DNA from: a virus
Length of the DNA: 46,864 nucleotides
IMG/VR virus record: IMGVR_UViG_3300044832_000098
Location: 1 to 46,864 of that record
Reading direction: 5' to 3' (one strand)
The notes under the pieces were generated by a model, which had not been told where the DNA came from, made no database searches, and saw only the letters and a list, made by a program, of their open reading frames with translations. Shown in pieces: positions 1-46,864 of this stretch (position 1 is the first letter of the stretch; every line of letters starts with the position of its first letter). The translations under genes were made by a program, and so were the position numbers.

Positions 1-145
1 GGCGGAGAGCGCGGCGAGGAGCGCGGCGGAGAGCGCGGCGAGGAGCGCGGCGGAGAGCGCGGCGAGGAGCGCGGCGGAGAGCGCGGCGTGGACCGCGGCG
101 AGGAGCGCGGCGAGCGCGGCGGGGAACGCGGCGAAGAGCGCGGCA
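1..145 (+). repeat. GC-rich in-frame tandem repeat, left copy
   Basis: The unit is about 12 bases (variants of GAGAGCGCGGCG and AGGAGCGCGGCG), so each unit encodes four residues, SAAE or SAAR. Roughly ten units are present, with interruptions such as the GCGTGGACC (Trp-Thr) variant. All units preserve frame. The same array is found at 46727-46864 with a different unit order, so an assembler could not close the circle here. Confidence 0.9.
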
Positions 146-196
146 TATGTTCGTATGGCGTATAAACTGATTGAATTGCTCAAGGCGGCAACATGA
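1..196 (+). CDS. C-terminal part of the Ala/Ser-rich repeat protein that begins at 46294 (gene crosses the contig ends)
   Basis: Read in the frame that ends at the TGA at 194-196, this stretch encodes alternating SAAR and SAAE tetrapeptides, then a non-repetitive tail (YVRMAYKLIELLKAAT). Bases 75-122 are identical to 46817-46864. Joining at that overlap keeps the frame, whereas joining base 46864 directly to base 1 shifts it. It is therefore the 3' end of the gene starting at 46294. The stop overlaps the ATG of the next gene at 193. No catalytic motif is visible. The repeat should form a long alanine-rich helix, which is inference. Confidence 0.8.
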   Translation, partial: AESAARSAAESAARSAAESAARSAAESAAWTAARSAASAAGNAAKSAAYVRMAYKLIELLKAAT

Positions 197-309
197 TGCG
201 CCGCGATCCGGAAGCCTTTTACTGGACCATGCAGCGCATTCTAGCTTTTGCTATCATCCTCGCCGGAGCGCTGGCAGGCTTCGTGTTTGCAATGGGGTTG
301 ACCAAATGA
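193..309 (+). CDS. 38-residue single-pass membrane protein
   Basis: The ATG overlaps the preceding TGA and has an AAGG Shine-Dalgarno site seven bases upstream. The product begins MMRRDPEAFYW, then has one hydrophobic helix at about residues 15-35 (LAFAIILAGALAGFVFAMGL), then a Lys tail. A basic N-terminus before the helix suggests a cytoplasmic N-terminus. The stop overlaps the next start (ATGA), so it is translationally coupled to both neighbours. No family is recognised. A small early inner-membrane protein is the limit of what can be said. Confidence 0.6.
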   Translation: MMRRDPEAFYWTMQRILAFAIILAGALAGFVFAMGLTK

Positions 310-524
310 ACTACTCGATGCTGACCAATCGAGAGTTGATAAAATACGGACTGATTGATGCGCCTGTTGGATCATTGGCGGCGCTCATTGCCACACGTTT
401 CGAAGACAACATGGTATCGCTCGATCAAATCGAGAACGATTACGCAGAAGCGTTAGAAGCGTTAGAAGAAAACGCTCGCGAATATAAAAAGACGCTCGCG
501 AACATAAAAAGGCGACTTAAATGA
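306..524 (+). CDS. Small acidic coiled-coil protein, unknown function
   Basis: This 72-residue protein starts at ATG 306, which overlaps the stop of the membrane mini-gene; a longer in-frame extension upstream would swallow that gene and is not favoured. Residues 35-70 are rich in Glu, Ala and Lys with heptad spacing (YAEALEALEENAREYKKTLANIKRR) and probably form a coiled coil. ATGA overlap at 521-524 links it to the next gene. No homologous family is recognised. Confidence 0.65.
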   Translation: MNYSMLTNRELIKYGLIDAPVGSLAALIATRFEDNMVSLDQIENDYAEALEALEENAREYKKTLANIKRRLK

Positions 525-712
525 TTGGGCCATTCATCAAGTGTCCGTTTTGCTCCGGGCATGAGGCGGTCAGCGAGAAAGCGGTCAATACATTCGAGCG
601 CCTGATTTACGAATGGTTGCAAGACCATAACGATCCGGAGCTTGAGAATATTCGCAACGTCATTTTGAACACTCAAGAGCGCAAGCTACCCATTGACCCG
701 CTCTTAACTTGA
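521..712 (+). CDS. Small protein with CxxC motif and DPLL tail
   Basis: The 63-residue product begins MIGPFIKCPFCSGHE; the Cys-Pro-Phe-Cys knuckle plus His14 could bind one zinc ion, though only one CxxC pair is present. The centre is helical and the protein ends LPIDPLLT. That ending closely resembles the C-termini of the proteins at 44233-44418, 43109-43453 and 8171-8731. It starts by ATGA overlap with the previous gene. Function unknown; a protein-docking tail is inferred. Confidence 0.65.
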   Translation: MIGPFIKCPFCSGHEAVSEKAVNTFERLIYEWLQDHNDPELENIRNVILNTQERKLPIDPLLT

Positions 713-752
713 GCCTACAGTCCCTCGCCCTCACAACCTCAGAAGTACCACA

Positions 753-1010
753 ATGAAAAATGCCGTGCGTAAATGGCTCACCCTCGCTACCCCTGAGCAG
801 AAAAGAGCGCTCGCTAAGGCGGCGAAAACCTCCGTCGAGCAGCTAAAGCATTTAGGCGCCGGCCGGCGCTCAGCGAGCGCCGAATTGAGCCAGCGCTTGA
901 GTCGCGCGAGTCGCACCCTAAAATCTAAAGCCCTTGTTCTCGATCAACGTGATTTATGTCCGGCATGTCATGTTTGTCCTTTGGTGAAACGTAGCCCCAA
1001 GGCCGCTTGA
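753..1010 (+). CDS. YdaS/Cro-like helix-turn-helix regulator
   Basis: An 85-residue basic protein. Residues 8-50 (LTLATPEQKRALAKAAKTSV... followed by LGAGRRSASAELSQRLSRAS) match the layout of YdaS/Cro-type regulators: TPEQ start, an AKAAKTSVEQL turn, a Gly-Arg-Arg loop and a recognition-helix support. The C-terminus carries DLCPACHVCP, a cysteine cluster often attached to phage Cro-like proteins. This family represses or switches phage promoters by binding short palindromes. It lies just upstream of the primase gene and is the best candidate to bind the paired repeats at 44432-44511; that link is inference. Confidence 0.75.
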   Translation: MKNAVRKWLTLATPEQKRALAKAAKTSVEQLKHLGAGRRSASAELSQRLSRASRTLKSKALVLDQRDLCPACHVCPLVKRSPKAA

Positions 1011-1033
1011 GAGGTTTGCCCCGGCCCTAGGCA

Positions 1034-3232
1034 GTGGATAAGTTCTCCGACTACGTGAAGGCAGGATGGGCCCTCTGCGGGTTGCCGCGCGGCGCCAAAG
1101 GGCCGACATATCCTAATTGGCAGTTAAACCCGGTACCCCTAGATGCCGCGGATGGGTTAGACGGTGCCGGGTTGCTACACGCCTTGAGCGGCAGTTGTGC
1201 GCTTGACGTGGATGATATTGGTGCGGCGCGGGTTTGGCTTGGGGAGCGTGGGATTGATTTAGACGGATTGCTTGAGGCGAGGGACGCCGTTCAAATCGAC
1301 TCAGGAGCCCGTGGGCGGGCGAAGCTGCTGTACCGTCTCAAAGCCCCACTACGCACCTTTAAACCCCCCGGCAGCGGCTTAGAATTGCGCTGTGCGACGT
1401 TAAGCGGCACTTCCGTCCAAGATGCGCTTCCTCCAAGCTTGCATCCGAGCGGTCGACGCTATGCCTGGAAGTTCGCCGAGCCCCTCCTGGGCGATTGGAG
1501 TCCTCTGCCGGCCATTCCTGCCGCGCTCAAAACGGCCTGGCGTCAGTTGATAGCTGAAGAGCCGACACCCATGCCCTACACCAATGGCGACATGGACATT
1601 GCCCTAGAGAAACTATACGCCTGGATTGGCCCCCAGGACCCCAACATGGACTACGAGCGCTGGTATCGGATTGGCGCCAAATTGCACCATGCGACGCACG
1701 GGGCGGAAGAGGGGCTAGCCCTGTGGGACTCCTGGAGCGCCAAGGCGACGCGCAAGCGCGACGGGGCACCCATCTATGCCACGGCCAACTGCCGGGCGCA
1801 CTGGGTCTCTTTCTCGTCTCCTAAGGGCAAGATCGTGGCCACCTTGGACAACGAGCTGCCGGCGGACGCGGATGAGTTCGATGTGGTGGCACCCGCTCCT
1901 GCAGCCACGACCGAAGAGGCGATGACCCGCCAGACAGCTCAAGCCCGTAAGGATGCAATCGCCACACTCGAAGCGCGCGTGGTCTACGTGCTGGCCTCCG
2001 AGAAGTACTTTGACACGCAGCGCCATCAATTGATCGGCTCGGATTCAGCCCTTGAGCATCAATTCACATCGATGATGCCCCGCGGCAAAAACGGACGGAT
2101 GAATCCGGTGAAGATCCTCAAGCAAAGCACTACTAAAAGATTGGTTGAAGGGCTTGGGTTTCATCCGGGAGAGGGCGCGCTGTTTCAAGTCAAAGGCGAC
2201 ACTTACGCTAATTTGTATCGCAACCGACTGCCCGCTCCCCTTGAGCCTACGAAGCTTGAAGCGGAGAAAATCGAATGGTTGTTTGCTCGTATCGACGATG
2301 AAAATTATAGAACGTGGCTTAAGCAGTATTTCGGCCACGTCGCCCAGCATCCGGCGGTCAAGATAAAAACCGCCCCGTTGATTTGGTCGGAGGAGCAGCG
2401 CAACGGAAAAAGCACGCTGCTTAAAAGTATCCCGGCACTCCTAGTGGGGCGCGAGTTCTCGATCGATGTGAGCTATGACATGCTCAATAGTGGATTTAAC
2501 GATTATCTACAAGGCGCATGGCACGTAAATCTAGTGGAGTTTCGGGCCGGCTCGCGTGGCGAGCGCACGATGATCAATCATAAACTGAAAGCCTATATTG
2601 CGGATGATATGGTGGCGCTGCACCCCAAAGGGAGCAGAGGTTACGAGATGCCGAACCACGCTTTTGTAACCGCATCGAGTAATGAAGAGGATGCGGCGGC
2701 AATCGATAACAATGATAAGCGCTGGGGGATTCATGAAATGAAAGCCCCCGAGTACACCGAAAGCGAACGCCAATGGATCTATCATCAATTTTTGCTCGTG
2801 CCACGCAGCGCGGCGGTCCTGCGCCATTACTTTTTGCATGTCGATTTGACCGGATTCTATCCTGCAGGGAGCGCGCCGATGACGGAAGCTAAGCGACAGA
2901 TGGCTGCAGCATCCTTACCGATGGATACGGAATTGCTACTGACAATGTTCGAGGAGAAAGCTGAATTTTTTAATAAGGACGTAGTGATAACTAGCGACGT
3001 AGTGGCTTACGTACAGAAGCGGTTGCGCTTTGTTTCCGCTACTCGCATTGGCCGCATACTGGCTAAACCTCCTTTTAACGGTATCGTCAAGCGTTTCAAG
3101 GGCACTAACGGCAGACTTTTCAGAGGGGTGATTATTCGTAATCATTCACTATGGGACGCAGCTCCGCACGATAAAGTTATGGCCCATATCAATTTTGAAG
3201 ACGATTTGATTGAGGTTGATTTACTGTCTTAG
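1034..3232 (+). CDS. Primase-polymerase / SF3-type helicase (PriCT-2, DUF5906)
   Basis: A 732-residue replication protein starting at GTG. Residues 1-180 look like an archaeo-eukaryotic primase domain, with the metal-binding LDVDD (D58, D60) and the LPPSLHPSGRRYAW signature. A PriCT-2 linker follows at about 185-260 (YERWYRIGAKLHH, LWDSWSAKA). The C-terminal half is a D5-like helicase: Walker A NGKST (458-461), a hydrophobic strand ending in Glu for Walker B (VNLVEF), and the sensor-like FVTASSNEEDA followed by NNDKRW. It would prime and unwind the phage DNA for the family A polymerase encoded downstream. It replaces a separate DnaG/DnaB pair. The product ends EVDLLS. Confidence 0.88.
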   Translation: MDKFSDYVKAGWALCGLPRGAKGPTYPNWQLNPVPLDAADGLDGAGLLHALSGSCALDVDDIGAARVWLGERGIDLDGLLEARDAVQIDSGARGRAKLLYRLKAPLRTFKPPGSGLELRCATLSGTSVQDALPPSLHPSGRRYAWKFAEPLLGDWSPLPAIPAALKTAWRQLIAEEPTPMPYTNGDMDIALEKLYAWIGPQDPNMDYERWYRIGAKLHHATHGAEEGLALWDSWSAKATRKRDGAPIYATANCRAHWVSFSSPKGKIVATLDNELPADADEFDVVAPAPAATTEEAMTRQTAQARKDAIATLEARVVYVLASEKYFDTQRHQLIGSDSALEHQFTSMMPRGKNGRMNPVKILKQSTTKRLVEGLGFHPGEGALFQVKGDTYANLYRNRLPAPLEPTKLEAEKIEWLFARIDDENYRTWLKQYFGHVAQHPAVKIKTAPLIWSEEQRNGKSTLLKSIPALLVGREFSIDVSYDMLNSGFNDYLQGAWHVNLVEFRAGSRGERTMINHKLKAYIADDMVALHPKGSRGYEMPNHAFVTASSNEEDAAAIDNNDKRWGIHEMKAPEYTESERQWIYHQFLLVPRSAAVLRHYFLHVDLTGFYPAGSAPMTEAKRQMAAASLPMDTELLLTMFEEKAEFFNKDVVITSDVVAYVQKRLRFVSATRIGRILAKPPFNGIVKRFKGTNGRLFRGVIIRNHSLWDAAPHDKVMAHINFEDDLIEVDLLS

Positions 3233-3271
3233 CGTATGCTACCCTTCATAACCCAAAAGCAGGAGTTTATT

Positions 3272-3688
3272 ATGTCAGAAGCAAGCAGAGCAGCAGCGTT
3301 AGCGCATGCTGCCACCGTTCATCATGGCAGCGCCGATCCGCAAGCGACGTTGCAAGCCGCGGAAGCATTTCACGCATTCATCGTAGCCAATGGAGAAGCG
3401 GCGCCGGCAAAGCCTGTGAAGCTCGGAGCAGCCGCTAAACAACCCAAGCCGATCAAACAGCCCCAACCTGTAGCGCCGCCGGTTGAAGAGGAAGAAGCCG
3501 ACGAGCCCGCAGAAGGCGTAACCAAGGAGCAAGTTGGAGAAGCGGTGGAAGCGCTGCTCAATGCCAATTTGCGCAATCAGGCTATCGCGTTGTTCAAGAA
3601 GTTCAACGCCAAGAGCCTGTCGGGTATATCGCCCGCAGACTACGCGGCGGCGAAACAGGAAGCGGAGGACTTGTTGCTCAACTCGTAA
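3272..3688 (+). CDS. Ala/Pro-rich acidic protein, unknown function
   Basis: I choose ATG 3272 because AGGAG lies nine bases upstream; an earlier in-frame ATG at 3236 lacks a ribosome site. The 138-residue product has an Ala-rich helical N-terminus, a Lys/Pro/Gln hinge with a run of Glu (EEEEADEPAEG) around residues 80-90, and a helical C-terminal domain containing LFKKFNAKSLSGISPADYAAAKQ. The C-terminal part resembles a short helical adaptor with an acidic linker. Located directly after the primase, it may be a replication accessory, but no family is recognised. Confidence 0.65.
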   Translation: MSEASRAAALAHAATVHHGSADPQATLQAAEAFHAFIVANGEAAPAKPVKLGAAAKQPKPIKQPQPVAPPVEEEEADEPAEGVTKEQVGEAVEALLNANLRNQAIALFKKFNAKSLSGISPADYAAAKQEAEDLLLNS

Positions 3689-3766
3689 TCCGAGCATGAA
3701 ACGTCGGCGCAAAGAGAGGTAAAGCCGTGAGGCGCTACTGGACCTCGCAGCAAAGGCAGGAGAGCA

Positions 3767-3964
3767 ATGAAAAATCTAACTGAGGTTGTGACTGATGATT
3801 TGAAGGCGCTCCTATTTTGGGCGAGCGTCGGCGTGCGCCAATCTAAGGGCGGCGCTTATGAGGCACACATCGAGAACATTATTGAGTCTTACGCCAAGCA
3901 CCTTAAATTGCAGTTGCCGCGCGCGAAATTTCTGACAGCACAGCAAAGAGGAACAGAGTCATGA
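3767..3964 (+). CDS. Small helical protein, unknown function
   Basis: A 65-residue protein preceded by GGCAGGAGAGCA, an excellent ribosome site. It is predominantly helical (DDLKALLFWASVGV, IENIIESYAKHL). It opens the chain of coupled mini-genes extending to 6744; its stop overlaps the next ATG (ATGA at 3961). No family is recognised. A possible 18-codon reading frame beginning GTG at 3728 with AGAGGTAA upstream overlaps its start and could be a leader peptide. Confidence 0.6.
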   Translation: MKNLTEVVTDDLKALLFWASVGVRQSKGGAYEAHIENIIESYAKHLKLQLPRAKFLTAQQRGTES

Positions 3965-4305
3965 GCGCGAGACGCGAATACTGTGCGACGTTTGGCGAGG
4001 TAGTTGTAGCCGCATCCGACTACGACGCCCTCGCGGCCGTGCTGGCCAAGTACCAAGCGTGCCGCGTGCACGACGTGGACGAAAAGAACTGGCTACGGGA
4101 TCGGGTTAACGCGCTTGAGGCCGTGCTGCGTGATGTGATGCCGCTGTTGGCTGAGTGCGATTGCATTTACTCAGACCGAGACGCACCGCTTTGCCCATGC
4201 CGGACTGCTAGAGCTACTTTGGAAACGTCAGATGATGCAGCCGCGAAGGCGATGCGCGGCTACTCCCCGGTTCGACTTGTACGGTTCAGCGCTCGCTGGT
4301 GGTGA
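3961..4305 (+). CDS. Cys-rich small phage protein
   Basis: The 114-residue product has an N-terminal helical segment (YDALAAVLAKYQ), a probable coiled coil (NWLRDRVNALEAVLRDVMPLLAE) and a C-terminal cysteine set CDCIYSDRDAPLCPC that could hold a metal. The pattern of coil plus CDC/CPC is common among small phage early proteins of unknown function. It is coupled to both neighbours by ATGA and GTGA overlaps. Confidence 0.55.
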   Translation: MSARREYCATFGEVVVAASDYDALAAVLAKYQACRVHDVDEKNWLRDRVNALEAVLRDVMPLLAECDCIYSDRDAPLCPCRTARATLETSDDAAAKAMRGYSPVRLVRFSARWW

Positions 4306-4406
4306 AGTGCCCGGAATGCGGAACTGAGTGCGAGCCATACGCCGAAGTCGATATCGGTGTGGGTGTAATGCAGGGCGGTCCGTGGGGTTGCCCAGCGTTG
4401 GAGTGA
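4302..4406 (+). CDS. 34-residue zinc-ribbon-like micro-protein
   Basis: GTG 4302 overlaps the previous stop (GTGA). The predicted product begins MKCPECGTECEPYAEV and ends GPWGCPALE. It has four cysteines, arranged CPEC, TEC and GC, enough for one small zinc site. Its size, the overlap and the Shine-Dalgarno site for the following gene just inside its end (GGAGTGAAG) fit the tiling pattern of this cluster. It is short, so the call rests on composition and context. Confidence 0.45.
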   Translation: MKCPECGTECEPYAEVDIGVGVMQGGPWGCPALE

Positions 4407-4410
4407 AGCC

Positions 4411-4668
4411 TTGAGCCAAGTACACGATGGGTTCGTGCGCGACATGCTAAAAGTCACCAGAGACGACGGCAGCGGAAATCACGCGCCGTTCACAGTGTGG
4501 GAGGAAGCCCAATTGCTGCACTCGTTCTTGCGCAAAACATCGTTGGAGGGCGTATTGCGCGAGATGGTTGACCGCTGGGAGCCGGATGGGGGCAGCGACA
4601 AGCGACTTTGGGACAGAGCGCGAGAACTTCTCGGCTACGAACCGAGTGACGCAGGAGAGCAGAAGTGA
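4411..4668 (+). CDS. Small hypothetical protein
   Basis: Translation probably starts at TTG 4411, with GGAG seven bases upstream; ATG 4444 is an alternative. The 85-residue product contains FTVWEEAQLLHSFLRKTSLEGVLREMVDRWEP, two helices with amphipathic character, and ends AGEQK. The final GGAGA codons double as the ribosome site of the next gene, which begins GTG at 4665 overlapping this stop. No known family. Confidence 0.55.
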   Translation: MSQVHDGFVRDMLKVTRDDGSGNHAPFTVWEEAQLLHSFLRKTSLEGVLREMVDRWEPDGGSDKRLWDRARELLGYEPSDAGEQK

Positions 4669-5030
4669 GTGAACCCCGTAATACCAAGCCGACGATTGCC
4701 GAGCTAGAAGCTATCTTGGCGCGCACTAATGTACCTGACATTGAAATAACGCCGAACGGCGAAGTCATGGTCAAGGGGTTGCGCCATGAGCTTGAGCACG
4801 CCATAAACCGCGTCAGCGCGGAGAACGGCAGCAATACCCCAGACCTGATCCTTGCTGAGTTCTTGGTGTCCTGCCTCGCGGCATTCGACCGGGCGGTACA
4901 GCAGCGGGAACGCTGGTACGGATTCGCGATGCATGTCGCCATGCCTGAAACGATCACGCGGCCATATCCGCCTCAATCTACATTCAAGGCGATTGAGTTA
5001 CCTGATGAAACAGAGGGAGATCCGAAGTGA
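4665..5030 (+). CDS. Small hypothetical protein
   Basis: A 121-residue product from GTG 4665. The N-terminal half has an IAELEAILARTNVPDIEITPNGEV segment, suggesting a helix then two short strands; the C-terminal half has FAMHVAMPETITRPYPPQ. No recognised motif or membrane segment. It is tightly coupled to both neighbours by GTGA overlaps, and its C-terminal codons (GGGAGA) supply the next ribosome site. Confidence 0.55.
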   Translation: MSEPRNTKPTIAELEAILARTNVPDIEITPNGEVMVKGLRHELEHAINRVSAENGSNTPDLILAEFLVSCLAAFDRAVQQRERWYGFAMHVAMPETITRPYPPQSTFKAIELPDETEGDPK

Positions 5031-5209
5031 TTACGGGTAAGACTGATTTTGGGATGCTTCAGCGTGAGAACCACGATTTGCGGGCGTTGCTTCGTCGCTG
5101 GCAGGATTTTGGCCGGGACTATTTCAGCACTGGCACAAGTCCTGATCTTATTCGGGATACCGACGCGGCGCTTGGCTCTACTGTCGATGGAGAAACAGAG
5201 CGTGTCTAA
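5027..5209 (+). CDS. Small helical protein, unknown function
   Basis: 60 residues from GTG 5027 (GTGA overlap). The segment MLQRENHDLRALLRRWQDFGRDYF looks like a short coiled coil followed by an aromatic-rich turn. It ends VDGETERV, in which GGAGAAA serves the downstream start. Unknown function. Confidence 0.5.
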   Translation: MITGKTDFGMLQRENHDLRALLRRWQDFGRDYFSTGTSPDLIRDTDAALGSTVDGETERV

Positions 5210-5369
5210 AAAGATCCCAGAACTAACTCACGGCGATACCGAGATAGGGGTCCTCGTGGAGTGTTACAAGTCGCTCAAGATGCTGGATCGTGACGCGCAA
5301 AATCGGGCGCTAAATTGGCTGATAGCTCGACTGGAAGACGACACGGCCGATGGACGTGCGGAGTCATGA
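5202..5369 (+). CDS. Small helical protein, unknown function
   Basis: I choose GTG 5202 because GGAGAAACAGAGC sits just upstream and it gives a typical MSKKIPEL start; ATG 5187 in the same frame is the alternative. The 55-residue product contains GVLVECYKSLKMLDRDAQNRALNWLIARL, two helices that resemble a minimal helical hairpin. The stop overlaps the ATG of the next gene at 5366. Confidence 0.5.
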   Translation: MSKKIPELTHGDTEIGVLVECYKSLKMLDRDAQNRALNWLIARLEDDTADGRAES

Positions 5370-5575
5370 GCATGCCGCATACCTGCCGGTGTGAGATCTG
5401 CGGCAATGAAATGCACTGGGCGCGGCCGATCGACAATCAGGAGAAATGCGTGACTTGCGGCAAGCGCCTATTCGGCCTGTCGATTCCACGGCTTGGCATT
5501 CACGAAATTGGAGACTTCTGCATGTGTGTCAAAAGCACTCTGACAACTACCAGCGGAGAAGTGAATGAAACTTAG
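5366..5575 (+). CDS. Zinc-ribbon-like protein
   Basis: From ATG 5366, overlapping the previous stop, the 69-residue protein carries HTCRCEICGNEM, KCVTCGKR and FCMCVK: three Cys-x-Cys or CxxC groups consistent with one or two zinc sites. Starting earlier, at 5315, would overlap the upstream gene by 55 bases, so the shorter form is preferred. It ends SGEVNET, in which GGAGAAG is the ribosome site for the next start at 5565. A nucleic-acid or protein-binding role is plausible but unproven. Confidence 0.6.
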   Translation: MSMPHTCRCEICGNEMHWARPIDNQEKCVTCGKRLFGLSIPRLGIHEIGDFCMCVKSTLTTTSGEVNET

Positions 5576-6032
5576 AGAAGCCATCAAGCGGGCAAACTCG
5601 ACCTTCCGCTATTGGAACTACCGCCGCACCGAGACAACGGTGCATATGACCTTTACGTGGGCGTGCCGCGAATGGGTACGGAGGCTCTGCTTTGAACTAC
5701 GGCACAACCAACAGCGGAGAAACTGTCGGATGAGCTTTGAAGGTAACTATTACGAAGCCTGCAAGCGCATCGGCGAACTTGGCGCTGAGCTTCAGCGCGT
5801 CTACGAGACCAATGCGGTAAACGCCGAACTGCTGCGTAAGGAACAAGAGCGCACAGGTCAGCTAGCGGGGGCGATTCGGCACTACTGCGCGCAATCCACT
5901 ATCGGCAGTCCATACGGAGTGGACGGTCTTAAAGGCGCGACCGCGCACCACCAGATGTACCGAGAATATTTTGAGCGCGCATTGGATGGCTCTCAATTTT
6001 CGCCACAGTCTGATGCCGGCGTGAAGCCGTGA
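5565..6032 (+). CDS. Hypothetical protein; may be two genes with a boundary at 5730
   Basis: The open frame gives 155 residues. Residues 56-155 start MSFEGNYYEACKRIGELGAE and form a coiled coil with a compact C-terminus. The ATG at 5730 is preceded by CAGCGGAGAAACTGTCGG, the same start cassette used by other genes here. In the +1 frame the upstream DNA ends in SGETVG and a TGA overlapping that ATG, exactly like other junctions in this cluster. The first 55 residues (Arg/Trp-rich) may thus be a separate gene altered by a frameshift near 5650. I report the full frame and flag the doubt. Confidence 0.5.
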   Translation: MKLREAIKRANSTFRYWNYRRTETTVHMTFTWACREWVRRLCFELRHNQQRRNCRMSFEGNYYEACKRIGELGAELQRVYETNAVNAELLRKEQERTGQLAGAIRHYCAQSTIGSPYGVDGLKGATAHHQMYREYFERALDGSQFSPQSDAGVKP

Positions 6033-6214
6033 ACGGACGGCGCCTCGATCCGTGTGTGTGCGGCAACTGCAAGTTCTTCCGTGAACGTGCCAACAAGCCA
6101 ACGGATCAATCGTATGGCTATTGTGCATGGTTGCCGAAGCGGGTGATAGTCGATCGCACACACTGGTGTGGACAGTTCCGCGCGCTGACGCCAGCGCCGG
6201 TGTGTTTTTATTAG
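6029..6214 (+). CDS. Cys-rich small phage protein
   Basis: A 61-residue product from GTG 6029 (GTGA overlap). It contains CVCGNCKFFRE, then GYCAWLP and HWCGQF. The spacing CGNC...C...C with aromatic neighbours is typical of small zinc-binding phage proteins of unknown function. It is basic and compact, with no membrane segment. Confidence 0.6.
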   Translation: MNGRRLDPCVCGNCKFFRERANKPTDQSYGYCAWLPKRVIVDRTHWCGQFRALTPAPVCFY

Positions 6215-6247
6215 AGGCACTAAATGAAACCGATGGAGGCGCTGAAC

Positions 6248-6661
6248 ATGAGTGACAATCTGAGTCGGCTTCTTGCCCTGGCTGATGCAATCCAAGCACG
6301 CGTTCCGCTTACCGGCGCTCTTAGCGCTGAAGCGAGCACCTGCCGTTATGCGGCGGGTGAACTGTCTGAGGCACGCAGTCGCATTAAGCGACTAGAAATT
6401 GATTTAGCCGGAGCGCTGGCATTGGCAGCGGAGATGGAAATGCAAAGTAATCAGGCAGGGGCGGCGTCTTCGGGCGCTGGAGTACCGAGACCTAGGCCCA
6501 GGGGGTCGTTGCCGAATAGCCTGGGCTCTCTACGAGCCGCGCTTCGCAAATACGGCCATCACCTATCGCCCTGCATGGGGTACGAGGGGGAGACGTGCAC
6601 ATGCGGTTTTGAGGCGATTTTCGATGCCTGCTCTGCTGCCAGCGGAGAGGTGAAGTCATGA
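6248..6661 (+). CDS. Small hypothetical protein
   Basis: ATG 6248 has GGAGG eight bases upstream; ATG 6224 in the same frame is an alternative with GAGG. The roughly 137-residue product has a helical N-terminus rich in Ala, Arg and Glu (a coiled coil at about residues 40-65), a Pro/Arg linker (VPRPRPRG) and a C-terminal part with CMGYEGETCTCG that may bind metal. It ends SGEVKS, whose GGAGAGG codons are the ribosome site for the next micro-gene. Confidence 0.5.
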   Translation: MSDNLSRLLALADAIQARVPLTGALSAEASTCRYAAGELSEARSRIKRLEIDLAGALALAAEMEMQSNQAGAASSGAGVPRPRPRGSLPNSLGSLRAALRKYGHHLSPCMGYEGETCTCGFEAIFDACSAASGEVKS

Positions 6662-6744
6662 CCGTACAGTCTGACGTAACAGCGCTGACCGTCAAGCGCA
6701 CCTCACAAGCTTATGCTGATGCCAATGGAGAAGCGGATGGCTGA
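6658..6744 (+). CDS. 28-residue micro-protein (tentative)
   Basis: The frame opens at ATG 6658 overlapping the previous stop and closes at TGA 6744, which overlaps the ATG of the nuclease gene at 6737. The product ends ANGEADG, in which GGAGAAG is the ribosome site for that gene. Position and coupling are the only support; the sequence has no recognised motif and may act simply as a coupling leader. Confidence 0.35.
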   Translation: MTVQSDVTALTVKRTSQAYADANGEADG

Positions 6745-8107
6745 GCACCCACATCCATATGGAACTTTGTATCACCAGTTGATGAAACAGTCTGAGCATT
6801 CGGTCTTCGCTTTTAGCGCGAGCCCCCGCTGGATCGCATGCCCCGGATCGATGGCGTATCCTGAGAATACCGCGGAAGGCGTTGACGGTGGCTTCTATGC
6901 GGACGAGGGCACGGCTGCGCATACCCTCGCGGCGTCGGTGCTCAAGAATCGATTTACCTCCGCAGCGAGCGCTATAGGATTGAAGATCAAGGCGGGAACT
7001 CGCGAGTTTGAAGTGACTGAAGAATTTGCCGGCCATGTGCAGACTTATGTCGATGATGTCCGTGCCCGAGCGATCGGCGGTTATCTGATGGTGGAACAGC
7101 GCGTCACGTTAGAAGGCATCGAGGGGTTCGATGAATCCAACTACGGTACCTCAGATGCCGTTATTGCGCTGCCGGGCTACGGCATAATTGAAGATCTAAA
7201 ATTCGGCCAGGGCGAGAAGGTCAACGCTTGGGAGTTCGCGCATACGGATTCGCCGTTTGCCATGAACATGGAACTAGACAGTACCGATTCGGCGGAAGTG
7301 GTCCCCAACTATCAACTGATGATGTATGCGCTTGCGTGCCTGGCCGACATTCGACTGCTGATCGATAACCCAACACACATCCTGATTGTCATCAATCAGC
7401 CGCGTTTAGGTCACATCTCCGAGTTGCGCGTGCCACTTGGTGCACTTGAGCGCTTTGCGGTGTTCGCCTCCGATGCCTTAAGACAAGCCGAACGAGCGAT
7501 GGCCAACGGCATTCAAAAAACCGAAACGCACTGGGCTGATTATTTAAACCCCGGAGAGAAACAGTGCCGTTGGTGCCGCGCTCTGGCGCGCTGTCCGGCT
7601 GCTGCCAAACACGTACAGCAAGAGGTTGCGGCGGATTTCGATATTATCGGCGCCAAGCCGCCCATCGTGCCCGTGAACGCGCCACAGATTGCTAAAGCGT
7701 TGCTCGCCGTACCCTTCGTTTCAGATTGGTGTCGAGCAGTGATGGCCAAGGCCAATGAGCTGGTAGCCTCCGGCGTTCAAGTAATAGGACCCGATGATAA
7801 GCCCTACAAATTTGTGGAAGGCAGGCAAGGGGATCGCAAATGGAAGGATGAGAAGGCCGCAGAAGCTGCGTTGACTGCACAATTAGCCGATAAGGCATAT
7901 ACCCATAAGTTGCTGACCGCTGCCGCTGCTGCGAAGATTTTGGACAAGGCCAAAACTAAAGAATTGTGGAATGATTTGTTTGCCCCGCTGGTATCTCGTG
8001 CTCCTGGACGCCCTACGCTGGCGCTCGGTTCCGATCCGCGGCCGGCGTTCAGCCCGGCATCGAGCGCCGATGAATTTGAAATAGAAGCCGATTGGAGTAT
8101 CCCTTAA
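6737..8107 (+). CDS. DUF2800 PD-(D/E)XK nuclease with AddB/Cas4-type iron-sulfur cysteines
   Basis: About 456 residues from ATG 6737, which has GGAGAAG upstream. The N-terminus FSASPRWIACPGSM is the DUF2800 signature. The nuclease core shows a SDAV Asp near residue 140 and EDLKFGQG (E152-D153-x-K155), the PD-(D/E)XK active site, followed by NYQLMMYAL (QxxxY motif). Cysteines lie at 35 and at 277, 280 and 286 (CRWCRALARC). One N-terminal Cys plus C-x2-C-x5-C is the iron-sulfur staple of AddB and Cas4. This class is a RecB-like exonuclease. Next to the SSB and polymerase genes it likely makes single-stranded ends for recombination or replication. Confidence 0.85.
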   Translation: MAEHPHPYGTLYHQLMKQSEHSVFAFSASPRWIACPGSMAYPENTAEGVDGGFYADEGTAAHTLAASVLKNRFTSAASAIGLKIKAGTREFEVTEEFAGHVQTYVDDVRARAIGGYLMVEQRVTLEGIEGFDESNYGTSDAVIALPGYGIIEDLKFGQGEKVNAWEFAHTDSPFAMNMELDSTDSAEVVPNYQLMMYALACLADIRLLIDNPTHILIVINQPRLGHISELRVPLGALERFAVFASDALRQAERAMANGIQKTETHWADYLNPGEKQCRWCRALARCPAAAKHVQQEVAADFDIIGAKPPIVPVNAPQIAKALLAVPFVSDWCRAVMAKANELVASGVQVIGPDDKPYKFVEGRQGDRKWKDEKAAEAALTAQLADKAYTHKLLTAAAAAKILDKAKTKELWNDLFAPLVSRAPGRPTLALGSDPRPAFSPASSADEFEIEADWSIP

Positions 8108-8170
8108 GTGATCGCACATGCTACCCTGCATTTGCGACAAAGAAACGAAACTCTCAAAGGAAACGAAACA

Positions 8171-8731
8171 ATGCGAATCATGTTACGCGACGTGCGTCAG
8201 TCTTTCATGGTCTACTGGAAGCCAGAGCCCTACCCCGGCGGGAACGATCCCACCCCTTACTTCAGCGGCACGTACCTGTTACCGCCGAATCATCCGCAGC
8301 TCAAAGAGCTAAATAAAATCTGCGTTGATCTGTGCAATGAGAAGTGGGGAACGCGCGGACCTGCGATTTACAAAGCCATCCAGATGACGGGTAAAATCTT
8401 TTTGCGCGATGGCAATACCAAGCCGGACTATGATGGTTTCCCCGGCAATTGGTTTATCTCCGCACGCTCTAAGGTGATGCCGAGCTACTTCGATGGGCAG
8501 AAACAGCCCATCACCGAAGCGCAAGGTATTCTCTATAGCGGCTGCTATGTGAACGTCAGCCTGGAGATGTTTGCCTATGATAAGGGCAACAACGGCTTGG
8601 GCGCTCGGCAGCGCGGTGTACAGTTCTTGCGTAAGGGAGATGCGTTCGGCGGTGGCGGGCCGCCGGCCAGTGAAGACGAGTTCGATGAAATCGACAACCC
8701 TGAGGAAGAGACCGATCCGTTGATGGGTTGA
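8171..8731 (+). CDS. DUF2815 single-stranded DNA-binding protein
   Basis: I start at ATG 8171, with AAAGGAAA upstream, rather than at GTG 8108. The 186-residue product matches DUF2815, a T7 gp2.5-like OB-fold family: SFMVYWKPEP near the start, KWGTRGPAIYKAIQM, SARSKVMPSYFDG, GCYVNVSLEMFAYD, and GLGARQRGVQFLRKGDAFGGG. A Gly hinge leads to a strongly acidic tail ending EEETDPLMG. Acidic tails of SSB proteins recruit partner enzymes; this one ends in Asp-Pro-Leu-Met. It sits between the nuclease and polymerase genes, as is usual for the DUF2800-DUF2815-PolA module. Confidence 0.85.
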   Translation: MRIMLRDVRQSFMVYWKPEPYPGGNDPTPYFSGTYLLPPNHPQLKELNKICVDLCNEKWGTRGPAIYKAIQMTGKIFLRDGNTKPDYDGFPGNWFISARSKVMPSYFDGQKQPITEAQGILYSGCYVNVSLEMFAYDKGNNGLGARQRGVQFLRKGDAFGGGGPPASEDEFDEIDNPEEETDPLMG

Positions 8732-8742
8732 AACGAGTCCCG

Positions 8743-8798
8743 CCCGCGCGCCGAAGATACCCGAAGACAAGGCTGTGAAAGTCAGCGCGGCGCGCGGG
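8743..8798 (+). other. GC-rich inverted repeat
   Basis: An 11-base arm CCCGCGCGCCG at 8743-8753 is perfectly complementary to CGGCGCGCGGG at 8788-8798, with a 34-base loop. It fills the 89-base gap after the SSB gene. No U-run follows, so a simple intrinsic terminator is unlikely. It could stabilise the SSB transcript or limit read-through into the next gene. Confidence 0.5.
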
Positions 8799-8820
8799 AG
8801 ATGGGCAATAGGAGTCCCAC

Positions 8821-9075
8821 GTGTTTTCTAAAGATATTGAAGAAAATTGCGAAATATTGCGTGAGCTGATTGCCGCATTGCCTCCAAGCGAACGTCCCTA
8901 CGCCAAGAAAGCCGCAATGAAAATGGAAAAAGCATTCACCGATCTGCAACGCGATTACCCAAAGAGCGCGGCGGTCGCGCTGGGTGCAGCTTTTGCAATC
9001 TATATGATCGGTGCGCGGATCGTAGAGCAGGCCAAAGAGAGCGACGGTGAGGGGTTGATTAAGTTGGTCAGCTAA
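8821..9075 (+). CDS. Small hypothetical protein
   Basis: GTG 8821 has AGGAG six bases upstream. The 84-residue product is helical, with a charged N-terminal two thirds and a hydrophobic stretch at about 59-75 (AVALGAAFAIYMIGARIV) that may be membrane-associated or simply buried. It lies between SSB and DNA polymerase, one base from the polymerase start, so it is probably co-translated with replication proteins. No family is recognised. Confidence 0.65.
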   Translation: MFSKDIEENCEILRELIAALPPSERPYAKKAAMKMEKAFTDLQRDYPKSAAVALGAAFAIYMIGARIVEQAKESDGEGLIKLVS

Positions 9076-9076
9076 C

Positions 9077-11158
9077 ATGCGGCTGTTCGTTGACATCGAG
9101 TCGAGAAGCTCCGTGCCGATCCGGCAAGGCAATGTTAAATATTCGACAGCCGTCGAAATCATCATGCTGCAATGGGCGATTGATGATGGCCCCGTAACTG
9201 TTGAAGAGCTGCCTTCCCTCAAGTTCAAAAGCGCAGTCAAAAAAGCGGACGAAATCTGGGCTCACCAAGCCGAGTTCGACCGCACGATGTTGGAAACGTG
9301 CAGTTGGTGGCAAGCGCTCAAAGTCCCTGAAACCAAATGGCGCTGTACCGCAGCGCTCGCCCGGATGCATGGCCTGCCTGGGGGGCTTGATAAGCTCTGC
9401 ACCATTTTCAATCTGCCGCCCGATCAAGCGAAAACTGACGGTAAGGATCACATTCAGCTTTTCTGCAAGCCCAACAAAACGGGCATGTACAACGATCAGC
9501 GCTCGCACCCCAAGGAGTGGGCCGAGTTCCTGGCCTATGGTGGTCAGGACGTTATTGCAATGCGCCACATCCACGCCAAGATTCCTAAGTGGAATGCGAC
9601 GCCTCGTATGTGGGCTGTGTGGCGCTTGGATTTTCGGATGAATCATCGCGGGGTAGCGATGGATATCCCCCTCGCAGAGGGCGCCATAGAGGCCACCACG
9701 CGCGATAAGAGTAAGCTGGCGGCACGCACGGCTAAACTCTCAAAGATCCAAGCGAGCGGCTTGGAGGGTGATGAAAGCGCCGTGGAATCAACCACGCAGC
9801 GCGATCGGCTGCTGGCCTATATGTCGGACTTCGGTGTCAACTTGCCGGACTTAACCGCTGACACCGTAGAGAGGAGACTAGAAGATGAATCACTTCCCGA
9901 ACACATTAAAGAGCTTTTACGTATTCGCCAGAAAGCTTCCAAGACTAGTACGGCTAAGTATAGCCGCGTTATTAATCAGCATGTTGGTGGCCGTCTATTT
10001 AACTTGCTGGTTTTTTGCGGTGCTATGCGTACTGGCCGGTGGGCTGGTCGCACACTGCAGCCACAAAATCTACCTCGCCCTAGACACGAGACGTGGGATA
10101 TAGCGCATGCGATCAAACATTTCCAAAACGGCACGATTGACGCGTATGCTCCCGATGACGTTTTGGGGCTTGCGTCGAGCGCTCTGCGTGGACTCATTAT
10201 CTCGGAGCCTGGAAGACGCTTGGCTACCTCTGACCTTGCCAATATCGAAGGCCGATACATGGCATGGATTGCCGGTGAGGATTGGAAAATTGCCGCCTAC
10301 GAAGCTTATGATCGGAAAGAAGGGCCAGATTTATACAAGGTAGCTTATGCTCGTCCATTCGCAATTGATCCCAACTCTATCGCTGATGACGGCGATTACC
10401 GTAGGCAAGTTGGGAAGGTTATGGAACTCGCCTTACAATATTATGGTGGCGTCGGAGCCTTCTGCTCGATGGCGGAAACATATGGCCTCAATCTCAACGA
10501 GCTTGCCGTTACCGCCTGGCCCACAATACCGATTGACGTTAAGCGAACGGCTCAACAGCTTTGGCACAAGGCCATAAAGGCTAGACGTACATATGGACTC
10601 GAAGAACGAACGTGGATCGTCTGCCAGGCTTTGGTTCTCATGTGGCGGGCCGCGCATCCGATGGTGGTGGCGTTTTGGGAAACTCTGGATAATGCGATTA
10701 AGGACGCGATTAGAAGCCCTGGAAAGAAGTTCAAGGCAGGCGAGCGAATCACCGTGGACCGTGTTGGTAACTGGCTGCGAATTAAGCTCCCTAGCGGACG
10801 CTACCTCAACTACCCAGCGCCCCGAGTTAAAACCGACGGGTACTTCACTAACCGATCCTTCGTCGGAGTAAACCCCTATACCAAGCAATGGGGCCGGATT
10901 GCCACCTACAGTGGCAAAGATGCTGAAAATGTTTGCCAAGGCGGATGCGCGGATATTCTCATGGACGGATTACTGGCAGCGGACGAGGCCGGCTACAACC
11001 CGGTACTTTCTGTTCACGATGAAGTTATTTGCGAGTCTCCGGACAAGGATCACTATAGCGATAAGGGTTTAAGCCGTTTGATGGTTGAATCAAGTCTCTG
11101 GGCCGATGGGCTTCCACTAACCGCAAAAGGAAAGGTCACTTATCGTTATGCAAAATGA
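9077..11158 (+). CDS. Family A DNA polymerase with 3'-5' exonuclease domain
   Basis: 693 residues, usual for phage PolA enzymes. The N-terminal DnaQ-like exonuclease shows FVDIES (D6, E8), AHQAEFD (D68) and YGGQDV. The polymerase domain has GRWAGRTLQPQNLPRP, motif A SDLANIEGR (D386), the O-helix motif B RRQVGKVMELALQYYG (R442, K447) and motif C VHDEV (D648). All catalytic residues are present, so it should copy the phage genome with proofreading. Its 3' end overlaps a small cysteine-rich gene by 11 bases. The long frame at 9885-10103 inside it is a shadow. Confidence 0.95.
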   Translation: MRLFVDIESRSSVPIRQGNVKYSTAVEIIMLQWAIDDGPVTVEELPSLKFKSAVKKADEIWAHQAEFDRTMLETCSWWQALKVPETKWRCTAALARMHGLPGGLDKLCTIFNLPPDQAKTDGKDHIQLFCKPNKTGMYNDQRSHPKEWAEFLAYGGQDVIAMRHIHAKIPKWNATPRMWAVWRLDFRMNHRGVAMDIPLAEGAIEATTRDKSKLAARTAKLSKIQASGLEGDESAVESTTQRDRLLAYMSDFGVNLPDLTADTVERRLEDESLPEHIKELLRIRQKASKTSTAKYSRVINQHVGGRLFNLLVFCGAMRTGRWAGRTLQPQNLPRPRHETWDIAHAIKHFQNGTIDAYAPDDVLGLASSALRGLIISEPGRRLATSDLANIEGRYMAWIAGEDWKIAAYEAYDRKEGPDLYKVAYARPFAIDPNSIADDGDYRRQVGKVMELALQYYGGVGAFCSMAETYGLNLNELAVTAWPTIPIDVKRTAQQLWHKAIKARRTYGLEERTWIVCQALVLMWRAAHPMVVAFWETLDNAIKDAIRSPGKKFKAGERITVDRVGNWLRIKLPSGRYLNYPAPRVKTDGYFTNRSFVGVNPYTKQWGRIATYSGKDAENVCQGGCADILMDGLLAADEAGYNPVLSVHDEVICESPDKDHYSDKGLSRLMVESSLWADGLPLTAKGKVTYRYAK

Positions 11159-11324
11159 GACCGAGCAGCTATACCTATCGCTTAAAAGCTACCCCTGTCG
11201 CTGCGTGTACGCGCGGACCGCCAACGGTCAGCCATTGTACGAGAAAGGCGAGCGTGTGCTTGAAAAGAAATGCGCGCGTTGTGGCGCTATGGAAACGTAT
11301 GAGCAAACCCGAATCGGCAGTTGA
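11148..11324 (+). CDS. Small CxxC protein nested between polymerase and VRR-NUC genes
   Basis: ATG 11148 lies inside the polymerase 3' end and is read in another frame. The 58-residue product has YPCRCVYAR and KKCARCGAMETYE: a CxC plus CxxC pair 25 residues apart, able to bind one zinc ion. It overlaps the next gene by 26 bases. Without it there would be about 140 bases of gap in an otherwise gapless operon, which supports it. Such small zinc-ribbon proteins are frequent beside VRR-NUC genes, but the function is unknown. Confidence 0.6.
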   Translation: MQNETEQLYLSLKSYPCRCVYARTANGQPLYEKGERVLEKKCARCGAMETYEQTRIGS

Positions 11325-11595
11325 GAACTATCTACGCGATGGGGTCAAAGCGCGTAAGGGGTGGGCCGCTAAGATGGTCGACAAAGGCCGCAGAGGGGCA
11401 CCGGATCGTGAATGCCGCTTCCCCCGCGCGATCACTATTTACATCGAGACTAAAGCCGAAAACGGATGCCTTAAGCCATGGCAAGAGCAGTACCACACGG
11501 ACCTGCGAGATCTTGGCTATATCGTGCTGGTGCTTTGGACCGCGGGTCAGGTGTCTAGATTCTTTGCGGATTACGATCGCGGCGCGTATGGCTGA
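11299..11595 (+). CDS. VRR-NUC domain nuclease
   Basis: I use ATG 11299 (98 residues). A longer in-frame start at 11155 would be wholly overlapped by the small cysteine gene and has a non-conserved Arg-rich N-terminus. The core shows ESAVENYL, RRGAPDRE (the catalytic Asp in G-x-PD), ITIYIETKA (E-x-K) and QEQYHTDLRDLGY, the standard VRR-NUC layout of the PD-(D/E)XK superfamily. Stand-alone versions act as structure-specific nucleases. It sits beside an SNF2-type helicase whose start it overlaps, a common phage pair. Confidence 0.85.
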   Translation: MSKPESAVENYLRDGVKARKGWAAKMVDKGRRGAPDRECRFPRAITIYIETKAENGCLKPWQEQYHTDLRDLGYIVLVLWTAGQVSRFFADYDRGAYG

Positions 11596-13012
11596 ACCGT
11601 TTAACCTTCGCCCAATTCAGCCGCCTATGGTGGACTTTATACGCCACAACAAACGCTGTGCGCTGTTCGCCGGGTGCGGTACTGGCAAAAGCTCCTCTGC
11701 GCTCTTCGCCATAGAGTTGATGGCGTTACTTGGAGAAATCGATTTTAAGAACCCGGTGTTGGTCATCGGTCCCGCGCGGGTAGCACGCGATACGTGGACC
11801 GATGAAGCGGCCAAATGGACGCAGTTTGCGCATTTGATAATCCTCCCTTTAAGCGGTACGCCCACTGAGCGTTTGAAGAAGCTCAAACAAAAAGCACACA
11901 TCTACACGATAAGCTACGAGCTGCTACCGTGGTTGGTTGACTGTTGGCTGGCCAAATGGCCCTACAGGGTGGTTATCGCGGATGAACTCGAACGACTAAA
12001 AAGCTTTAGGGAGAAAGCGCACGGCACGAACCTTAAGTCAGCGAAGTCCGGAGCCTCCGGCAAGCGAGCACACTCCATCGGAAGGGTTGTTCATAACCTT
12101 ACAGACCGGTGGATCAACTTGGGTGGTACGCCTGCCCCTGCAGGACTCAAAGACTTGTGGGGCTCTACGTGGTTTCTGGATCGCGGGGAGCGACTTGGAC
12201 GTACTTTTACAGCGTTCAAGGATAGATGGTTTCGGCTCCGATGGTCGGGTGTTGGCATTGAGCCTCTACCTCACGCCGAAAAAGAAATTCACGCCGCGTT
12301 GGCTGACATCTGTCTCACCGTCGATCCGGCGGATTATTACGATCTTAAAAAACCGATCGTTAACCAAATAAAAGTCCCTCTCCCGCCCAAAGCTCGTGCG
12401 CTCTACGAGAAGCTAGAGCGGGAGATGTTCGTGAAGCTTGAGAGCGGCGTGCGGATCGATGCGTTGACCGCTGCGGGTTTGACCAATAAGTGTTTGCAGT
12501 TGGCCAATGGCGCCATGTATACCGATCATCCGGCTTGGGAGGAAGTTCACCGTGCAAAGCTCGAAGCGCTCGAATCAGTTGTCTCAGAATCCGGCGGTAC
12601 CCCGCTCCTGGTCCAGTATTCTTTCAAGAGTGATAAAACCCGCATACTTAAAACTTTTAGAGGCAGCGTTGATTTGTCTACGCCCCGAGGACTTAGTTAT
12701 TTTAAGTCTGGTAGCGCTCGTATTGGCGTTGCTCACCCTGGATCGATGGGTCATGGAATTGATGGCCTCCAGCATGTGACTAACCAACTCGTACGCTTTG
12801 GCCATACCTGGAAACTCTCAGAGACGATGCAAATGCTGGAGCGTATCGGGCCTATGCGTCAATTCAATGCGGGACTCAATCGAGCGGTGTTCGTCCACGA
12901 TATTTTAGCCTCAGAAACTCTTGACGAGACAGTACTCGATGCACACGAGAATCATCGAGGGGTGCAAGACGCCTTGCTACGTGCAATGAACCGTTACAAG
13001 GGGAAAGCATGA
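11588..13012 (+). CDS. SNF2/DEAD-like superfamily 2 helicase
   Basis: 474 residues from ATG 11588, overlapping the VRR-NUC stop by eight bases. Motif I is GCGTGKSS (29-36), motif Ia VIGPARVARDTW, motif II VIADELE (D132, E133), motif III NLGGTPAP. Motif VI is an unusual SETMQMLERIGPMRQ in place of the common Q-x-x-x-R-x-x-R-x-GQ form. The phage-type SNF2 enzymes are DNA-dependent ATPases involved in replication fork or recombination processing. It is the last large gene of the replication block. Confidence 0.88.
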   Translation: MAEPFNLRPIQPPMVDFIRHNKRCALFAGCGTGKSSSALFAIELMALLGEIDFKNPVLVIGPARVARDTWTDEAAKWTQFAHLIILPLSGTPTERLKKLKQKAHIYTISYELLPWLVDCWLAKWPYRVVIADELERLKSFREKAHGTNLKSAKSGASGKRAHSIGRVVHNLTDRWINLGGTPAPAGLKDLWGSTWFLDRGERLGRTFTAFKDRWFRLRWSGVGIEPLPHAEKEIHAALADICLTVDPADYYDLKKPIVNQIKVPLPPKARALYEKLEREMFVKLESGVRIDALTAAGLTNKCLQLANGAMYTDHPAWEEVHRAKLEALESVVSESGGTPLLVQYSFKSDKTRILKTFRGSVDLSTPRGLSYFKSGSARIGVAHPGSMGHGIDGLQHVTNQLVRFGHTWKLSETMQMLERIGPMRQFNAGLNRAVFVHDILASETLDETVLDAHENHRGVQDALLRAMNRYKGKA

Positions 13013-13152
13013 AAGTATCAATCGACTACCAACGAGTGCGCTATTGGCAGCGAGCGGGAGGAGGACTAGTATCAGGCCGTCCCTCAGGGCGCTTTAAGAG
13101 GATATTTCAATGGCTGATCCGATCCGTAACCCCGACGGCACGCTCCAGGTAG
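13009..13152 (+). CDS. Small basic protein overlapping the next gene (tentative)
   Basis: ATG 13009 overlaps the helicase stop (ATGA). The 47-residue frame is Arg-rich ([30 protein letters not shown]) and overlaps the next gene by 43 bases in a different frame. The first 33 codons have no competing gene. The overlap is larger than usual here, so this may be a leader rather than a functional protein. Confidence 0.35.
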   Translation: MKVSIDYQRVRYWQRAGGGLVSGRPSGRFKRIFQWLIRSVTPTARSR

Positions 13153-13394
13153 CCCCGCCCATCAGAAGCGCCTTTGCGCCACAGCCTGGGGGTCCCGCCC
13201 CGCCAGCGCCACCCGTGCAAGGAGGACCCACAGCAGCCACGCCAGAAGCTCAAGGAGCTATCCACGCACTCATTGCGGCATTGGCCAGTGCGTTCGCCCC
13301 CAAGGCCATCACTCAGATGAAGGGCAGAACCGACCAGGCGATCGATGACGCCTCTGGGGGCCGGCAACCCTTAGGTAACGAGCTGTCGCAATAG
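13110..13394 (+). CDS. Pro/Ala-rich small protein
   Basis: 94 residues; GAGG lies eight bases before the ATG. The N-terminus [13 protein letters not shown] is followed by a disordered Pro/Gly segment and then a helix ([17 protein letters not shown]). No catalytic motif. As one of the last plus-strand genes it may be expressed late with the next one. The GTG of the next gene overlaps its stop. Confidence 0.65.
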
Positions 13395-13567
13395 TGCCAG
13401 CAGTTAGCAAACAACAGCTTAGAGCGATGTATGCCGCCAAGGCAGGCAAATCAACGTTAGGGATACCCCAGAAGGTCGGGGCTGACTTCGTAGCCGCTAC
13501 GCCCGCTGGGAAGCTTCCTCAGCGGGCACCTAAGAAACCCAAACCTTTGAGCGAAGAGTTCGCCTAA
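13394..13567 (+). CDS. Small conserved phage protein of the MPxVSKxQ type
   Basis: GTG 13394 overlaps the previous TAG. The 57-residue product begins [20 protein letters not shown] and continues [15 protein letters not shown], a pattern I recognise from small, basic phage proteins with VSKxQ and GIPxxVGxxFV motifs; their role is not known to me. The tail is Pro/Lys-rich. It is the last plus-strand gene before the convergent junction. Its 3' half encodes a strong hairpin at 13501-13527. Confidence 0.65.
13501..13527 (+). other. Hairpin within the end of the last rightward gene
   Basis: GCCCGCTG (13501-13508) pairs with CAGCGGGC (13520-13527) across an 11-base loop that itself contains the palindrome GGAAGCTTCC. 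There is no U-run. It may slow RNA polymerase or protect the transcript 3' end at the convergent junction. Confidence 0.45.
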
Positions 13568-13684
13568 GGCTTGTTGCGGCCCCCGCGACTGTAGGTGAAT
13601 ACCGGAACCGGCGCGTTGGCTACCGCGCTTGCAGCTCCCCCGCATCCGCAGCGGGAGGTTGCCGCAACCACGACCGGTTGAAGT

Positions 13685-13705
13685 GCCGGGTCCATCTTAC
13701 CCGGC
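13685..13705. terminator. Hairpin in the convergent junction
   Basis: A perfect 7-base-pair stem GCCGGGT/ACCCGGC with a 7-base loop lies between the ends of the rightward (13567) and leftward (13719) transcripts. It can form on either strand. No U-tract is present on either side, so classification as a terminator rests on position alone. Confidence 0.35.
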
Positions 13706-13718
13706 GATGTCTCCGTAC

Positions 13719-13913
13719 TCACCCTACCCTCGCCATGGTGGCCGTCTTACCGGGAGCGGCAAAGGTAGACGACTGTGGGGGATGCTCCAGCACGCTAAGG
13801 ATTTTCTCCAGCAGCTTCTCGATACGATGAAAAGCCTTGCGCTCTTCGGACCAATCCGACGACGCGCCTTCGACTTCTATCGTGATGTTGCTCCCTGTGC
13901 GTGAGGTAATCAC
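13719..13913 (-). CDS. Small coiled-coil protein
   Basis: The start is GTG 13913, overlapping the stop of the upstream gene. The 64-residue product has a short beta-like N-terminus (NITIEVEG) and an amphipathic helix (EERKAFHRIEKLLEKILSVLEHP) that probably forms a coiled coil. It is the last gene of the leftward late operon. Function unknown. Confidence 0.6.
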   Translation of the reverse strand: MITSRTGSNITIEVEGASSDWSEERKAFHRIEKLLEKILSVLEHPPQSSTFAAPGKTATMARVG

Positions 13914-14293
13914 GCCTTGCGCACCGCAGCCGCGACCGCGGGGTTGGCAGCGGCAGCGGCCGGCGTCAACGTCATGGTGGCAGTGCTTCCCGGCGCATCG
14001 AACGAGGGCTCGGTCAGGGTGAGCGGAATCACAGGCCCCGGCGCACCGATCGGCGCTCCAGTTGAATCGAGCGCAGTGGCCTGCACGCTGGCCGCTACGG
14101 TAACGCCATCGGATGAAATTGGCAGGCTCGTGGTGAGCGAATAGGGACCGGGGGCTGGAATGGCAACCGCGGGTTGAGCCGCGCCGGCTGAATCGGTGAC
14201 AACCACCGATAGTGAGCCGGCTTGAATGCCCGCGGGCAGCGGCGTCTTGACTGTGGCAAGGGTAATCAGAACTTGAGCGAGGGTGGCTGACAT
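13910..14293 (-). CDS. Small beta-rich structural-type protein
   Basis: 127 residues with an AAAGGA ribosome site. The sequence is Ala/Thr/Val/Pro-rich with alternating strands (LSVVVTDSAG, GPYSLTTSLP, VTVAASVQATALDSTGA), the composition of an Ig-like beta-sandwich as found in phage surface or fibre proteins. It has few charged residues. It follows the endolysin gene, so it may be a virion decoration or a fibre accessory; this is inference from composition. Confidence 0.6.
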   Translation of the reverse strand: MSATLAQVLITLATVKTPLPAGIQAGSLSVVVTDSAGAAQPAVAIPAPGPYSLTTSLPISSDGVTVAASVQATALDSTGAPIGAPGPVIPLTLTEPSFDAPGSTATMTLTPAAAAANPAVAAAVRKA

Positions 14294-14338
14294 GAGCGTT
14301 CCTTTAAAAATTCGGGGTGTTTGGACAATGCGCTTAAA

Positions 14339-14770
14339 TTATGACAGAAACAAGACTTGTTCAGCTAGCCTTCGGCGCTTCAACCCCGCATTCTCTATCC
14401 CCTCTACACGGTCCCATTTGGGGAACTCTGCCGCAGCAGCAGCAAAGTCCCGCGCGTTCACCAGTTTGAGCATGGTCGAATGCTCTTCAGCGCCAACACC
14501 CACGTTGTAGGTAAAGCTCACCAAAGCATCAAACTGGTTCTGATTGCAGTTAACTTGTAGCGACTTCTCGACGCCCTCAACCGCCGCACGAGTGTCTCGC
14601 TGAAACCAATATTCGGCTTGGGATTCAGTGCAGCTCATGCTGCCTACGATTTCAGGTCCCGTGTGCCCCCAGCCGATAGTCCATCGACCACGCTGATCCT
14701 TGTACGACACCAATTTCAATTCCTCGAAGCTCTTGATCAGATCCTCGCCCGTGGAGCTTAAGGTGTTCAT
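14339..14770 (-). CDS. Endolysin, GH24 lysozyme (muramidase)
   Basis: 143 residues. FEELKLVSYKDQRGRWTIGW carries the GH24 catalytic triad of T4 and P21 type lysozymes: E16, D25 and T31, with the expected 9 and 6 residue spacing, followed by GWGHT. The remainder (FDALVSFTYNVG, LKRRRLAEQVLFL) is the usual helical lobe. It cleaves the N-acetylmuramic acid to N-acetylglucosamine bond in peptidoglycan at the end of infection. There is no N-terminal signal-anchor sequence, so it needs a holin; candidates lie at 17665-18537. Its start overlaps the stop of the beta-helix gene. Confidence 0.93.
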   Translation of the reverse strand: MNTLSSTGEDLIKSFEELKLVSYKDQRGRWTIGWGHTGPEIVGSMSCTESQAEYWFQRDTRAAVEGVEKSLQVNCNQNQFDALVSFTYNVGVGAEEHSTMLKLVNARDFAAAAAEFPKWDRVEGIENAGLKRRRLAEQVLFLS

Positions 14771-16677
14771 GGGACTACCACGGCTGCAGTGTTGTTCGAT
14801 ATCGTATTGTTTGTGCCCTGATTCAAAACCGCTACCCCGTCGATGATCTTATTGTTGATGGCCGAGCTATTGGCGACCGCTTGCGTACCGGAATTACCCG
14901 ATTGACTGAAAGCAATCGCCGCTGCATTGCCGCCGCCGGAAAACGTGTTGCCGTAGACTTTGACAAACTGCGATTGAGGTTCTATGCCGCGCTGTGCGAC
15001 TTGCACCCCGAAGCTCCCCGAGGTCGTCGCAAATATGTTGCTGCGGATTGATCCGTTGACACCTGAGTACTGAAGTTGGCGTCCAATATTCTCAGTGCAC
15101 TTAAACTGGTTGCGCTCAATTACAATAAGACGCATGCGCTCGTCGCTCTGCGCATTCTGCGGAGAGACTTCCACACAGTTAGCCCCCGAGACCCCGTAGA
15201 GATAGTTGTCTGAAATGACACTGTTCTGCGTGTAAGTTCCTGACCATTTAGCACCATCACTGGCGTAGTCTAAATTGTGAAATTTTATCAGCGCATACGA
15301 TGGTCCGGCATCGTGCATCGTGTTGTTGGAAATGATGTGTTTCGAGCCGTAGGAATCGCGCATCACCTCATAGGTGTTGTTATTCGCGCCCGGAGCGTTG
15401 TAGAACAGGTTGCCGGCAAAGAACTGATAGTCCTCACTCGCGCCGCTCGATGTCCAAGATCCCACGCCCGCGTAGTTGGGGAAGACGTTGATATTACAGC
15501 CGGTCGATGAACAATTAGCGGGCCCGCCCTGAACTGACTCGGCCATCGAATTGATAATGCCCATCTGTCCGCCCGCGGCCCAGCGGTAGGAGGAAGCCAT
15601 GCCCTTCGCGTCGAGATTCAACAGCGTGTACTGAAACGGTTTATTGCCGCCATTGATCGTCCCTCCCCCGCCGTTGTCGATCAGCACAATACCCTTCTGG
15701 CCGTTACCATCGAGCACCAGGTCCATGATGCGAATGTCGCTAGAGGGGTTCGCCAGGGTGAGCATCACGCCCGGAGCGCTAGCCTTGAATGTGGCCGGAC
15801 ACCCTCCGTAGGAGCCGATCGCGCCTTTAGTTCCTGACACCGTTCCATTCGGTGCGTTGAACGTATCACCGCACTTAAAGAGCAGGCGCGTGTTGCTCAG
15901 GCCAAGCGCTGGCACAGTGGAACTCTGCGTCGACGTGCCGACAGGGCACCCAGCACCCGGCGTGGTGCTGTAGTAGCACTTCGTTGTGCCGAAGCCGTTA
16001 GGTCCGCTTGGATCATAAGCGGTGACCGGTGCTACCGTGCAGCTCGCCGTATTCACCCCATCGGTGGCCGTCACGGTCGCCGTGTAGGGTTGATCCCCGG
16101 CGCCATCTGCTACCACGTAATAGTGCGCAGCAACGGGGCCAGAAGCCACATTCGTGCTGCCGTGGCTGGCGCCATTCACCCATGTCCCGGTACCCGACAC
16201 GCCAGTATCGCCAAAGATCCAAGTAAACGTCACATCCTGGAACACGCTGCCGTTGGCCGGAATATTGGCGGGATCGGTCGTCGACGTCGCGTCAAAAAAC
16301 ACCAGCAGCGGCGCAATACCACTAACCCGTGCAGGAACAGCATTGACGGTCAGCGTGCCTTGGGTGACAGGACAGGCCCCCACGGTCGTGATCGGCGTGC
16401 AGGCGCCCGCAGGAGCGCTCAAGGGAGAGAGCCATTTGGTAAAGCACTGAGGATAAGGGGCGGGCGTGTAAGTCGTACCCTGAACCCAGTTGCCTCTCGT
16501 GCCGGCCGGACAGGCTATGGTGGCTGTCGTATTGGGAGGCAGCGCGCCGCAAACCCCCGCCAATGGCACCGTGACCGTTTGCGCGGGTATCGAGATAATT
16601 GTCCCGGTCGGGGTAGTCGTGACAGTAACAGGGATGTTGACGACGGTAGCGGCTGCGAGCAGCGCAAGGATCTTCAT
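14767..16677 (-). CDS. Secreted PKD-domain plus right-handed beta-helix protein
   Basis: ATG 16677 has GAAGG upstream and yields a classical signal peptide, MKILALLAAATVVN, so I prefer it to the longer frame from 16716. The mature protein (about 620 residues) has a Cys-bearing N-terminal region, a PKD-like domain at about 120-230 (VTFTWIFGDTGVSG, YTATVTATDG), then a parallel beta-helix domain with NNT/GN turns (IISNNTMHD, VISDNYLYG, IERNQFKC, IRSNIFAT, KVYGNTFSGG). This is the architecture of secreted polysaccharide lyases and phage tailspikes. An export signal on a phage protein is unusual. It probably binds or degrades a surface glycan. Confidence 0.75.
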   Translation of the reverse strand: MKILALLAAATVVNIPVTVTTTPTGTIISIPAQTVTVPLAGVCGALPPNTTATIACPAGTRGNWVQGTTYTPAPYPQCFTKWLSPLSAPAGACTPITTVGACPVTQGTLTVNAVPARVSGIAPLLVFFDATSTTDPANIPANGSVFQDVTFTWIFGDTGVSGTGTWVNGASHGSTNVASGPVAAHYYVVADGAGDQPYTATVTATDGVNTASCTVAPVTAYDPSGPNGFGTTKCYYSTTPGAGCPVGTSTQSSTVPALGLSNTRLLFKCGDTFNAPNGTVSGTKGAIGSYGGCPATFKASAPGVMLTLANPSSDIRIMDLVLDGNGQKGIVLIDNGGGGTINGGNKPFQYTLLNLDAKGMASSYRWAAGGQMGIINSMAESVQGGPANCSSTGCNINVFPNYAGVGSWTSSGASEDYQFFAGNLFYNAPGANNNTYEVMRDSYGSKHIISNNTMHDAGPSYALIKFHNLDYASDGAKWSGTYTQNSVISDNYLYGVSGANCVEVSPQNAQSDERMRLIVIERNQFKCTENIGRQLQYSGVNGSIRSNIFATTSGSFGVQVAQRGIEPQSQFVKVYGNTFSGGGNAAAIAFSQSGNSGTQAVANSSAINNKIIDGVAVLNQGTNNTISNNTAAVVVP

Positions 16678-17126
16678 GGTGTTGCCTTCAATTGTGGAGT
16701 TTGCGCAGTCGCCCATGCTTGGTAGTGGACGAGAGTATCAAAATCGCGAGCCTCAAGTGCGCCTTCATCTGCCGCCCACGCCGGGGCACCGAATAGATTC
16801 ACCGCTTGATAGTACATCTCAGCAATCTCTGGCGTGGCACCCATGACGATAAGCGCGGATCGTAAAAACTGATCGGCCTTCCCCTTAGTCCATCCCCAAA
16901 GCCGTGCATAGGCTCCGTCATGAAACGCGGCCGGTAATCTCGAAAGTCCTGTGGGATCGAACTCCCGCGCCGCTCGTACAAACTGAGGGATCGATGCTAA
17001 GTCCGTCTTGAATCCGACCGGCAGGGTGACGGTACCGAACACTTCATCTCGCCACGTGCAGGGCTCCCAAACAACCCACACGCCCGGCTGCGGATCGGTC
17101 ATCAGCACGAGCTGGGAGAGAAACAC
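16674..17126 (-). CDS. DUF1353 family protein
   Basis: 150 residues. The DUF1353 pattern is clear: LPVGFKTDLASIPQFVR near residues 36-52 and RLPAAFHDGAYA near 63-74, in which the His-Asp pair is conserved. The family is small and found in many phages near lysis and tail genes; its biochemical role is not established, although the conserved His and Asp suggest a metal or catalytic site. ATGA overlap couples it to the secreted beta-helix gene. Confidence 0.8.
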   Translation of the reverse strand: MFLSQLVLMTDPQPGVWVVWEPCTWRDEVFGTVTLPVGFKTDLASIPQFVRAAREFDPTGLSRLPAAFHDGAYARLWGWTKGKADQFLRSALIVMGATPEIAEMYYQAVNLFGAPAWAADEGALEARDFDTLVHYQAWATAQTPQLKATP

Positions 17127-17315
17127 CTATCCGCCGGCTTTTTGCGCCGCTATGTCCGCATCCAGTTTGGCAAGCGCCGCATCCCTGGGCTTCATAGCGG
17201 CATCCCAAGTCATCTGATCTATTAGCTGTCCGTTGGCGTGCGAGGACTGAATCAATGCGATCAGTTGCGCAATGATTTGCAATCCGGTTTCGACAGTCAC
17301 GATTGTTGCGGCCAT
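17127..17315 (-). CDS. Small helical protein
   Basis: 62 residues beginning MAATIVTVETGLQIIAQLIALIQ, an amphipathic helix, then a charged helix (RDAALAKLDADIAAQKAGG). It is located in the lysis/membrane cluster. It lacks a clear transmembrane segment and no family is recognised. Confidence 0.6.
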   Translation of the reverse strand: MAATIVTVETGLQIIAQLIALIQSSHANGQLIDQMTWDAAMKPRDAALAKLDADIAAQKAGG

Positions 17316-17317
17316 GT

Positions 17318-17668
17318 CTAGTTCCCCTTTGCTGGTACGTAGGCTTGCAGGCCCGCAATAAGCGCATTGACCAAGGTTAGCGTGCTGGATGCGCCCGATG
17401 CGTTACCGGCCGCATTTGCTGCTTTCGCTGCATCGAGCAGCGGATCGACTTGGTGCGCAATCGTACTCACGCTTTGAGCTTGTGCTGGCGTGATGATCTT
17501 GGCGAGCAGCGCACTATCGGTTGCTGTCAAAATAGCCGTGACCGCTTGGTCCGCTACGAGTATTTTCTGATCGATCGAGGGTTGGTTAAGCCCTAAGTTC
17601 GCACAGCCCTGCGGCACGGCAAACAGACAGCAGAAGTAGAAAGCGAGACGAACATTGCGTGTATTCAT
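17318..17668 (-). CDS. Putative lipoprotein in the lysis cluster
   Basis: A 116-residue product with GGGGAG before the ATG. The N-terminus MNTRNVRLAFYFCCLFAVPQGC looks like a lipoprotein signal: basic start, hydrophobic core, then Gly-Cys at residues 21-22, although PQGC is a weak lipobox. The mature part is helical (AVTAILTATDSALLAKIITPAQAQ). Location among candidate holins suggests an outer-membrane partner in lysis, but it lacks the Pro-rich short form of typical Rz1 proteins. Confidence 0.55.
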   Translation of the reverse strand: MNTRNVRLAFYFCCLFAVPQGCANLGLNQPSIDQKILVADQAVTAILTATDSALLAKIITPAQAQSVSTIAHQVDPLLDAAKAANAAGNASGASSTLTLVNALIAGLQAYVPAKGN

Positions 17669-17913
17669 TTTCTCCCCGATGCGGGAAGGTACCCGCAGAG
17701 TGTTGCGAAGATGACAGCCAATGCTGATTCGACTCCCGCCGGAAAGGTGACGTGATTCGCTCCCAAAACGGACATCGTGACACAGGCAATCGCTCCACCC
17801 AGTGCCGTGAGACTCGTTGAATTGCTGGGGGTTGGCCCAGGGGGCGGCGGAACAGGCTGCATCGGAGTCGGTATGTTCATCACCGGAGGTGCGGCCGGAA
17901 CGGGATCAGTCAT
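17665..17913 (-). CDS. Putative holin with two membrane segments
   Basis: The ATG at 17913 is 11 bases from GGAG; GTG 17925 directly abuts that site and is less likely. The product has a Pro-rich N-terminal tail (PPVMNIPTPMQPVPPPPGP) and then two hydrophobic segments, LTALGGAIACVTMSVLGANHV and VESALAVIFATLCGYL, ending in a basic tail. This size and layout fit a class II holin. It is coupled by ATGA overlap to the lipoprotein gene. Confidence 0.6.
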   Translation of the reverse strand: MTDPVPAAPPVMNIPTPMQPVPPPPGPTPSNSTSLTALGGAIACVTMSVLGANHVTFPAGVESALAVIFATLCGYLPASGRK

Positions 17914-17965
17914 TTGACTTAACACTCCTATAAGTTTTTTGCAATCGGTTGATCCTACGCTTAAT

Positions 17966-18331
17966 TTACCGCTTCGCTATCAAAATCACGCTTAAAATTG
18001 AACATATAGTAGCGATTGCTGCAACGAGGATGACCCATAACTGATTCCCTCCACGGTTACGATCATCGCGAGCATCTACCCGCTTAGCGAGAACATCGAT
18101 CTTTTCCGCGAGCACCCTAAAGGACTGCTCACTCTCCTGGCGCGGCATGAGCAACCTGGCGTTATCAGCAAGCGCTGACCTAAATTCATTCACGCCCTCA
18201 AATCGTTTATCGGAAGCATTCTCCGCCTTGGTGCTAGCCCGATCGGCAGTTGCCAATGCCGTTTGCACCGCTTTTTCTTGAGCGTCAAAACGTATGTCAA
18301 CATATTCGCGTAAAGAAATATTGTCGGTCAT
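17966..18331 (-). CDS. Coiled-coil protein with C-terminal membrane anchor
   Basis: 121 residues. The long coiled coil (about 10-90, e.g. LREYVDIRFDAQEKAVQTAL) is followed by GGNQLWVILVAAIATICSILSVILIAKR, one C-terminal transmembrane helix with a basic end. This layout recurs in phage lysis modules, near holins, and resembles XhlA-like proteins. It may regulate holin action or tether the lysis complex at the inner membrane; this is inference. ATGA overlap with the upstream membrane gene. Confidence 0.65.
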   Translation of the reverse strand: MTDNISLREYVDIRFDAQEKAVQTALATADRASTKAENASDKRFEGVNEFRSALADNARLLMPRQESEQSFRVLAEKIDVLAKRVDARDDRNRGGNQLWVILVAAIATICSILSVILIAKR

Positions 18332-18537
18332 CTGACGCTAACATGGCCGTGCCAGAAGCCGGAACCGTTCCCAACAACCACCAATAACCCAATTAAAAGA
18401 GCAATCCCTATTACCGCCCACACATAGGGCTGGGCACCAGGGGCTACCGCCGGCATGATAAGAAACTTTATGATGGCGAAAGCGATAGACGCCACCACAA
18501 CGAATATCAAAAACCAGATTAACCAAGAAAAATCCAT
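18328..18537 (-). CDS. Small membrane protein, candidate holin
   Basis: 69 residues preceded by GGGGGAAG. Two hydrophobic helices, SWLIWFLIFVVVASIAFAII and VWAVIGIALLIGLLVVVG, separated by a short loop with Pro residues. A second candidate holin or antiholin beside the one at 17665-17913. Confidence 0.65.
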   Translation of the reverse strand: MDFSWLIWFLIFVVVASIAFAIIKFLIMPAVAPGAQPYVWAVIGIALLIGLLVVVGNGSGFWHGHVSVR

Positions 18538-18557
18538 ACGCTTCCCCCTTTACGTAT

Positions 18558-20114
18558 TTACCATCTCAATAGTCCGCCGCCCATTCCGAGGCCTATAAAT
18601 TTGCCCGTAGTCGCGGCCACAAAACTCTCTGTGGCTGTCGTCGTTTGGCCCGCAGAATTCGTAGCTGAGAGGGTCAACACCCCGCTGCCGTTACCGGCTG
18701 GAGCAGGGGTGCCCGTGATTAAACCCGTAGTCGAATCAAAGCTCAGGCCTTGAGGCAGCCCTGAAACGCTCAATCCCTTGGGGTTAGTGCCTGCTTGAAA
18801 CATTCGCCCTGTATTCCACCGGGTATACACATCAACACTGACAGGCACGTTCTTTGTCCATTGTAAGGCGCCCGCCGTATATTTTGGAGCCCCGCACAAT
18901 CTAAACCGGGCCGGTACGCATGTGTTGCCGTCGCCGCTGATGCCAACGACGACATATAGCGCCCCTGGTTTCGCTGGCATCGTGCCGGAAAGCGTGCGAG
19001 AGGGTGCATCCCACGACAAACCAGCCGGTAGCTGTGCATAGCTGGCAGTGTTTGAGGACCCCGGTTCCTCGACTTCATTTTGTACGCAAGTTAGGTATTC
19101 GGCCAGACCACTTGCGCCCCACAATACGGTTTGCGCTGGCAGCGTGACACTCACGGTATCCCCCGAAGAAAGCAAAACATCTGCTAGTGTCGTCAGCGGC
19201 ACGTAATGGGTGCCAGTTGACAGGCGCCACACCCGAAACCACTCAATGTCGAGTTCTATTCCATTGGGCAACACCCCCGGAGCCCATTGGAGCGGATCGT
19301 ATATTTGTGCCTGATACGTTGCGTTATACACATGGTGCGTTATCAGCATGTGGTCGGGCTTGTCTCCGCTGCTGTTCGGGTCAAGGACGAGTGTTTTGAC
19401 TAGCACCCCGTCTACATAATATTTGTAGTCGCTCACTCCCACCACCACCGTGAAAGTGTGCCAATTGCCTTCGCGATAATTAGCAATATCCGTCTCGCTG
19501 TTGGCCGTTATGGTGCCGTTGGTATGCACGTCATGGTAGGCCCCAACTTTGGTGTTCCCGCACTCCCAACCGTATTCATTTCCCGTAAATGTCGGACCTC
19601 CGGGGGGCTGCGTTGCGAACGCCCATAGTGTCGGGTGCTGTCCGTGCGGCCCTGCGGGCATCCTAACCCTGAAATCGATAATTGCTGGGCTATCCCACCA
19701 CAGAGCCCCGACGCCGCTCACCATCGCCGTGCGTTCGATTTGTCCTGCCACCCCGCTGGCGAGCAAAACTTGTTCCGCGCTTGATTGACGAATAGCGAGC
19801 AGACGCAATGCGCTCGTGCCTTCCCCAGTTACGATTTGGTGGCTGTTTGCAAAACTAGGCACGGGGACGCCGCGATTAGCGTCTTGCCAACCTGTGTAAT
19901 CAGGACTCACATCGTGCATGACAGCGAGGGGGCCACTTGCTGGAGCACGCGCTCCCCCCGTACTTTGGTAGGTACGTGTCGTGAAATACTTCCCGGTGGG
20001 GTTGGTAGCCGACATCAAATCGAGTGCTGTAAATTCGTCACCGCCCGATAGCACATACCCACTATAAAGTCCGGTGCCTGCCGATTCTAAGGCTATGCCA
20101 CCAATGGTCGTCAT
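18558..20114 (-). CDS. GH16-like concanavalin-A-fold virion protein with Ig repeats
   Basis: 518 residues. Residues 100-300 resemble GH16 glucanases: WDSPAIIDFRVRMPAGPHGQHPTLW for the entrance strands, NEYGWE (179-184) where GH16 enzymes carry E-x-D-x-x-E, HDVHTNG, then IELDIEWFRVW as the closing strand. The catalytic Asp appears as Gly182, so it may be a lectin rather than an active hydrolase. The C-terminal 200 residues contain putative Ig domains (LPQGLSFDSTTGLITGTPAP). It lies next to the tail fibre gene and probably contacts host glycan. Confidence 0.65.
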   Translation of the reverse strand: MTTIGGIALESAGTGLYSGYVLSGGDEFTALDLMSATNPTGKYFTTRTYQSTGGARAPASGPLAVMHDVSPDYTGWQDANRGVPVPSFANSHQIVTGEGTSALRLLAIRQSSAEQVLLASGVAGQIERTAMVSGVGALWWDSPAIIDFRVRMPAGPHGQHPTLWAFATQPPGGPTFTGNEYGWECGNTKVGAYHDVHTNGTITANSETDIANYREGNWHTFTVVVGVSDYKYYVDGVLVKTLVLDPNSSGDKPDHMLITHHVYNATYQAQIYDPLQWAPGVLPNGIELDIEWFRVWRLSTGTHYVPLTTLADVLLSSGDTVSVTLPAQTVLWGASGLAEYLTCVQNEVEEPGSSNTASYAQLPAGLSWDAPSRTLSGTMPAKPGALYVVVGISGDGNTCVPARFRLCGAPKYTAGALQWTKNVPVSVDVYTRWNTGRMFQAGTNPKGLSVSGLPQGLSFDSTTGLITGTPAPAGNGSGVLTLSATNSAGQTTTATESFVAATTGKFIGLGMGGGLLRW

Positions 20115-20115
20115 G

Positions 20116-21726
20116 TCAGAAGCCCATTGCTGAGAATACGATCACATCACCCGAAACCGTGGTGCCTGTCACGGTGCATGAGGTAGTCGCGCTGGCGGAC
20201 TGGCCGATGAAATTGGCCGGAGTGGTCAGATCGTCCGCATGGCACGCCCACCCGTTGGGTGCCGCGCTCAACGTAATCGTTACGGTACACGTGCCAGTGG
20301 TGCCGCTCGTGAATTGCCCTGCCGTCGTACCGCCCACGGTTGCACTATTGGAGCATCCGGAAGCGGTAAATTTCGTGCCGCCTGCAATCAATCCGCCAAC
20401 GTCGGTCGTGATCCCCGCCGAAGTGATGTGGAAGCGCTCGATTGAGTTGCTGGAGAAACCGGTAGTACTAGCTGCAGGTAGATATACACCATTCGCAGGG
20501 ATGGTAGTACTAGTAACACTTAGAGAAGCGCCACCAATGGCAGCAGTCGTGGTGATGATGCCACCGAACGTTGCTGTGCCTGACCCAAGCCAACTAAATG
20601 TCGGATTGTTGGTTGCATTGCCGAGCGCTACGTTTGTGATCGCAGTCGATGAAGCGGTGCGCGTTGCCGTGAGAATATTAACCCCGGCAGCATCCGCGTC
20701 GGTGCGTGTGCGAATGGATAACAGCGTGGGTGTGGCGTCGACATCAAACAGCTTGCCGTTGGCGCCGCCCCCTGTGTCGTTGAGCAATAAGCGCGGTTCA
20801 ACCTTGGTCCATTCGTGGTTACCCGTCCACAACGGCGCGATACTCACGTCCAGCGCCGGGGCGCCGTCAGAACGAATCGCGCTTGACGCGCTGCCATTGA
20901 CTGCAGTCAGCCCAACCAACGCCGTGGGGTTCGCTACGGACCCACCGCCACTGCCGGATGTTCCGCATGAAATCGTATTCGTTGAAGCGGTGTAGTTGAT
21001 ATGGTTGCCCCCCGTGTCCGTGCAGTCCGGAATAGCTTTCGCTACCCACGCAGACCCCGAGCTAATCATGAGAGTGTCATCGGCGGCCGCTGATAGCCCT
21101 GTGCCGCCATTGGCGAAAGGCAATATTCCCGTGACCCCACCCGAGCCGCCAGCAGCTAAATTTATCGCGCTCAGATTCCCTAAAACAAAGGTTGAAACTT
21201 GGGCGCCGGTAACTTTTTGCGTAGCGGTCGCGCTTTGGATGTACCCTGGCAATAGATCCGTACTGCCAAAAGCACTCGCTGCCGGCAGGCCGTTAATCGG
21301 CGTCGCTTGCGACTGCACGTAGGTGTTGATTGCAGCGGGCGTTGTCGCTACGACGGCGCCCCCTTGAATCGTGTAGATGCTCTCTGTTCCTGCGAGGATT
21401 CCAGCCGCCGTTAGCGATAAGGGCAGAGCCGTTGCGGGTAAGCTCGTCGCATTCGTCAACACGAGGGCCGACGGAGTGCCGAGCGCTGGCGTAAAGAGTG
21501 TAGGAGATGTGGCTAGTACAAATGATCCTGACCCGGTTGTTGGCAGCGCACCTCCAATATAGGTCGCAACTTGGGCAAAGGTGCCGGTCTTTGTCGTTCC
21601 GCTCTGATCAACAATGGTCAGGTCCGTGCCGCTAACGCTGGCCGCAGCGGGCAACGCATTGACCTTGATTTGGGCATGGCCAAATAGCGGCATGAGTAGC
21701 AGAAGCGGTAGGTATTTGAACTTCAT
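20116..21726 (-). CDS. Tail fibre-like protein with an N-terminal signal peptide
   Basis: ATG 21726 follows one base after the stop of the upstream 52-codon gene, which fixes the start. The N-terminus MKFKYLPLLLLMPLFGHAQ is a typical Sec signal peptide with an Ala-x-Ala-like cleavage region. It is followed by the phage fibre motif KVNALPAAASVSGTDLTIVD, QSGTTKTGTFAQVATYI. The central region is Gly/Ser/Thr-rich with beta repeats (LPFANGGTGLS, a collar motif frequent in fibres); the C-terminus (CSNSATVGGTTAG, GTCTVTITLSAAPNGWAC) resembles a fibre-tip domain. Host recognition is likely. Confidence 0.75.
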   Translation of the reverse strand: MKFKYLPLLLLMPLFGHAQIKVNALPAAASVSGTDLTIVDQSGTTKTGTFAQVATYIGGALPTTGSGSFVLATSPTLFTPALGTPSALVLTNATSLPATALPLSLTAAGILAGTESIYTIQGGAVVATTPAAINTYVQSQATPINGLPAASAFGSTDLLPGYIQSATATQKVTGAQVSTFVLGNLSAINLAAGGSGGVTGILPFANGGTGLSAAADDTLMISSGSAWVAKAIPDCTDTGGNHINYTASTNTISCGTSGSGGGSVANPTALVGLTAVNGSASSAIRSDGAPALDVSIAPLWTGNHEWTKVEPRLLLNDTGGGANGKLFDVDATPTLLSIRTRTDADAAGVNILTATRTASSTAITNVALGNATNNPTFSWLGSGTATFGGIITTTAAIGGASLSVTSTTIPANGVYLPAASTTGFSSNSIERFHITSAGITTDVGGLIAGGTKFTASGCSNSATVGGTTAGQFTSGTTGTCTVTITLSAAPNGWACHADDLTTPANFIGQSASATTSCTVTGTTVSGDVIVFSAMGF

Positions 21727-21727
21727 T

Positions 21728-21886
21728 CTAGTTACTCGTGTTGATTTGAACGCCTGAATCGGTTTGTAGATTAATCCCCGCATCCGTCTGAATAGCCGTG
21801 CCGCCGGAACCCCCACCCCCGCCGCCAATCAGCAGCACGGGCTCCGGCTCCATCAAAAGACCAAGCTGCCCTATCTGGCCGATCAT
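21728..21886 (-). CDS. 52-residue Gly-linker micro-protein
   Basis: Starts at ATG 21886, directly after the stop of the 20-codon gene. The product begins MIGQIGQLGLLMEPEPVLL, has a run of Gly/Ser (GGGGGGSGG), and ends TAIQTDAGINLQTDSGVQIN and three further residues. The repeated Q-T-D-x-G phrase resembles a fibre strand. It is coupled on both sides, leaving no untranslated base, which strongly supports translation. It is probably a small structural or fibre accessory; function unknown. Confidence 0.6.
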   Translation of the reverse strand: MIGQIGQLGLLMEPEPVLLIGGGGGGSGGTAIQTDAGINLQTDSGVQINTSN

Positions 21887-21949
21887 CTAAAGCACCGGAG
21901 TCGGTGGCGGCTTGCCCAACGAACCAACACGTCCGAGGCACCCCATCAT
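21887..21949 (-). CDS. 20-residue micro-protein
   Basis: The ATG overlaps the stop of the upstream gene (ATGA) and the TAG abuts the ATG of the next gene. The product is MMGCLGRVGSLGKPPPTPVL. Its start resembles that of the 52-residue neighbour (M-x-x-x-G-x-x-G-x-L), so the two may have arisen by duplication. Evidence is positional; it may be a functional micro-protein or a coupling leader. Confidence 0.45.
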   Translation of the reverse strand: MMGCLGRVGSLGKPPPTPVL

Positions 21950-22248
21950 GTGTCAGTTATCACAGCAATTTTATCGCCAGGGACCACCCGGAAGTATTCC
22001 GTTTGTCCTGCAATCATTCTGGCGCTCGTGCCCGTAGTGGCCACGGGTGCGGTTCCTCCAACCGCAATCGCGCAGATCGCTTCCGCATGAACACGAATGA
22101 TGGTCGTTGCGGCGTTAAATCCTGCTGAAAGGGCCAACACTCCGATCGCTACGATTTGCTCCTTGGTCGCCGGTCCTGCAACCGCTTGCACCGAACCGTT
22201 TGGATCGCTGCCAAGACCTGTGTATTCAGTGACACGTACATTAGCCAT
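21946..22248 (-). CDS. Small virion-type protein
   Basis: 100 residues, beta-rich and neutral (VRVTEYTGLGSDPNGSVQAVAGPATKEQ). C-terminus TEYFRVVPGDKIAVIT resembles a closing beta-strand pair typical of small phage surface or capsid-decoration proteins. AGGACTC lies upstream of the ATG, shared with the next two genes. No family assigned. Confidence 0.65.
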   Translation of the reverse strand: MANVRVTEYTGLGSDPNGSVQAVAGPATKEQIVAIGVLALSAGFNAATTIIRVHAEAICAIAVGGTAPVATTGTSARMIAGQTEYFRVVPGDKIAVITDT

Positions 22249-22619
22249 TATGAGAGTCCTATTTCAGCAGCAATGTTTAAGACCGCGCCCACTTGACTGC
22301 CCACTGCGGTTAACAAGTCCGCGGAGTCAAAACGTGCGTCGGCAGGGTAGATATCAATGTAAGAATTGGCGGGGATCGAATACGCGGGCGCTCCGAACTG
22401 AGTTCCCGCCACGCCAACCCCTGTAGCGCCCTTGTAGAGCGAAACTGTGGTAGCGGATGCTGCATAGTTTAAAATGCGAATCCACTTGAGCAAAAGGTAA
22501 GGCTGCGTCATCGTAAAGCCGACCGGCCCCGCCAACGAAGTGACATTGCAATTCAAAATGTTGCCGACCGCAGTCGGTACGACGATAGATTGAATATTCA
22601 GCTTTTTGTTTTGCGCCAT
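22248..22619 (-). CDS. Small structural-type protein
   Basis: 123 residues, mainly beta-strand with low charge (SLAGPVGFTMTQPYLLLKWIRILNYA, ATTVSLYKGATG, NSYIDIYPADARFDSADLL). The sequence resembles beta-sandwich virion accessory proteins. It lies among fibre and ejection protein genes. Ribosome site GGACTC. Unknown exact role. Confidence 0.65.
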   Translation of the reverse strand: MAQNKKLNIQSIVVPTAVGNILNCNVTSLAGPVGFTMTQPYLLLKWIRILNYAASATTVSLYKGATGVGVAGTQFGAPAYSIPANSYIDIYPADARFDSADLLTAVGSQVGAVLNIAAEIGLS

Positions 22620-22629
22620 ATCATGAGTC

Positions 22630-23040
22630 CTATAACTTTACAAGGATATACACCATTTCTTCGCTCTCGTCTGTTATGAAGACCGCAGGGCCTGGGGGGC
22701 CTGGCGGCCCGCGCATGCCGGTTGGTCCTGGAATCACAACAGGCGTGTCATCCGCTTCATCGAGCACCACCGGAATCGGTGCGATTAAGTGTAGCGATAC
22801 CGATCCAAGCAGCGGCCCCCCTCCTGCCAATCCTGGACCCGCCGCAAGGGAGGCCGTGGCGCCATTGCTGATCGTTCCGGAAGCAGGCGCTACCAATGTG
22901 CCTAAGAGTGCGGCGAGCTGCGCCAAGGTAACGGTGTTAGAACCAATCTCCGCGATTGTCGTTCCAACCGTCACCTTGCTGCCTGGCGTGATGACTTTGC
23001 GAACACCACCAATAACGGGTAGTTGAACTTTCCTAACCAC
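22630..23040 (-). CDS. Collagen-like fibre accessory protein
   Basis: 136 residues from GTG 23040 that overlaps the previous stop. The C-terminal third carries a short collagen-like stretch, GPTGMRGPPGPPGPA, preceded by a beta region. Such Gly-x-Pro repeats form triple helices in phage fibres and usually sit at trimer junctions. It ends DESEEMVYILVKL. A trimeric fibre or connector protein is likely. Confidence 0.65.
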   Translation of the reverse strand: MVRKVQLPVIGGVRKVITPGSKVTVGTTIAEIGSNTVTLAQLAALLGTLVAPASGTISNGATASLAAGPGLAGGGPLLGSVSLHLIAPIPVVLDEADDTPVVIPGPTGMRGPPGPPGPAVFITDESEEMVYILVKL

Positions 23041-24994
23041 CGTCGCCCCCTAGTAAGTCCATGAGCTGCGCCGGAAGCGGGGCTTTGCGTTTTGGCGCGG
23101 GACGCGTGGTGCGCGTCATGATGTCTTCCGGTACACCTTGGCTCAGTACGTCCATCAGCGATGGTTCCGCCATGCGTCTCGCAACGGTACCTTCATGCTC
23201 GGCAGCGCGCAGCGGAATGTGCTCAGGTTCAAACTGAGAACTGATCCCCTCTTCACGATCCCGTAGCGCAGCGACTCGTTCCCTCTCCAACGCCCGCGCT
23301 TCCTTCGATAAGCTCATATCCTGACGCGCTCCGCCCAACTCATCCATGAGCGAAAGACCACCTGCCTCGTGCGCTGCATTGCGAGTGAAGGGGATACCGG
23401 CCGACGGGGGAGCACCCATAGGGCCTGCTGAGAGCCCTTCAGCGGGGGGCTGCTCGACGCCATGCGAGAGTAAGTCTGCAAGTGAGATGTCGCCAGGGTG
23501 GCCCGCGGGCGCAGAGGGAGAGCCCATGGGGCCTGCAGTCATACCGGCAGGCGGCTGAGGAGTACGATCAATCGGTGAAAATTCTCCCGCCGCTCCCGTA
23601 ACCGGCACCTCTGGCGTTCGCGCTGGCCCCGTCATGATGCGCCGCGCCGCGGCCCCGAAGAAGGGTTGCAAGTAGGTGGCTGGACTTTTCAAATCCACGG
23701 AAGCCACATCTTTAGCTACCCCTGATGGGTTGAAGCGTTCGGCTTTGGATGGCAGCGCGCTGACTTCCGGATGGAGATCGGCAAACTCCGCGAAATCCTT
23801 CAACAGGCCGGAAAGCATATTGGGGCTATCGCGATGTAGCTTCGCCAGCGCTTGCAAGTCAACGTTGTTGCCCTTGAGCGCATTATCGACGGTGTGATTC
23901 TGCGCGAGCGCCGTGCGCGCGGCATTTAGCTGCTCCGCGGAGACATCGGCACTTGGCGGGATGGTATCAAGCATGTGCTGGTGTAGCGCATCCGACATTT
24001 TTAACTGCGCATGGCCAAGAGCCGAGCTTTCCGGATCTTGGGACGCTATATTGCGAAACCCATTGAATCGTAGGGCTCGCTGTGCATTGACCACCTGTGG
24101 CCCCGTCAAGTCACCTGATAGCCGCCCCTTCTGTGCATCAATGGTTGCTTGCGTATCCGGCGAATGCACTACCATGTCATCCGCGCCGACGCTGTTGATC
24201 ATCCCCCGAGCTTTGGAACTCAAAGGTCCTGTCGGAATAGCTTTCTCGGCTCGCGTGTAGACCGAATTTGGCGCATCACGCGCCGCCTCTAAAGCCCCGG
24301 AAGTTAGCGGGGTGCCCGGAGCCACGCCAGCTTGTGCGCCTAGCGCTTGATTCGCGATGCTCTGATTGTGCGCGGCGACTGCGGGCTGCGCGGATTCGCC
24401 AGCGATATTGCGCGCTATGGGGTTGTTTTCCGCTGTACGCAAACCGTACTTAGCGACAGCGGCGGGTGCAGCAGTCGCGTTCGCAGCGATTTCACCGGTA
24501 AGGCCCTTGGCTGCGCCCCCAACCATAGCTATATCGCCAACATCGCCAGCGACACGCGCGGTGTTATGCAAAAGATCGTGAGCCCCCGGAGAGGCGTTTT
24601 CAAGCGCAGTATCCGCAGCTTTCACCCCCCCGATTGCTGCTTGGCCCATTGGCCCTGGTTGCAGATCCGCTTGCGTCGTTGGTGACAAATTAGCGGGCCC
24701 CGGCGTGCGCTCCACATGGCCTCCAAAGGTAGCGCTGCTGGCCAGATCTTTTATCGACTCCCAAGCATGATGCGGCAGATTAAGCAGCGAGGTGACTGCC
24801 GCGTCCGATACGTCTCCGATATCACTGAGTTGGCTTTGACCACTGCGCACAAAAGGGTTAGATGACTGCACAGGCGCTGCTGTTTCCGGCGATTTGTGGC
24901 CGTCATGAAACGCCCGCAAACGCGCACCGAGTGCAGGATCGAGTTGATCCGGCATCTCCACCACTGCGCCATCCGGCATGGTGACTTGAGCCAT
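23033..24994 (-). CDS. Large internal virion / ejection protein
   Basis: 653 residues, starting MAQVTMPDGAVVEMPDQL. The protein is mostly helical with long Ala/Gly-rich regions (VAGDVGDIAMVGGAAKGLTG is a hydrophobic stretch that could insert in membranes) and a Pro-rich linker region around 470-540. Size, composition and position after two similar proteins match podoviral ejection proteins that leave the capsid with the DNA and form a channel through the cell envelope. No enzymatic motif is seen. Confidence 0.7.
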   Translation of the reverse strand: MAQVTMPDGAVVEMPDQLDPALGARLRAFHDGHKSPETAAPVQSSNPFVRSGQSQLSDIGDVSDAAVTSLLNLPHHAWESIKDLASSATFGGHVERTPGPANLSPTTQADLQPGPMGQAAIGGVKAADTALENASPGAHDLLHNTARVAGDVGDIAMVGGAAKGLTGEIAANATAAPAAVAKYGLRTAENNPIARNIAGESAQPAVAAHNQSIANQALGAQAGVAPGTPLTSGALEAARDAPNSVYTRAEKAIPTGPLSSKARGMINSVGADDMVVHSPDTQATIDAQKGRLSGDLTGPQVVNAQRALRFNGFRNIASQDPESSALGHAQLKMSDALHQHMLDTIPPSADVSAEQLNAARTALAQNHTVDNALKGNNVDLQALAKLHRDSPNMLSGLLKDFAEFADLHPEVSALPSKAERFNPSGVAKDVASVDLKSPATYLQPFFGAAARRIMTGPARTPEVPVTGAAGEFSPIDRTPQPPAGMTAGPMGSPSAPAGHPGDISLADLLSHGVEQPPAEGLSAGPMGAPPSAGIPFTRNAAHEAGGLSLMDELGGARQDMSLSKEARALERERVAALRDREEGISSQFEPEHIPLRAAEHEGTVARRMAEPSLMDVLSQGVPEDIMTRTTRPAPKRKAPLPAQLMDLLGGDGG

Positions 24995-26346
24995 TAGAAG
25001 CCCTTAGCCTTCAAGTAAGCATCGAGCGACATGGGTGCCGCGCCGGCCGGAGCACCCGCGGGAGCCGCCCCGTCAGCAGCGCCCGCCTTCTGGGGTTCCG
25101 GTAGCGTCGGCATGTTCTTCACTGGGTGCCTGCCGAAAGCGGCTTGCGCTTCAGGACCTAGCAATTGCGCGATATCTACTCCGCCGCGTTGCGCGCGAAG
25201 GTCCAAACCGTGAAGCTGACCCGCAGCTAATGAGCGCAACGTGGCCGCTGCGCCATGCATCGCTTCAGGGCTTGAATTGGCATTCACCGCAAGTTCGCGC
25301 TCCTCTCCCGTACCGGAACCTGAATTGATCGTGGCGCGCACCGCTTCGCGGCCGAGGAAGTCGCCCGCTATTTTCAAATTTCCCGGCACGGGGGAACCAA
25401 ACGTCCGTTGCCAGAGCTGACTGATATAGTTGGTCGGCGTGAAATTGCCATTACCCATCTGATCCGCGATGGCATCAAACAATTGCGAGTGAAGCGTCAT
25501 CGTGTTAAGCGCTGTGGTTTGCTTAGCGGCGGTACCGCTGGCAAAATCATTGCGGATTCCCGCCTGCTCTTTGAAGCTCACTCCCGGCGCTGGGGTGATG
25601 CCATTGAGCGGTGCTGTGGGTGCGCCGCCTTCTTCAGGATGCATGAACGCATGCACCACAGAGGAGCCGCCATTCGATACCAGCGAACGCAAATTTCCTG
25701 CCAGGTTTGGGTTTTGCCTGATAAATTCTGCTACTTCGCGGGACAACACAGGATCAAGCGTTTGCCCTCCCGTATTCGGATTGAATCCGCCAACCGCTGC
25801 CTGCACATTTTTAAGCCCTGCTTCCGCGGTGTGAGATGCGGTTTCAGCAGCACCTAATGGGCTTTGTCCGACAACCGGAGGGGCTACCCCTGGAGGCAAC
25901 TGATATTCGTTCGGCAACGGGACCGCTTCAGGCACTTTGTTGGTATTGCCCGCTACCGCAGCCGTCATCGCCGGAGTGTTTAGATTCGCAGGATTGCTAA
26001 TAACTCCGGTATTGTGAGCTTGCTGCGTTTCACGGAACGCCTGCATAACTTGCTGCGCACTACCAAAATGCCCTTTCAACTCATTCGCAACCAAATGCGC
26101 TTGTGAAGGTTGTAGCAACGGCTTCCCGTCATCGCCTAATGTACTCGCAAGCGAATTTTCCAGATCCGAGTGCGCTTGCATTTCCTCTTGCTGCTTTTGC
26201 GCATTGTTCAACGCCTCTTCGGTCTGCGCACTGCGCAATCCGTTGACTGACTGGCTGTTGGCCACAAAAGCGTTTAAGGCCGGACGATCGACACCGTGCC
26301 CGAAGCCTCCAGCGAGGGTATCGAAAAGCGATTGAGAGGAAGCCAT
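24994..26346 (-). CDS. Internal virion / ejection protein
   Basis: 450 residues. The N-terminal region is Gln/Ala-rich coiled coil (RSAQTEEALNNAQKQQEEMQ), the centre includes VLSREVAEFIRQNPNLAGNLRSLV, and the C-terminus is Ala/Pro-rich (GAPAGAAPMSLDAYLKAKGF). The layout is that of podoviral internal proteins. TAATG overlaps with both neighbours argue for coordinated translation of three ejection components. Confidence 0.7.
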   Translation of the reverse strand: MASSQSLFDTLAGGFGHGVDRPALNAFVANSQSVNGLRSAQTEEALNNAQKQQEEMQAHSDLENSLASTLGDDGKPLLQPSQAHLVANELKGHFGSAQQVMQAFRETQQAHNTGVISNPANLNTPAMTAAVAGNTNKVPEAVPLPNEYQLPPGVAPPVVGQSPLGAAETASHTAEAGLKNVQAAVGGFNPNTGGQTLDPVLSREVAEFIRQNPNLAGNLRSLVSNGGSSVVHAFMHPEEGGAPTAPLNGITPAPGVSFKEQAGIRNDFASGTAAKQTTALNTMTLHSQLFDAIADQMGNGNFTPTNYISQLWQRTFGSPVPGNLKIAGDFLGREAVRATINSGSGTGEERELAVNANSSPEAMHGAAATLRSLAAGQLHGLDLRAQRGGVDIAQLLGPEAQAAFGRHPVKNMPTLPEPQKAGAADGAAPAGAPAGAAPMSLDAYLKAKGF

Positions 26347-27050
26347 TAGCTGTACCCCGGAATTGTAGACGTATCCGGCTGGTTGAACGTATCTTCATAA
26401 GTAGGCGTCGGTTTCGATTTGCCCCCCGCGTTTTTGGACATGGTATTGCCAACGCCTCCTAGCACGCCGCCCACCAACGATAGCCAAGGATTCTGCTGTC
26501 CTGCCGCTTGCGCTCGCAACTGATCGGCAAAATTTTGTGTGTACGACTGTGCACCTAGCAAGTTCAAATTAGTGCCAGCAGTGCTCGCCGCAAGCCCTTC
26601 GTTTTGTCGCTGGCGGGTTGCCGCGTCGATATTGCCCATTTCACCGGCTAATTCATTGCCGAAACCTTGGGTTTCCTTTTGCGACGCCGCGGTGCCAGCG
26701 TTATAGCGCGAGCTGGCGTTGATCGTGGTCGGTAGTGAGGATGTTGGTTGACCAAATAAAATCGAAGCGCCTCCGGAGCCGCCCGAACCAGTACCGGCTG
26801 CGTTTTTGCGCAGCACGTCCACATACTTGCCGGTTGCTTGCGCCGCCAATTGATCCGGAGTGTTCCTAGCCACCTGATCGGTCAGCGCTTTGACTTGACT
26901 GTTGCCTTGCGACTGCAACTTTTGCTGATCGATAATGCTTTGCACTTCGCCTGACTGCTGACGTGAATTGGCTTGTTTAGCGTTGACCGCCTGCACGCCG
27001 CTACCCGCTGCTGCCAGCAGCATTGGAACCCACAGAGCTTCTGATCCCAT
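26346..27050 (-). CDS. Internal virion protein
   Basis: 234 residues with an AAGGTG ribosome site. N-terminus MGSEALWVPMLLAAAGSGVQAVNAK is a membrane-active-looking helix; the rest is Gln/Ala/Asn-rich helical (GNELAGEMGNIDAATRQRQNEG) with LSLVGGVLGGVGNTMSKN near the C-terminus. Similar Gln-rich proteins with Gly-zipper segments are part of the podoviral ejectosome. Confidence 0.7.
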   Translation of the reverse strand: MGSEALWVPMLLAAAGSGVQAVNAKQANSRQQSGEVQSIIDQQKLQSQGNSQVKALTDQVARNTPDQLAAQATGKYVDVLRKNAAGTGSGGSGGASILFGQPTSSLPTTINASSRYNAGTAASQKETQGFGNELAGEMGNIDAATRQRQNEGLAASTAGTNLNLLGAQSYTQNFADQLRAQAAGQQNPWLSLVGGVLGGVGNTMSKNAGGKSKPTPTYEDTFNQPDTSTIPGYS

Positions 27051-27052
27051 GA

Positions 27053-27265
27053 CTACACCTTTGGCCCTTTAGGATACGCAGCGCTGCGCTGTGACGGTTT
27101 GAACGCATGCGCTTTATAGAGCGCCATTGCAGCGCCAATATCCTTGTTGGCCGCACCTCCCGCGGAGCGCGCGCCATAGGAGCCTGCACCGATAGCCCGC
27201 GCCTCCATATTCAAATTGGAAGGCCCGATGCTCGGGGGTTTCGCTGCAAAAAATTTCGAGCCCAC
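27053..27265 (-). CDS. Small basic virion-region protein
   Basis: 70 residues from GTG 27265, overlapping the stop of the previous gene. Gly/Ala-rich with several Lys (SYGARSAGGAANKDIGAAMALYKAHAFKP). No family is recognised; operon position suggests a minor virion component. Confidence 0.55.
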   Translation of the reverse strand: MGSKFFAAKPPSIGPSNLNMEARAIGAGSYGARSAGGAANKDIGAAMALYKAHAFKPSQRSAAYPKGPKV

Positions 27266-27266
27266 A

Positions 27267-27653
27267 CTACCCCCACGTCTGCTGTTGTTGCTGACCTGGA
27301 ATGACTGGCTGCGCCTTCATAATCGGCCGCGGTACCGGATTAACCCCCGGCGGTTGCATCGGATTGACGCCTGGTTGCTGCTGGGCGCCACCAAATAAGT
27401 TATTCATCGAAGGGCCGGTATTCTGTGCGAGCGCCGCAGCGGTCGGCGTTCCGGCAGCCGCGCGAACATAACCCGCGTTGGCATCCGCTAACGTTGGTTT
27501 CACTCCCGCATAGGGGCCTGGCGTGCCGGGGCCGCTGCTCTTGGTGTAGCCGTTTCCAACAAGCGCACCCATCAAGGGATCGTGGTTCTTACCCAGTGCT
27601 TGGGTAAGCGGATCGTAGGTGTACATTTTGCTTAAAAACGAATTGCTGCCCAT
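27267..27653 (-). CDS. Pro/Gln-rich virion-region protein
   Basis: 128 residues, low complexity. It begins MGSNSFLSKMYTYDPLTQALG, and the C-terminal half is Pro/Gln/Asn-rich (GGAQQQPGVNPMQPPGVNP, GQQQQQTWG). Likely disordered; perhaps packaged with the ejection proteins. Confidence 0.6.
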   Translation of the reverse strand: MGSNSFLSKMYTYDPLTQALGKNHDPLMGALVGNGYTKSSGPGTPGPYAGVKPTLADANAGYVRAAAGTPTAAALAQNTGPSMNNLFGGAQQQPGVNPMQPPGVNPVPRPIMKAQPVIPGQQQQQTWG

Positions 27654-27654
27654 A

Positions 27655-28269
27655 TTAACCCCACACGCTCGCTTGGCCCTGCGGTGCGCCGTAGATACTG
27701 CCGATCGGTGATTGTTGCGCCTTTCGGTTAGCCGCCGCTACCTGCTCGTTCTGATATATCCCAGCCGTTCCGCCGAAGAGGTTGTTGACCGCATTGGCGT
27801 TCCCGTAATTCTGCGCGCTTTGTAGCGATGCGTTCTGCGCCTGTGCAACTTGCGTCGGAATCGTCCCGGTATAGTTACCCTGTTGTGCTAAGCCGATCAT
27901 TTGATTCTTGGCGTTGATATCCGATTGCTGAAGTGCCGCTTGCCCACCTTGCGCTTGCTGCGAGGCTTGCAGCAGCCCTTGGGTGTAATCCTTCTGAAGC
28001 TGCGTGTTGGAATCGACCGCCGCCGATCCCCCGGTAAGCCCGCTTCGAGCGTTGGCGAATTTCAAATTGCGCGCGTTAGTTGCCTCTTGGGTATTGACTT
28101 GATTGGTGTAGTACTTGTTTAAGTTCGCGCCATACGTATCGTACTGCGCTTGACGTTGCGGCGAGCTGTAGGCATCGTTGATCGACTGCACAGATTGCTG
28201 AATCTGTTTCTGCTGCGCCGCTTGACTGGCGGAGGCAGCATCAGCGGCTTTAGTACTGTTCGCACCCAT
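27655..28269 (-). CDS. Gln/Ala-rich internal virion protein
   Basis: Start ATG 28269 overlaps the TGA of the upstream gene; the longer frame from 28317 runs into that gene. The 204-residue product is almost wholly helical and rich in Gln, Ala, Asn and Ser (ASQAAQQKQIQQSVQSINDA, LLQASQQAQGGQAALQQSD). Such composition is typical of internal core proteins in podoviruses. Confidence 0.65.
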   Translation of the reverse strand: MGANSTKAADAASASQAAQQKQIQQSVQSINDAYSSPQRQAQYDTYGANLNKYYTNQVNTQEATNARNLKFANARSGLTGGSAAVDSNTQLQKDYTQGLLQASQQAQGGQAALQQSDINAKNQMIGLAQQGNYTGTIPTQVAQAQNASLQSAQNYGNANAVNNLFGGTAGIYQNEQVAAANRKAQQSPIGSIYGAPQGQASVWG

Positions 28270-28784
28270 CAGTGCACTCCCTTTGGCGCCGTGCCGTGTT
28301 GAACTCGTGCAAAGCACACTGCATCCGCGCCATTAGCGCAGTAGCCGTAGCGTACTCCTTCCTCGTGATAACCCATAACCTGGTACCAACTTTTGAGTAT
28401 CGGCCGCTGCTCTAACCGCGCTGCCGGAGCAATGCACTCCAAACGATGCGCTTGGCCGCTAGCGAACATCGAATCCATCGCTCGTCGGCATGTCCTCGTC
28501 ACCGCGAACCAATACTGCTTCTCCCACGCCTGCGGAGTTGTCAGCATGTAATCGCGCCATACGCCAGGGCGTTGTTGCTTGAAGCCTCCGACAACAAGAG
28601 GATGATCGCCATCTTTGATAACCCATTTAGGCCCTTGCACCATATAGTTACCAACTGCTGCTGCATCGATATCGTAGGGTTGCCCGACGAAGACTTCCAA
28701 TTGTTCGCGCTCGTCTTGCGGCATCAAGATGCATACTTTGACGAAATCAAGCAGCAGCGGATCAGTGAATACTTGGATCGTCAT
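28269..28784 (-). CDS. DUF2833 / T7 gp13-like internal protein with GNAT-like fold
   Basis: ATG 28784 overlaps the stop of the nozzle gene, giving 171 residues. The layout MPQDEREQLEVFVGQPYD at the start, KQQRPGVWRDYMLTTPQAW in the middle, FAVTRTCRRAMDSMFASGQAHRLECIA, then WYQVMGYHEEGVRYGY resembles an acyltransferase (GNAT) core as in the T7 gp13 family. In T7, gp13 is needed for internal virion assembly. Whether this protein acetylates anything is unknown. Confidence 0.7.
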   Translation of the reverse strand: MTIQVFTDPLLLDFVKVCILMPQDEREQLEVFVGQPYDIDAAAVGNYMVQGPKWVIKDGDHPLVVGGFKQQRPGVWRDYMLTTPQAWEKQYWFAVTRTCRRAMDSMFASGQAHRLECIAPAARLEQRPILKSWYQVMGYHEEGVRYGYCANGADAVCFARVQHGTAPKGVH

Positions 28785-31474
28785 CCGGTTGCCGTCCCTG
28801 TGACATCTTGCAAGTATAGGCTCGAAGCATTCCACTCCCACGCCTGATTGCCAGGGAAGGTCAAGATCAAACTGAAACTGGGCGCCGTCATGGGGAAAGG
28901 CAGCGGCTGACCCGGTACCGTATCCGCGGCGTTGATCGTAAACGGCGGGGTCACGTTCAACGACGTTGAGAACCCCGGATTATCGTTGAACGTGGTGTCA
29001 TCGTTTTGTGCCCATCCAAGTTGAACAGTTACCTGACCTTGCGCGACCAAATCCACGCCGATCAGTTCTTTGTCGAAACCTAACGGACCGACATCCACAT
29101 AGGGCGTTTGAATCACGCCGGGGAACGCTACGTTGGCGCCGCCAAAGTCATCCACCAATGTGCTCTTGTCTAGCTGCCACACCAAATCGCCGGCAGAACG
29201 CATGTAGAGAATGCCGCCGTTCAACGTCCAATCGGTGACTATATCCGGGAGGATATAGCGGCTCCACGTACGAAGTCCTTGCCCATTGACGGTGAACACA
29301 AAGGCTTGCGGCCCGAAGAAGAGCCAATACTGGCCCTTGCCAGGATAATAGAGCGAAAGAGGATCGAACGGGGACGTTTGTAATTGCGCGTTGATCAAAG
29401 GATCTATCGGTTGCCCGCTGGAACCAACCTGCATATTGGCAGTAGCTCCGACCGTCGCCAGATTGCGCACGCCGACTTCAGTTAAGAATAGTAAATCGTT
29501 GGCAACGCTCTGCGCTGCGCGCGTATAGATCGAACCCACCGGCTGCGCATCGAGTAGCGCCATGTTCGCGGGGTCTGGATCGGTCTGCCACATCTGGTAG
29601 CCGCCTGCATTAAACACCATCAAGTTCGAGCGATACAACGCCAACACCGCTGCGGGGTTATCGCCAAAGTTATTAAGGCCCGTAGGCAAGTATCCGGCAT
29701 TGCTCGCACTCGTCCAATCGGTCGGATCAACCGCTGCGGAGAACGGCACGATGTCCTTATCGACCGCAAATACGTGCGATGAATTGAGCGCCACCGCTTT
29801 GGTATCGGGATCTTTGATATCCGTTACCCGCCGAGAACTGGCAATCCAGGAAATGCTGGTGTCAATCACCACACCGTTCTTGTCGGTAAAGCTCGACGTA
29901 TCATGCACCGCAATCGGCACCGCGGTCGGCCATACCGGCTCGACAGCACCGGACTGCATGATGGGGATCGCTTCCCATGTGATGATCGAAGTGCCAATCG
30001 CTTTCCATGTGACTTGATTGTCAACGACCGTATTGCCGGCAATCGTTGGCCATGTCGGTTCCACCGTTCCGGACGTGCCCGCAGACGCTTGTACCGCTTC
30101 AAACAGGAAGTTAGAAACCGCCGCCGCAGTGGCCAGGTTCCAACTCACTAAATCCGCAAAGCCGGTATGCGAGGAGGTGTTATTGCCGCCATCTAGCTGC
30201 ACCCGGCAGTGCGCCGCGCCCGCCGGGGCGGTACCCGTGACAGAGGTCAGCCGATACCCGCCATTCTCTTCGCGCGGCCCTGGAGTCATACTCAAAAACA
30301 CGTCAGCCGCGTTGTACCAGCGCAAGTTGATGCCCATGCTCAGGTTCGCGCCGGAATTATTCGGATTGACGTAGGCGGTTGCCGTGACGCTCTGCCCCGG
30401 AGTCACAAGCCCAAAGGTGGACATGACCGCAGTTTGATCGGAATGACTCGCAGTAAACTGTAAACAATCGTTGCCTTGGTATTGATTGACGGTGTTGAAC
30501 GTCACTCCCGCGGAGAGCGTCCAGTTGCCATCATTACCGTTCTCGAAGTCGCCATTCGGGATGGCGTTGATGAACCCGCCCTGCGTCGTGCTCGGCTGCA
30601 CCACAGCGCCCGGCGCGTATAGCGTGCCCTTGGCCCATACAGTCACGGTGGTAGATGCCACGGGCGGCAACGTCAAGGTGTTGCCGGCCGATGCGCCCGC
30701 GCTCGCAATCGTGGTCGAGTCCCCATAACGGTCGGTGATTGTCGTAGATAAGGGCTGCGCGGTGCTAGTCGTCGAACCCTGTGTCGTGCCCGCATCGGTC
30801 GAGGATGTATCGAAGTCGCCAAATTCTTGAAGCGTAGCTCCCGCTATGATTGGCCACACGGGCTGCGAAGGCCCTGTATGCGGCGACGTTCCGGCGACTG
30901 CTACCGCTTTGTACTGATAGCCCGTGTATTCGGTCGGCTCGATGATCGCGTTCAATGCGATGCCGGTTTCTGGCTGCCACGTCGGATTCACCGCTGATAT
31001 CCGCGTCGCGAGATACGCAAGCCCCGTAGGCGTTGTCAGCGGTAAGATCAACGTGCCAGTTTTATAGACTGTATTGGGTGCCCACGTGCCGCTATTTTGC
31101 AGCCAATAGTGAAACACGCTGCCATCAAGGAATTCCGCCACCACAAAAGGGAAGCCCATAAAAGGCTTCGCGAACCAAATGGTGTCGATGGTCAGCGTCG
31201 CATCGACCGGATGGACTAGGATGTTATCTTGATACCCAGCAGGTACCGACTGTTGGGTGATCGAAAAGACATTGAAAATGCCATTATCGGCCATCAATCC
31301 TTTGGTGTTGGCATCGAGTGTCTGCGCGCGAATCGTTCCTTCGCGCACCTTGACCGATCCGTCTACGTTGATCCAGCCATTAACCAAATCGTAAAGCGAT
31401 GAAGGGTTGGCGCCTCCTTTGACGCGAAGGCGATTGATGCCTTGCTTTAAACTGTGTAACGGAACAGGGCGCAC
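28781..31474 (-). CDS. P22 gp10-like tail nozzle protein with carbohydrate-binding-like insertions
   Basis: 897 residues from GTG 31474. The start (MRPVPLHSLKQGINRL...SLYDLVNGWINVDG) and the C-terminal half (VFNAGGYQMWQTDPDP, LLFLTEVGVRNLATVG, QPIDPLINAQL, YWLFFGPQAFVF) match P22 gp10-like nozzle/stabilisation proteins. Inserted at about 301-450 is a domain starting NGDFENGNDGNWTL and ending HTGFADLVSW, resembling CBM jelly rolls. Short repeats of the type P-x-WP-x-x-x-G occur near 165, 205, 475 and 495. The protein plugs the portal-adaptor channel; the insert may contact sugars outside. Confidence 0.75.
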   Translation of the reverse strand: MRPVPLHSLKQGINRLRVKGGANPSSLYDLVNGWINVDGSVKVREGTIRAQTLDANTKGLMADNGIFNVFSITQQSVPAGYQDNILVHPVDATLTIDTIWFAKPFMGFPFVVAEFLDGSVFHYWLQNSGTWAPNTVYKTGTLILPLTTPTGLAYLATRISAVNPTWQPETGIALNAIIEPTEYTGYQYKAVAVAGTSPHTGPSQPVWPIIAGATLQEFGDFDTSSTDAGTTQGSTTSTAQPLSTTITDRYGDSTTIASAGASAGNTLTLPPVASTTVTVWAKGTLYAPGAVVQPSTTQGGFINAIPNGDFENGNDGNWTLSAGVTFNTVNQYQGNDCLQFTASHSDQTAVMSTFGLVTPGQSVTATAYVNPNNSGANLSMGINLRWYNAADVFLSMTPGPREENGGYRLTSVTGTAPAGAAHCRVQLDGGNNTSSHTGFADLVSWNLATAAAVSNFLFEAVQASAGTSGTVEPTWPTIAGNTVVDNQVTWKAIGTSIITWEAIPIMQSGAVEPVWPTAVPIAVHDTSSFTDKNGVVIDTSISWIASSRRVTDIKDPDTKAVALNSSHVFAVDKDIVPFSAAVDPTDWTSASNAGYLPTGLNNFGDNPAAVLALYRSNLMVFNAGGYQMWQTDPDPANMALLDAQPVGSIYTRAAQSVANDLLFLTEVGVRNLATVGATANMQVGSSGQPIDPLINAQLQTSPFDPLSLYYPGKGQYWLFFGPQAFVFTVNGQGLRTWSRYILPDIVTDWTLNGGILYMRSAGDLVWQLDKSTLVDDFGGANVAFPGVIQTPYVDVGPLGFDKELIGVDLVAQGQVTVQLGWAQNDDTTFNDNPGFSTSLNVTPPFTINAADTVPGQPLPFPMTAPSFSLILTFPGNQAWEWNASSLYLQDVTGTATG

Positions 31475-33105
31475 TATTGAAACTGAATAAGTGTCGGGCG
31501 AATGGCTGGGGGAATAGCAGTAGCTCCAGGGATGTACTTCTTCGTCCCGTGGGTTCCGGCAATTAGTTCCTTACGATATGCATTCGCCATCGCCTGTACA
31601 TTGTTCGCATCCGGCTTGCCGTAGTGCGCTTTAGCGACAGCCAGCGTATGAAGAAACAGCAGCGTCGCATCGATCGTAGAAGAATCGGTATCAGCTACCA
31701 ATGCTCGAAGACCAAAATGCGCTTTCATCCACAACCAATAAGTCTGATCCGGCGCCGGATACAACTCGATGCACTGGCGAATCTCATATCTTGCCGGTCG
31801 CCAAGGTTTGTCGATCATCGTGTAGAGCTGCGGCTGGATGCCCTCAACCAGCGGGTACCAGACATTACGACTGTCCTGAATACCCGCCCATTCGATCGTC
31901 TTTAACGGGTCCATCTGATAGTTGCACAGCACGTCTTCGTCGTTGTCTTTTAGCGAGTAGAAACGTTGGCCCGGATTGACTTTCCAACGAAACATGCGAC
32001 GCGTGTGTAACTGGTTGTAGCGCCGATACAAATACTTCTGCCCGCGAGACAGCCATGAATTGACGAGTGCCGCCATACCCGGCGGTGGGCTCGCCGCTTG
32101 AGTGGCGAAGCCTAACTCCGTCAGGATATCCGTGCGTAACTGCAATAGCGTTTCAGTCGGCACCACCTCATCGACACACTCGCAGTTGTAGCTAATCGGG
32201 TTGAAGGGATTTGGGTAATCCCAGGCGAGATGTTCATTGGCGTTTCGCGTGATGGCGACCGCTACCTGCCAAGGTTTTGCACTGGCGCTCGAAACACCGC
32301 CCGTCGTGAACACTTTGACGACCAACGCGGTCGTCAAGGTACTCAACGTCGCCAGAACTTGGTGACTTAACAGGCTGTGCCCCTGCAAGGAAGGACCTAT
32401 CTGAACTTGGGTAAAGTTGGTCCCGTCAGTGGAGAACGCAATGAATACACTCGAGCCATCGGTAGCCGCTTGGGTGATAGACGTTTGAAGTGCCATGATG
32501 CCGTCAGTTCTAAACGCCGAATCCCCTATGAAGGTAATCGGGTCCGGGGTTGGGGCAAAAGCGTCTGGGGTAAACCAATAACGGCCATCTCCGTTACGCG
32601 GGAAATTGACGGTTTGCGGAACGTTCTGAAAACTAAGAGGTGGGATGTTGCCGCTAGCATCTTCCCATGCGCCTGGATTAGGGATGTCGCCTTGTCCGCC
32701 GGGTGATGGCACAGGGGATGAAAAATCAAGTGCGACAACAGCATCGTACGTGGTGCCTAACCCATTAAAAAATGCAACCGTTAATGCACCTATCAACCCC
32801 GTTACGGGCACTACACCACTGCCTATCGTTGTGCCCAACGAAATAGGACTACCGCCATTTATAACCAATTGCAGTAGCTTTCCTGTTTCTGGCGGTACCG
32901 TTACCTCCCAATTAACATCTACGGCGGAAGGCAATACAGGGCTGCTACCAATATAGATGATGTCAGCATTAGCGCTCATAGATCCGCCGGGCGGCGCTAT
33001 CCACCAATACCTACCGTCTGCTACCACTGCGTTGTACTGATGCGGGGGACTATGATGCGTTGGAAAATCGTTATCGCGCCAGTTGCCTGGATCATTCACT
33101 GCCAT
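31474..33105 (-). CDS. Head-to-tail adaptor (P22 gp4-like) with duplicated N-terminal domain
   Basis: 543 residues. The C-terminal half (about 310-543) is a helical adaptor: ETLLQLRTDILTELGF, ALVNSWLSRGQKYLYRRYNQLHTRRMFRWKV, YEIRQCIELYPAPDQTYWLW and a Lys/Asn-rich C-terminal helix (AKAHYGKPDANNVQAMANAY), as in P22 gp4/T7 gp11-type proteins. The N-terminal 300 residues are two related beta domains beginning NDPGNWRDNDFP (4) and NPGAWEDASGNIP (143), each with DGRYW near 30 and 173 and an ITFIGDS/IIYIGSS strand. Typical adaptors lack this extension. It should dock on the portal ring. Confidence 0.75.
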   Translation of the reverse strand: MAVNDPGNWRDNDFPTHHSPPHQYNAVVADGRYWWIAPPGGSMSANADIIYIGSSPVLPSAVDVNWEVTVPPETGKLLQLVINGGSPISLGTTIGSGVVPVTGLIGALTVAFFNGLGTTYDAVVALDFSSPVPSPGGQGDIPNPGAWEDASGNIPPLSFQNVPQTVNFPRNGDGRYWFTPDAFAPTPDPITFIGDSAFRTDGIMALQTSITQAATDGSSVFIAFSTDGTNFTQVQIGPSLQGHSLLSHQVLATLSTLTTALVVKVFTTGGVSSASAKPWQVAVAITRNANEHLAWDYPNPFNPISYNCECVDEVVPTETLLQLRTDILTELGFATQAASPPPGMAALVNSWLSRGQKYLYRRYNQLHTRRMFRWKVNPGQRFYSLKDNDEDVLCNYQMDPLKTIEWAGIQDSRNVWYPLVEGIQPQLYTMIDKPWRPARYEIRQCIELYPAPDQTYWLWMKAHFGLRALVADTDSSTIDATLLFLHTLAVAKAHYGKPDANNVQAMANAYRKELIAGTHGTKKYIPGATAIPPAIRPTLIQFQ

Positions 33106-33632
33106 AGCTTAGACTCCGCTTGCTGATGCAAACCCCGTAGCTTCATCCCTCCACTCAGACGAATACGGCGCACATAAAGCCATTGCTGTAAATCTATCGT
33201 GCCAAGGGGCAGGCGTTTCAGTAGCGCCACGTTAGGTGTCGCCCGAAAAGGCGTTAGATCCTGTTGCTTCACCCACAACGTTTTATATATCGTTAAGTGA
33301 TGCCTGACCGTACAAGGTTTGAAATTACCATTGGCGTAAAGCTCTATCTCCCTGGCGCATACCGCAGGCGGCGAAAGAAAAAGGCTCGCCGCGATTGCTG
33401 TGAAAGCATGCGGTAGCAGGTAGTCATCATCATCTACCCAACAAACGTAAGTGCTTGAGGTAAGCGCAAGCCCGTTGATCATAGCCTGACCGATATGCCC
33501 TGGGACTCCGGGAACTACTATGACGTTGACAGGAAATGGCGCAAGAGTTTTGGCCGCATTAACAGAGGCGAGGCACGCATCGACAAATAACCCTGGGGTA
33601 TCGACGGACTTTATAATTATCACGTCCAACAC
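33096..33632 (-). CDS. Glycosyltransferase-like protein (GT-A fold), small
   Basis: I choose GTG 33632: GGAGG lies eight bases upstream and the product then starts MLDVIIIKSVDTPG, a normal first beta-strand. Longer frames run back through a terminator hairpin. The 178-residue protein has PFPVNVIVVPGVPGHIGQAM (nucleotide-sugar pocket) and CWVDDDDYLLPHAF (D67-D70, the DxD-type metal site). It is shorter than most family 2 enzymes and lacks a clear acceptor domain. Third glycosyltransferase in the structural operon. Confidence 0.7.
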   Translation of the reverse strand: MLDVIIIKSVDTPGLFVDACLASVNAAKTLAPFPVNVIVVPGVPGHIGQAMINGLALTSSTYVCWVDDDDYLLPHAFTAIAASLFLSPPAVCAREIELYANGNFKPCTVRHHLTIYKTLWVKQQDLTPFRATPNVALLKRLPLGTIDLQQWLYVRRIRLSGGMKLRGLHQQAESKLWQ

Positions 33633-33647
33633 GTCATTATCCTCCAT

Positions 33648-33676
33648 AAAAAGCGGGCCGGGAAGTCCCGGCCCGC
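33648..33676 (-). terminator. Intrinsic terminator after the head genes
   Basis: On the minus strand an 11-base-pair perfect stem (GCGGGCCGGGA/TCCCGGCCCGC, 33653-33676) is followed by TTTTT. It sits between the head accessory gene ending at 33715 and the glycosyltransferase gene. It should reduce transcription of the tail genes relative to the capsid genes. Confidence 0.85.
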
Positions 33677-33714
33677 AACACTTACCGTCGCCGTTCGCGA
33701 CAGAAGTCCCCACA

Positions 33715-34083
33715 TCAAACTAGCAGCGAATCGCTCGCGTGCGGCCGGCGGCGAACACGAGTGCTTGGAACTTGCGCCTCGTCGTCTTCCTCCTTTGCAG
33801 CTTCGATCGCTTTTGCCAGCGCGCGGACCCCAGTGCGGGCAACCCCGTACACCGTGACCGCATGGGGAATGTCGGTTTTGACATCGGCCCCGTAGGCTTT
33901 CATCAATCGCACCATCTCTTGCGCGGGGTCAGGATAGTCCTGGTCCGCCTGTACAAATTCGTCCGTCCGGGTCACGTTTCCTTCATCGAAGAGATATTCC
34001 AAAATTGGAATCTCCCACGGAGCCAAAGTCTTATTATGGACCGTGTTGTTGTCCCGTTTGACCATCACTCTTTCATGTCGCAT
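33715..34083 (-). CDS. Small head-region protein
   Basis: 122 residues, AAGGAAA before the ATG. Acidic/basic mixed, with HNKTLAPWEIPILEYLFDEGNV and DQDYPDPAQEMVRLMKAYGAD in the first half, and a basic C-terminus (RVRRRPHASDSLLV). It follows the capsid accessory gene, just before the terminator. It may be a head-completion or capsid accessory protein; no family is recognised. Confidence 0.6.
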   Translation of the reverse strand: MRHERVMVKRDNNTVHNKTLAPWEIPILEYLFDEGNVTRTDEFVQADQDYPDPAQEMVRLMKAYGADVKTDIPHAVTVYGVARTGVRALAKAIEAAKEEDDEAQVPSTRVRRRPHASDSLLV

Positions 34084-34094
34084 GTAGGTTTCCT

Positions 34095-34703
34095 TTAGTT
34101 TTGCATCAGCACCAGATTACCCGGACCTGCGGAGGTTGTCAGCAACCAGTCCTGACTCAACGTCACGAGCGCGGCCGATAGCGTGGGGATACCACCGGGT
34201 ACGAGCTGTACCGCGGCGCCGGGTCCGGTCGGATTGCCGTAGGAGCCGGTCACATTCAGATCCGGCGCCCCTTGCAGGAAAACCGTTGCCGTAGTCAAGT
34301 TCAAGGCCATCACAGTGTTGTTGGGTTTGAACGGCAATAATCCGCCATCCACCTGTTTGGTCATCAAATGGACTGTCAACGGAGCGCCTGCTACCGCAGC
34401 TTGCCTGGTCGGCTGTCCGGTGCCGTTCTTTGCCGTGGACAGCGAGAAGGTGCCGGCCGCGGTCGTGATGTTCACCGCGTAGTAGGTGGTACCCACCACA
34501 AATCCGGTATCCAAGGTCGCGGTACTCAAAACACCGACCGATAACTGAACACCATCGTTCAGCAGCGGCGTGTATCCCGGCACCGTGAAGACACCCGGTG
34601 CTGCCGAGGTCATGAGCGCATCGGAGAGCGGATCGCCGAACGGTACCTCCGCGATATCGTAAGGCAGGTAGATCGGCAATTTGGCGATATTGAGAAGTTG
34701 CAT
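34095..34703 (-). CDS. Capsid accessory / head decoration-like protein
   Basis: 202 residues with GAGGAAA upstream. Beta-rich: GYTPLLNDGVQLSVG, DTGFVVGTTYYAVNITTAAGTFSLSTAKNG (a phrase found in several phage beta-sandwich proteins), then GAPDLNVTGSYGNP and a C-terminal strand. Immediate position after the major capsid protein suggests a decoration or head fibre component. Confidence 0.6.
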   Translation of the reverse strand: MQLLNIAKLPIYLPYDIAEVPFGDPLSDALMTSAAPGVFTVPGYTPLLNDGVQLSVGVLSTATLDTGFVVGTTYYAVNITTAAGTFSLSTAKNGTGQPTRQAAVAGAPLTVHLMTKQVDGGLLPFKPNNTVMALNLTTATVFLQGAPDLNVTGSYGNPTGPGAAVQLVPGGIPTLSAALVTLSQDWLLTTSAGPGNLVLMQN

Positions 34704-34784
34704 GATGTTTCCTCTAAAATTCTATTTCGGCGGAAAGACTCACATATAAGGTACCGCTACTCGGAAGGTTTAACTTATAGCCCA

Positions 34785-35858
34785 TTACAGAATACTCAAA
34801 ACTGCGTGAGCGTTTCTTTTGCCGGTGGTGAGTGCCGCCTTTGCCGTGAGCGCGAAGTAATGGACGTAACGATCATAGACGCGCGGGGGCGTGCGGTTGA
34901 TCATCCAGTGCCCCTGGATCGGGCGCAGCTTCAAGAACTTGGTGTTCAGGAAGTAGCAGCGCTTCTCCCAGGGAATCGTCGGCGCGTACAGCGAGTCGAG
35001 CACCGTCATTACCGGGTCCCAAATAAGCTCGATGTTCTTGAAATACAACCCGGTGCGGATACCTTCACCCACTGACGTGTCCAGTTCAGTCGGCTTCGCC
35101 CGATCACCCTGCATCATGACCGTGCGGTTGATGGTCAGCTTCGCATCGTTACGATACGCATCCAAGAATATCTCGCCCACCATGATGAAGTTAGGAGCGT
35201 AGCCGCCGTAGCGGGTGCAATCGCGCCATGCGATTTCCATCTGTTGGGTCAAGGTGCCGGCCGTGGCCGGGTTGATGCCGGTAATCGCCGTGTTCTGCCA
35301 CCACGTATATACCGACTGATCGAGTCCACCAACAACCAAAGCCGTCGTGGGCGTGGTGCTTACCAGAAGGTCAAGGCCGGGGATGTTGGTTGCCGACTGC
35401 GTGCCGTCCAAATGCAGCATGTAGTCGAAGTTTTCTTGAAAGCCCAGCTTCAGCGTCTCGGTGTTTTCTTGAAGCAAGTTCGTAAGTTGGATCTTCTCGG
35501 CTTCAGACGGAACGCTCGATTTGTCGTCCGTCATCACAATCCCGTTTTGTGCCAGTTCGTCTTCATTCAGTCCGAACCCGTCATGGAAGCTACCCCATGT
35601 GTACTTCGCCTGTTGCAGGGTGCGCTTGCGGTTGTAGGTGACCTGGGTGTCACCGAAATAGGACTGGAAATTTGAATCGTTACTGTAACGCAACTGCTCA
35701 ACGACGTATTGAAGAGCGCCAACGTAAGGCTTTTTTTCTTCCATGAGTTTTTTGATCCATGGGCGCGCAACATTGACCTGATCGATCGGATCGTTCTTCA
35801 GGTAAAAGTCGATCGCGGCTTTAGCTCCGTACTGGAGCTGTTCTTGACTGAATGGCAT
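34785..35858 (-). CDS. Major capsid protein
   Basis: 357 residues, GGAGA seven bases from the ATG. The product has an N-terminal helix (EQLQYGAKAAIDFYLKNDPI), YNRKRTLQQAKYTWGSFHDGFGLNEDELAQNG (E-loop-like region), the long helix region around LLQENTETLKLGFQENFDYM, and a C-terminal part with LIWDPVMTVLDSLY and WEKRCYFLNTKFLKLRPIQGHWM, as in HK97-fold coat proteins. Order portal, scaffold, cement, capsid agrees. A 160-base leader with possible control elements precedes it. Confidence 0.88.
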   Translation of the reverse strand: MPFSQEQLQYGAKAAIDFYLKNDPIDQVNVARPWIKKLMEEKKPYVGALQYVVEQLRYSNDSNFQSYFGDTQVTYNRKRTLQQAKYTWGSFHDGFGLNEDELAQNGIVMTDDKSSVPSEAEKIQLTNLLQENTETLKLGFQENFDYMLHLDGTQSATNIPGLDLLVSTTPTTALVVGGLDQSVYTWWQNTAITGINPATAGTLTQQMEIAWRDCTRYGGYAPNFIMVGEIFLDAYRNDAKLTINRTVMMQGDRAKPTELDTSVGEGIRTGLYFKNIELIWDPVMTVLDSLYAPTIPWEKRCYFLNTKFLKLRPIQGHWMINRTPPRVYDRYVHYFALTAKAALTTGKRNAHAVLSIL

Positions 35859-36016
35859 TTAGGTTCTCCAAGAAATGGACATGGTTATCACCGTGTCTTC
35901 TTGGGGTGCGAACCCTTATACGCCGCGCGAGACGCGCGCCGGGTGACGATGCCGGTAACAGTCAGAAGGCGTTCCGTCAGAAGGCTACGCCAATAACGGA
36001 TCAAGTGTCAAATTTG
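35859..36016 (-). promoter_or_regulatory. Leader of the major capsid gene
   Basis: This 158-base gap contains, in minus-strand order, a TTGACA (36011-36006) with only a weak TAGCCT-like -10 eighteen bases downstream; two 10-base direct repeats GTCAGAAGGC spaced 15 bases apart (35961-35985 on the plus strand); a 6-base-pair CG stem with a 3-base loop (35924-35938); and the sequence TATAAG just after it. A separate capsid promoter is plausible, not proven. Confidence 0.35.
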
Positions 36017-36868
36017 TCACATCACCATCAACCGTTTGGCATAGCTCTCTGCTTCAGCCCAGGACTGATTAGCCGCTAGCAGCCGGTGCGCGACCTCGAT
36101 CCGCGCATGGATAAAAATCCGAATGCCGTTGACGACCGCCTCCCGCACCCCCGGTTGGGTAAGCTGCTTATTGAATAGGTCCCACGCCAAGTTCTCAAGT
36201 CCAGCCCGATAGGCATCGAAGTCGGTCAGCGCCTGCACGTCGCCCATCTTCACGCGCCTACCGATTGGGTGCTCGGTGATATTGCGATAAAAGGGCGTCT
36301 TCGCAAAATGCACGGGACCCGCCGCGAACGCCGCGGCAAGATCCAAGAAGCACCAATAGGCGCGCAGGCGCGGTAGCAGGATTTTCTCTAGCCCTTCCCG
36401 GCGCCAAATGACGTGCTCTGGCCACACATGCTTTTGAATAACGAAGTTCCATAACACATCGGGCGCGGTGAAGGTTTCATCCTCCGCCACGTAGAAGGCG
36501 TCCCATGTTGGCTTCTGCTCGACTTCGTTGTAGAGCTGACAGGGCGCGTAGTAGGCCACGACTTTAGGGTTGGCCTCTAAAAACGCAATACCCTTCGCTA
36601 CCTCTTCTGGCACCAGATAGTCATCGTCACCTAAAAAAGTGCAGTATTTAGTGCTGCTGGCGAGCAGCGCCACGCGCATGTTGGGGAAGGCGCCGATATT
36701 GGTAGCCTGGCGGATATAACGGCACTTGAACTGAATCGTTCGTGTGTCATCCGTCGAGGCGTTATCAGAAACTATTATTTGTGCATCGGGAAAATCTTTT
36801 TGTGTTCGTTCTAGCGTCCACTTCAAAAAGTCGAAGCGGTTGTATGTAGGAATACAGATGCTTAACAT
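36017..36868 (-). CDS. Family 2 glycosyltransferase
   Basis: Start ATG 36868 (four codons before the end of the upstream frame) gives 283 residues beginning MLSICIPTYNRFDFLKWTLE, the classic GT2 opening. VSDNASTDDT (33-42) binds the nucleotide sugar and FLGDDDYLVPEE carries the metal-binding D81-D83. YEP-like acceptor elements are replaced by RRVKMGDVQAL and a helical C-terminus. It should transfer a sugar to an acceptor that may be a virion protein or a cell-surface glycan. It lies between the other head glycosyltransferase and the capsid gene, so co-expression with capsid is expected. Confidence 0.85.
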   Translation of the reverse strand: MLSICIPTYNRFDFLKWTLERTQKDFPDAQIIVSDNASTDDTRTIQFKCRYIRQATNIGAFPNMRVALLASSTKYCTFLGDDDYLVPEEVAKGIAFLEANPKVVAYYAPCQLYNEVEQKPTWDAFYVAEDETFTAPDVLWNFVIQKHVWPEHVIWRREGLEKILLPRLRAYWCFLDLAAAFAAGPVHFAKTPFYRNITEHPIGRRVKMGDVQALTDFDAYRAGLENLAWDLFNKQLTQPGVREAVVNGIRIFIHARIEVAHRLLAANQSWAEAESYAKRLMVM

Positions 36869-37473
36869 CCAAATTTTCTCCCGTCGTGATCCAAGCGTAT
36901 GCCGCAATCCATCCAGGGTTGTACCCCCGCAGCACATGCGAGGTCGGAGAAGGAATAATCTTCCGACATCAACAGGTCGTTGAAAATACGTCCATTGTAA
37001 AACTGATGGAATTTCCCTTGGTGGTACGTCGGCACCAGTTTTTTCTCGACAATGACCTCAAACACTTCGCGCGTCACTTTCAAGAATCCGCCAGGCAGAA
37101 AACGCATGCGCAACATGCCCTGCTCCGGAATCTCTTTGAGCGGTACCGGCTGACCGGTATCGTCTCGGCAGTGCGGCATGGGCGGCTGCGCTTTGTCGGT
37201 ATATAGCCCGCTCACCATCGGCTCGGTGCTGCTAAGCAGCGCGGCGAAATTCTCACGCGTAAAACCAATATCGCTATCGATCCACACCAAGGTGTTGAAC
37301 TGGGGGTTTTGCAAAAACGAGTTGGCCAGTGTGTTACGGGCGTGATGAATATCCGACTGGCCTGATAGCGGTACCCAGCCGCCATATAGTCCGCTAATCA
37401 TCATGAGCCCAACACAGTAATGAACATCGCTACCTCGCATTGGGGTAGCAATCATCACTTCCTTATAGTTCAC
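36862..37473 (-). CDS. Glycosyltransferase-like protein (GT-A fold)
   Basis: 203 residues from GTG 37473 overlapping the previous stop. MNYKEVMIATPMRGSDVHY begins a Rossmann-like half; TLVWIDSDIGFTRENFAALL (D66-x-D68) is the DxD-type site; LPGGFLKVTREVFEVI and MSEDYSFSDLACAAG (a conserved SEDxxF acceptor motif) follow. Such short GT-A proteins occur in phage genomes near structural genes. Overlaps the next glycosyltransferase, so both are made together. Confidence 0.8.
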   Translation of the reverse strand: MNYKEVMIATPMRGSDVHYCVGLMMISGLYGGWVPLSGQSDIHHARNTLANSFLQNPQFNTLVWIDSDIGFTRENFAALLSSTEPMVSGLYTDKAQPPMPHCRDDTGQPVPLKEIPEQGMLRMRFLPGGFLKVTREVFEVIVEKKLVPTYHQGKFHQFYNGRIFNDLLMSEDYSFSDLACAAGVQPWMDCGIRLDHDGRKFGC

Positions 37474-37805
37474 GCCTCGTCGCCATCTTGCTCTTCCGAG
37501 CCGCCTTCCTTCGGACCCACGACCGCTTTATCGAGAGCGTGCTTCATGCCCTTATTCATTTTGCTTTCGTCCCCGTCCGGCTTTAATTCCTTCTTGCCGG
37601 GACCAACTTTCATGTCATGCAGCTCCACGTGCATGTGACGACCCTGTTCGCCTTCGCCGACCCCTTTGACGTGTGCGGTGGCGCGAATTTTCAGCTTCGC
37701 TCCCACTCTGTGCATTTTGCCTTTGTGTAGCCCTAACTGCGTCAACGTCTCGTGATCAAGATGCAGCGATGGCATAATCGATGCCGTTGATTCATTTTTC
37801 GCCAT
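37470..37805 (-). CDS. Putative capsid cement or assembly protein
   Basis: AAGGAG before ATG 37805; the frame further upstream runs through the scaffold gene. The 111-residue product is charged and beta-rich in the centre (MHRVGAKLKIRATAHVKGVGEGEQGRHMHVELHDMKVG), with an acidic C-terminal tail (GGSEEQDGDEA). Located between scaffold and capsid, the typical site for capsid-stabilising proteins. No exact family. Confidence 0.6.
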   Translation of the reverse strand: MAKNESTASIMPSLHLDHETLTQLGLHKGKMHRVGAKLKIRATAHVKGVGEGEQGRHMHVELHDMKVGPGKKELKPDGDESKMNKGMKHALDKAVVGPKEGGSEEQDGDEA

Positions 37806-37816
37806 GACAAAACTCC

Positions 37817-38866
37817 TTACCGTTTGATGCTCGCTAGTGCGCCGTTCATCGCTTCCATCGCGCTCGTCGCCTGGCGTACCTGTCCGCCGGCCGGATTCTT
37901 TCCACCCCGTAGCGGTTGCTGTCCAGGTTTGCTCACCACGCCACGTGGCTGCACGCGCACCCTGGCATACGCATCCTTGTAGGCTTGCGCCCATTGGGAT
38001 TTCGGGATGGTCTTAAATAGCGGTTGTAAGATCGGCACGATCATCTTGCGCTTCGCATCGTAGAGCGGATCTTTATTGCGCTGTTCAGCATCGAACGCAT
38101 TCAAATCCTCTTTGGCCTGCTCGTGTTCGGCTTGCGCTTGCGCTTGGGTCTGCTGCTGCTGGCGCTGGCCGGTTTCAATCTGCCCTTTAAACGCCGCTGC
38201 GTCGCGATAGCGCGCAGTCTCGCGAGCGAGTTCCGGGGTGATCTGTTTGTTGGCGAGAGCTGCCTTTAAATCCAGATGCGCCGCCAAGGGGTCCGCTGCG
38301 GCGCGATCGATGCCGAGTAGCGTTGCCATGCGATCGGCTACTTCGTTCACCAAGTTGTAGGCGGCTTTCCGGTCCTCAACTTTCGGGGAGTTGAATAGCG
38401 ATAACCACGATATTGCTTCTCCGTACTGCTCCGGAGTCGAGCCGCTGGCTTTGATCCCGTTGATGATCGTGTCGAAATCGGTGCGTACTTGCACCACTTC
38501 AGCGTCTTTTTCTTTGGCAATTTTCACCAAAGCGCGCATGCGATCGGAAGTCTCCTGCTTTAAATCCTTCGGGATCGGATCGTTTACAGGATCAGGCTTT
38601 TTAACTTCCGGCTTTTTGAACGTGCCGTCCGCATTGCGCTCGCCTTTGGCAACTTGGGCTGCTTTTTCTTCAGCAGTCGGTTCGCCTTCGCCTTCTTCAT
38701 CGCTTTCCTCTTCGCTTTCTTCGTCACCCTCTTCGTCAGCGTCGCCCTCTTCGCCTTTGGGTTCGGGTTCTTCCGTCTCTGCTGCCTCTTCGTCTTCAAC
38801 GGCTTCGGTTACGCCAAGCGCTTCGTTGATGGCATCAAGCGCGGTGCCTTCTGTTTCGTTTTCCAT
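37817..38866 (-). CDS. Scaffolding protein
   Basis: 349 residues. The first 70 residues are extremely acidic (EEGDADEEGDEESEEESDEE), the remainder is helical and Gln/Ala-rich (RDAAAFKGQIETGQRQQQQT), with a basic C-terminus (QPRGVVSKPGQQPLRGG). It follows the portal gene and precedes the cement and capsid genes. Scaffolds drive assembly of the procapsid and leave before DNA fills it. Confidence 0.8.
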   Translation of the reverse strand: MENETEGTALDAINEALGVTEAVEDEEAAETEEPEPKGEEGDADEEGDEESEEESDEEGEGEPTAEEKAAQVAKGERNADGTFKKPEVKKPDPVNDPIPKDLKQETSDRMRALVKIAKEKDAEVVQVRTDFDTIINGIKASGSTPEQYGEAISWLSLFNSPKVEDRKAAYNLVNEVADRMATLLGIDRAAADPLAAHLDLKAALANKQITPELARETARYRDAAAFKGQIETGQRQQQQTQAQAQAEHEQAKEDLNAFDAEQRNKDPLYDAKRKMIVPILQPLFKTIPKSQWAQAYKDAYARVRVQPRGVVSKPGQQPLRGGKNPAGGQVRQATSAMEAMNGALASIKR

Positions 38867-38869
38867 TTT

Positions 38870-41071
38870 TTAGGGTCCTACGTGTGGGGGAACGGGTCCT
38901 GCTCCGGGCGCACCACCGGGGCTGCCGCCCGGCATGGCTCCGGGGGCAGCGCCCGGAGCGGGAGAGGGTGGCGCTGGCAGATCCGGCGCAACCAATGCAG
39001 CGGCATCCGCGGGCGAGATATCGCCTTTCAATGCAACGCTGATCTTGGGCCGTTGTGGCGGCGGCTGCGCACCCGCTCCGGGGCTTCCAGGCGGCGGCAC
39101 GCGCGGTACGAAACGATCCACATCGGTCTCGTCTCCAAAGCGACGCATGGTCTCGCTGATCAGTTCAGTGAGGGAGTCGGCCAGCGGTTTGTTGCCGGTA
39201 CCTAACGCTTGTTCAATTTCGCTAATCAGTTGGCGAATCAGCGGCAGAATGGTCGCCCACGCCTGCTGATCGGTTTGCATCTTAGGCTTACCCGTGGTGC
39301 CCGCGGCGATCGTGACTTCCACCATCGTGAACAAATCCTCGATCGACATACCCGGTTGCGGCAGATCGGCATCAGGATCGGGACCTAACCACATGGCCTT
39401 CGGCCCCGCCATGCGTTGCACTTCTTTCACCGTGTAGCACTGCAACGCCATCTCCGCGGTGTACTGCGCCAAATCGGTGAGCATCCATTCGAGGCAGTCG
39501 CGATCGGAGGTGGTGCGGGCGTTGGTGCCGGACTGCTGAATGTTGGCCTCGGTTGCCGTTTTAGGATTCCCCGGTCCGCTGATGGCGGCGGATAGTGCCT
39601 CTTGCACGCCGCTGATACGCTCCATGTCGTTTAAAATCAAGGTGGGATCAAAGAGCCGCATGTCGGTCTGCGGCACTGGCTTGGCTGCAAAGAGATTGGC
39701 GATGGGGGTATCCGGATCTGCCGGCTTTAACCCTACAAATTCTTGCAGCTTCGACTCGGATAATTTCTTAGCCTCAACATCATCCAGTTGCGATGCGTTG
39801 AACAACACCCCAGAAATCGAGCGCTCGCGTGTGATGCGAAAATTGGAGCGCACCCCGGAGTATTCATCCTGAAGTTTGTAAAGACGCCACGCCAAGCTTT
39901 GCGCATGACGCTGACCATCCACCTCATAGAACGAGAAGTAAAAGTACGGGTAGAAGCGGCTGGTCGGGTACGGCGGCTCAAAAGGTTTCTTGGCCCACTT
40001 CTTCACCCCGTCAATGGCAGTGCGAATATGCTTATCGGTTCGGTACCACCGCTCGATCACACGTAAGAAGGGCTGCGATTCGGCCTCGCTGGTCGAGGTG
40101 GTGAAGGCTTGCGCGGCTTCCGCGGTCAGCATGCCCTGCGGCAATACGTTGTCGATATCCCGCGCGGTCAACTCTTTGGGCTGGCTTTGGTAGTACTTTT
40201 TCGCCTTCTTGATGTCCTCCGGCTTTAAATCCGGAAACATCGTGAGTGCTTCCTCTTCATCGACGTACATTTCGTTGCCAATCCAGTTGGCGTCCAAGTA
40301 ATCGGCTATACACTCCACATCGGTCGAAACTTGAATATTCTCCGTCTTGATGAAATCGATCACGAACAGCTTGTTGACCGATAGTTCAAGTTTCTCTTCC
40401 AGCGCTTCGATCAGCGCCTCTTTTTCCGATATCTCCGCGGCTCTGGTGTCCGGGTCGCGATCGTCCGGGTCCTCCAGCATTTTTTGTTGCGCAGTTAAGC
40501 GCTCGTGTAGCTCGCGCGCATCGTTCAAAGCGGTTTCGACTTCTGCGTTCGGAACCTTCTCGGATACCTGCAAGCATTTGAACCACCCTTCAGCATTCGA
40601 GAGTACGGAGCGCACGCCCTTGCGCGCCGCTTTTTTCAACTTGCCGCGCATCCACAATTTGGAGATGACTATCTGCAGCGTGCGGGCGAAGGCATCCATC
40701 TGCGAGGTGTTGGAATCATCGACTTGCGCCGCTTTGGTAACGGAGACATCCGGGTCGCGAGCGTACAAAAGAGCCACCAGGATATCGATAAAGGCACCAA
40801 TGAGGTTGGTGGTGACCGCCCACGATAGATCCGATGTACCAGCCGCGTAACGTCGATCGATTGCTACCTGCTTGCGGAAGTTCTCATCAAATTTTCTGTC
40901 ACGGTCGTACTCCTTGAAGAACTTGGTGACGAGTTTTTCCTCCTGCTCCGGGGTGAGTTGATCGTCCTCATCCGGCGAGTCGGCCGATTGCATGCCATCG
41001 TTTTGCCGCGGGTCATCGAACACACCCGCGAGTCCCGCCGCCACACCGCCGCTAGGAGAGACCGCGGCCAC
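38870..41071 (-). CDS. Portal protein, P22 type
   Basis: 733 residues from GTG 41071. Features of P22-like portals: TKFFKEYDRDRKFDENFRKQVAIDRRYAAG near the start, long helical clip and stem region (KMLEDPDDRDPDTRAAEISEKEALIEALEEKLELSV), YDANWIGNE-like wing residues, FEPPYPTSRFYPYFYFSFYEVDGQRHAQSLAW and KLQDEYSGVRSNFRITRERS in the central domain. The Pro/Gly/Ala-rich last 70 residues are low-complexity. Twelve copies would form the DNA entry vertex and dock TerL. Confidence 0.88.
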   Translation of the reverse strand: MAAVSPSGGVAAGLAGVFDDPRQNDGMQSADSPDEDDQLTPEQEEKLVTKFFKEYDRDRKFDENFRKQVAIDRRYAAGTSDLSWAVTTNLIGAFIDILVALLYARDPDVSVTKAAQVDDSNTSQMDAFARTLQIVISKLWMRGKLKKAARKGVRSVLSNAEGWFKCLQVSEKVPNAEVETALNDARELHERLTAQQKMLEDPDDRDPDTRAAEISEKEALIEALEEKLELSVNKLFVIDFIKTENIQVSTDVECIADYLDANWIGNEMYVDEEEALTMFPDLKPEDIKKAKKYYQSQPKELTARDIDNVLPQGMLTAEAAQAFTTSTSEAESQPFLRVIERWYRTDKHIRTAIDGVKKWAKKPFEPPYPTSRFYPYFYFSFYEVDGQRHAQSLAWRLYKLQDEYSGVRSNFRITRERSISGVLFNASQLDDVEAKKLSESKLQEFVGLKPADPDTPIANLFAAKPVPQTDMRLFDPTLILNDMERISGVQEALSAAISGPGNPKTATEANIQQSGTNARTTSDRDCLEWMLTDLAQYTAEMALQCYTVKEVQRMAGPKAMWLGPDPDADLPQPGMSIEDLFTMVEVTIAAGTTGKPKMQTDQQAWATILPLIRQLISEIEQALGTGNKPLADSLTELISETMRRFGDETDVDRFVPRVPPPGSPGAGAQPPPQRPKISVALKGDISPADAAALVAPDLPAPPSPAPGAAPGAMPGGSPGGAPGAGPVPPHVGP

Positions 41072-41072
41072 G

Positions 41073-41333
41073 CTACTTCAGCAGCTCGGCATTGATTTGG
41101 TGTTGGCGTGCCACCCTATTGGCATCGGCTACCGCTTGCTGCTCTGGAGTGAGTGCGGGGGTTGTGAGTGGTTCCGTGGGTTCTAAAGGCGCTGGCACGG
41201 CTTCTCGATCGATAAGCGGAGAGGGGAGCGCACTAGTGGCGCCTGACGCGTTAGGGATCGTTCCGCCGCCTAAACGGCGCAACGTCCTGGCACGCTCCTG
41301 TGTCGACATTCCTTGAGGGGTGCTGTATTTCAT
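41073..41333 (-). CDS. Small protein between TerL nuclease and portal genes
   Basis: 86 residues, ATGA overlap with the TerL nuclease gene. Low-complexity N-terminus (STQERARTLRRLGGGTI) and Pro/Ala linker, then a short helix (EQQAVADANRVARQHQINAELL). May be a packaging or head accessory protein; no family is recognised. Confidence 0.6.
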   Translation of the reverse strand: MKYSTPQGMSTQERARTLRRLGGGTIPNASGATSALPSPLIDREAVPAPLEPTEPLTTPALTPEQQAVADANRVARQHQINAELLK

Positions 41334-42010
41334 GAGAAAAACCTAACCTTGGGCTTCTCGGAACCGGAGTTGAATTCGAGCCATTTGGCCGAGAAAGGAA
41401 CCAGTATGTCCCTCGGTTTCTCATAAGGCAAACTGGCGTTTGACATCTTGTCGACCCCACGGCCGATTAACCCACAAACGTCCACCGCATCGTCGTTCTT
41501 CCCGCCGGGGAATCGGCACAGTTGATCGATCACGTGATCGGTCCATTTGCGTCTTAAAGGGAAGTGAATCGTCCTAGCAGTTGCTCGCGCGTGGAAAGCT
41601 TGGACCTTCATCGATTTATCGTCTATAGAGGGTAACGGCTCAATGGAGACATAACGCTGCGAGCGGCGCATGGCATCACGGATTGAAGGGCCAATCGCTT
41701 TGTCGATCAACCCGCCTTCGTTCCAATGGCGAATAGGCTTGTAGAGTCCGATCAATTTGATGAACGCCTTGATGCCTTCATCTGTTTCGCATTGCCGAAA
41801 GAACCAATCCACCGCCCATAAGTCCCCGATACGATCCATCCCCCACATGCCGTGTTCGGTAAAGTCGGGTTCTTTTTTGCCGAATTCCACTTCCATAGTC
41901 GCGTAATCGGATGCCGAGTACATCTTCAAACTTAAAGGAAGGGCCTTATCCTCGTAAGGTAGTAGATAGGCGTAGCTCATGCTAAGGCTCGCACCCCCTG
42001 CCGCATTCAC
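41330..42010 (-). CDS. terL: Terminase large subunit, nuclease part (separate reading frame)
   Basis: 226 residues from GTG 42010; ATG 41980 is an alternative. SASDYAT (D35) is the first RNase H-like metal ligand; FTEHGMWGMDRIGDLWAVDWF follows as in TerL; HWNEGG (E98) is the second acid; KNDDAVDVCGLI (D173-D177) the third. This is the complete C-terminal nuclease that cuts concatemers. It lies five bases from the stop of the ATPase gene and in another frame, so in this sequence TerL is made from two genes or through a frameshift. About 25 residues between the two halves have no counterpart in ordinary TerL linkers. Confidence 0.85.
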   Translation of the reverse strand: MNAAGGASLSMSYAYLLPYEDKALPLSLKMYSASDYATMEVEFGKKEPDFTEHGMWGMDRIGDLWAVDWFFRQCETDEGIKAFIKLIGLYKPIRHWNEGGLIDKAIGPSIRDAMRRSQRYVSIEPLPSIDDKSMKVQAFHARATARTIHFPLRRKWTDHVIDQLCRFPGGKNDDAVDVCGLIGRGVDKMSNASLPYEKPRDILVPFSAKWLEFNSGSEKPKVRFFS

Positions 42011-42015
42011 ACAGA

Positions 42016-43065
42016 TTAACTGTCAGCCCTTGGACGATCAGCGTTGTAGTATTGAAACATTTCCCGGTTGAAATGTACCCCGCCGTATGGAGCGGGGCGC
42101 TGCTGAAAGAGAGCGGCCCAGGTTCGGGCAGCTCGCGGGTTATCGCGCCACGTAGACCAATGCTCGCGCGGCCAGAACTGCGGCCAGAGAAAATCGCCAA
42201 TTTTTCGGTTGAGTACATCATCCTCGCGCTCCGCTTCGGCAGGGATGCACAATACATCCCAAGTCTGCCCGTCGCGGCAGTGTATCAACCCGGATTCACC
42301 CTCGTAGTTTTCCGGCAAGATTGCACCCACCAAATCATCCTCGTGCCATCTTGTCATAATCAACACCACGGACATCCATGGCTTAGCGCGCGTCATCGCC
42401 GTGTCGATGTACTCGGAGTAAATCTTCTCCCTCACGGTGGATGAATCCGCCTGCTCGCGATTGGCCACCGGATCATCGAGTATCAGAAGGTCGCATCTGT
42501 TACCTGTAATGCCGGCCAACATTCCTGCAGCCATCATGGAAGAGCCGTTGGTCAAGGACCAATCATCGATCGCGCGCTGATCCTCCGCCAGTGTGGGTTT
42601 GTCTGGCCATAGCGCAACCCAACGCGGGTCCCTGACAATAGCGCGCACCTTGCGGCTTTGCTTCGCGGCGATCCCCGTGGCGTAACTGCCAAGAATCACC
42701 TGGGTGTTGCGCTTCCTACCCATCGCCCACGAGGACCCTACGACCGACGCGTATGTGGACTTGGCGCTACCCGGCGGGGCTAGAATAATCTGCCGGCCGC
42801 GCTTGGCTTCGATACAGCACTGGATCTTCTGCATCATAAGGGTGTGGTGAATCGCAAGTCTAGGCTCCACCGGCTCGTACGATGTAGGCGTATCTTCGAA
42901 ACGATTGACGAGCTTGCCGGTAACTGGGTCCTCTTCGTCCTCGACATCAATCAGGGGGACGCCTGGAATGTCGATACTTTGAGAATACTCAATCAGATTC
43001 GCACGGGCGCGCTTGCGGCGAAGATACTCCTGCGCCGCCCACTCCGGGCTGACAGCGGTTGTCAC
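42016..43065 (-). CDS. terL: Terminase large subunit, ATPase part
   Basis: 349 residues from GTG 43065. Walker A APPGSAKST (96-104), the adenine-binding QxxR region before it, Walker B DLLILDD (192-198) and the coupling motif MTRWHEDD (237-244) are all present, so the packaging motor should be intact. The frame stops at TAA after FQYYNADRPRADS, precisely where the nuclease domain begins in other TerL proteins (Y-x-x-SDYA). It is the second gene of the late operon and packages DNA through the portal. Confidence 0.9.
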   Translation of the reverse strand: MTTAVSPEWAAQEYLRRKRARANLIEYSQSIDIPGVPLIDVEDEEDPVTGKLVNRFEDTPTSYEPVEPRLAIHHTLMMQKIQCCIEAKRGRQIILAPPGSAKSTYASVVGSSWAMGRKRNTQVILGSYATGIAAKQSRKVRAIVRDPRWVALWPDKPTLAEDQRAIDDWSLTNGSSMMAAGMLAGITGNRCDLLILDDPVANREQADSSTVREKIYSEYIDTAMTRAKPWMSVVLIMTRWHEDDLVGAILPENYEGESGLIHCRDGQTWDVLCIPAEAEREDDVLNRKIGDFLWPQFWPREHWSTWRDNPRAARTWAALFQQRPAPYGGVHFNREMFQYYNADRPRADS

Positions 43066-43108
43066 CCGTTAACCCTTATTCTCTTTTCTGTTCTATCGTT
43101 AGCATCCG

Positions 43109-43453
43109 CTATTGTAGCAAGGGATCAATGTCCGGGAAAGAATCTACAGGACCGTGGTTTATTCCGCGGGAAACGGTAACAATAGATTGACTTGGACCAA
43201 TACGCGGTAGTTGTTTTTGCTCAATTATTGAAACTAACGCCTCATCGCTCATGGATGCGAGCAAGGCCGCTTGTCTGCGAGATGCTGGTACCTGAATAAT
43301 CGCCTGGGAGGGTTTCCCGTAGCCCCGATCTAAAATCGCCTCCGCGGCGCGGATCTTATCGCGATCCTCCACAGCGGTTTCCATAGTGTCGGCCAGAAGC
43401 TCAATCGCCCTTGGACCGTGCGTGCGCGCCAGCTCGTCAATTCCTTTGCTCAT
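43109..43453 (-). CDS. terS: Terminase small subunit-like protein
   Basis: 114 residues. GIDELARTHGPRAIELLADTME and RAAEAILDRGYGKPSQAI match the small DUF5681-like proteins that precede TerL in many phages. The C-terminus is FPDIDPLLQ, sharing the I-D-P-L-L-x ending with two unrelated small proteins of this phage and similar to the SSB tail. It is the first gene of the leftward operon, so it probably recognises packaging DNA. Confidence 0.75.
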   Translation of the reverse strand: MSKGIDELARTHGPRAIELLADTMETAVEDRDKIRAAEAILDRGYGKPSQAIIQVPASRRQAALLASMSDEALVSIIEQKQLPRIGPSQSIVTVSRGINHGPVDSFPDIDPLLQ

Positions 43454-43588
43454 GCCCTAAAGGTACCGGAAAAGCGACTGCCGGGGGTAGTCCTTTATGT
43501 TCTGAGACAAATTAAGATTACCTCCTGGCTATGCCCTGGTTGCGGTTGCGACTAACCGCCCGTTCGCTACGAGGTAACGGATGGTACC

Positions 43589-43612
43589 AAAAGGGGCTCT
43601 CCCCCGGCCCCT
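43589..43612 (-). terminator. Possible attenuator before the late operon
   Basis: On the minus strand, GGGGC and GCCCC (with flanking A-T pair, six base pairs in total) enclose a 9-base loop, followed by TTTT. It lies about 135 bases upstream of TerS, between likely leftward promoters and the first gene, so it could attenuate late transcription until antitermination. The stem is short and the U-tract has four bases. Confidence 0.45.
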
Positions 43613-43639
43613 CTTAACCCTCCTATATTGCGCCGCAAC

Positions 43640-43711
43640 ATGTCGTTGTGTAATGCAATATGTTATTGTTGCAATGCAATAGCGAGACAGTGCGAGACAG
43701 TGTGAGACTGT
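43640..43711. repeat. Tandem direct repeats and iterons in the control region
   Basis: Two imperfect tandem copies of about 20 bases, ATGTCGTTGTGTAATGCAAT (43640-43659) and a 21-base relative at 43660-43680 sharing ATGTyrTTGT and AATGCAAT, are followed directly by three 10-base units: GCGAGACAGT twice and GTGAGACTGT (43682-43711). Arrays of this kind are binding sites for initiator or regulator proteins. Confidence 0.65.
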
Positions 43712-43970
43712 GCTGGGCTGCCAAGCTCCATGCCTGCTCGGCCGGGTTGGTTCAGCCTTTTCAGTACGGGCTGTAAAGTGAGACGCCGAAATATGAATCG
43801 CTTGTTTTTAAGGCTTTTTTCAACACTACATTCACCCTATACATACTTTTCAGAGAGAGAGAGAGAGAATAGAGAAGATATAATATAGATCATTTCATAA
43901 TTGTAGCCGACGACCCTCTGGAAGCCGGCAATAGTCTGAACAATATGAAAAGGGTGGCAAATCGATACTA

Positions 43971-44000
43971 TTGACAGTTTATAAATAATTGAAATATTAT
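43971..44000 (+). promoter_or_regulatory. Strong sigma70-type rightward promoter
   Basis: TTGACA (43971-43976), an 18-base AT-rich spacer and TATTAT (43995-44000; five of six consensus). Transcription would begin close to 44007, about 13 bases before the ATG at 44020, whose GGAG lies at 44011-44014. This should be an early promoter read by host RNA polymerase. Confidence 0.75.
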
Positions 44001-44019
44001 TTTTCTTTTTGGAGTATTT

Positions 44020-44232
44020 ATGTCCTACAAAACAATGGATGAAGTTAAATTGATTGAAACGCTTAGCCGTGATTTACAGGAAGCCGGCACGAGGCTTTTG
44101 ACTATCGCAATGGCCTCGCCTAACCGCGAAGCGGCGGATTCGCTAGTGCGAGCCAGTGAAGCGGTACTAATCGCAGCGCGCAAGGCTGGCAACCATCTAT
44201 CCGACTACTGGGAACGCTTAGGAGATACCTAA
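44020..44232 (+). CDS. First early gene: small helical protein
   Basis: 70 residues, GGAG six bases from the ATG. Fully helical, with MDEVKLIETLSRDLQEAGTRLLTIAMA and ADSLVRASEAVLIAARKAGNHL. No recognised family. As first gene behind the strongest promoter it may be made abundantly at the start of infection; small proteins here often modify host functions, which is inference. Its stop abuts the next ATG. Confidence 0.65.
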   Translation: MSYKTMDEVKLIETLSRDLQEAGTRLLTIAMASPNREAADSLVRASEAVLIAARKAGNHLSDYWERLGDT

Positions 44233-44418
44233 ATGACTGCCAGACGTGATTTCCAACGCGCCCAATTGATCGCAGACGGGCGCAAAGCAATTGCCATGGT
44301 TAAACATGGCGCATCGATCAATGACGTGTTGGCGAGCATCCAGGGAAGCCGGGCGCGGCTCTATCGAGCTATCCGTATCGCAATGCAGCAACAACCGATC
44401 GATCCGTTACTTTTGTGA
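44233..44418 (+). CDS. Small basic protein with possible helix-turn-helix and DPLL tail
   Basis: 61 residues. MVKHGASINDVLASIQGSRARLYRAIRIA looks like a resolvase-type helix-turn-helix, in which a short helix, a Gly-Ser turn and an Arg-rich recognition helix follow. The C-terminus QPIDPLLL matches the tails at 712, 43109 and partly 8731. It could be an early DNA-binding regulator. Start directly follows the stop of the previous gene. Confidence 0.6.
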   Translation: MTARRDFQRAQLIADGRKAIAMVKHGASINDVLASIQGSRARLYRAIRIAMQQQPIDPLLL

Positions 44419-44431
44419 TTTTCGTGATGTG

Positions 44432-44511
44432 TGTCTCAGTTTGTATCAAATAATACTTGGCAGCCGTTCCTACTTCTATAAGATGGGGTTGTCTCGAATT
44501 GTATCAAACAA
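44432..44511 (+). promoter_or_regulatory. Promoter bracketed by two operator-like 22-base repeats
   Basis: Copies at 44432-44453 and 44490-44511 share 18 of 22 bases, TGTCTCnnnTTGTATCAAAYAA. The inner TTTG-TAT-CAAA is a short palindrome. Between them lie TTGGCA (44457-44462), a 16-base spacer and TAAGAT (44479-44484). The downstream copy therefore covers the expected start of transcription. This is the arrangement of a repressible phage promoter. The YdaS/Cro-like protein at 753 is one candidate ligand. Confidence 0.6.
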
Positions 44512-44527
44512 CCAGGAGTAAAGAGCT

Positions 44528-44707
44528 ATGAAAACCGCGAGCTGGGTGATTCGTGTCAAAGCGACCGGCGAGGTTCTCTTCGAAACCTTCAATAAACGCA
44601 AGGTCGACGCACTGAACACCGTCAAATATGAAGCCGTGCCGATTCAGACTTATCTGGCGAGCCTCAATGGTCATAGCGCGGCAACCTTCGCGGCTGGCGC
44701 GCTATGA
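44528..44707 (+). CDS. Small hypothetical protein
   Basis: 59 residues, first gene behind the operator-flanked promoter, with AGGAG upstream. Beta-alpha type: ASWVIRVKATGEVLFETFN then KRKVDALNTVKYEAVPIQTYLASLN. I recognise this as a recurrent short phage/host-type protein but know no function. ATGA overlap with the next gene. Confidence 0.6.
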   Translation: MKTASWVIRVKATGEVLFETFNKRKVDALNTVKYEAVPIQTYLASLNGHSAATFAAGAL

Positions 44708-44889
44708 AGTTCCGCGATCTGGCAATAGGCGATACGTTTGATTTTATAAAGCCCGACGTACTTACGAATTCGTTTTACCCTCGATGTAAAAAGGTAAGCG
44801 CACGCTGCTACACGTTCAACGCGGATAGCATACGTTCGACGGTCGGTACGATCAATGTTGCGGTCTATCATAGGGAGGCGCGCAAATGA
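44704..44889 (+). CDS. Small conserved phage protein (MKFRDL type)
   Basis: 61 residues: MKFRDLAIGDTFDFIKPDV, then SFYPRCKKVSARCYTFNADSIRSTVGTINVAVYH. The pattern of a GDTFDF start, SFY-x-RC and a V-G-T-I-N-V-x-V-Y end recurs among small phage and phage-derived proteins. A compact beta barrel is likely. No known role. Coupled by ATGA on both sides. Confidence 0.7.
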   Translation: MKFRDLAIGDTFDFIKPDVLTNSFYPRCKKVSARCYTFNADSIRSTVGTINVAVYHREARK

Positions 44890-45014
44890 ACATTCAATTC
44901 ACCAATGGGTTTTGGACTATCTGCTCAGGCAACAACCCCATCATGGTGTGTAGCAGCTTCCTGGCAGCATGGAGCAAGCTCTACGCGATCTACGCTGGAT
45001 TTGACAACGTTTGA
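44886..45014 (+). CDS. 42-residue small protein
   Basis: ATGA overlap with the previous gene. MNIQFTNGFWTICSGNNPIMV, then two Cys and a helix (FLAAWSKLYAIYAGF). It closes the small early operon; a 102-base gap follows. Position and coupling support translation. Confidence 0.5.
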   Translation: MNIQFTNGFWTICSGNNPIMVCSSFLAAWSKLYAIYAGFDNV

Positions 45015-45116
45015 TTCTAGCCTGTAGCATCTGCTAACCCTAGCGAATGCTATGGGGTGCAATCAGCACCAACGTTTGGCAGCACGGAGCCTGCCGCTTT
45101 TATTGGAGTACAGGTA

Positions 45117-46208
45117 ATGGAACTTATGCAAGCAAACCGTCAATGGTCATCGCGTCCCGATGATCAACGCTTCCTCTCCCTAACCGCTTTGAATGACCAC
45201 GTGCAATCGCAGCGCCAGCGCTCGATTGCCAAGGTGGTCAGTTCACGTGCTCTCACCTTGCACCCTGTCGAAGGAGATAGCGAAGCCCTCATGCTGACTG
45301 GGCCGAACGGTGCGCCGGTCTCGATCACCAATTGGTCATTTGGCCAATTGGCCCAGCACGCGGGAGCCCCTGCAGGCTACCTTCGTAATATCCCCGCACC
45401 CTTGGCAGCCGACTGTCTCAATTACGGCTTGCACCATTCGCGCGATATCGCCGAATGTGGCGTACTTTTAACCAAGGAAGATAACTTGGCGACGGCACGC
45501 GCAGTTACGGGACCTAACTACGGACGCATTTGGAATTCGACCATTACGGAGTCTTTGGTGCGCACATTCGGTGACGGAGTGACAGGTACGTTTCGCGTAC
45601 CGGGCGAATTTGGTATACAGAATCAACCAATCACCAAACAGTCGACCACGCTCTATGCCAGCGATCGCGATATGTGGGTATTTTTAGCCGATGAAACTAA
45701 TCGGATAGAATTGCCGAATCGGCGCAACGGCCGCACCGGCTCCTTGTCGCGCGGTTTCTTTGTGTGGAACAGTGAAGTAGGCTCGACCACATTCGGGATA
45801 GGCGCTTTCCTCTTCGATTACATGTGCGGCAACCATATTATTTGGAGTGCTGAAGAGTACCAAGAACTGCGCATACGTCACACTTCAGGCGCCCCCAATC
45901 GCTGGATAGAGCAAGCGCGGCCGGCAATCGAAGCCATGTCTAAGTCTTCCGCCCTCGGTATTACGGAGGCTTTGAAGGCCGCGCAAGCGAAGCGCATTGA
46001 AAACGTCGATGAATTTCTGCTGCATCGTTTTACCAAGTCTGAAGCTTCAGCGATCAAAGCGGCACATATGGCCGACGAACAGCGACCGATTGAGACGTTG
46101 TGGGATGTAAGCACAGGCATCACAGCCTATGCGCGTGAGATACAACACACCAACAACCGGGTTGGCTTGGAGCGTGAAGCCGGCAAGATTTTAAAACTGG
46201 CAGCGTAA
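45117..46208 (+). CDS. DUF932 family phage protein
   Basis: 363 residues from ATG 45117; GGAG lies eight bases upstream, so the GTG start at 45057 is not used. The pattern NWSFGQLAQHAGAPAGYLRNIPAPLAADCLNYG, VLLTKEDNLATARAVTGPNYGRIWNSTI, LYASDRDMWVFLADE, RGFFVWNSEVGSTTFGIGAFLFDYMCGNHIIW matches DUF932. Such proteins occur in phages and plasmids and often sit near early or partition genes; biochemical role is unproven. It is followed by a terminator. Confidence 0.85.
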   Translation: MELMQANRQWSSRPDDQRFLSLTALNDHVQSQRQRSIAKVVSSRALTLHPVEGDSEALMLTGPNGAPVSITNWSFGQLAQHAGAPAGYLRNIPAPLAADCLNYGLHHSRDIAECGVLLTKEDNLATARAVTGPNYGRIWNSTITESLVRTFGDGVTGTFRVPGEFGIQNQPITKQSTTLYASDRDMWVFLADETNRIELPNRRNGRTGSLSRGFFVWNSEVGSTTFGIGAFLFDYMCGNHIIWSAEEYQELRIRHTSGAPNRWIEQARPAIEAMSKSSALGITEALKAAQAKRIENVDEFLLHRFTKSEASAIKAAHMADEQRPIETLWDVSTGITAYAREIQHTNNRVGLEREAGKILKLAA

Positions 46209-46213
46209 TCACT

Positions 46214-46243
46214 AGCGGGGACGGCAAACCCGCTTTTCTCTTT
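46214..46243 (+). terminator. Intrinsic terminator after the DUF932 gene
   Basis: AGCGGG (46214-46219) pairs with CCCGCT (46229-46234), with a 9-base loop, followed by TTTTCTCTTT. Well placed just after the stop at 46208 and before the ribosome site of the repeat protein. Confidence 0.6.
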
Positions 46244-46293
46244 GGGAGACCTTCGAGCGTAGTTTTCGCAAGCATCATCATAAGGACACATTC

Positions 46294-46864
46294 ATGACAC
46301 TCCTAGCCTTCCATAACGATCCGAAAATAAAAAAGACCTACCTTGCGCGTGTCCGCGCCCATGCAAAAGCCGATGAAATCGTTCATGGCAAATATTGGGA
46401 AAACGGCAAGGGTTGCGCAGTCGGCTGTACTATTCGCGGTTCAGACCATGAGGTATATGAGACAGAGCTAGGCATACCATTAATATTGGCGCGCTTAGAG
46501 GATACGCTATTCGAAGGGCAGCCGAACGGCGCCGCCAAAACCTTTCCGGCACGTTTCTTATCAGCGATCAAACCCGGTGCCGACCTATCGAAAGTGTCTT
46601 GGGCTTTTTTGTATTGGCTGCTCACCGAAGAGTTAACGGGACGTGATCATCCCTTGGTAGCGGCAGCAATCAAACAATGCGCGGACATTTTGCTACCCTT
46701 AACTAAAGGTTTGCCGGTAGATAAAAGCGCGGCGAACGCGGCGAGGAGCGCGGCGGAGAGCGCGGCGAGGAGCGCGGCGGAGAGCGCGGAGAGCGCGGAG
46801 AGCGCGACGAGCGCGACGGAGAGCGCGGCGTGGACCGCGGCGAGGAGCGCGGCGAGCGCGGCGG
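46294..46864 (+). CDS. N-terminal part of the Ala/Ser-repeat protein (continues at 1-196)
   Basis: AAGGA precedes ATG 46294. Residues 1-145 form a globular domain: MTLLAFHNDPKIKKTYLARV, WENGKGCAVGCTIRGSDHE, ELGIPLILARLEDTLFEG and KTFPARFLSAIKPGADLSKV. I recognise this as a recurrent phage/bacterial family in which a conserved head is followed by variable, Ala-rich low-complexity tails. From residue 146 the SAAR/SAAE repeat begins and runs off the contig; its continuation lies at 1-196. Total length after joining at the 48-base overlap is about 214 residues. Function unknown. Confidence 0.75.
   Translation, partial: MTLLAFHNDPKIKKTYLARVRAHAKADEIVHGKYWENGKGCAVGCTIRGSDHEVYETELGIPLILARLEDTLFEGQPNGAAKTFPARFLSAIKPGADLSKVSWAFLYWLLTEELTGRDHPLVAAAIKQCADILLPLTKGLPVDKSAANAARSAAESAARSAAESAESAESATSATESAAWTAARSAASAA
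46727..46864 (+). repeat. GC-rich in-frame tandem repeat, right copy
   Basis: About eleven tetrapeptide units (SAAR, SAAE, SAE, SAT variants), including a divergent part (GAGAGCGCGGAGAGCGCG, then GCGACG units) absent from the left copy. The final 48 bases are identical to 75-122; further upstream the two copies diverge by point changes and unit number. Confidence 0.9.

Follow-up and report, generated by a model that had tools for sequence, protein, structure and literature searches.

The virus genome analysed here (IMG/VR record IMGVR_UViG_3300044832_000098; 46,864 bases, the whole of which is referred to as the window) encodes proteins of unrelated families that finish on the same few residues, D-P-L-[LM]-x, where x is the last residue before the stop codon. 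This ending is under selection at the protein level, is strictly positioned and is spread over unrelated families. It is probably a docking tail, through which its carriers would meet one shared reader in a DNA-bound hub.

Four counted window proteins have the exact ending, each with exactly one residue between the motif and the stop: a 63-residue protein (521-712, plus strand; IDPLLT*, DPLLT codons at 695-709), an SSB of the T7 gp2.5/Enc34 type (8171-8731, plus strand; acidic tail EETDPLMG*, codons at 8714-8728), a small terminase subunit (TerS; 43109-43453, minus strand; IDPLLQ*, codons at 43126-43112) and a 61-residue protein (44233-44418, plus strand; IDPLLL*, codons at 44401-44415). The tail codons differ among these copies. 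All four ends (IDPLLT*, TDPLMG*, IDPLLQ* and IDPLLL*) had been pointed out in an earlier note on this DNA and are present where it placed them, and the set is larger than it described. The same note called the bodies unrelated, naming an OB-fold, a TerS, a helix-turn-helix (HTH)-like protein and a zinc knuckle, and these assignments fare unequally. The SSB is well founded (PF10991, E 7.6e-32; phrog_112, E 1.2e-36), and both the PF10991 domain and the acidic C-terminus belong to the SSB protein only. TerS is supported by its position adjoining the large terminase (TerL) gene and by weak profile similarity to solved small terminases (7JOQ/6W7T, E 0.007-0.009; phrog_10899, E 0.021, also weak). 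The 44233-44418 product has no family match in profile searches and is HTH-like by inspection only (GSRARLYRA), and the zinc knuckle is not established for the 521-712 product, since this protein has only a single CxxC.

Searched in six frames, the window contains DPL[LM] eight times, and in five of these cases exactly one residue separates the motif from a stop; in first-order Markov simulations with the composition of the window (n = 300), terminal DPL[LM]x sites averaged 0.04, with a maximum of 1. The fifth site is an 11-codon ORF (35985-36017, minus strand; MTNLTLDPLLA*), which was considered as a tail-only peptide and rejected. It overlaps a conserved promoter-like element (TTGACA-N17-GGCATAG) upstream of the capsid gene and was therefore left out of the tail count; the site is probably promoter sequence and/or the relic of an endonuclease VII end. 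The element itself, TTGACA-N16/17-[T]GGCATAG[G/A]CT, is conserved before the major capsid gene in the window (35950-36030) and in about 20 relatives, and the endonuclease VII genes of two contigs (G029 and L164) terminate inside it.

Two more window proteins have relaxed forms of the ending, and for each of them the exact DPL[LM]x is found in relatives. One is a late-operon protein (33715-34083, minus strand; SDSLLV*), whose relatives end in NDPLMA, LDPLLA, VDSLLA, ADELLN, ADNLLN or EALLS. The other is a Prim-Pol/PriCT primase (1034-3232, plus strand; EVDLLS*); its relatives end in IDLLS, IDLMS or DEELLA and, in the exact form, in EDPLLS (G006 and G020) or LDPLLM (G022).

The spread of the tail was followed in several dozen related IMG/VR contigs, found with the polymerase, TerS, the SSB and the 8821-9075 product, of which the larger ones were fetched. 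These phages are uncultivated, several of the contigs are fragments, and genes were taken as ORFs with a start codon, uncurated. No close relative of the window phage was found among cultured phages; relatives of its capsid protein occur only in Thioalkalivibrio and Rhizorhabdus MAGs and in Luteibacter and Lysobacteraceae contigs. In the 18 tail-bearing records 54 ORFs end in DPL[LM]x, whereas the same pattern placed 4-13 residues from the end is met 0 or 1 times; in a wider set DPL[LM] stands at offset one in 120 ORFs, as against 0-2 at each of the offsets 2-12. A further 13 ORFs in the 18 records end in D-[not P]-L-[LM]-x, and a good number of these are homologous to tailed proteins, for example SSBs (DDLMS, DDLMG, DELMG) and the late protein (SDSLLV, ADELLN, VDSLLA, ADNLLN). 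When tailed ORFs of at least 40 residues were compared by blastp with their last six residues cut off, the 106 distinct sequences fell into 20 clusters without detectable homology, 10 of which have at least two members; some singletons may belong to known families or be chance ORFs, so that 20 is an upper estimate and 10 a safe one. The largest clusters are TerS (47 members), the HTH-like protein (19), the 521-type protein (8) and the SSB (8); others comprise a second HTH family, primases, the late protein, endonuclease VII (PF02945, E 6.7e-18), a ribbon-helix-helix-like protein (recognised by inspection) and CxxC proteins.

A survey of carriers, in which the motif D-x-[LI]-[LM]-x was sought at the ends of families with at least four members in the tail phages, found the tail in six window families: TerS (14/14), HTH (7/7), the 521-type protein (7/8), SSB (10/15), the late protein (7/10) and primase (4/15, or 13/15 by [LI][LM]x alone). 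It was found in none of the other families with at least four members, including the polymerase, helicase, exonuclease, VRR nuclease, TerL, portal and capsid. Among the more broadly collected TerS relatives 60 of 81 end in DPL[LM]x. The 521-type relatives keep the tail, some of them with a KRKYSN...HLSKQ domain inserted ahead of it. Ends among SSB relatives are DPLMG/A/S, DDLMS, DDLMG, DELMG and DPLLS, and EPDLEG (G007 and G008) and DDINS (G043) depart from the motif, so the SSB is not tied to it in all records. The homologue of the 3236-3688 ORF also ends in EPDLEG in G007 and G008, like their SSBs, and does so in G015 too, where the SSB ends in DPLLS. None of 21 outgroup homologues has the tail (SSB 0/11, primase 0/7, late protein 0/2, TerS 0/1). 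On the simplest interpretation, several proteins gained the tail inside one clade.

Comparing the last residues with the rest of each protein in homologues, as the earlier note had suggested, shows that the tail is kept while the linker before it diverges. Pairwise identity at positions -5 to -2 (tail) and -6 to -15 (linker) is 0.98 and 0.14 for TerS, 0.87 and 0.12 for a broad set of 57 TerS, 1.00 and 0.07 for HTH, 0.57 and 0.17 for SSB, and 0.58 and 0.22 for the late protein. D-P-L-L is invariant in 16 aligned TerS sequences (39-87% identical to the window copy), and the stretch preceding it does not align. Over 113 unique tail sites the 12 bases are spelled in 81 ways, third positions are near random, the flanks are almost uninformative and TTGACA lies just upstream in only 5. 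Such varied spelling between unconserved flanks indicates selection on the protein and shows that no promoter, terminator or repeat can be responsible in general. The proposal that a DNA element over gene ends spells DPLL by accident does hold for one window site, the capsid-upstream ORF; for the whole set these observations refute it, and we give it almost no weight. We give as little weight to a reading in which the tailed proteins share their ends by chance or through common descent. TerS relatives do inherit one tail, so that their sites are not independent; chance is refuted by the counts (five in the window against 0.04 expected), and this reading is further opposed by the 20 clusters without detectable homology and by the strongly diverged TerS of G043, which still ends in ADSLLQ.

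A variable linker, a constant tip, different folds and a fixed distance to the carboxyl end together give the anatomy of a short linear motif. In the explanation that we favour, D-P-L-[LM]-x-COOH (relaxed, D-x-L-[LM]-x) would be a short docking motif on a flexible, unconserved linker, by which one common partner reads the tails of unrelated phage proteins; the fixed spacing suggests that the reader may also sense the chain end. AlphaFold leaves the TerS tail unstructured, in a low-confidence model (pLDDT 63) that is informative for the disordered end only. The tail would gather the SSB, primase, endonuclease VII, DNA-binding regulators and small terminase at one DNA-bound hub, and late transcription, recombination and packaging could in this way be coupled to replication, as with the clamp-binding tails of T4. 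The earlier note had proposed a docking code on unrelated proteins and knew of none described in this form. The kept tails and the up to 20 unrelated clusters support the first part, and a literature search on the exact DPL[LM]x motif, like one on phage clamp motifs, returned no papers; as a type of code, however, it has a precedent in T4.

In T4, the C-terminal motifs with which gp43, gp55 and gp33 bind the gp45 clamp are highly similar and can be freely interchanged (PMC2988020), and that of gp55 sits behind a linker of varying length (PMC2988020; PMC7892883). In both cases unrelated proteins of a single phage carry similar short acidic-hydrophobic C-terminal motifs, linkers of variable sequence and length precede a conserved tip, and the clientele belongs to late transcription and replication. 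Unlike the T4 motif, D-P-L-[LM]-x occurs in 10 to 20 unrelated clusters that include TerS and SSB, and the DNA polymerase is without it (0/14). No gp45-like phage clamp gene was recognised among the part of the window proteins that was profile-searched. T7-type SSBs use an acidic C-terminal tail to contact polymerase and primase-helicase (PMC5686142), and the window SSB belongs to the same family as T7 gp2.5 and Enc34 ORF6 and has an acidic end; in contrast to the T7-type tail, many TerS and HTH tails lack a preceding acidic stretch, and a specific D-P-L-L/M at fixed distance is common to non-replication proteins. The arrangement can be set beside that of Escherichia coli. There the SSB ends in an acidic and hydrophobic tip, DDDIPF, that is read by partner proteins; one tail thus serves many partners, whereas here many proteins bear the tail, as for one reader.

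The reader might instead be the sliding clamp (DnaN, beta) of the host, the phage plugging its proteins into the host toolbelt. Its clients (replication, junction nuclease, regulators, packaging) are much like those of T4 gp45, and in T4 packaging has a link to the late sigma factor, itself a clamp binder. The exonuclease and the primase of Curvibacter phage PCA1 end in SDLFN and SDLFG, near the bacterial clamp-binding motif QL(S/D)LF (PMC9690074). Like that motif, which is often C-terminal, the tail is short, hydrophobic and linear, and would serve many unrelated clients of one hub. It differs in that no Q is seen at the first position, D-P precedes the leucines and a single residue remains before the carboxyl end: the 12 residues listed at position -6, covering 101 of 103 tails, do not include Q, and D at -5 and P at -4 define the set. 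The polymerase, too, has neither the tail nor a canonical clamp motif. We regard the host clamp as a serious rival but an unlikely reader. The canonical motif was rejected as the identity of the tail for want of Q at -6, and one candidate copy, QLYLSL in the window protein at 11148-11324, is not conserved in relatives. A gene of Acinetobacter phage 4316 (L020; 19693-20268), placed after the polymerase, weakly matches the central domain of the beta clamp (PF02767, E 1.2e-5, just under the cut-off) and a processivity factor family (phrog_947).

Large terminase would be a reader of another kind: the tail would have begun as a contact between TerS and TerL and been borrowed by other proteins to reach the packaging motor. 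TerS does have the most constant tail, and the TerS proteins of lambda and P22 bind TerL through their C-terminal region (PMC9611059), yet there is no evident reason for SSB, primase or HTH regulators to dock there, and SSB and exonuclease share tails in outgroup phages; we consider this reading, a rival chiefly where TerS is concerned, rather improbable. A C-terminal degradation or stability signal for a host protease, with no docking role, would likewise be an extreme C-terminal, hydrophobic feature of unrelated proteins. Known C-degrons, however, require defined end residues, and here the last residue varies (L, A, E, R, G, K, S, T, D, M, Q or V); a degron would also leave the invariant D-P unexplained, and structural proteins are selectively without the tail, all of which makes it a very poor candidate.

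For the docking motif we infer a single reader, and the place that we favour for it is the phage replisome, in the cassette formed by SSB, the 8821-9075 product and polymerase. The product of 8821-9075 (plus strand), an 84-residue three-helix protein encoded between SSB and polymerase, may be the reader, although it might also be another client, and we put it forward tentatively, as a possibility read from its co-occurrence with the tail. It is present in every tail-bearing record that covers the position (G000-G007, G009, G013, G015, G020-G022, G029, G034 and G043), and the fragment G008, in which no tailed ORF was seen, has it too; it is absent from the 13 outgroup records tested and from G042. 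This co-occurrence is a lead rather than proof, for the carriers form a single clade and the pattern may reflect one event; other genes of the clade, for example the structural gene at 22248-22619, partly show the same restriction. AlphaFold predicts a three-helix bundle (pLDDT 84.5) with disordered last residues, and fold searches of PDB and BFVD gave no significant match. The flexible end reads LIKLVS or LIQLLS, the latter in most relatives, and on this account the protein could itself be a client. An alternative reader would be the adjoining family A DNA polymerase (9077-11158, plus strand), which has no tail; none of its 14 relatives has one either.

Outside the clade the SSB family has other endings: ADLV in BPP-1, AESLI in Yersinia phage YeP5 and DPLFA in Acinetobacter phage 4316. 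In several outgroup phages SSB and the adjacent exonuclease have the same last residues (DLV/DLV, ESLI/ESLI, DDLA/DDLA and EFA/EFA), with 12 identical ends against 3 expected from control offsets, in a small data set. Such shared ends are as expected if tail and reader diverge together, and SSB and partner genes may have shared tails before the DPLL form arose. The exonucleases concerned adjoin the SSB and are of the DUF2800 type, and matching ends (DLV, ESLI, DLA or EFA) are found in records L071, L072, L098, L110, L115, L117, L121, L122 and L132.

It is conceivable, if speculative, that the whole forms one scheme: a clade-specific code, D-P-L-[LM]-x-COOH, acquired separately by ten to twenty unrelated proteins and read at the polymerase by a small clade-specific adaptor (8821-9075), would build a single hub in which replication, regulation, recombination and packaging meet, while DLV, ESLI and DDLA would be the dialects of related phages. 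In any event the tail exemplifies very clearly a short linear motif that runs through a whole phage lineage. It would place ten to twenty mostly nameless families in a functional context, as clients of one hub, and it points to a physical connection of SSB, primase, regulators and terminase in phages without a known T4-like late-transcription system. The dialects of related phages offer a natural experiment on the joint change of docking code and reader.

Several other features of the genome were observed. One short GC-rich tandem repeat (agcgcggcgag...) makes up both ends of the window (1-150 and 46720-46864), which may mean that the contig is circular or terminally redundant, or that it was broken within a repeat. 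Nine consecutive small ORFs without homologues in the compared relatives make up an accessory region (3767-6661). A DUF932-like gene (45057-46208; phrog_1362) is 91% identical to its counterpart in G003, compared with 60-75% for most shared genes, and has probably been exchanged recently. Within the structural gene region, two ORFs (33096-33713 and 36017-36937) are glycosyltransferase-like by inspection.

Follow-up and report, generated by a model that had tools for sequence, protein, structure and literature searches.

The window, here the whole 46,864-base stretch of virus record IMGVR_UViG_3300044832_000098, carries a large terminase (TerL) that is encoded by two consecutive genes on its minus strand. 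The upstream gene (42016..43065, minus strand; GTG start at 43065, TAA stop at 42018-42016) encodes a 349-residue ATPase half, identified by Pfam, PHROG and its conserved motifs. It matches Pfam Terminase_6N (E 1.1e-11; 45.2 bits against a cut-off of 22) as well as PHROG terminase large subunit families. The downstream gene (41330..41980, minus strand; preferred start ATG at 41980) encodes a 216-residue nuclease half with the RNase-H fold of TerL. It aligns with profile positions 558-695 of PHROG 38, terminase large subunit (E 3.6e-11), and had no Pfam match. Between the two lies a 35-nt intergenic spacer (41981..42015) that holds no inserted gene.

The flanking genes supply a packaging context. 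An 86-aa ORF without a PHROG match (41073..41333, minus strand) runs in the same direction, its ATG overlapping the nuclease stop by 4 nt, and the portal gene is next in the cassette (38870..41071, minus strand; PHROG 12082 portal protein, E 1.8e-4). The split TerL lies near this portal-like gene, and its packaging role is a predicted one. Directly upstream of the ATPase gene, a 114-aa ORF (43109..43453, minus strand) is a small terminase candidate by position only; it matches PHROG families of unknown function and had no Pfam match. Elsewhere in the window, 9077-11158 and 1034-3232 encode a DNA polymerase and a primase (PHROG 17 and 1156), a replication module of the phage's own, and a tRNA search of the window found none.

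The two halves and the position of the break

The nuclease gene most likely starts at the ATG at 41980 (MSYAYLLPYEDKALPLSL) and not at the in-frame GTG (42008..42010, minus strand) proposed in the first-pass annotation. The ATG is common to the window and three relatives (L002, L010 and L084), which differ from the window in sequence upstream of it and in which the reading there is different or closed. Because it is shared while the preceding stretch diverges, the ATG was taken as the start; the GTG, whose frame upstream of 41980 is unconserved in relatives, is possible but less supported and probably wrong. The coordinates and frame offset of the two ORFs had otherwise been given correctly in that annotation, which left the strand unstated (minus for both).

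The choice of start codon determines the length of the linker. From the QQRP motif of the ATPase half to the nuclease motif YGASDYA (YSASDYA in the window), the two tails of the window add up to 25 + 20 = 45 residues, against 35-36 in the fused relatives L018-L021. The excess is therefore about 9 residues with the ATG start, and the earlier estimate of about 25 was too high because it was based on a start codon without support from relatives. Across the split set, the ATPase runs on for 23-31 residues past QQRP (median 25), and in the nuclease 15-25 residues (median 18) precede YGASDYA. Alignments place the break near residues 346-352 of the fused relative L019; in a structural model of this protein (pLDDT 86.9), which aligns with T4 gp17 and HK97 TerL across most of its length, the first nuclease strand begins at residue 359. 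As judged from alignments and model, the break falls in the interdomain linker. The hinge of T4 TerL spans about residues 361-383, and the offsets in alignment and model suggest that the break position corresponds to it.

HMMER profiles (A1 and A2) matched no PDB sequence, and fold comparison was used for this reason. The AlphaFold model of the window nuclease (mean pLDDT 82) represents a full TerL RNase-H domain and matches the nuclease domains of RB49 gp17 (3c6a), G20c (5m1q) and T4 gp17. The initial proposal of a TerL divided at its linker, with the ATPase and the nuclease in separate genes, is thus borne out by Pfam, PHROG and fold, and also by the relatives described below.

Split and fused relatives

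Relatives were collected by scanning viral contigs for the ATPase and the nuclease and, in one further scan, genome contigs, with at most 80 loci taken per scan. A nuclease match was present at 131 loci; removal of 16 second copies of the same contig and of L136, which had no ATPase match, left 114. In this sample, which was chosen by similarity to the window and in which contigs of different IMG/VR records are possibly not independent, the same split is present in 79 of the 114 contigs among the matches listed, and TerL is fused in the other 35. The nearest relatives of the window are all split (among the matches listed), which is the outcome of the comparison with close relatives that had been suggested as a check. 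Four split contigs (L002, L089, L084 and L010) share the ATG of the window and have a TAA stop at almost the same position. The fused set includes L018-L021, three MAG contigs and more distant viruses; the genome-contig scan returned only three relatives, all fused (two Acidobacteriaceae and one Rhizorhabdus MAG contig), and a single TerL-sized CDS is found in the cultured relatives Ruegeria phage 45A6, Rhizobium phage RHph_N65 and Microcystis phage Mwe-JY13. This comparison confirms that the TerL split is real and conserved, beyond what chance would give.

A quick tree was built from 80 rows (61 split, 19 fused), leaving out 25 of the 114 contigs that were short (ATPase <140 aa or nuclease <150 aa) or surplus fused outgroups, and 9 near copies. 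On this tree the split/fused label has to change three times, one of these changes being forced by well-supported branches, and two split contigs (L014 and L159) sit near the base beside fused rows. Constraining all split rows to one clade was not rejected (AU p 0.80, compared without four long outgroup rows), and it improved the likelihood by 31.7 lnL units over the quick free tree. These results allow a single fission but do not prove it.

A variable junction between the halves

The junction varies widely in architecture. A script that depends on the motif pattern assigned a nuclease start in 68 of the 79 split contigs, leaving 11 without one, and these 68 junctions range from a 26-nt overlap to a 456-nt spacer. 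The genes overlap by 4 nt in 37 and by 8-26 nt in five, and are separated by 3-39 nt in 10 and by 97-456 nt in 16; all three frame classes occur (43, 16 and 9 of 68). When tested without the motif pattern, a 4-nt NTGA stop/start overlap was found in 41 of the 79. The odd long overlaps of L147, L150 and L159 could be assembly errors.

ORFs were examined at 19 loci with long junctions. These junctions are usually filled by an ORF whose start lies on the ATPase stop and whose end lies on the nuclease start; L114 and L146 lacked an ORF of 35 aa. Genes for endonuclease VII (Pfam PF02945) lie at the break in five of the 79 split contigs among the matches listed (L022, L133 and L154, with L132 and L156 as near copies of the last two), and the ORF at the L003 junction belongs to PHROG 3342, of unknown function. 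As read from these sequences, the gap between the TerL genes is a spot of gene gain and loss in several lineages. Other small ORFs were noted between the halves: an 82-aa ORF in L121 (828-1076), which by eye resembles a HAD-type phosphatase and had no Pfam match, and a related group in L011, L093 and L095 ending in WKQCERCAKSKLIHxL.

Recombination has left further traces at this site. Identity between L107 and L154 is 99.5% on one side of the junction and 98.8% on the other, but the halves lie 47 nt apart in L107 and 449 nt apart in L154, and identity is lower in the roughly 100 nt flanking the junction. L154 and L156, which come from different metagenomes, both have a nuclease frame that is interrupted some 100 nt past its start, within a diverged tract that adjoins the endonuclease VII gene. 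L107 and L109 share nucleases that are 97% identical and ATPases that are 76% identical, and a 1.4-kb stretch of near 100% DNA identity between them begins about 100 nt inside the nuclease gene. Because these identities are unequal, and because the correlation between ATPase and nuclease identity is 0.47 over 1,830 split pairs, the halves appear to have been exchanged separately in some lineages. Two other pairs (L004/L116 and L095/L100) also have unequal half identities but no sharp DNA breakpoint.

The endonuclease genes raise the question of origin. Insertion of a homing endonuclease, as in Aeh1 nrdA, may have made the split, the endonuclease then being lost in most lineages, with the 35-nt spacer of the window as its scar; this origin, which is compatible with fission, is possible but rather doubtful. 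Endonuclease VII genes do sit at the break, and the contrast between the L107 and L154 junctions with their diverged flanks is what co-conversion would give. However, the endonucleases occur in nested lineages whose own nearest relatives lack them, and it is therefore at least equally likely that they entered a site that had been split before.

The varied frames bear on whether a fused TerL could be made after all, by ribosomal frameshifting, readthrough or bypassing. Relative to the ATPase gene, the nuclease is read in the -1 frame in the window and at the 41 NTGA loci, as a -1 shift needs, and a -1 slip just before the ATPase stop had been proposed initially. No X_XXY_YYZ slippery heptamer was found within 15 nt of any of the 41 overlaps, however, and none was seen ahead of the ATPase stop in the window, so that the features of a programmed -1 frameshift are lacking. 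Other relatives, including close ones, have in-frame stops, different offsets and spacers, or whole genes between the halves, and no single mechanism fits them all. The variety of frames and spacers therefore means that neither a -1 slip nor a one-base error explains the set, and production of a fused protein is quite improbable. A TerL split by an intron was also considered and rejected, as no recognisable intron was present at the junctions scanned: cmscan of the window, L003, L011 and L022 gave no Rfam match at gathering score.

Probable function of a TerL without a covalent link

Both halves retain the residues expected of an active enzyme. The window ATPase has conserved Walker A (APPGSAKST), Walker B (LLILDD) and C-motif (MTRW) sequences. 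Conservation was scored in the tree set, across its 61 split rows: K102 is conserved in 58 of 58 filled rows and TRW in 61 of 61, and the exceptions in Walker B are an alanine at D197 and a valine at D198, each in one of 60 filled rows. In the nuclease, D25 is conserved in 60 of 60 filled rows and E88, D163, D164 and D167 in all 61. This residue alignment agrees with the first-pass annotation, which had stated that both halves keep their catalytic motifs. Furthermore, in each of the 13 pairs tested, pN is lower than pS for the ATPase half as well as for the nuclease half (pN 0.002-0.253; pS 0.075-0.843), and purifying selection acts on both halves. The invariant catalytic residues and the low pN across the clade make it very unlikely that the nuclease is a dying remnant replaced by another nuclease, even if the broken nuclease frame in L154 and L156 would fit such decay. 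A sequencing or assembly error, which had been raised as a one-base explanation for the window, a single contig, can be dismissed given the same break in 78 other contigs, some with other offsets and four with TAA and ATG placed nearly as in the window.

The evidence points strongly to a real fission of a T4-type TerL into coupled cistrons whose two products would together form the packaging motor. In this model, the ancestor of the phage clade would have had a one-chain T4-type (Terminase_6N) large terminase, and its gene would have come apart within the linker that joins the ATPase domain to the RNase-H nuclease domain. The pieces would since have been kept as consecutive, translationally coupled cistrons, and the two polypeptides, of 349 and about 216 residues, would bind each other non-covalently and act as the packaging motor. 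The NTGA overlap in 41 of the 79 contigs is the arrangement seen in coupled translation. For the window phage, we infer separate translation, association of the halves and a function in packaging.

A two-gene motor can work, since phages that encode one have been isolated on their host. According to passages of the BillyTP and BlueShadow papers, most Arthrobacter phages of cluster AY carry the TerL ATPase and the TerL nuclease as two consecutive genes, and records of AY phages and of some Gordonia phages (e.g. Nyceirae) are annotated in this way. The first-pass description of a two-gene motor as rare is fair, but such a motor is neither unique to the window phage nor unprecedented. As in the window, the ATPase and nuclease domains of the AY and Gordonia phages lie on consecutive genes; theirs stand between TerS and portal and overlap by 17-20 nt. 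The BillyTP nuclease belongs to Pfam TerL_nuclease (PF20441), whereas the window TerL is not of that family, and BLASTP of BillyTP TerL against the window halves gave no meaningful similarity (E 0.42 and 0.028). These differences argue for fission in the window clade independently of that in the AY and Gordonia phages, and the two cases together suggest convergence. The window clade thus holds a conserved, functional-looking two-gene large terminase, apparently independent of the known, little-studied cases; no report of a split Terminase_6N TerL was found in the searched literature, which was thin on subscription journals.

Comparison with T4 is informative on how the halves might cooperate. 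The window TerL shares a homologous ATPase and an RNase-H nuclease fold with D, E and D residues with the one-chain T4-type TerL (gp17; Terminase_6N). The T4-type enzymes, L018-L021 and Mwe-JY13 (a single TerL CDS) are one polypeptide, whereas the window has separate reading frames, and its TerL is therefore described as a split derivative and not as a canonical TerL. Passages of PMC9958956 describe a complementary surface of >1000 square angstrom between the ATPase and nuclease domains of T4 gp17, which by analogy suggests a natural docking surface for separate halves. The same source describes the T4 hinge as essential, a flexible connection that couples the ATPase to the DNA-moving C-domain, and reports that the domains keep their activities when separated while translocation is lost. 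The clade must either hold its halves tightly or not need a covalent hinge. A true two-component motor, in which the ATPase ring translocates DNA while the nuclease is attached through surface contacts alone or is bound for cutting only, and in which the nuclease is exchanged between phages as an independent module, is a tentative and less probable form of this idea. If correct, it would contradict the T4-derived view that a covalent hinge is required for ATP hydrolysis to be coupled to the movement of DNA. The T4 hinge model becomes directly testable in this clade, a large natural group of T4-type terminases that lack the covalent link.

Split essential enzymes whose halves reassemble are known from T4-like phages: PMC2988022 describes, in the passages concerned, Aeh1 nrdA (mobE), T4 gene 60 (mobA) and gene 43 of phages 25 and 44RR, with a homing endonuclease at the break in some of these genes in pieces. 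The window differs in having no endonuclease at its break; five of the 79 split contigs among the matches listed have one there. With its overlaps, spacers, inserted genes and endonucleases, the junction offers a natural series of states in which the breakage of a phage gene and the later use of the broken site can be studied.

TerL genes with introns or inteins have been described from Bastillevirinae, Campylobacter phage IBB_35 and mycobacteriophages, the last with inteins in the ATPase domain. They are likewise targets of mobile elements but are spliced to one product, whereas the window junction has no Rfam intron. An intein at the split was considered and rejected: the only intein-like inserts are in L022 (3058-4821) and in the ATPase gene of L109, where they lie exactly at the TerL C-motif, before TRW and away from the split. 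Nested out of frame in this insert is an endonuclease VII-like ORF (L022 3951-4415, PHROG E 5.5e-26; by eye in L109), and such an out-of-frame nuclease within an intein-like insert looks unusual.
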